From IMG/VR virus record IMGVR_UViG_3300030060_005071, positions 332 to 26,059 of that record: a stretch of 25,728 bases of DNA. The stretch is one strand, 5' to 3'. This DNA is from a virus. The notes below the pieces were generated by a model, which searched no databases, had not been told where the DNA came from, and saw only the letters and a list, made by a program, of their open reading frames with translations. Both the position numbers and the translations under genes were made by a program. Below, piece by piece: positions 1 through 25,728 of this stretch (position 1 is the stretch's first letter; the number at the start of each line of letters is the position of its first letter).

Positions 1-526
1 GTGTTAATTCGCGGCTCTTTTTTATTAGTAATGTCTTTACGATTGTAGTTGAAGTTGGGAAAAAGTTTTGTATTACTTCTTTACTTTTAGTTGGGTATGT
101 AACCCAGTGATACGTATGAAAATCCTTTTTAATTAAAACAATAGCAACATCCCCCGCTTTTAACTTATCGAATTCTGTTTGTTCAACAGTAAAACCTTTT
201 GAAGTAAGAAAATTAACTAGCTCATGCGGCCAAGTAATTTCCATCGCCTCTTGATTAAAGATGCTCATTATTACTCTCATTAGGTTTCCGCTTTTTTGAA
301 TTTCTCTACTGATCTCAATGTCAGAATATGTAACATTTAGATGCGAAAATTCTTTCAGTGCGTTCTCGATAGCATTTGGTCCACAAGATATGTAGTGCCT
401 TTTAAATGCCCCAGAATCGTCTGTAGCGAACGTTCCTTTCTTAATCGCTCCACACCCGCAGAACAAAATCAATGCGAGCAATATGAACGGAAGAACATAC
501 TTTTTGAGTGTAGGTTTTATACTCAT
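1..526 (-). CDS. Lipoprotein with C39-like cysteine peptidase signature (partial, runs off left edge)
   Basis: An open frame of 175 codons starts at the ATG in 524-526 and is still open at base 1, so the C-terminus is missing. The protein begins with a short basic stretch and a hydrophobic segment (residues 10-22) ending in FCGC, a lipobox-like signal that predicts lipid attachment at Cys25 and an envelope location. Next comes ISCGPNAIENAL (Cys48) and, later, GDVAIVLIKKD followed by TYHWVTYP (His140). A CGP motif at the start of a helix plus a late His after a hydrophobic strand is the pattern of C39/papain-like peptidases, so Cys48 and His140 are candidate catalytic residues. I see no obvious acidic third residue soon after His140. 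The gene is divergent from phoH and has its own TTGTGTAA element 8 nt upstream. The envelope location and peptidase activity are inferences. It could also be an inactive C39-fold protein. A role in host-envelope modification, superinfection exclusion or lysis is possible but unsupported. Confidence 0.72.
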   Translation of the reverse strand, partial: MSIKPTLKKYVLPFILLALILFCGCGAIKKGTFATDDSGAFKRHYISCGPNAIENALKEFSHLNVTYSDIEISREIQKSGNLMRVIMSIFNQEAMEITWPHELVNFLTSKGFTVEQTEFDKLKAGDVAIVLIKKDFHTYHWVTYPTKSKEVIQNFFPTSTTIVKTLLIKKSRELT

Positions 527-534
527 ACATTATT

Positions 535-542
535 TTACACAA
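535..542 (-). promoter_or_regulatory. TTGTGTAA element upstream of the lipoprotein gene
   Basis: On the minus strand this reads TTGTGTAA after a T-rich stretch and ends 8 nt before the ATG at 526. It is the same 8-mer seen on the plus strand before phoH, the portal gene and the membrane-protein gene. It is a candidate phage promoter element; the spacing implies a very short leader. Confidence 0.5.
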
Positions 543-554
543 AAACAAAAGGAA

Positions 555-562
555 TTGTGTAA
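555..562 (+). promoter_or_regulatory. TTGTGTAA element upstream of phoH
   Basis: TTGTGTAA lies 14 nt before the phoH ATG and only 12 nt from the oppositely oriented copy at 535-542, making a compact divergent control region. The leader after it ends in AATAAGCCT directly before ATG, nearly matching the leader of the gene at 14032. I see no good Shine-Dalgarno sequence there. Confidence 0.5.
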
Positions 563-576
563 TTCTCAATAAGCCT

Positions 577-1368
577 ATGAAAAACAAAGATGGCTCTCAC
601 AAGCCTATCAAAATCCGAGGCGGCAAGGAACTAGCGACTGAAGTTAGAAAAGACAACTGTGACGAAACACGCTTTATTGCCGAAAACCCAATTAAAAGAC
701 AAATCAGAGTAAACCAATTTCCTTGGACTGAAAAACAGAAAGACTTTTTTAGAGTAGCTTTACATCCACACACAAGAATAATCTTTGTAAGCGGGCCAGC
801 GGGCACATCTAAAACTTTGCTGGCAACCTACTGCGCTCTTCAGTTACTCAACCTTAAGTCTATTGAAGAGATTATGTATCTACGGTCTGCCGTAGAATCA
901 TCAGACAAAAGCCTTGGTTATTTGCCGGGCAACGCTGATGAAAAGTTAAAGTTTTTTAATTTGCCATTTTTAGACAAACTCACAGAGCTTTTGACAGGAA
1001 AGCAAGCCGAAAAGCTAGAGCAAGAAAATAGAATCTCTATGTTCCCTGTAAACTTTGCGCGGGGTATGAACTGGCAAGCTAAGTGCGTTATCCTTGATGA
1101 AGCGCAAAACTCAACAGAAAAAGAAATAATGACTGTTCTCACCCGTTTGGGTGAAGGTAGTCGCGCTTTTATTCTAGCTGACCCAATGCAAACAGACCTC
1201 AAAGGGTATGACAAAACAGGCGGCTACCAAAACCTAGCGCAAATCTATTCTGACGAAGACTCTCTGCAACATGGTATTTATCACTTCACTTTTGATGAAG
1301 ATGACATCATGCGTTCTGAGCTTGTTAAGTTCTTAATCAAGAAGCTAAATCAATCAAAAAGCAAGTAA
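577..1368 (+). CDS. phoH: PhoH-like P-loop ATPase
   Basis: The 263-residue protein is a PhoH-family ATPase. Walker A is GPAGTSKT (residues 73-80), the Walker B strand is VILDEAQN (171-178), and the family segments RGMNW (162-166) and ADPMQTDL (201-208, usually GDPxQxDL) are present in the right order. PhoH domains are related to the ATPase part of superfamily 1 helicases. Some have RNA helicase or RNase-linked activity, and they are very common in marine phages, where their role is unsettled. Here the ATPase stands alone with a roughly 50-residue N-terminal extension and no PIN or KH domain. The start is the first ATG after the TTGTGTAA element. The gene appears to be its own transcription unit: a small hairpin terminator follows directly and the next gene is convergent. 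Confidence 0.92.
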   Translation: MKNKDGSHKPIKIRGGKELATEVRKDNCDETRFIAENPIKRQIRVNQFPWTEKQKDFFRVALHPHTRIIFVSGPAGTSKTLLATYCALQLLNLKSIEEIMYLRSAVESSDKSLGYLPGNADEKLKFFNLPFLDKLTELLTGKQAEKLEQENRISMFPVNFARGMNWQAKCVILDEAQNSTEKEIMTVLTRLGEGSRAFILADPMQTDLKGYDKTGGYQNLAQIYSDEDSLQHGIYHFTFDEDDIMRSELVKFLIKKLNQSKSK

Positions 1369-1371
1369 ACG

Positions 1372-1389
1372 AAACCCTGTGGTTTTTTT
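1372..1389 (+). terminator. Small intrinsic terminator after phoH
   Basis: AAACC, loop CTGT, GGTTT, then the run of seven T at 1383-1389. The 5-bp stem starts 3 nt after the phoH stop. The stem is short, so efficiency is uncertain, but the place and T-run fit. Confidence 0.45.
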
Positions 1390-1424
1390 AATTACTTTTA
1401 AATATTTTTAATTATAACAAGTAA

Positions 1425-1441
1425 CACGAACATTGTTCGTG
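1425..1441. repeat. 17-bp perfect inverted repeat in the convergent gap
   Basis: CACGAACATTGTTCGTG is an 8-bp perfect inverted repeat around one central base. It lies in the AT-rich gap between the convergent ends of phoH and the metallopeptidase gene. It has no strong T-run on either strand, so it is not a classical intrinsic terminator. It could be a protein-binding site or an mRNA 3' end-protecting hairpin. Confidence 0.6.
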
Positions 1442-1453
1442 GGTATGTTTAAC

Positions 1454-1768
1454 CTATTTACCTTTACTCTTCTTGGGGTCTTTTTTGGCTTTACGCCACC
1501 CCTGAGAATATAGGAATCGAGTAACAGTGTTACCAAACTTAGTTACGTTTTCTTCTGATGCATCCCAAAAAAATGCGTGAGCAAACTCGTGAATCATTGT
1601 GTTCATAAGCTGTCTCTCCGTTTGGTTCGGATTAACTATGATTTTCGGGTCATCTTCTGATGGGTCAAAGCAGAGCCCCACAGCGTTGTAGGCTTTAGGT
1701 GGTTTCTTCAAAATCACCTCGTATCTTACTTTTCCATCACAAGTTCTGAATACAAAAGGCTTTTTCAT
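1454..1768 (-). CDS. Small HExxH zinc metallopeptidase-like protein
   Basis: The 104-residue protein has the zinc-peptidase motif HEFAH at residues 60-64 inside the helix MNTMIHEFAHAFFWD. This is followed by an acidic stretch (Asp69, Glu72, Glu73) that could give the third zinc ligand. The preceding strand PKIIVNPNQTERQ fits the edge strand and lead-in to the active-site helix of minimal SprT-like and related phage metallopeptidases. The C-terminus is Lys-rich. There is no signal peptide, so it is probably cytoplasmic. It is the only complete minus-strand gene in the window and sits between phoH and the sigma-terminase block. Its upstream region lacks a clear TGTGTAA element, although a weaker AATGTAAT lies about 12 nt before the start. 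Substrate and role are unknown; processing of a host or phage protein is an inference. It could alternatively be an inactive zinc-binding fold. Confidence 0.75.
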   Translation of the reverse strand: MKKPFVFRTCDGKVRYEVILKKPPKAYNAVGLCFDPSEDDPKIIVNPNQTERQLMNTMIHEFAHAFFWDASEENVTKFGNTVTRFLYSQGWRKAKKDPKKSKGK

Positions 1769-1826
1769 GGTGTATACCTAATTACATTAAAAATAGAAAA
1801 AAAACCTTTAAAAATTATAATTTATT

Positions 1827-2225
1827 ATGAACATTTATTGCAAGTCTTGTGGGGGTCCAACCGCTTACGGCTCAAAAAAGCCCAAATTTTGCAGTCATTG
1901 TGGTCAACCGTTTAATTCTATGGCAAAAGCCAGCACGCCAACTAAACGTCCTGCTCCACAGAAAAAACAGGTTATTGCTCAAGAATTTCACGAAGATGAG
2001 GCTATGGCTGATGATTCTCCTCGGATACCTAATATATCTAGACTTGACGCTGATATAGAAGTAGGCAGAGCAAGAGGGGTAAAGCTTGGGGAAATAGCTG
2101 GCACGGCTAACGAAAATGACGAAGCGTTTATAAGACCCTCGGATGGTACAGAAATAAGCTCAGAACAAGCCCTGAAGCAATTACAGAAAGAAGCTGGATC
2201 AATAAGGCAAAAGGGAAGCTCTTAA
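1827..2225 (+). CDS. Zinc-ribbon protein upstream of sigma factor
   Basis: The 132-residue protein starts with a four-cysteine zinc ribbon: Cys5-x2-Cys8 and Cys22-x2-Cys25, with knuckles YCKSCGG and FCSHCGQ. A Pro/Lys/Gln-rich linker follows (about residues 30-50), then an acidic middle, and an end rich in Gln, Lys and Ser that looks partly disordered. No enzyme motif is visible. Ribbons of this type often bind nucleic acid or RNA polymerase. Its stop overlaps the sigma-factor ATG by one base (TAATG), so the two are probably translated together. A role as a transcription cofactor for that sigma factor is attractive but is inference from position and fold only. The leader is very AT-rich with no clear Shine-Dalgarno sequence. 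Confidence 0.72.
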   Translation: MNIYCKSCGGPTAYGSKKPKFCSHCGQPFNSMAKASTPTKRPAPQKKQVIAQEFHEDEAMADDSPRIPNISRLDADIEVGRARGVKLGEIAGTANENDEAFIRPSDGTEISSEQALKQLQKEAGSIRQKGSS

Positions 2226-2914
2226 TGCCCAAAAAGCCCAAAAGGCCAAAATTCGAAGAAAACATTGACGTAATCGACCAAGAGATAAGGAAGCGTAGGA
2301 ACAAATGGAATCTTACCGCTTTAGCTTGGATGGATTTTGATGATGTATCTCAGATTTTAAGGTTTCACATATTTAAGAAGTGGGATATGTATGACCCATC
2401 TCAACCCTTGACTCCTTGGGTTAATAGGATCATTTCGAATCAAATAAAAAACCTAATCAGAAATAACTATGGTAATTTCACAAGACCCTGTTTAAAATGC
2501 GCTGCCGCTGAAGGGTTTGGGGGCTGCAATATTTATGGAGACCAAGACAGCAAATGTCCTTTATTTGCTAAATGGGAAAAAACCAAGAAAAGAGCTCATG
2601 ACGCAAAATTACCTTTGGCTTTAGAAAACCACACTAAAGAGGTATCTTCTATGGGTGGAGACTTTTTTGATGTTGAGCTTGCGGCTAAAAAACTTCATAA
2701 AAAAATGAAAACGATCCTTAAAGCTAATGAGCTACAGGTCTACGAGTTGCTATACATAGAAAACCTAGAAGAAGAAGATGTAGCTAAAAAGATGGGGTAC
2801 AAAACCACAGAGAAAAATCGACAGCCGGGCTACAAACAAATCAAGAACATTAAAAAATCTATTTTGATAAAAGTTAAAAAAGAGATAGAAAAAAACGGCG
2901 CAGATATATTTTAA
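2225..2914 (+). CDS. Phage RNA polymerase sigma factor with Cys-rich insertion
   Basis: The 229-residue protein resembles sigma-70-type factors. Residues about 37-86 (FDDVSQILRFHIFKKWDMYD, then PWVNRIISNQIKNLIRN) match region 2, the part that binds core polymerase and melts the -10 region. Residues about 166-220 (ANELQVYELLYIENLEEEDV, then a Lys-rich helix) resemble the region 4 helix-turn-helix. Between them is an insertion with four cysteines, Cys89-x2-Cys92-x8-Cys101-x9-Cys111, which could bind zinc. The expected job is to direct host RNA polymerase to phage late promoters, as T4 gp55 does. It is coupled to the zinc-ribbon gene upstream by a 1-nt overlap, and the next gene starts one base after its stop. 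The likely target is the TGTGTAA element found before most transcription units here. The family call is fairly firm; the target is a hypothesis. Confidence 0.8.
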   Translation: MPKKPKRPKFEENIDVIDQEIRKRRNKWNLTALAWMDFDDVSQILRFHIFKKWDMYDPSQPLTPWVNRIISNQIKNLIRNNYGNFTRPCLKCAAAEGFGGCNIYGDQDSKCPLFAKWEKTKKRAHDAKLPLALENHTKEVSSMGGDFFDVELAAKKLHKKMKTILKANELQVYELLYIENLEEEDVAKKMGYKTTEKNRQPGYKQIKNIKKSILIKVKKEIEKNGADIF

Positions 2915-2915
2915 C

Positions 2916-4013
2916 ATGTCCGACATGACAAAAGAACAAAGGCATCAGGCTGCTGTCGATCTTTGGAGAGAAAGAGAAGCGGCTAACGAAACACCTCCAT
3001 CCTTACAAGAGGTAATGGCGGTTTCTTACCCAGACAAACCCGACCTAGACGGCAGAAGCAAAGAGGCGAGAGAGCTTAAATCGTTTTTAGCGGAACTAGA
3101 AATAGAGCCTGACGGAGCTCATGTTTACCACCCGAAAGAAATAGAGCCTTTAACTGACGAGCATAAAGAATTTATCATAAATAATGCAAAGGTGATGGGG
3201 GGTACGCACTTAACTCGCACTGTATACAATGACCCAACGATAACCCCACTTGATGGCAGAGTGAGACTTGTGAATGAGTTTTTAAAAACTTTGCCTGAAG
3301 ATATAGTCACGCAAGACACTCAAGACATCCCAGACCCAGCATATACCCCGCCTAAAACATTTGATAAAACCTTGTTGTTGGTCAACAAATATATCCACGA
3401 AAAAATAGAAAAGAAAAAAATTAATGGCCGACAAAAGAAAGAAATTAACGCCCTTATGGGTTATATAAACACCGTAAGATTTATTCACCAAGTCAGCACC
3501 TTTGACAATAACATGGATAGAGAATTGTTTCAATCCAGTTTTGTTCGTTATACGCATGACAAGCCAGACCTTACTCAAGAAGAAGTTGACCAATATATTG
3601 TGCTTTCTACGGAGGTTGTAATCGGCTCTAGTATTCAAGCTCGCTCTGAACGCTTACAGCAACTACTTGACAACGCAGCAGAAGACAGTGAAGGTAGGCG
3701 GCTGGCTATGGGGTTAGTGCAAGCCATCAGTGCGGCACAAACAGAATATAACCAATGCGTCGGAAGACAGCATAAGTTATTGGGTGATTTAAAAGAAAAG
3801 AGAAGTGACAAGCTTAAGAGTCAGATAAAAGAGAGTGCAAGCGTTGTTCATCTTGTGCAAATGTGGAAAGAGGAAGAGTCCAGAAAAAAACTTATTGCTT
3901 TAGCTGAACTCAGGAAAAAGGGAGTAAAAAAAGAAATCAAAAAACTGTCTTCAATGGACGAAGTAAAAGCCCGAATCATGGGCATAAGCGAGGACGAGGT
4001 ATTAAATGGTTAG
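2916..4013 (+). CDS. Unrecognised helical protein, possible DNA-binding packaging partner
   Basis: A 365-residue soluble protein that I do not recognise. The N-terminal half is mostly helical and has stretches that could be helix-turn-helix units, for example SLQEVMAVSYPDKPDLDGRS and KEFIINNAKVMGGTHLTRTV. The C-terminal third is strongly charged and probably coiled-coil (about residues 280-350, rich in Lys, Glu and Arg). It begins one base after the sigma factor and its last 8 nt overlap the nuclease gene, so it belongs to the same translationally coupled block that ends in terminase. No small terminase is otherwise visible, and a DNA-binding helical protein two genes upstream of the large subunit is a reasonable candidate for it. 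That is position-based inference only. No membrane segment or signal peptide is seen. Confidence 0.6.
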   Translation: MSDMTKEQRHQAAVDLWREREAANETPPSLQEVMAVSYPDKPDLDGRSKEARELKSFLAELEIEPDGAHVYHPKEIEPLTDEHKEFIINNAKVMGGTHLTRTVYNDPTITPLDGRVRLVNEFLKTLPEDIVTQDTQDIPDPAYTPPKTFDKTLLLVNKYIHEKIEKKKINGRQKKEINALMGYINTVRFIHQVSTFDNNMDRELFQSSFVRYTHDKPDLTQEEVDQYIVLSTEVVIGSSIQARSERLQQLLDNAAEDSEGRRLAMGLVQAISAAQTEYNQCVGRQHKLLGDLKEKRSDKLKSQIKESASVVHLVQMWKEEESRKKLIALAELRKKGVKKEIKKLSSMDEVKARIMGISEDEVLNG

Positions 4014-4941
4014 TTGTAAGATTTGCGGAAAAGAGTTTGATTCGGATAGACAATTACACGCGCATCTAAAAGCTCACAAGATGCGGGTAATTGAGTATTA
4101 TCAATCTCAATACCCTAGATACGACAAATTCGATAACACCATTATTAAGTTTAAAAGCAAAGACCAATATTTCGCCAGCGATTTCAATACTAGAACCAAT
4201 CTTAAAAAATGGATTAAATCTGCACCCAAAGACGAAGTTAAAGAATACTGCGAGAACCTTCTTATAGACAGAAAAAAGAAAAAGAATCTAGAATATGCGC
4301 CGACTCAGGTTGAGCTTAGAACCCTGCTTATACCACCTATTCAATGTTACAATGAGTTGTTTGGTGACTACTATGAGCTATGCAGGAAGCTGGGTTTTAA
4401 AACAGATTACTTTAATTACGATAAAATTATTACTGGCTCAGAAATCAATAACTCTAAAAAGATTTACATAGACACTAGAGAGAAAAAGCCTTTAAATTTC
4501 AAAAATGTGGAAACCGAGGTTAGAACCTTGAAGTTTGGCGACTACGCTTTTAGTGACGAAGAGGCTTCTTGTAAGTGTTATATAGAAAGAAAATCGACTA
4601 GCGATTTCATAGGAACCCTAAGCGGGGGTTACGATAGATTCTGTAGAGAGATAGAAAGAGCGCAACAAGCTAATGCTGGTTTTGTAATATTGGTAGAAGA
4701 AACCCTTAGTAATTGTTTAGGTTTTAATTACTTACCTCACGTTTATAAAAAAGGAACCAAAGTAACTCCAGAGTATTTATTTCATAACGTAAGAAAACTT
4801 GGGCAAACCTACCCCTTCATTCAGTTCTTATTTGTAAAAGGAAGAGTTAGAGCAGCAGAAACTGTGCAAAAAATATTCACGTCTGGGTGCGCTTTTAAAA
4901 GTGTTGACTTGCAGCTAGCCTATGATACTAAAAAATTGTAA
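4006..4941 (+). CDS. C2H2 zinc finger - ERCC4-type nuclease
   Basis: The 311-residue protein has two recognisable parts. Residues 4-24 form a classical C2H2 finger (Cys4, Cys7, His20, His24; CKICGKEFDSDRQLHAHLKA). From about residue 152 there is an ERCC4/XPF-type nuclease core: IDTREKKPL (Asp156, Arg158, Glu159), KFGDYAF (Gly178, Asp179) and YIERKSTSDF (Glu194, Arg195, Lys196, Asp200). These match the GD, ERK and DxRE elements that bind metal. A helical middle section links them. The family cuts branched or flap DNA structures. The gene overlaps the upstream one by 8 nt and the terminase start by one base, so it is probably co-translated with terminase. A role in resolving recombination intermediates before packaging, like T4 gp49, is inferred from position. 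The C2H2 finger, mainly eukaryotic in distribution, probably aids DNA binding. Confidence 0.85.
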   Translation: MVSCKICGKEFDSDRQLHAHLKAHKMRVIEYYQSQYPRYDKFDNTIIKFKSKDQYFASDFNTRTNLKKWIKSAPKDEVKEYCENLLIDRKKKKNLEYAPTQVELRTLLIPPIQCYNELFGDYYELCRKLGFKTDYFNYDKIITGSEINNSKKIYIDTREKKPLNFKNVETEVRTLKFGDYAFSDEEASCKCYIERKSTSDFIGTLSGGYDRFCREIERAQQANAGFVILVEETLSNCLGFNYLPHVYKKGTKVTPEYLFHNVRKLGQTYPFIQFLFVKGRVRAAETVQKIFTSGCAFKSVDLQLAYDTKKL

Positions 4942-6764
4942 TGTGGTACTCTCCTGAAAAATATGATAAGGAATTCGAAAACCTTAACGATCAATTCTTA
5001 GCTCTAAAAGGTGAGCTTGAAGATAAGGAGGCTAAGATATCTTTGGCCAAGTTCTTGAGGGCTAATTTAGGGTTTACTACCGAATTGATTTCTGGTATCA
5101 AGCTAGCAGCTTACCAAGAAGCCACGCTAAAGGGAATGATGAACCGCAACTTTTCTATGTGTGTCTGGGGCCGTGGTTGTGGTAAGACTTTTATTGCTTC
5201 TGTGTTTTGTTTTCTTCAATGCATATTTGAACCTGGCACTAAAATACTTATTGCTGGCCCGACGTTTCGTACTGCGAGGTTTATTTTCAATAACCTAGAG
5301 AAACTAGTGGAGTCGAAAGGAGCAGAGCTTCTGTCGCAATGTTTCGGCGCTAAGTCTAAACGCAACGATCAGTTTGAGTGGAGCATCAATGGTGGGACAA
5401 TTACGGCGATCCCACTTAACGGTGAAAAGATTCGTGGTTTCCGCGCCAACGTGCTGGTGCTTGATGAGTACCTTCTTTTGCCTGAAGATATTATCAAAAC
5501 TGTGTTGATGCCATTTTTGGTCGCGCCTCAAAACATGAAAGAGCGTTTAGAGATCAGAGAAATGGAGAATAGACTTATAGAGCAAGGGGCAATGAAAGAG
5601 GAAGATCGAATGGTGTTCGAAAATAATTCAAAGATGATTGCCTTGTCTTCTGCATCTTATACGTTTGAAAATCTATTTAAGACCTACAAGGAATGGATGG
5701 AGAAGATACAAAATAAAGACCACCATGACGCAAAATACTTTATATCACAAATGAGCTACGAAGCTCTACCAGAAGAAATGGTAGACCCGACTATTATTGA
5801 GGAGGCCCAAACTGGTGGTGTTTCAAACTCGTCTTTTCAACGCGAGTATTGTGCTCAATTCACTGACGGTAGTGACAGCTATTTCAGCGCCAAGAAGATG
5901 CACGAATGCACTGTCCCAGATGGGGAAGAGCCAACGTTAAGGCTGTCTACTCAAGACGGTTCAAAATACATAATTGCAATTGACCCCTCGTTCTCTAACA
6001 GTCCTAGCTCTGACTACTTTGCTATGACTATAATGGAATTAAATGAGGAGAACAAAACTTCTACAGTTGTTCATAGTTATGCGGTGGCTGGAGGCAATCT
6101 TAAAGACCATATAGCTTACATGCATTATTTAACTGACAGCTTTAATGTGGTTATGGTTATTATTGATAACGCAGGGTATCAGTTCTTGGATAGCTGTAAT
6201 GAAAATGATAAATTTAAAAACAAGAAACTCAAGTTTATAGATTTTAACAGTGACGCTGAAGGGGTAGATTACGAAAAAATGCTTCGTAACGCTAAAAGAC
6301 AATACAATAAAGAATTAGGCCATATGTGCTTTAAACAAGTGTTTACCACTAATTTTATTAGAAACGCTAACGAATATTTACAAGCTTGCATTGACCACAA
6401 GAAAGTCTGGTTTGGTTCCAGAATTGCCCCAAACCCAGACGCTTTTATGAGAGAGTCAAATAAGAGACTTCCGTTAGTCTACCCACAAGGCGAGGGTATC
6501 TTAGATTTGATTGAAAACCAAGATAATCTAATATATCAGACAAAAAAGCAATGCGCCCTTTTAGAAGTCAATTCGACAGCCAGAGGAACTCAATCTTTTG
6601 ATTTGCCCCAGCATTTAAAACGAAATACCTCTGCCAATAGAGCCAGAAAAGATAATTATACTACCTTAATGCTTGGCAACTGGGCGGTTAAATGTTATTT
6701 TGATATGATGGACTTGGGAGAAATCAATGTAAATTCGACTTTTAGCCCATTAATGATACAATAA
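4941..6764 (+). CDS. terL: Terminase large subunit
   Basis: The 607-residue protein is the ATP-driven DNA packaging motor and headful or cos nuclease. The ATPase half has Walker A GRGCGKT (77-83) and the Walker B strand VLVLDE (Asp175, Glu176), with an upstream IAGPTFRTARF segment. The RNase H-like nuclease half has IIAIDPSFS (Asp348), VMVIIDN (Asp409) and RKDNYTTLMLGN (Asp571), the usual three metal-binding acids. Length is normal for the family. The start ATG overlaps the nuclease stop by one base. It ends the early coupled block; the portal gene follows after 20 nt carrying its own TTGTGTAA element. The protein docks on the portal vertex of the prohead. Confidence 0.95.
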   Translation: MWYSPEKYDKEFENLNDQFLALKGELEDKEAKISLAKFLRANLGFTTELISGIKLAAYQEATLKGMMNRNFSMCVWGRGCGKTFIASVFCFLQCIFEPGTKILIAGPTFRTARFIFNNLEKLVESKGAELLSQCFGAKSKRNDQFEWSINGGTITAIPLNGEKIRGFRANVLVLDEYLLLPEDIIKTVLMPFLVAPQNMKERLEIREMENRLIEQGAMKEEDRMVFENNSKMIALSSASYTFENLFKTYKEWMEKIQNKDHHDAKYFISQMSYEALPEEMVDPTIIEEAQTGGVSNSSFQREYCAQFTDGSDSYFSAKKMHECTVPDGEEPTLRLSTQDGSKYIIAIDPSFSNSPSSDYFAMTIMELNEENKTSTVVHSYAVAGGNLKDHIAYMHYLTDSFNVVMVIIDNAGYQFLDSCNENDKFKNKKLKFIDFNSDAEGVDYEKMLRNAKRQYNKELGHMCFKQVFTTNFIRNANEYLQACIDHKKVWFGSRIAPNPDAFMRESNKRLPLVYPQGEGILDLIENQDNLIYQTKKQCALLEVNSTARGTQSFDLPQHLKRNTSANRARKDNYTTLMLGNWAVKCYFDMMDLGEINVNSTFSPLMIQ

Positions 6765-6772
6765 TTGTGTAA
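6765..6772 (+). promoter_or_regulatory. TTGTGTAA element before the portal gene
   Basis: The 8-mer begins at the base directly after the terminase stop and ends 12 nt before the portal ATG. It fills most of the 20-nt gap, so it is a candidate promoter for the portal-tail-fibre unit. Confidence 0.5.
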
Positions 6773-6784
6773 CTCAAAACAGCA

Positions 6785-8695
6785 ATGACAGGCAAAAGGA
6801 AAACAGCTAGGAAGGCAAAGGTGGAAGAGGAAGTTAAGCCGTTAATGGTTTCGGAAGCTTCTGAGTCTTTAGCGTCTTCAAGTACCACAACTACCACACC
6901 CACTCGTAGAAACGCATCTGGCACTATCACAAGGACTGATAGATACAAGAATATCTCTGATGGCCTTATTCCTTACAAATTTACTCCAGGCACGGGCTCC
7001 AGTAATCGCTCAAATATTGACGTAAGAGATTCCGTAATTCTTTGCCAGAAAGCTTACTACAACTTTGCCGCTTTTAGAAATGTCATTGATTTAATGACCG
7101 AATTTTCAATCAGTGACGTTTACTTCAAAGGCGGAACCAAGAAGTCTAGGGATTTCTTTTCAGCTTTTTTCAGGAAGTTAAATATACTAGGATTTCAAGA
7201 TAGATTCTTTAGAGAGTATTTTAGGTCTGGTAATGTTTTTATTTATCGTTTCGATGGCAAAGTGCAGCCTGAAGACATGAGTAAAATTACTCAGATGTAC
7301 GGTGCTAGTTTTGCCGCTGAAGAAAAGCTTCCCGCCCGTTATATGATTTTAAACCCAGCAGACATTCAACTAACTGGTTCTGCTGCGTTCTGGAACGGTA
7401 ATTACTATAAGGTATTTTCAGATTACGAGTTATCTAGACTTCAGAACCCACAGACTGACGAGGACAGAGAAATTTTAGATTCTCTCGATCCAGACTCAAG
7501 GAAAATGCTTCAAACCAACAAGCGGTCTAAGATTGTGTTGATGAAGCTCGACCCAAAAAAGGTTCGCCCTGTTTTCTACAAGAAGCAAGACTACGAGCCA
7601 TTCGCTGTGCCTTTGGGTTTCCCAGTTTTAGAGGATATTAATTACAAAGCCGAACTAAAGAAAATGGATATGGCTATTGCTCGCACTATGCAGCAAGCGA
7701 TCCTATTGGTCACGATGGGTACTGACCCAGAGAAAGGCGGCGTAAACCAAAAGAATTTAGAAGCGATGCAGACGCTGTTCCAGAATCAATCTGTGGGTCG
7801 TGTTCTTATTGCTGATTATACCACAAAGGCTGAATTTGTAATTCCAAATATTGGTTCTTTATTGGACGGTAAAAAATATGAGGTTGTGGATAGAGACATT
7901 CAACTTGGTCTCAATAATATACTTGTAGGTGAAAGCACTTTTGCAAATCAAAACGCAAAAATTGATTTATTCATCGCTAGGCTTGAGCAAGCCAGAAGAA
8001 CCCTAATGGAAGACTTCTTAATCCCAGAGATTAAAAGGATTTCAAAAGCTATGGGTTTCAAAAGCTACCCCACCCCTTACTTTGACAGGATTACTCTTAA
8101 AGATGATACAAACATGCTGCGTATCTACAATAGGCTTATTGAGCTAGGTATCCTAACCGCTGAAGAAGGATTAGAGGCTATTGACACTGGTAGATTACCA
8201 GACAAAGAAATGTCATTAAAGTCTCAAGAAGAATTTAAAGAGTTAAGAGAGCAGGGTCTTTATGAGCCTTTAATCGGCGGCAAGAATCAAGCCGAAATTA
8301 AAAAAGACGCTGGGAGACCAGAAGGAGGGCCAGCACCTACCCCAGAACAAAATCCTGCTGGACAAGGAGAACAGTCAAATGCTGTTAACTACAGCTTGAC
8401 TAAGGTAACAGATAATTTAACAAAAGCTTCAAAGCTATTTAAAACGGTGGAGGCTAGTCTAAGGAAGAAGCACAAAATTAAAAGACTAAACAAAGAACAA
8501 AAGCAAGTCGCAGAAGATATCGCTTGTATTATCATTGCGAATGAGAGCCCAGAAAGCTGGGATAAAAAAGTCTCTCAGTATGTGCGGAAGCCTATCGACA
8601 CCAACCACGACAGAATAGCCGAAGTTAGAGAAGTCGCTTTTGAGCATCAGGTAGATGATTACCTAGCAAGCATTCTTCTCGCTAGTAAGGCGTAA
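6785..8695 (+). CDS. Portal protein
   Basis: The 636-residue protein fits a portal. It follows terminase and has portal-like segments: YYNFAAFRNVIDLMTEF near residue 80, FFREYFRSGNVFIYRFDGK near 140, then YMILNPADIQLTG. A long helical core follows (AELKKMDMAIARTMQQAILL), then IGSLLDGKKYEVVDRDIQLGL and NILVGESTFANQNAKIDLF, typical of portal wing and stem helices. The N-terminal 40 residues are Ser/Thr-rich and probably disordered. The C-terminus has a Pro/Gln-rich linker followed by a Lys-rich helical tail (about residues 515-636). Portals form the dodecameric ring through which DNA enters the head and to which the tail attaches. The next gene starts 11 nt later. I assign portal from overall pattern and position, not from a single diagnostic motif. 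Confidence 0.85.
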   Translation: MTGKRKTARKAKVEEEVKPLMVSEASESLASSSTTTTTPTRRNASGTITRTDRYKNISDGLIPYKFTPGTGSSNRSNIDVRDSVILCQKAYYNFAAFRNVIDLMTEFSISDVYFKGGTKKSRDFFSAFFRKLNILGFQDRFFREYFRSGNVFIYRFDGKVQPEDMSKITQMYGASFAAEEKLPARYMILNPADIQLTGSAAFWNGNYYKVFSDYELSRLQNPQTDEDREILDSLDPDSRKMLQTNKRSKIVLMKLDPKKVRPVFYKKQDYEPFAVPLGFPVLEDINYKAELKKMDMAIARTMQQAILLVTMGTDPEKGGVNQKNLEAMQTLFQNQSVGRVLIADYTTKAEFVIPNIGSLLDGKKYEVVDRDIQLGLNNILVGESTFANQNAKIDLFIARLEQARRTLMEDFLIPEIKRISKAMGFKSYPTPYFDRITLKDDTNMLRIYNRLIELGILTAEEGLEAIDTGRLPDKEMSLKSQEEFKELREQGLYEPLIGGKNQAEIKKDAGRPEGGPAPTPEQNPAGQGEQSNAVNYSLTKVTDNLTKASKLFKTVEASLRKKHKIKRLNKEQKQVAEDIACIIIANESPESWDKKVSQYVRKPIDTNHDRIAEVREVAFEHQVDDYLASILLASKA

Positions 8696-8706
8696 GGTCG
8701 TGGTAA

Positions 8707-10455
8707 ATGCCAAACAGGATTATATACAATGCCCAAGATTTATTCTTCGGGCTGGCAAGCGGAGTAGATAACTTTCCGCTAGTTACTGGTACTCTTTCAG
8801 ATGGAAATACTGGTACGTTCGAAGTTCTCAAAAGAATTCATAGAGTTCAAAGTTTTAACTACGATATAGTTACAAATAGAGAAGATATTGGTTTAATAGG
8901 TAAGTCTTCTTTTGATTCCCACACTCTTTCTAGCCCTCCAGATGTAAACGGTACTATCTCATACTTTATCGAAGGGTTAAGTAACGAGAAAAAAATGGGC
9001 TTTAATGTTCTAACTAGTGGGGCTACAAATTTACCTAATAAAGAGTTTACGTATAATTTCGTAGATGGAAACAAGAAGCAAAATATATATTTAGCCGTAA
9101 ATAAATCTGGCGAAGATGCTCGCACTACTCCAACTTTCGAGCCCACTGAAATACCTGATTTAATTAGCTCTGGTAGGGCACTGGAGATGACTGTGCCTGC
9201 AATCGACAACTTGGGCTTGCTTGTATTTCAAAACGCTTACATAAACAATTACAACCTAGATATCACAGTTGGCAACTATCCAAAAGTTGATGTTGGCTTT
9301 GTAGCTGACAACGTGATATTTCTGGGGTCTGGGTCAGGAATCAAAACGCCACTAATTAATAGTCAAGACGCTGAAGTTGAATACGGCGATAAAGAGTTAA
9401 TCATACCTAAAAATTACGGAAGAAGGAACCCAAACTTTGACGTAACTCATACTTTTAGGCCAGGTGACGTAACGATTGGAATATCTAAGCGGGCAGCGGA
9501 TGAGGATATTTTAGTTCAAAACGACATGGAAAGCTCCACCGACTTTGTTGGCTTTCATGGGGCCACAGTGGCTTTAACTTCTTCAGAGCAATACCAAGGC
9601 TTACAGTCTTTACAGGTTAATCAAGCCTCTTCAATTACTAATGGTAATTATGGTGGGGCAATGATACGTGTCCCAATACAACAAATGGTGGTTGGAGAAT
9701 ATTATACTTACGAATTTTTTGTTAAAGCCAACACTACCAAACCAGAGGGAGAGCTACTAAACGTAAGCCAAGATGGAATACCAGGCACATTTAGTTTAAA
9801 TCAGTTTGTGGGTAATGCTTGGACTAAAATACAAATAAGAAAAAAACTAACTTCCGCCCCATCCAGTAGCAATAAAGTTTTCAATATTTTCTTTGGTAGC
9901 GCACCTAGCTTAATTTTTTACGTTGATTCATTCAAGGTTTACAAAGACGCAGAAAACGAGCCCATTCAATTTTACAGAGATATCTTTCAGTCGGTTAAGA
10001 TGAGTATACCGATGGACAGAGAAAACCTTTCTTGCGTTGGCCACAAGTACCACTTAGATAGAAACTTGACTCTGCCACTCAAGTCTACTGTTACAATCGA
10101 TATGATTGAAAGTGGGTCAAACTACCAAACCTCTGGCAACTTCTTAGATAATTTACGTAGAGACGAGAAGTATGACATGAGTTTAACGTTTGTTGATGCT
10201 TCTGGAAATCAAGGTATGAAGTTTAATATCTTCGGCAGTAAATTTGAGGGTGCAGCTTACAACTCTGATATTGGTTCAAATAAAACAGTATCAACTACTT
10301 TTACAATGTCTAATGATTATGACTTTGCTAGAAGTGTAATATCTGCTGAAGGTCAAGGCTTGTTTATCCTAGATCATTTAGTGGACGATAATTTAAACAT
10401 ATTAACCACAGACGGCGGTGATCCGATGGTTGACGAAACCCCATTCTTGTTCTAA
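8707..10455 (+). CDS. Tail-tube-like structural protein with inserted carbohydrate-binding-like module
   Basis: The 582-residue beta-rich protein has no signal peptide. Its N-terminal half (about 1-260) and its C-terminal part (about 415-582) read as one structural protein. IHRVQSFNYDIV, GLIGKSSFDS and PPDVNGTISYFI resemble tail-tube proteins, and the end is again beta-rich (NLTLPLKSTVTIDMIESG and later). Between them residues about 266-413 look like a separate jelly-roll domain: an NDMESSTDFVGFHGA opening, SLQV, GEYYTYEFFVKAN, AWTKIQIR, then FYVDSFKVYKD. This order is typical of CBM4/9-like carbohydrate-binding modules. The gene lies between portal and fibre, and its stop overlaps the fibre start by one base. 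Tail tube is my best reading; another virion-surface role is possible. The inserted domain may decorate the tail and touch host polysaccharide. Confidence 0.6.
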   Translation: MPNRIIYNAQDLFFGLASGVDNFPLVTGTLSDGNTGTFEVLKRIHRVQSFNYDIVTNREDIGLIGKSSFDSHTLSSPPDVNGTISYFIEGLSNEKKMGFNVLTSGATNLPNKEFTYNFVDGNKKQNIYLAVNKSGEDARTTPTFEPTEIPDLISSGRALEMTVPAIDNLGLLVFQNAYINNYNLDITVGNYPKVDVGFVADNVIFLGSGSGIKTPLINSQDAEVEYGDKELIIPKNYGRRNPNFDVTHTFRPGDVTIGISKRAADEDILVQNDMESSTDFVGFHGATVALTSSEQYQGLQSLQVNQASSITNGNYGGAMIRVPIQQMVVGEYYTYEFFVKANTTKPEGELLNVSQDGIPGTFSLNQFVGNAWTKIQIRKKLTSAPSSSNKVFNIFFGSAPSLIFYVDSFKVYKDAENEPIQFYRDIFQSVKMSIPMDRENLSCVGHKYHLDRNLTLPLKSTVTIDMIESGSNYQTSGNFLDNLRRDEKYDMSLTFVDASGNQGMKFNIFGSKFEGAAYNSDIGSNKTVSTTFTMSNDYDFARSVISAEGQGLFILDHLVDDNLNILTTDGGDPMVDETPFLF

Positions 10456-13349
10456 TGGCTACTAAGATTAGAAATGTTGAATTGCTAACGCTCGCTAGAA
10501 GCGATGCGGGTACTCCTGTATTGGGGCATGTAGGTGTTGGTATCGATGCTAATTTGATTCAAGATTTCGAGATGGGCCTTTCAAGGGTTAGCTCTGCGGC
10601 TCAATTTAATTTGGCTCTTAATGTAGAGGGAGCAACGACCAATACTGCTCACTACGGTGGTATTGCTTTTACTCAGGGCGCTAGCGCTGACACAGTGATG
10701 GCTTCTATCAAGGCGGTTAATACTAGTGTTGATGGTTATATTGATCTTTCTTTTAATACTAGAAGCGTAACCAATGTATTATATATCAAAGCTGACGGTA
10801 AAGTTGGGGTGAAAAAAATACCTACGACTTACGCTTTAGAGGTAGATGGGGATGTTCAAGCTACAAACTTCAGAGGGGCATTCATTGGTAATCTTACTGG
10901 AAACGTAACAGGCACTGTTTCAACTTTATCAAATCACGACACAGATGATTTATCGGAGGGCTCTAGTAATTTATACTTTACAAACGAAAGGGCTCAAGAC
11001 GCTATTGGGACTATGCTTTCTGGTAACACAGAAACACTTATCACCGTAACCTATGATGATAGCAATAATGAGATTGACTTTGTTGTAGATAATGATTTAT
11101 CGAATTACTCAAATACTAGTTCAGCTTTTATAACCTTAAGTAGTATCTCGGTAACAGATAGCGGTGGAGATGGCTCTCTTGCTTACAATAACTCAACAGG
11201 CGTTATAACTTACACTGGCCCTTCCGCTTCTGATGTTAGGGCTCACTTTTCTGCGGGAACTGGAGTAGGTATAAGTAGTGGGGAAATTTCTATCGGTCAA
11301 GCGGTAGCTACTAATAGCAATGTAGTATTTAATCAAGTAACCGCAGCTTTAGTTGGTAATGCGAGTACAGCTACAACTTTAGAAACCGCAAGAAACATAG
11401 TCGTAGGAAAATCCGTCGCAGGTGCAGGCGACATTGACGCTATTACTCAATCATTCAATGGCGGTGCAAACATTAGTTTTGACTCAGAACTTAATTCTCA
11501 TTTACCGAGTAATCTCAGAGCAACCACTAGTAGCAATATAGCCGACGAGCCCAGCAATAACGCTGTTAAAATTATTGGCAGTGACATTAATACGCCAAGA
11601 TTAAAAATCAACAGACAAGGCTTGATAGTAGGATTTGAAGAGGTGGCTACTTCAGGTGGTGGTGGATCAGGTGGAATTTCAGCTTTGACGCTAAATACAA
11701 ATGGACTGCTGTACTTAAACTCAGGTTTTACCTCTCAAACTGAAACCACAAGCACTTCGACTCCAGCTTTAAATTTATACTTAAATGCTGCGGGTTTATT
11801 TACAGCCTTAACAGAATCAAGCGGTACAATGTCGATGACAATCGGCGGTACAACCAAGACATTAGATTTACCAAACACCAGCTTTACCCTGCTTGCTTTA
11901 AGCGGAAATACTTTACAAGTACAAATAGGCGATACCCTACTAGAACGGCCCTTGGATGGTCTTAGCGTGGCTAGTGCAACTAATGCGACGAATACGACTA
12001 ATATTAATGTAGCTGCGGATGGCTCAAACGCGACAAGGTATTTAAATTTTGTAGATGGCACAAGTGGCAACAGAGCTTTAAAGGTAGACGCCAACTTAAC
12101 TTACAACCCAAGCACCAACACTTTAGCTACCACAACTTTTTCTGGGGCTTTGAGTGGTAACGCTACTACATCTAGTGGACTGCTGATTGGTTCTACTGTT
12201 TATGTTCCATCAAGCGATGCAAATTTTGCTGAATCTTTGGTGTTAAGAAACTCAAGCAATGAAGTCTCTATAGCCAAACTAATTTTATCCAACAACACTA
12301 CAGCATCTAATTTAGATGTGATAGTTGGCAAGATAAGCGGCAGTGATACTTTGCATGAGTTTTCAAGTAGTCAAGTAAGAACTTTCCTTGGTAATAGCCG
12401 TTTCCTGCCTACGCCAAGCAGCGGCGTATACAATATAACAGTAAGCAATGCAACCAGTGCTACAAGCGCAAGTAACGCAACCACTGCTACCCGTTTACTC
12501 ACAACTGCAAACGGAGTAGTCAAAACAATAAACAGCAACGGCACTCTTTCTATTGGTTCTTTATCTAGTGGTGATATACCAAACAACGCCGCTGATACAA
12601 GCGGCAACGCAGCAACTGCTACCGAAGCTGGGGGCTTAACTTCAGGAACTGATATCTTACCAGCAAGCTTCGTTGGAAACTCTACTAACACCATAGTTGC
12701 TAGAGGGACTAGTGGCGCAATAAGTGTGGGAGCGGTTTCTTGCACATCAATTAGCGCAAGCGCTAACATCACAAGCACGCAAAACATGCAAGCGCAAAAA
12801 ATCGTGCTTACAAATTCTGCTGACTCACTGCAAGCAAAAGACATTAGGCCATACGGAACAGCGGCAAGTATACCTGGCGCAAGCTCTGGTGCGGGCGGTA
12901 GTACGTTTTCGTCTGCTTCTGTTTTTGGCAGCACTATAGGTGCGTCAAACAACGCGTTTGACACTATGTTCATGAACAGGGGGTATTTTTATAGGGGCGT
13001 TATTTTACTATCTGATCAAAGAGTAAAAGAAAACATATCGCAAAGCAGTCTTGGTTTAAATTTTGTAAGACTCTTAGAGCCAGTGGAATTTAATATGCGT
13101 GGTAGCTCTACCCCTAGAGTTTATCAAGGCGTAATTGCCCAAGAAGTAGAATCAGCGCTTGAAGAGTTGGGGGCCAATAACTCCGCCATCACAAATATCA
13201 TAGATTACGATCATGATGGAGATGCGGAAGAAAACGAGCAAAAAGCAAAAGCTCTTGACAACACTCAAATAATGTGGGTGCTATTTAATGCTGTAAAACA
13301 ATTAGACGCTGAAGTGCAAGACCTAAAGAAACAATTAGAAGAAAAATAA
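10455..13349 (+). CDS. Tail fibre/spike with C-terminal S74 intramolecular chaperone
   Basis: The 964-residue protein is a trimeric-fibre type. The N-terminal region includes LTGNVTGTVSTLSNHDTDDL followed by EGSSNLYFTNERAQDAI, a repeat type common in marine phage fibres. The middle is low-complexity, rich in Ser, Thr, Asn, Ala and Gly, with recurring NAT/SAT blocks (SATSASNATTATR, GNAATATEAGG, NATNTTNINVAADG). The last about 112 residues form a Peptidase_S74 chaperone: SDQRVKENI with Ser853 and Lys858 five residues apart, as in the Ser-Lys dyad of endosialidase chaperones, then LEPVEFNM, GVIAQEVE and a C-terminal coiled coil. Such domains help the fibre trimer fold and then cleave themselves off. 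The fibre probably binds the host receptor. It is coupled to the upstream gene by a TAATG overlap. Confidence 0.88.
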   Translation: MATKIRNVELLTLARSDAGTPVLGHVGVGIDANLIQDFEMGLSRVSSAAQFNLALNVEGATTNTAHYGGIAFTQGASADTVMASIKAVNTSVDGYIDLSFNTRSVTNVLYIKADGKVGVKKIPTTYALEVDGDVQATNFRGAFIGNLTGNVTGTVSTLSNHDTDDLSEGSSNLYFTNERAQDAIGTMLSGNTETLITVTYDDSNNEIDFVVDNDLSNYSNTSSAFITLSSISVTDSGGDGSLAYNNSTGVITYTGPSASDVRAHFSAGTGVGISSGEISIGQAVATNSNVVFNQVTAALVGNASTATTLETARNIVVGKSVAGAGDIDAITQSFNGGANISFDSELNSHLPSNLRATTSSNIADEPSNNAVKIIGSDINTPRLKINRQGLIVGFEEVATSGGGGSGGISALTLNTNGLLYLNSGFTSQTETTSTSTPALNLYLNAAGLFTALTESSGTMSMTIGGTTKTLDLPNTSFTLLALSGNTLQVQIGDTLLERPLDGLSVASATNATNTTNINVAADGSNATRYLNFVDGTSGNRALKVDANLTYNPSTNTLATTTFSGALSGNATTSSGLLIGSTVYVPSSDANFAESLVLRNSSNEVSIAKLILSNNTTASNLDVIVGKISGSDTLHEFSSSQVRTFLGNSRFLPTPSSGVYNITVSNATSATSASNATTATRLLTTANGVVKTINSNGTLSIGSLSSGDIPNNAADTSGNAATATEAGGLTSGTDILPASFVGNSTNTIVARGTSGAISVGAVSCTSISASANITSTQNMQAQKIVLTNSADSLQAKDIRPYGTAASIPGASSGAGGSTFSSASVFGSTIGASNNAFDTMFMNRGYFYRGVILLSDQRVKENISQSSLGLNFVRLLEPVEFNMRGSSTPRVYQGVIAQEVESALEELGANNSAITNIIDYDHDGDAEENEQKAKALDNTQIMWVLFNAVKQLDAEVQDLKKQLEEK

Positions 13350-13388
13350 TTGGACATATTTTCAAAAAAAAGTTATATTAGTTTACTT

Positions 13389-13568
13389 ATGAGTGAAGAA
13401 CAACAAGAACAACAAGAGCAACAGCAAGTACCGAAAGAGTTAGACCTCCAACAATCTTTCAATCTGTTAGTCAATTTAGCAAGACAAAGTAAGCTCACAT
13501 ACGAAGAGCACGCTTTAGTCGATAGGTCAGTGCAAAAAATAGCGGAAAAACTAGAAGTCAATAATTAG
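13389..13568 (+). CDS. Small Gln-rich protein
   Basis: A 59-residue protein whose N-terminus is a Gln/Glu run (MSEEQQEQQEQQQVPKEL) followed by a short helical segment LDLQQSFNLLVNLARQSKLT and a charged end. I prefer the ATG at 13389. A longer reading from a TTG at 13350 would add 13 residues but starts right after the fibre stop with no ribosome-binding site. The DNA of the Gln run is a tandem caacaagaa-type repeat. It is the last gene before a strong terminator, so it probably belongs to the portal-fibre unit. Function is unknown; a chaperone or assembly factor for the fibre would fit its position but nothing shows it. Confidence 0.65.
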   Translation: MSEEQQEQQEQQQVPKELDLQQSFNLLVNLARQSKLTYEEHALVDRSVQKIAEKLEVNN

Positions 13569-13589
13569 TCATAAATACTCATAATTAAG

Positions 13590-13617
13590 AAAGGGCGCTT
13601 TTTGGCGCTCTTTTTTT
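13590..13617 (+). terminator. Intrinsic terminator after the tail-fibre unit
   Basis: Stem AAAGGGCGC / GCGCTCTTT (9 bp, one G-T wobble) with loop TTTTTG, ending in a run of seven T at 13611-13617. It lies 21 nt after the stop of the small Gln-rich gene. The next TTGTGTAA element begins inside the T-run. Confidence 0.85.
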
Positions 13618-13623
13618 GTGTAA
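13616..13623 (+). promoter_or_regulatory. TTGTGTAA element after the terminator
   Basis: The 8-mer overlaps the end of the terminator T-run and ends 8 nt before the ATG at 13632. A terminator followed at once by this element argues that it restarts transcription. Confidence 0.55.
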
Positions 13624-13631
13624 CAATATAT

Positions 13632-13964
13632 ATGAAAAACCTAATTTCATGGGCCAAACAAAACGCCTTATCTCTAGCTCAAACCATAATGTTGTTCTTC
13701 ACTGCCATTATTCTCGCTGTGCTTCTGAATAATCAAATCAAAACGTCTGAAGTGCATCAACTAAACGAAGAGCTAACTCAAGAGGTTAGAACTCTCGACA
13801 GAGACACCAATGACATCATGATTAAAATGATTGAGCAACGTGGTCAGATTATGCAAATGGGCGCGACTATTGAAGAGGCCAATGAAATTATTCAAAGTTT
13901 AGTCGGCAGATTGCAGCAAATGCAGGAAGAACTCAACAAGGCCAAAGGTCGGAGTGAATCATAA
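13632..13964 (+). CDS. N-terminally membrane-anchored coiled-coil protein (spanin-like)
   Basis: A 110-residue protein with an N-terminal membrane segment at about residues 13-33 (LSLAQTIMLFFTAIILAVLL). The rest is a charged helix with heptad-like spacing (VHQLNEELTQEVRTLDRD, then IEEANEIIQSLVGRLQQMQE), strongly coiled-coil in character. I chose the ATG at 13632. A TTG-initiated longer reading from 13602 begins inside the terminator hairpin and would be translated from a terminated transcript. This single-membrane-helix plus periplasmic coiled-coil plan matches inner-membrane spanins (Rz type), which disrupt the outer membrane at lysis. No overlapping outer-membrane spanin gene is visible. 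It could instead be a membrane-tethered assembly factor. It starts the capsid transcription unit. Confidence 0.7.
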   Translation: MKNLISWAKQNALSLAQTIMLFFTAIILAVLLNNQIKTSEVHQLNEELTQEVRTLDRDTNDIMIKMIEQRGQIMQMGATIEEANEIIQSLVGRLQQMQEELNKAKGRSES

Positions 13965-14031
13965 AAATGCATAATTATTTATATTTTTTTAGTAAAATGT
14001 CCATATAGCGTGTAGTTTATTAATAAGCCTT

Positions 14032-14538
14032 ATGGACAACCTTGAGTACGAATTTTCGGGACAGAACGCCTCTAGAAGTAGAGGCCATGATTTCGTAATT
14101 GAGGTTAAGCCTCAAGAGGCCCAACAGCAAGACGATGCGGTTGAATTTTCTGTAGGCATAATCAATGCTCTTGTAGAAAAAATTGAAGCTCACAATTCTT
14201 CTCAACCTAAAAAAGTAACACTTTATCAATTAAAAAAAGTATTCTGTGATAGTCTTGAAGACTACATGCAAAGTGAAGATGTTAGTAATACAGAGTGGGC
14301 TTTTGCTAAAGTAAATTTATATTTAAGGATAGCTTCGGGTGAACACGCTGGAACCGTAAATGTGGTTAATACTTATAAAAAACCTAATTTAATCGAAGTT
14401 TCCGCTAATTGGCTACCCAGCCAAAAAGACATAGATGCGGCAAAATTAACCGTGCAAGATAAAAAGCTGGTTTACGCTTTTGAGTCAATTGACGAATTGT
14501 ACATTAACTTCCAACCAATTCAATGGGAAATTGATTAG
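14032..14538 (+). CDS. Hypothetical protein upstream of capsid genes
   Basis: A 168-residue acidic soluble protein that I do not recognise. The first 35 residues are polar and probably flexible. Then comes a helix (VGIINALVEKIEAHN) and a mixed alpha/beta region with FAKVNLYLRIASGE and LIEVSANWLPSQKDIDAAK. No cysteines suggest metal binding, and there is no signal or membrane segment. The gene follows a 67-nt AT-rich gap containing a weak variant (GCGTGTAG at 14009-14016) of the recurrent element, and its leader AATAAGCCTTATG nearly repeats that of phoH. Two short hairpins lie in the first 90 bases of the coding sequence. Position suggests a virion or head-assembly function, but that is a guess. 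Confidence 0.8.
   Translation: MDNLEYEFSGQNASRSRGHDFVIEVKPQEAQQQDDAVEFSVGIINALVEKIEAHNSSQPKKVTLYQLKKVFCDSLEDYMQSEDVSNTEWAFAKVNLYLRIASGEHAGTVNVVNTYKKPNLIEVSANWLPSQKDIDAAKLTVQDKKLVYAFESIDELYINFQPIQWEID
14068..14120 (+). repeat. Two GCCTC/GAGGC hairpins near the 5' end of a gene
   Basis: GCCTCTAGAAGTAGAGGC (14068-14085) is a 6-bp stem with a 6-nt loop, and GCCTCAAGAGGC (14109-14120) is a 5-bp stem with a 2-nt loop. The arms share GCCTC/GAGGC, so they could also pair across. They may affect translation of the gene at 14032, or be chance. Confidence 0.45.
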
Positions 14539-14542
14539 TTTT

Positions 14543-14550
14543 CTGTGTAA
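14543..14550 (+). promoter_or_regulatory. CTGTGTAA element and strong RBS before the small beta-rich gene
   Basis: CTGTGTAA starts 5 nt after the stop of the previous gene and ends 21 nt before the ATG at 14572. The sequence AAGGGAG, a good Shine-Dalgarno, lies between them at 14555-14561. This spacing is fully compatible with a -10-like element followed by a normal leader. Confidence 0.5.
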
Positions 14551-14571
14551 ATCCAAGGGAGTTTTCAGCCT

Positions 14572-14835
14572 ATGAATAATGATCATTTAAATGTAAATAA
14601 TATCGCTTGTGGAGCGACAGCAAAAGTTTCCGCTGATAGTGGCAACTTTTTTCGTGTTACCGCCATACATAACGGTCACACTTCCGCTTCTACAGTAACT
14701 TTTGCCGATGATTCGGCCTTAAACGCAATCACCGTGGGAGCGGGCGCTAGTGTAGATTTAGGCGTTGCGCCAATCGTATGCCAAAGCTTTACCCCAGGCC
14801 ACGCTGCAATTTCAGTTTTTTATCATAAAGGTTAA
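14572..14835 (+). CDS. Small beta-rich protein, possible head or tail decoration
   Basis: An 87-residue protein of predicted beta structure with Gly, Ala, Ser and Thr throughout (KVSADSGNFFRVTAIHNG, STVTFADDSALNAITVGA, SVDLGVAPIVCQSF). It has no charged helices, signal peptide or membrane segment. It has a clear Shine-Dalgarno (AAGGGAG) and a CTGTGTAA element upstream, and only 2 nt separate it from the protease-scaffold gene. Size, beta character, apparent high expression and place beside the capsid genes suggest a small virion surface or stabilisation protein. I do not recognise a named family. Confidence 0.7.
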   Translation: MNNDHLNVNNIACGATAKVSADSGNFFRVTAIHNGHTSASTVTFADDSALNAITVGAGASVDLGVAPIVCQSFTPGHAAISVFYHKG

Positions 14836-14837
14836 AC

Positions 14838-16343
14838 ATGGAAGAATTGAAATACACAACTATTTTTAGCTCCACAATCAAGCCTTTAATATCTGAAGAA
14901 AAAGATAAGTACCTAGCTATGGCTAGCCTGCTTGACGTAGGAGATTTTATCCCAGACGTAGATACGGAAAAAAACATTGACTTACTACCCATCGCTTTTA
15001 ATGCTTGCGTGGCAAATAGAGTAAACAAAAACGGAGACGTTATTGATACTCCCACTGCATTAGAAATTTACGAAAATTTTATAAACAAACCAATCAATAT
15101 CGAGCATAATAGAGATCGAGTGGTTGGAGCGATCCTAACCGCTGGTTTTAGCGAGTTTGGTACAGACAAGCAAATATCGGCGGAAGAACTAAAAGATCAT
15201 AAAGGCCCATTCAACATTACCTTGGGAGGTATCGTGTGGAAGGTTGTAAACTCCAATTTGGCTAAAATGATCGAAGATTCTGCTGATCCCACTAGTGAAA
15301 AATACCAAGGTATATCAGCTAGTTGGGAATTAGGCTTTTCTGATTATGATTTAGTCGTTATCGAAGGAGAAGAGAAAAACATCGAAAACGCAGAATTTGT
15401 GACTGAAACCGAGAAAATTGGAGAGCTCAAAGCGCACCTCAGATCGTTTGGGGGTACTGGAAAGCTTGAAGATGGCCGAAGCGTGTATCGCAGGGTCACA
15501 GAGCAAGTGGTTCCACTTGGAATTGGCCTCACAGAAACCCCAGCGGCGGATGTGCAGGGTGTAGCAATTCAAAAGGAGCAAGAAGAAGAAAATACAGAAG
15601 AAGTAAAATCTAGCGAAAAATTAGAAAAAACTTCTCAATCTAGTGATAACAATGTAAATAATAACAATCAATTGGTTATGAAAATCGAAAGCATCAAAGA
15701 TATCAATGATGAGTCGTTGAAAACGCTAGAAGCATCTGCCGTTCATGATTTCATTCAAGAACAACTTCAGAAGGCTTCAGAAGATTTCTCTGCTCAGAAG
15801 AAAGAAAAAGAAGAAGCTTTGGAAGCCTCTGAAACAAAACTCAAGGAAACTGAAGAAGAGCGCGAAACTCTTAAGAAGCAACTTGAGGATGTGGAAGCAG
15901 GTCTTGCCGAGCTTAAAACCCAAGAAGAAGCCCGTCTCGCTCAAGAGAAATTCAACGAGCGCATGGCTTCTTTTGACGAAGAATTTCAACTCACCGATGA
16001 AGACCGTGAAGTGATCGCCAAAGATGTCGCTGACCTCGATGACGACGCCTTCGCTGCTTACGGTGAGAAAATGAAGGTTCTCCTCAAAGACAAGAACAAG
16101 AAAATGCTCGAAGAGAAGAAGAAAAAGGAAGAGGACGCGAAAGCTGCCGAAGCCGAAGCTTCTGAAGAGATTGTTGCTTCTGAGTCCGAAGAAGAGACAC
16201 CCGAAAACGTAGTTGATGATGCTATCGACAATGCCGAAGTGGAAGACAGCGCAGTTGCTGCTACTACCGACGCTCAAGAAGCAACCACCTACGAAAAATA
16301 CAAAACCGCTTTCAGTATCGATAATTTCGATTTGAATAACTAA
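14838..16343 (+). CDS. Prohead maturation protease fused to scaffolding protein
   Basis: The 501-residue protein combines two functions. The N-terminal about 250 residues resemble phage prohead proteases: LLPIAFNACVANRVNKNGDV, KPINIEHNRDRVVGAI with a candidate catalytic His90, FNITLGGIVWKVV, and GISASWELGF with candidate Ser160 (Ser162 is the alternative). A Glu/Asn-rich linker follows (about 245-280). From Met281 the protein is a highly charged coiled coil (about 305-375), then an acidic Ala/Glu-rich tail, typical of scaffold or core proteins that fill the prohead and are cleaved. Codon choice changes sharply near Met281 (base 15678): the scaffold half uses CGT/CGC for all four Arg and mostly CTT/CTC for Leu, unlike the AGA- and TTA-rich protease half. 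An internal start making scaffold alone, as in lambda C/Nu3, is possible. The gene lies 2 nt after the beta-rich gene and just before the decoration and capsid genes. Confidence 0.82.
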   Translation: MEELKYTTIFSSTIKPLISEEKDKYLAMASLLDVGDFIPDVDTEKNIDLLPIAFNACVANRVNKNGDVIDTPTALEIYENFINKPINIEHNRDRVVGAILTAGFSEFGTDKQISAEELKDHKGPFNITLGGIVWKVVNSNLAKMIEDSADPTSEKYQGISASWELGFSDYDLVVIEGEEKNIENAEFVTETEKIGELKAHLRSFGGTGKLEDGRSVYRRVTEQVVPLGIGLTETPAADVQGVAIQKEQEEENTEEVKSSEKLEKTSQSSDNNVNNNNQLVMKIESIKDINDESLKTLEASAVHDFIQEQLQKASEDFSAQKKEKEEALEASETKLKETEEERETLKKQLEDVEAGLAELKTQEEARLAQEKFNERMASFDEEFQLTDEDREVIAKDVADLDDDAFAAYGEKMKVLLKDKNKKMLEEKKKKEEDAKAAEAEASEEIVASESEEETPENVVDDAIDNAEVEDSAVAATTDAQEATTYEKYKTAFSIDNFDLNN

Positions 16344-16360
16344 TATAGGATTATAATACT

Positions 16361-16951
16361 ATGGCAACTAAGTTACATCCATTCAGACAATATAACGAGA
16401 ACGACGTTATCAATTTGTTTACCTATGATGGTACTTCTGTTGATGCTGGTAGACTTTTGAAGCTCGATTCGAGCAATCAATGGTCTGGGCTAGGGAGCGA
16501 CGATTACGTCGATCTCGGCTCCGATACTGGCAACAGCTACTCTAATGTCGTTTCTACTCAATACTCACTGAAAGGCAAGCTAGATTTAGCTGGCCTTGCA
16601 GATCGTCCACTCGGCGTAAATGTTATGGCGATGGCTAACACTGATGAAAACGGTGAAAAGCTTCTCTACAACCCGCGTAAAGCCGCTGAGATGGGAGTCG
16701 TAATTCCAGGTCAAGCAATCCCTGTTGCAACACGAGGCGTATTTATTTACAACTCTGATGAAACAGCTTGGACAGGATCAACTGTAAACGCAGGAACCGT
16801 TCTTTACGGTGCAGCCAACGGAATTCTTTCTGATTCCACTGGTAGTAATGCTGTGGCTGTTGGTGTGGCACTCGGTGGTAAAGCCGCTGTGACCAAGCCT
16901 TCTACTAGCTACAACGCTGCTCTTGTTAAAATCGACTGCTTACACAGCTAA
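16361..16951 (+). CDS. Probable head decoration/stabilisation protein
   Basis: A 196-residue beta-rich protein between the protease-scaffold gene and the capsid gene, where decoration proteins (lambda gpD position) are usual. Visible traits are an N-terminal MATKLHPFRQYNENDVINLF, turns rich in Gly, Ser and Asp, and a Gly/Ala-rich end (GVALGGKAAVTKPSTSYN). No membrane segment or catalytic motif is seen. Codon use is shifted toward C- and G-ending codons, like the capsid gene, which suggests strong expression and a high copy number in the virion. Its stop is 17 nt before the capsid start. No exact family is recognised, so decoration is a positional and compositional inference. Confidence 0.68.
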   Translation: MATKLHPFRQYNENDVINLFTYDGTSVDAGRLLKLDSSNQWSGLGSDDYVDLGSDTGNSYSNVVSTQYSLKGKLDLAGLADRPLGVNVMAMANTDENGEKLLYNPRKAAEMGVVIPGQAIPVATRGVFIYNSDETAWTGSTVNAGTVLYGAANGILSDSTGSNAVAVGVALGGKAAVTKPSTSYNAALVKIDCLHS

Positions 16952-16968
16952 AACGGAGACTTAATATT

Positions 16969-18075
16969 ATGAAATTAAAGCTTAAAAATACTCCAGAACA
17001 AGTAGAGCTCATTAAAGCAATGGGCTCCAGAGACATGGCTGTGGCTAATGAGGCTTCTCAAGCATTCGCAGCTTTCGTTGGTCCCGTCGTTCGTGAAGTT
17101 CTAATGCAGGCTGGTTCTTCTTCTCTTATCTATTCCGATATGGAATTTGATGAGGATGATAGCCCTAGCTTACCATTGGACCTCTACTACGATGAGGAAC
17201 AAAATCACATCACTGTTTGGTCTCAGGCCGTTGCAGGTGGTCTTCCCACCTCAGAGGTCTCTGGCATGAACGAGTTGAAAATCACCACTTACCGCTTGGA
17301 CAGCGCTATTAGCTATCTTAAAAGATATGCCCGTAGAGGCCGTTTGGACGTGGTAAGCAAAGGTCTTGAGAGAATGTCTAATGAGGTTCTCATCAAGCAA
17401 GAGCGTAATGCTTGGGCGGTGATTCTCAAAGCACTCGCAGAGGCTAGCACAAACAGCTTGAGTCACGTTGTTGGTGGATCGACTGAGAGCGTTCTCGTTC
17501 CTCACGACATCAACAGATTGATGACTCGCATCAAGAGAATCAATACCTCTTATGCTGACGGTACTCCCGCCAACATGAGCGCTAAAGGTATTACCGACAT
17601 GTTCGTTTCTCCTGAGATCATGCAGCAAATCAGAGCATTTGCGTACAACCCAGTTAACAGCACTGGCACTAACACTGATATCCCGTTGACCCCGAACGTC
17701 AGAGACCAAATTTGGAACTCTGGTGGCATGGGCGAAATCTACGGTATCACCTTGCACGAATTGTTGGAGCTTGGTTCTTCCAAGAAGTACAACACCTTGT
17801 TTAAGGCTCTCATCGATTCCGCTGGAAGCACCATCATTGGTGGTGGAGACACTGGAACCTTCGCTGACGCCGCAGACGAGATTCTCGTGGGTGTTGACTT
17901 GACCAGAGACGCCTTCGTGCGTCCTGTGGCCCGTCAAGCTGAGAGCGGTGGCACATTCACTGTGCTTCCTGACGATCAGTTCGTGGCACGTCAAGAGAAG
18001 CAAGGCTTCTATGGCTTCCTAGAGGAAGGCAGAGTCTGCGTTGACGCCAGAGCAGTTGTTGGCTTGGCTATCTAA
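16969..18075 (+). CDS. Major capsid protein (HK97-type)
   Basis: The 368-residue protein has the length and make-up of an HK97-fold major capsid protein. It has an N-terminal helical segment (NTPEQVELIKAMGSRDMAVA), a charged DEDD stretch before a beta strand (SPSLPLDLYYDEEQN), the long spine-helix region (LERMSNEVLIKQERNAWAVI), a P-domain-like SAKGITDMFVSPEIMQQIRA, then GEIYGITLHELLELG and the C-terminal domain DLTRDAFVRPVARQ to FYGFLEEGRVCVDARAV. The order after protease, scaffold and decoration genes supports the call. CGGAGA lies 11 nt before the ATG (16953-16958), a ribosome-binding site. Codon use is biased to C/G-ending codons, as expected for the most abundant virion protein. A strong terminator follows. 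The fused scaffold and protease would assemble and mature this protein. Confidence 0.88.
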   Translation: MKLKLKNTPEQVELIKAMGSRDMAVANEASQAFAAFVGPVVREVLMQAGSSSLIYSDMEFDEDDSPSLPLDLYYDEEQNHITVWSQAVAGGLPTSEVSGMNELKITTYRLDSAISYLKRYARRGRLDVVSKGLERMSNEVLIKQERNAWAVILKALAEASTNSLSHVVGGSTESVLVPHDINRLMTRIKRINTSYADGTPANMSAKGITDMFVSPEIMQQIRAFAYNPVNSTGTNTDIPLTPNVRDQIWNSGGMGEIYGITLHELLELGSSKKYNTLFKALIDSAGSTIIGGGDTGTFADAADEILVGVDLTRDAFVRPVARQAESGGTFTVLPDDQFVARQEKQGFYGFLEEGRVCVDARAVVGLAI

Positions 18076-18092
18076 GTTGACAGCACAAAATT

Positions 18093-18124
18093 TCCCTCAC
18101 CCGAAAGGGTGGGGGATTTTTTTT
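18093..18124 (+). terminator. Strong intrinsic terminator after the major capsid gene
   Basis: TCCCTCACCC, GAAA tetraloop, GGGTGGGGGA: a 10-bp GC-rich stem with one T-G wobble, followed by eight T at 18117-18124. It starts 17 nt after the capsid stop and ends the capsid transcription unit. Confidence 0.93.
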
Positions 18125-18130
18125 ATATTT

Positions 18131-18138
18131 CTGTGTAA
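18131..18138 (+). promoter_or_regulatory. CTGTGTAA element after the capsid terminator
   Basis: The element lies 6 nt past the terminator T-run and 35 nt before the YHYH gene start, with AAAAGG acting as a ribosome-binding site at 18160-18165. This terminator-element-gene order repeats the arrangement at 13590-13632. Confidence 0.55.
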
Positions 18139-18173
18139 TAAAACTTGGTAATACTAGGTAAAAGGCTTCAAAA

Positions 18174-20438
18174 ATGGGAATAAAACGTAATCCATATTTA
18201 CGACATATAGATAGCTATAAAGACGACTCTAAGGCTTTTTACAGCCTCACCAGAACCATTGGTCTAAGAGCGGATCAAGTTGACCCAATTTATCTCACGA
18301 CTGATGGCAAAATTGTAGCCAATGGATTTGTAGACAAAAACGATAATATTGAATTTTACTTAGACAAAAATTCTAAGCTTTCCTATAAGCGGCAATTAGA
18401 TTCGAATACTAGCGCAAAACACTCTTTTGATCCTAAAGAAACTTTCACAAAGACAGGTATTGCTTTCGAAATATTAGAGGGAGATTTTAATTATTACGAA
18501 AATGCTACCGAATATTACGACAAAAAAGACTCCCTTAAATTCAACTACCTAAATAAGACCACTAAAAAGCTAGTAGAAAACAACAGCAGTGGTCCTTTTG
18601 TCTTTCATTTTACTCATGAAAATGGCAACAAATATCCCTTACCCCATATAAAAGGGAGTTGGTTTCCAGCTTTTAATTACGACATTCATATCTCTCCTAC
18701 TAATTACCTCACAAACACTAATGATATTATTGTTATAAAATCTGGAGAATACAAAACTCAATCTGACGGACCAGCGACATCTTTGATTGACGTTCTGTTT
18801 TACTCAAGCGGCACAACTGGAAATATATACATTGATACCTTATCAATCCCAAATCACTCGGCCTCATCTTATGCAGAGCTAGATGATTCTGTTAAAAATG
18901 TAAAAATTCCAAGAACAGGAAATTCAAATTATGGAGTAGGGGCTACAAAAACTGACACACCTTCAGGCCCAGTGGGTGTTTTCAAAAATGGTGTTTTAGC
19001 TTTTAGCTATAAGAGCTCAAACGCTTGGACAGGCGCGGGTACTTATACAGAAAACTCTTACATAGCGAACAGATTTGACAAAGACAGTTGCGAAGGTTTT
19101 ACAGCTTTAGGTCCAGATTTGGAAGGGGTTGTTACCCCTATTAACACATACCATTATAAAAGTGCTCCTAAATGTATTTACGATACTGATTCTACAGCAC
19201 ACTCACCGTTATTGGGTTACGCATTTGATGGTAATCCTATTTACGGGCCATACGGATACACAACAGCTTTAGATTCAGGCAGCGCACCAAAACTTATGAC
19301 CCCAAGCTGGAGGCTTAAGGGGTTATCAAATAGAACTAACGGTCCAGATTTTGACAGTTACTTTTATCCTTCGGGATACTTTCAGGAAGATTACGAATAC
19401 GTTAGTGGTTTAGGAGACCTAGATAGGTATAATGGTAGAACTTGTATAACGCCAGAATACCCAGGCGGGGTTTACGCTTATTTCACTACAGTGGATAGCT
19501 CTCATGAACCAGTGTTTCCATATATTATAGGAGATAAATTTTATGGAAAAGTCGAGCAACAAAACTACAGCGGCGTAACTGTAACTGAACCTGTTAATTT
19601 GATTACTGGTTTAGATGAGCTAAGTCAAGCTGACTTTGATGTTTCTCTATTTGAAGATAGTATCTACGGCCTTAAATTTACTAAATCTTTTGGGTTAAAC
19701 AAGGAAACTATTATCTGGGTTTCACCTCATGAACTAAAATCTTACACTGGGGTTTGTTTAACAACTGGAACTTACCAATACATTGGCGCAACTGGCCAAA
19801 GCGCTTCGTTTAGCGGCAATTTGTTTACTGCGTCAGGCAATTCAACTTATGCTTCGTCTAGTTTAAACAATAAATACATTGCAGAATCCAGAGCTTTAAG
19901 TTATCCAAGTTCAGTAGATTATGCGTTTGCTGGAAAAACTCCTTTCTCTGGGGGAGTTGCGTATGTTAGAACTGACCCAGATACTGTCACGCAGCAAATT
20001 GTAAATGGCTATACTGATCTTGGAGCAACAAATTTTTACACTATATACAGCGGCTACAAAAACGGAATAGAAAGCGTAAAATCTGGAGCTAAAAATCCAA
20101 ATTTTGAAACAGGAGTATGGAATGGAGTTATCCCTTCTGGTGTTCCATTTAAAATTGAAGTGTGGTCTTTTAATGGTGGTTTATGTGGCTTTGAAGATAG
20201 AATTTCTATACATCCAGTAGAAGATCATCCAGCAGTATCAAACAAGCAAATAGCCATGAACGGCATATTTACAGGCGTTGGCGATTCACCACAACAGGCA
20301 CACACAGATATGATTGACAAAGCGGATAAATTTTTTAAGAGGCAAATAAGCTCATACCTAATGAGTAGTGGCGTTATTGACTATAATTCTAAAACAAAAA
20401 AATTCGGTAGATTACTGAAGAAAGGGGTTGTATCGTGA
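18174..20438 (+). CDS. YHYH-domain virion protein
   Basis: The 754-residue protein carries a YHYH domain in its middle: TYHYKSAPKCIYDTDSTAHS (Tyr326, His327, Tyr328) followed by PLLGYAFDGNPIYGPYGY. The fourth residue of the name-giving motif is Lys329 rather than His. YHYH proteins are known in marine phages, often in tail or fibre proteins, and in some bacteria and algae; their biochemical role is unclear. Flanking parts are beta-rich with many Ser, Thr, Asn and Tyr, and the C-terminus has a helix (QAHTDMIDKADKFFKRQISS). No signal peptide is seen. It begins its own transcription unit after the capsid terminator, and its stop overlaps the next gene's GTG start (GTGA). A tail or baseplate-appendage role is inferred. 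Confidence 0.8.
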   Translation: MGIKRNPYLRHIDSYKDDSKAFYSLTRTIGLRADQVDPIYLTTDGKIVANGFVDKNDNIEFYLDKNSKLSYKRQLDSNTSAKHSFDPKETFTKTGIAFEILEGDFNYYENATEYYDKKDSLKFNYLNKTTKKLVENNSSGPFVFHFTHENGNKYPLPHIKGSWFPAFNYDIHISPTNYLTNTNDIIVIKSGEYKTQSDGPATSLIDVLFYSSGTTGNIYIDTLSIPNHSASSYAELDDSVKNVKIPRTGNSNYGVGATKTDTPSGPVGVFKNGVLAFSYKSSNAWTGAGTYTENSYIANRFDKDSCEGFTALGPDLEGVVTPINTYHYKSAPKCIYDTDSTAHSPLLGYAFDGNPIYGPYGYTTALDSGSAPKLMTPSWRLKGLSNRTNGPDFDSYFYPSGYFQEDYEYVSGLGDLDRYNGRTCITPEYPGGVYAYFTTVDSSHEPVFPYIIGDKFYGKVEQQNYSGVTVTEPVNLITGLDELSQADFDVSLFEDSIYGLKFTKSFGLNKETIIWVSPHELKSYTGVCLTTGTYQYIGATGQSASFSGNLFTASGNSTYASSSLNNKYIAESRALSYPSSVDYAFAGKTPFSGGVAYVRTDPDTVTQQIVNGYTDLGATNFYTIYSGYKNGIESVKSGAKNPNFETGVWNGVIPSGVPFKIEVWSFNGGLCGFEDRISIHPVEDHPAVSNKQIAMNGIFTGVGDSPQQAHTDMIDKADKFFKRQISSYLMSSGVIDYNSKTKKFGRLLKKGVVS

Positions 20439-20974
20439 TAGCTTATAAAAAAATAAGATTTTCTAAGCTTTTTGTTTTTGAGGCGGATTTGATTTACATA
20501 CCTAAATCTCTAAACAGAAAAGGTATTGACCCACTACCGAAATATCATTTAAGGCCAACTAAGCTGTTGGAGTATCAAGATTTTTCGTACAATCCTTCTT
20601 CAGTTAACAATGGCTATGTAAAGAGTAAGAATTCAAATTTATATGTTAAGAACATAGATTTTGTTGACGTTGATTTTGTGTCAGACCTTTTTAACTTTAT
20701 CAAGAAAAAACCACCTTATGGTTTTACTAGTGAAATAGATTATGAAGAATTTGTGGAAACTACTTTCGACTTTAGCTACTCCAACACATTGGGGGCAAGA
20801 TATAACGCTAAATCAAACCAAGCGGTTTTTGTAAAAGAAAATATAGACCCACTAATTACCGTAGAACATCTTTATGTAAAAACAGAAGCAAGTAAGATAC
20901 AGTCTTTTTATAACACTGATTTTGTAAAAGTCGGAAAACATTCAAGCGTAAACGTATTCAACTCTAACGTTTAG
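20435..20974 (+). CDS. Hypothetical protein coupled to the YHYH gene
   Basis: A 179-residue protein that I do not recognise. It starts with GTG inside the YHYH stop (GTGA overlap). AAAGGGG at 20421-20427 is a good Shine-Dalgarno 7 nt upstream, which supports this non-ATG start. The sequence is rich in Phe, Tyr, Lys and Asn and looks mostly beta (FSKLFVFEADLIYIPKS, NLYVKNIDFVDVDFVSDLFN, DPLITVEHLYVKTEA). It has no membrane segment. Its tight coupling to the YHYH gene and to the giant gene 14 nt later suggests a tail or adaptor protein that works with them. Confidence 0.78.
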   Translation: MIAYKKIRFSKLFVFEADLIYIPKSLNRKGIDPLPKYHLRPTKLLEYQDFSYNPSSVNNGYVKSKNSNLYVKNIDFVDVDFVSDLFNFIKKKPPYGFTSEIDYEEFVETTFDFSYSNTLGARYNAKSNQAVFVKENIDPLITVEHLYVKTEASKIQSFYNTDFVKVGKHSSVNVFNSNV

Positions 20975-20979
20975 TGTAA
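20973..20979 (+). promoter_or_regulatory. AGTGTAA variant before the giant gene
   Basis: AGTGTAA overlaps the stop codon of the upstream gene and ends 9 nt before the ATG at 20989. It differs from the consensus TGTGTAA at the first base. No Shine-Dalgarno is obvious. Confidence 0.3.
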
Positions 20980-20988
20980 CTTTAAAAA

Positions 20989-23900
20989 ATGGGACAAGTA
21001 TATATAAATCTAAAAACGAAACTAGCAAACCGCTACGATACTGGAGAAATTTTTACAGTAACGGCATCTGGTGACGTTACAGTGCATAGTATAACTGGTG
21101 TCATATCGGCTACTCAAGATGGAAATCCTGCTCACGTAAGTATTTGCAATTTAGTTAAGATTTACAGTGACGCAGGCGAAGCTGGTTCAGATGTTACAAC
21201 CGCTAGTGCGGCAGAAGTAGTCGGTATTGTGGTAAAAGACGGTAGCGGCGATAATAAGCTAGATAGTTTTTTGGTGATTAAAAGAGGTGTTGACCTCGAC
21301 GCTTATAATAAACCTGAAGTTAGAATTTTAATATCAGGAGGAAGCGATTATACTAATAGCGGTCATTACGCGGCTTTTGATATCACCTTGGGCGATGGAG
21401 GGTCAGAAACCGAATCAATACTGGTGGCCAATAACGGAGCCCCCGTGGGTTACACCAGAGGTGATCTATTTCTTAAGCTTGGTACTGACGGAAGTCTTCT
21501 TCCTGATGATGTGAATGCAAGCTCATCACTTAAAGCGTTATTTGATAAGGCTAAACAAGTCGGTATAAACGAAGCCTCTCCGTACAATATTTTAAATAAA
21601 AAAATAAACTATGATGATTTAGGCGCGGGAAGGAACAAAATGCTGTTGGTTGTCTCCGCTCACAGTCTTGGGCAGAGCGCGAAAGAAGCGAAGACTCAAA
21701 TAACTGAGTACAACACAAGAGGTCAAGCCGACGCAGATTATAACGAAAGAGTAACTAACGTAAGTATTAGAGAGGCTAACGCCAAAGCAAGAGGAGATGC
21801 CGAGCAAGACGCAATAACAGATTGGTATACAGAACTTGAAGATTGGCAAGACAGAGGGCAAGGCTCTAGAGACATACTTCAGTACACTGGTTTTTCTGAA
21901 GGAGTATCAGTTGATCCAATATGGAATGCTGCCGTAAATGCTGTTTCTAATTGGTTGGGGGGGTACGGTGTTACTGGGGCGGCAAGAGTTCAGGAAAGTA
22001 TTGATTTTTTTAACTCAGTAAACGTAGACGAAGGCGAAGTGTTTCCGACCTTAAAGCCACCTAATTACCCAACTGCTACCCCACTTATTGACACGTCATT
22101 TAATCCTGTTGCTGTTCCAAGTAAGGTTAATCTTGCGGAAAAAATAAGCAAAGCAATCTTAATCAAAGCAGCGTGTTTTGCGGCTATAGCCACACTTGGA
22201 GGTATTTACAGTAGATTAAAAGGCGTAAGCACAACTGTAGCCAGAACTTCGAGCAGTAAAGTCAATTACTGTGCGGCGATTTGGGCCGAAGACAACAAAG
22301 ACGGAGTTGTAGTTAGCTGGTTTAAGGCTGAAATGAGAGCCTATGATATATTTAGCCATATAGTGACTATTTTCCAAAGCATAGGTAGCGTAATAGGTTC
22401 CATAAAAAAAGCTTTCGGGCAAGGTGGTCAGTTAAACGCTTATCAAGCAGACGCGCAACGTAGAATAGAAGCCATGTTCTACGGCTGCACAGCAGGTAGT
22501 CAAATAGAGTCTTTAAAACAGCTTTACACCTTGCTTGGGAATTACATAAAAGAGTACGATAAACAAAAAGGGGTAAATTTAAAAGATAATTTAGGATTCA
22601 AAAGCCGAGAAGAGCTTAAAAAGTTTATTCAATTTTGTGATTTAACGAGAGGGAATATAGCAGTCCATTTAGATGGCATAGCTTACTATTGGCAAACAGC
22701 GCAAAGTCCAAAATCTGTTCAGCCAAAAATTGCTTATGACAAAGTAATTGTAACAAACAAAAGAAAAGGGTATGGAAAGATAGACCCAAATAGTTTAAGA
22801 ATAGAAAATCAGTACACAGCTAGGCCAGGTGGTTGGCTTGAATTAGTTCCAGCAACAACAGTTAACACCACTCAAACTGATTTACTAGATCACACTGGTG
22901 GCGGTCAAGCTTTCAATATATATGGAAACCTAGGAGCAATAACTCCAGAAGGAGCAAAAGCTCCAGAGGTGGTTTCTGTAACGCTTTCTGCTGGTGGAAA
23001 CATAGAGTTGGTAACTTTAAACAACAATGGTGGAGATGGATTCTTTTTCGAAAAAGAGTCTTTAATAGTTAGATTCCCAGGCGCATCTTGGTTTAACGCG
23101 CAAACGACTGCCAAGTCAATAATGATTCCATCAACCACAGATAATGTTCCTCCCCCTAAACCAAGCCAAAGAAACCAAGGCGTACATAAAGAAATAAACA
23201 ATCCCAATGAAAACTCTCAAGCTTTGCTTGTTAAGTACAAAGGTATTTTTGATTCAAACTCACAATTTATAAATACAAACGTTCAATTTGTAGCAAATAA
23301 GGCTAGTGATTTTAATACGTTCGTAAACGCTATCAAAAGAAGGCTTCCCAAAAAACAATCTGGAAGCGGGGGAGCACCCCCCACTAGCGCTGAAGAAAAT
23401 CAGCGTATATTAGATTTAATATCAATCAAAACTTGGACTCCTACTTTTGGTGAATGTAAAACTTCAGAATTTGAAAACCTAGATGATGATTTAGCAAAGA
23501 CTTACTTTAGAGACCCTACGGCTTATAAAATTAAAATAGCTAATCAATCCGTAAAAGAAAGCTTGTGTAAAAAACAAAGCTGCGGGGTAACACATATTTA
23601 TTCTCAAGCCCCCCAGATCAACGAAACTTTTAAAGTAAACCCAGAAAACACAAAAGAAACCCTAGGTGACGCAATGTGCGGTAATGTTACCGTAAAGTAT
23701 AATTTGCACCCAACAGCAGAATGGGTAGGAACCGATGAAAACTCTAAAGGCTTTTTTGCCAACCTATTTAATACGGCAAGTTCTTTAGATATAAATAAAG
23801 AGTTAAGAATAAAAAATCCCCCTGACCCTCAACTCAGTGCGCTTGGCCTTACGGGTAGAAACTCTGGTTTAAATGGGGATATAACTTTACCGCCAATATT

Positions 23901-25728
23901 CGGAAATTACTCGTTTGCTTTGGTTAATGATGAATCTGGATTTTGGAAAAAATTATTTGATAAGCTTATTCGTATTGCTACCCTTGGTGCGGCGAGCTTG
24001 AAACTAAAAGACCCAACTATAACAAAAGGCATTAGCGAATACCATAAAGAGATTCTTGTGGCTTATAACCACTACAGGCTTTATGGTAACGAGTTTTATG
24101 TAAATGGCGTACTTTCACCCCAATCGCTTACACCCGTTAAAACAGCAGGAGGTAGTATTTGGACCAGAAAAGACACAACTAATTTCTTTAAAAAGCACGT
24201 TAACAGTCTAAAAGCAGGGTATCAAGTAGTTGCTGACGCGGGAGGTTTAAAAGCCATAAAAGATGAAAGCGATGGAAGAGCATCAATTACTCCTTTACTG
24301 TCAGTTACGCAACAATTTTCTGGTTTATGCTACCCAGTTGTTAAAAATTATGGAATAGAAAAGAAGCCTTGGAGAGAGCGTGGAGATTATATATCTCTTG
24401 GGGCTTGGGGTCCAACGAAAAATAGTTACCAAACATCCGAAGAATACTCTATTGGCAGAGGTGATGGCAATAGCGCGGGAGGAAACGCTTCTCATTTACC
24501 AACGCAAGGCGCAAGCTTGGCTAATTTATTTAACGACGGAAGTAAAACTGACGATATGTGGAGTAATGTCGATGCTAGTGAGAAAGGTCTTGCGGCCAAC
24601 AAAAAAGTATTTATTTCTCAATATCCTTATTTTGAACCCCTATTTAAAGGCACACAAGATAAGCTTTTAGAATTTTCCAGTTATTGGCCTAGATTTGAAG
24701 TAGAAGATTTTGAAATAGGTTTTAAAATTGCAAAGTCTGGTATTGTTGTTGGTAGTCCTAGTAATGATTTTCCTTTAACGCAAGACAAATTAAAAGACTT
24801 AACTGACCAAGAAATTGAAGATACATACTGTATTAACGTAAGACAATATGTAGAAGGGAGAGAAGCAGGGGAAGGGGTCCAAGCGATACCTAGCTTTAGC
24901 ACGAGATACGGTCAGGGTTACTGGGAAAACCCAGACAATGGAAATAAAGAAGGATTTGATAGTGATAATTTAAAAAAGAAATTAAAAATCCCTACGTTTA
25001 AAGGGTCTAAAGTAGAGGGTAATGATTATATAAGTGGTGATCTAGCTATTAATAGCGGCGAGGCTCTTGCAAGCGCAGAAGGTCAATACTTAAGTTACAC
25101 AGCATATGTTAACGAATTTCACATGTCGGGTGTCCCTGTTTTTCAAACAGGAAGAAAAACTGACCCCGTGCAGGTATCTGAAAAAACAGCTTACTCAAAT
25201 ACTAGCGCAAATGCAGCAACCGCTGCCGCCGAAGACCTTTTAATAGCAGAATCAGAATGGTATTCTAGAGTAGGCCAATTAGACTCAAACGGCGATCCTT
25301 TAGCTAGAAGCGGAGTTAAAGATGGTTTTCCAAGTAGAGTAACTGCGACTTGGTTTGGGGGAGAATGGACGCCTATTGAGCCTGCGATTGTAGGCAGTCA
25401 AACAAAACACATCACAGGCAAGGGCCACAATGCCACAGCAGCAAACGCGCAGTTTACAAGCCTTAGAGCAAGCGCTTGTAACGAGGGCGAGATTGATGGA
25501 GTAATTTCTAACACTGTTACATTTAGTGGTTCTATAACTGGAGTCGGATCAACTAACACTACTGCGTTAACCAACGCAATGAATGCACTAAATACTTACA
25601 GCAACACTCAATACAATTTATTTGGAACAGGTTTAAACGTAGCTAGAACTAGCCCAGTAAACACAGCGGGAACAAACGCTCACAACTTCTTTACAACTGG
25701 CGCTACAACTTACGATGGCACTGAGCAA
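20989..25728 (+). CDS. Giant virion-type protein (partial, at least 1580 aa)
   Basis: One uninterrupted frame of 1580 codons starts at the ATG at 20989 and is still open at the right edge, so the C-terminus is missing. I do not recognise the family. The N-terminal 200 residues are beta-rich. Residues about 225-285 are charged and helical. Residues about 389-408 (AILIKAACFAAIATLGGIYS) are the only strongly hydrophobic helix. A long mixed region follows, with scattered cysteines (for example KKQSCGVTH) and a Pro-rich linker near residues 720-735. The visible end is rich in Ala, Asn and Thr (NTSANAATAAAEDL, KGHNATAANAQF, ALTNAMNALNTYSN), resembling fibre or tail-surface sequence. Place after the YHYH gene and size suggest a central tail, baseplate or fibre protein. 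It lacks the long continuous helix of a tape measure. The lone hydrophobic helix could interact with membrane at infection, which is speculation. Confidence 0.8.
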   Translation, partial: MGQVYINLKTKLANRYDTGEIFTVTASGDVTVHSITGVISATQDGNPAHVSICNLVKIYSDAGEAGSDVTTASAAEVVGIVVKDGSGDNKLDSFLVIKRGVDLDAYNKPEVRILISGGSDYTNSGHYAAFDITLGDGGSETESILVANNGAPVGYTRGDLFLKLGTDGSLLPDDVNASSSLKALFDKAKQVGINEASPYNILNKKINYDDLGAGRNKMLLVVSAHSLGQSAKEAKTQITEYNTRGQADADYNERVTNVSIREANAKARGDAEQDAITDWYTELEDWQDRGQGSRDILQYTGFSEGVSVDPIWNAAVNAVSNWLGGYGVTGAARVQESIDFFNSVNVDEGEVFPTLKPPNYPTATPLIDTSFNPVAVPSKVNLAEKISKAILIKAACFAAIATLGGIYSRLKGVSTTVARTSSSKVNYCAAIWAEDNKDGVVVSWFKAEMRAYDIFSHIVTIFQSIGSVIGSIKKAFGQGGQLNAYQADAQRRIEAMFYGCTAGSQIESLKQLYTLLGNYIKEYDKQKGVNLKDNLGFKSREELKKFIQFCDLTRGNIAVHLDGIAYYWQTAQSPKSVQPKIAYDKVIVTNKRKGYGKIDPNSLRIENQYTARPGGWLELVPATTVNTTQTDLLDHTGGGQAFNIYGNLGAITPEGAKAPEVVSVTLSAGGNIELVTLNNNGGDGFFFEKESLIVRFPGASWFNAQTTAKSIMIPSTTDNVPPPKPSQRNQGVHKEINNPNENSQALLVKYKGIFDSNSQFINTNVQFVANKASDFNTFVNAIKRRLPKKQSGSGGAPPTSAEENQRILDLISIKTWTPTFGECKTSEFENLDDDLAKTYFRDPTAYKIKIANQSVKESLCKKQSCGVTHIYSQAPQINETFKVNPENTKETLGDAMCGNVTVKYNLHPTAEWVGTDENSKGFFANLFNTASSLDINKELRIKNPPDPQLSALGLTGRNSGLNGDITLPPIFGNYSFALVNDESGFWKKLFDKLIRIATLGAASLKLKDPTITKGISEYHKEILVAYNHYRLYGNEFYVNGVLSPQSLTPVKTAGGSIWTRKDTTNFFKKHVNSLKAGYQVVADAGGLKAIKDESDGRASITPLLSVTQQFSGLCYPVVKNYGIEKKPWRERGDYISLGAWGPTKNSYQTSEEYSIGRGDGNSAGGNASHLPTQGASLANLFNDGSKTDDMWSNVDASEKGLAANKKVFISQYPYFEPLFKGTQDKLLEFSSYWPRFEVEDFEIGFKIAKSGIVVGSPSNDFPLTQDKLKDLTDQEIEDTYCINVRQYVEGREAGEGVQAIPSFSTRYGQGYWENPDNGNKEGFDSDNLKKKLKIPTFKGSKVEGNDYISGDLAINSGEALASAEGQYLSYTAYVNEFHMSGVPVFQTGRKTDPVQVSEKTAYSNTSANAATAAAEDLLIAESEWYSRVGQLDSNGDPLARSGVKDGFPSRVTATWFGGEWTPIEPAIVGSQTKHITGKGHNATAANAQFTSLRASACNEGEIDGVISNTVTFSGSITGVGSTNTTALTNAMNALNTYSNTQYNLFGTGLNVARTSPVNTAGTNAHNFFTTGATTYDGTEQ

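Follow-up and report, generated by a model that had tools for sequence, protein, structure and literature searches.

A candidate single-element late promoter with predicted leaderless geometry in an uncultured phage lineage

Introduction

Late promoters of phage T4 carry a TATA box at -13 to -6 that is read by gp55, a protein that is sigma-like in domain 2 only (PMC2988020). In two other phages, namely phiEco32 and 7-11, the middle and late promoters tAATGTAtA are read by gp36 and the late promoters GTAAtg-16-aCTA are read by gp47, respectively (PMC8948821). Leaderless genes with a '-10 adjacent to ORF' arrangement are described in Deinococcus-Thermus and Actinobacteria (PMC12340547, PMC3160421).

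The GTGTAA box that recurs in the stretch of phage DNA analysed here (the window, 25,728 nt) and in its relatives can be compared with each of these systems. As in T4, a single box lies one helical turn upstream of the start, which is predicted here, the downstream segment is A/T-rich, there is no -35 element, structural genes follow and a phage sigma factor is present. The inferred register, T(-13) G(-12) T(-11) A(-10) A(-9) W W, where W is A or T, would match that of the T4 box except for a G in place of A-12 and a preceding G-14. The box is nevertheless GTGTAAW rather than the T4 box TATAAATA, which is not enriched upstream of genes here (1.5-fold; 12 forward and 16 reverse copies). Furthermore, gp55 is like sigma in domain 2 only, but the candidate reader here, sigma A, adds a Cys4 insert and a region-4-like domain; T4 gp33 and gp45 have no demonstrated homologue here, and the available part of the review describes no leaderless geometry for T4 late promoters. 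Similarities to phiEco32 are a single element with a TGTA core, a phage sigma factor (here the probable reader), a start 6-8 bp downstream (here a predicted one) and the lack of a -35 element. However, phiEco32 is a Kuravirus podophage, its gp36 lacks region 4 and has no homology to sigma A by hhalign (probability 0.1, E 0.44), and its box AATGTATA is not enriched upstream here (0.7-fold). Phage 7-11 uses a phage sigma factor with region 4 at late promoters ahead of structural genes, much as is proposed here for sigma A with its region-4-like domain, but those promoters are bipartite and no second element was found here. The leaderless bacterial genes share a -10 box a few bp ahead of the start codon and a missing Shine-Dalgarno (SD) motif; they are host genes with a TANNNT box read by the housekeeping sigma factor, whereas here the arrangement is seen in a phage, at its host-type boxes as well as at its phage-specific ones.

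Results

Computation over the window and its relatives revealed a motif with a strand bias, a distance wall, an initiator, a characteristic SD pattern and preferred gene classes. By number alone, enrichment of TGTGTAA in the window is mild (nine copies against 4.4 expected, a count reached by 2 of 100 shuffles), and the raw count was discarded as weak evidence because the signal is carried by placement. Six of the nine copies fall within 576 of 51,456 strand positions (p = 1.6e-10), each of these six non-coding copies points at a gene start, and TGTGTAA is the top 7-mer of the window's upstream regions. The original prediction had named six exact intergenic copies, an AGTGTAA form and a weak variant ahead of the gene at 14032, all of which were located, and its estimate of about 575 intergenic bases agrees with the 576 non-coding bases counted. 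It noticed two exact copies inside genes where there are three, at 16940-16946 (minus), 23564-23570 (plus) and 25095-25101 (minus); the plus-strand copy lies within a giant gene with no gene start near and is presumably a chance copy.

Two predicted late promoter boxes oppose each other in the 50-bp gap between a lipoprotein-like gene and phoH. The first (535..541, minus strand) would drive the lipoprotein-like gene (2-526, minus) with 8 nt between the end of the hexamer and the ATG, and the predicted RNA start is the A of the ATG at 526, making the message leaderless; orthologues in five relatives (G002, G003, G020, G022 and G037) have the box 8-11 nt ahead of the ATG. The second (556..562, plus) precedes phoH (577-1368), whose ATG follows 14 nt on, with a predicted start at about 571. 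All remaining boxes lie on the plus strand. The predicted box of the portal gene (6785-8695) is at 6766..6772, 12 nt before the ATG, with a predicted start at about 6781, and that at 13617..13623, directly 3' of a terminator-like hairpin, stands 8 nt before the ATG (13632) of a membrane/coiled-coil gene predicted to be leaderless. The weak variant, CGTGTAG (14009..14015), is 16 nt from the ATG of the 14032 gene; it recurs in G002, and canonical boxes precede 11 of 14 orthologues of this gene. A further predicted box (14544..14550) lies 21 nt ahead of the 14572 gene, with a purine-rich, SD-like AAGGGAG between box and ATG. The putative YHYH gene promoter (18132..18138) is downstream of an intrinsic terminator (18093-18116) that is itself 3' of the major capsid gene; the gene (18174-20438) would be leadered, with 35 nt containing AGG..AAAAGG, and this layout is repeated in G002 and G003. 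Finally, the predicted AGTGTAA box (20973..20979) shares bases with the TAG that ends the 20435 gene and lies 9 nt ahead of the ATG of the giant gene (20989 to the end). The spacing of 8-14 nt proposed for several copies thus holds for the lipoprotein, phoH, portal, 13632 and 20989 genes but not for the 14572 and YHYH genes. Likewise, the two copies thought to follow terminators do follow terminator-like hairpins, yet no clear rule is seen over 19 contigs (13 of 139 motif gaps as against 40 of 623 other gaps).

The original prediction had named the motif ahead of structural genes in related phages as support, and it was found there. No upstream hexamer is more enriched than GTGTAA in 36 independent relatives when the window is excluded (63-fold, with 119 copies in forward and 4 in reverse orientation), gene starts being called by script. 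In 18 long contigs together with the window there are 210 copies of GTGTAA, whereas its 89 letter permutations average 22.7. The box stands ahead of the tape measure gene in 10 of 11 genomes, of phoH in 11 of 15 and of the portal gene in 11 of 17, the last an automatic count with diverged flanks, while rIIA, rIIB and the clamp-loader gene have no box upstream in the 18 long contigs and the window. Structural-type units are favoured, with conservation over dozens of diverged contigs, and separate TTGAC/TAnnnT promoters lie ahead of other genes in the same phages. The box is not found ahead of every structural unit in every genome. No separate box precedes the major capsid gene in those orthologues that were inspected, so that this gene must be served by read-through; in-operon genes such as this one use an SD motif. 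Boxes with the 8-nt wall also surround relatives of sigma A down to about 41% identity, and the box itself occurs in phages of 35-50% GC from many habitats.

A logo of 161 sites shows a single A/T-flanked GTGTA(A/T) box, depletion of G downstream and no information at -35, and neither the pooled logo nor a search for shared -35 k-mers within single genomes revealed a -35 partner. The consensus is best explained as a single-element -10 box, W5-GTGTA(A/T)(A/T)-W6. Distances from hexamer to start codon meet a hard wall at 8 nt, with 38 sites at 8, 26 at 9 and four below 8. A gap of at least 20 nt is present at 203 of 227 genes with a box. SD motifs follow the distance: none of the 38 sites at 8 nt has one, compared with 1 of 55 at 9-11 nt and 39 of 59 at 20-35 nt. 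A Y(-1)R(+1) initiator is found at the equivalent point in leadered sites too (position 13, T in 62%; position 14, A or G in 82%). The sigma70-like TTGAC/TAnnnT sites of the same phages peak 6 nt ahead of the ATG (30 of 101) and lack SD motifs at 4-6 nt (0 of 38), which again would place the ATG at +1. Thus, for late and sigma70-like sites, a -10 box lies about one turn ahead of the start codon and an SD motif is missing. Roughly one third of units would have +1 at the A of the ATG or 1-3 nt ahead of it, and are predicted to be leaderless or nearly so. Almost leaderless mRNAs, regarded as odd in the original prediction, appear to be the rule.

Sigma A (2225..2914, plus strand) is the candidate reader, and comprises sigma region 2, a zinc-finger-like Cys4 insert and a region-4-like domain. 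Pfam Sigma70_r2 (PF04542) is detected in 26 of 28 members, the window protein scoring 24.6 bits against a cut-off of 24. The AF2 model has matches in the PDB, and its residues 152-223, which have no Pfam region 4 match, align with domain 4 of SigD (Z 9.0, rmsd 1.9 over 62 residues). Sigma A is present in 30 of 37 relative records, in the same cluster as the boxes. Its two-gene unit is preceded by TATAAT, a host sigma70-type -10 box (1816..1821, plus), 5 nt ahead of the ATG at 1827; in about 18 of 28 relatives TATAAT lies 2-10 nt ahead of the head ATG, accompanied in L209, L210 and G003 by TTGACA-16. The lack of a conserved -35 sequence, in spite of the region-4-like domain of sigma A, weighs against the proposed promoter reading. 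A search for a gp45-type sliding clamp (PF02916) gave no match, and the control search was silent as well.

Cultured relatives were sought among 50,697 phage records, in which the major capsid protein, sigma A, sigma B (a second sigma factor, discussed below) and the sigma A of L206 have no match. Phage G is the only, weak, match to the portal protein among cultured phage records, and the terminase is at most about 30% identical to those of SPbeta-like and other phages. Host assignments from MAG contigs are contradictory (Flavobacteriales, Halobacteriovorax, Flavobacteriaceae); the TTGAC/TAnnnT early promoters are taken by us to speak against a Bacteroidota host. Rfam found nothing in the window, and literature word searches found nothing relevant on the TGTGTAA 7-mer or on leaderless mRNA with phage RNA-seq.

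Discussion

The element very probably serves as the -10 box of a late promoter that is specific to the phage, as originally predicted, and has no other element. This reading is supported by conservation ahead of structural genes, strand bias, the lack of a -35 element, the distance wall, the initiator signature and absence ahead of early-type genes; promoter activity in vivo and late timing are inferred. Host RNA polymerase carrying a phage sigma factor would melt the A/T-rich stretch 3' of the box, and RNA would start 9 nt after the hexamer, placing the hexamer at -14 to -9, T at -1 and A or G at +1. Where the box is close to the ATG, the RNA would often begin on AUG with no ribosome-binding leader; where it is 20-35 nt upstream, an SD site would usually be present instead.

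Which sigma factor reads the box is less certain. Sigma A is our probable choice, and we regard it as possible but rather doubtful that the reader is instead sigma B, which has regions 2 and 4 and is encoded in a distant gene cluster. Sigma B is found in all five distinct contigs of at least 125 kb and in 131 IMG/VR stretches, the box and its 8-nt wall recur in its neighbourhoods, where 28 sites lie at 8 nt, and one copy (G018) has an early TTGACA-type promoter. It is sigma A, however, that is embedded in the late cluster and present in every terminase-bearing contig tested, and among 42 sigma-B contigs the terminase is carried by 4, precisely those 4 that have sigma A. Contigs with sigma B only seem to come from other parts of the same genomes, and because contigs are fragments, co-occurrence fails to separate the two.

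The similar shape and position, relative to the start codon, of the late box and the host -10 box might suggest that the host reads both, by a housekeeping or alternative sigma factor at a variant -10 or through an activator site overlapping a host promoter. This is improbable, as the preference for structural-type units, alongside distinct promoters for other genes, and a single box across such varied GC contents and habitats argue for a phage-encoded reader. Nor is GTGTAA likely to be a translation-initiation element that contacts the ribosome in place of an SD motif, an idea we consider very improbable even though the word so often stands in for the SD near the ATG. Such an element should have one best distance, not a sharp lower limit from which a tail runs to 60 nt, and it would not be expected to coexist with SD motifs in leadered copies, to carry an initiator signature 9 nt past the hexamer there, to lie so often in gaps of at least 20 nt, or to be missing where in-operon genes rely on an SD motif; moreover, the opposed boxes of the lipoprotein/phoH gap are the clearest promoter candidates there. 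Least probable of all is an RNA-processing site, with transcripts begun elsewhere and cut 9 nt after GUGUAA to give leaderless 5' ends, which would likewise fix the 5' end and explain the wall among the distances. Another promoter could hardly fit, however, where boxes come right after terminators or lie in a divergent gap of 50 bp, and against processing also stand the A/T-rich, G-poor downstream segment without a -35 element, as in known phage late promoters, and the sigma70-like sites that obey the same distance logic.

With the box taken as a late promoter read by sigma A, a cascade is likely, whereby a host sigma70-type promoter (TATAAT at leaderless distance) would first transcribe the short unit with the window's sigma factor, and sigma A would then open the GTGTAA promoters of the portal, phoH, tape measure and other structural units. 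A wider reading, which we hold only speculatively, is that in an uncultured, widespread lineage leaderless mRNAs carry most of both the early programme, under host sigma70, and the late one, under the phage sigma factor. The late sigma factor would combine region 2, a zinc-finger-like insert and a region-4-like domain reading no -35 in one compact fusion, and its conserved C-terminal tail, acidic and hydrophobic, may link late transcription with the replication clamp. If this is true, nature would have in it a counterpart of the gp55-gp33 fusion that the T4 review discusses as not existing in nature (PMC2988020).

The box would supply transcription units, late or early labels and single-base predicted starts for hundreds of contigs without any relative in culture, and the box and the two sigma factors are small and suited to in vitro transcription. 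In this phage group leaderless mRNA would be the usual case and not the exception, which hints that its hosts translate leaderless messages well and offers a natural test of how leaderless initiation can serve the massive protein synthesis of late infection.

A GTGTAA box ahead of genes in the window and its relatives

The window is almost the entire 26,059-base IMG/VR contig and encodes phoH, a sigma factor, an ERCC4-type nuclease, terminase, portal, a YHYH protein (18174-20438) and a giant gene (20989 to the end), together with a putative prohead protease/scaffold and a probable major capsid protein, both assigned by gene order without a family match. Relatives of the capsid protein occur at 79 IMG/VR loci and at none of 50,697 phage records, and metagenomes are the sole source of this lineage so far. 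MAG bins holding contigs of the lineage (loci L204, L205 and L206) are labelled Flavobacteriales, Halobacteriovorax and Flavobacteriaceae, assignments that disagree on the host.

The original prediction drew attention to a 7-mer, TGTGTAA, recurring before most transcription units. Every copy it listed was found, including the six in non-coding DNA; exact copies total nine, however, with three rather than two inside genes. The total is only slightly raised (9 versus 4.4 expected), and six of the nine lie within 576 non-coding bases and are directed toward a gene start (p = 1.6e-10). Two opposed boxes share the 50-bp gap between the divergent lipoprotein and phoH genes (526-577).

The observation is real and general. 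When the count was carried beyond the window, as had been proposed, to the non-coding DNA upstream of genes in 36 dereplicated relatives, leaving the window out, GTGTAA ranked highest among hexamers (63-fold; 119 forward versus 4 reverse copies) and GTGTAAT among heptamers (109-fold). Across about 1.7 Mb, comprising 18 long contigs and the window, 210 upstream copies of GTGTAA compare with a mean of 22.7 for its 89 letter permutations, of which the most numerous, AGTGTA, overlaps the motif itself. The preceding base varies among T, A, C and G, and TGTGTAA is therefore one version of W5-GTGTA(A/T)(A/T). Variant boxes are weakly enriched (GTGTAT 3.4-fold, ATGTAAT 2.5-fold, GTGTAG 2.2-fold). The ATGTAAT variant, followed by a Shine-Dalgarno (SD) sequence, precedes a tail-type gene family (8707-family paralogues) in relatives G003, G007, G014, G017, G022 and G025.

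Genes that carry the box

Comparison of gene classes through reciprocal-best orthogroups bore out the expectation that the motif would precede structural genes of related phages, with a box upstream of portal in 11/17 genomes and of tape measure in 10/11. It likewise precedes phoH (11/15), the family of the window gene starting at 14032 (11/14) and a 115-residue family (10/15), and was never seen in this comparison ahead of genes annotated as rIIA, rIIB and clamp loader, which do possess upstream gaps. No box of its own was seen for the major capsid gene among inspected orthologues; this gene is operon-internal and preceded by AGGAGA-type SD sites. GTGTAA boxes and sigma70-like sites mostly keep to separate regions of the large contigs, with some overlap. 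We infer the "late" label of the box from gene class. The box also precedes, in 4/4 genomes, a gene (L158:18435-19247 in relative G016) whose C-terminus matches phrog_858, a starvation-inducible transcriptional regulator.

Predicted promoter architecture and leaderless initiation

A logo of 161 sites has A/T-rich flanks, with G almost missing from the six positions past the box. No base is strongly conserved from -45 to -6 relative to the box, hence no -35 element, and k-mer searches within single genomes likewise found none. Distances from hexamer to start codon form a sharp wall, with 4 sites below 8 nt, 38 at 8 nt, 26 at 9 nt and a tail beyond 60. SD sequences accompany 0/38 sites at 8 nt, 1/55 at 9-11 nt, 4/39 at 12-15 nt, 14/21 at 20-24 nt and 25/38 at 25-35 nt. 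Because start codons are impossible upstream of +1 and an SD needs a long enough leader, both patterns are what would be expected of a promoter with a predicted +1 nine bases past the hexamer. Base composition suggests an initiator, T/C then A/G, at positions 13 and 14 of the box frame. At 8-nt sites these are the base preceding ATG and its A; at leadered sites (17-70 nt), which have no start codon there, T reaches 62% and A/G 82%.

Sigma70-like promoters of the same contigs provide a ruler. The pattern TTGAC-N15..19-TAnnnT has 101 upstream matches (an almost identical pattern has 39 on the reverse strand), and in 30/101 the -10 box ends exactly 6 nt before the start codon; SD sequences accompany 0/38 sites with 4-6 nt to the start codon. 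In standard sigma70 geometry the -10 box ends at -7, so a 6-nt distance places the ATG at +1, and early-type promoters of these phages would thus also yield leaderless mRNAs. The late box would follow that plan too, with a spacing of its own.

Which sigma factor may read the box

Two phage sigma families must be weighed. The window's own factor, sigma A (2225-2914, plus strand), has a Sigma70 region 2 that passes E 0.01 in 26/28 relatives, a Cys4 insert whose cysteines C89, C92, C101 and C111 are invariant, and, in an AlphaFold model (pLDDT 76), a C-terminal domain that aligns to SigD domain 4 (Z 9.0, 1.9 A over 62 residues). It occurs in 30/37 relative records and in at least 551 IMG/VR stretches, and the box with its identical distance wall is still present near sigma A relatives that share as little as about 41% identity. 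In about 18/28 relatives TATAAT lies 2-10 nt ahead of the first ATG of the sigma A unit, in some with TTGACA-16, which fits a cascade in which host sigma70 would give rise to sigma A, and sigma A to transcription from the late box; GTGTAA heads the unit in a minority of relatives. The last residues of sigma A (window protein and loci L207-L286, L374-L453) form a short, conserved, acidic-hydrophobic tail, which reads ..GEIDI/L/F, and ..EEDL in the clade 2 proteins. It is a possible counterpart of the tail by which T4 gp55 is described to bind the sliding clamp.

The second family, sigma B, is encoded by all five distinct contigs of at least 125 kb (G011, G018, G008, G032 and G010; L289-L293) and also at L294-L373. 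It has regions 2 and 4 and the motif ..QT.INLH.KG.., is located far from the late cluster and has no match among cultured phages. Sigma A is present in 4/42 further sigma-B contigs, exactly the four bearing terminase; the others are therefore probably different parts of genomes. Sigma A is therefore the likelier reader of the box, at moderate confidence.

Comparison with known systems

T4 late promoters consist of a single box at -13 to -6 and an A/T-rich melted segment, without a -35 element (PMC2988020); the predicted register here, TGTAAWW at -13 to -7, is the T4 box changed once, at -12. For the phiEco32 sigma factor gp36 the promoter is one tAATGTAtA box, and transcription begins 6-8 bp past it (PMC8948821). 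Both systems would be parallels in function; neither box is enriched in these phages, and homology between sigma A and gp36 is not detectable. That a -10 box lying next to the start codon yields leaderless mRNA has been established in Deinococcus-Thermus host genes (PMC12340547) and inferred in those of Actinobacteria (PMC3160421); a phage lineage organised on this plan was not found in the literature searched, the coverage of which was incomplete. The box, first proposed as a phage-specific late promoter, is best explained as just that: a single-element promoter, general across these relatives, from which leaderless initiation would be frequent.
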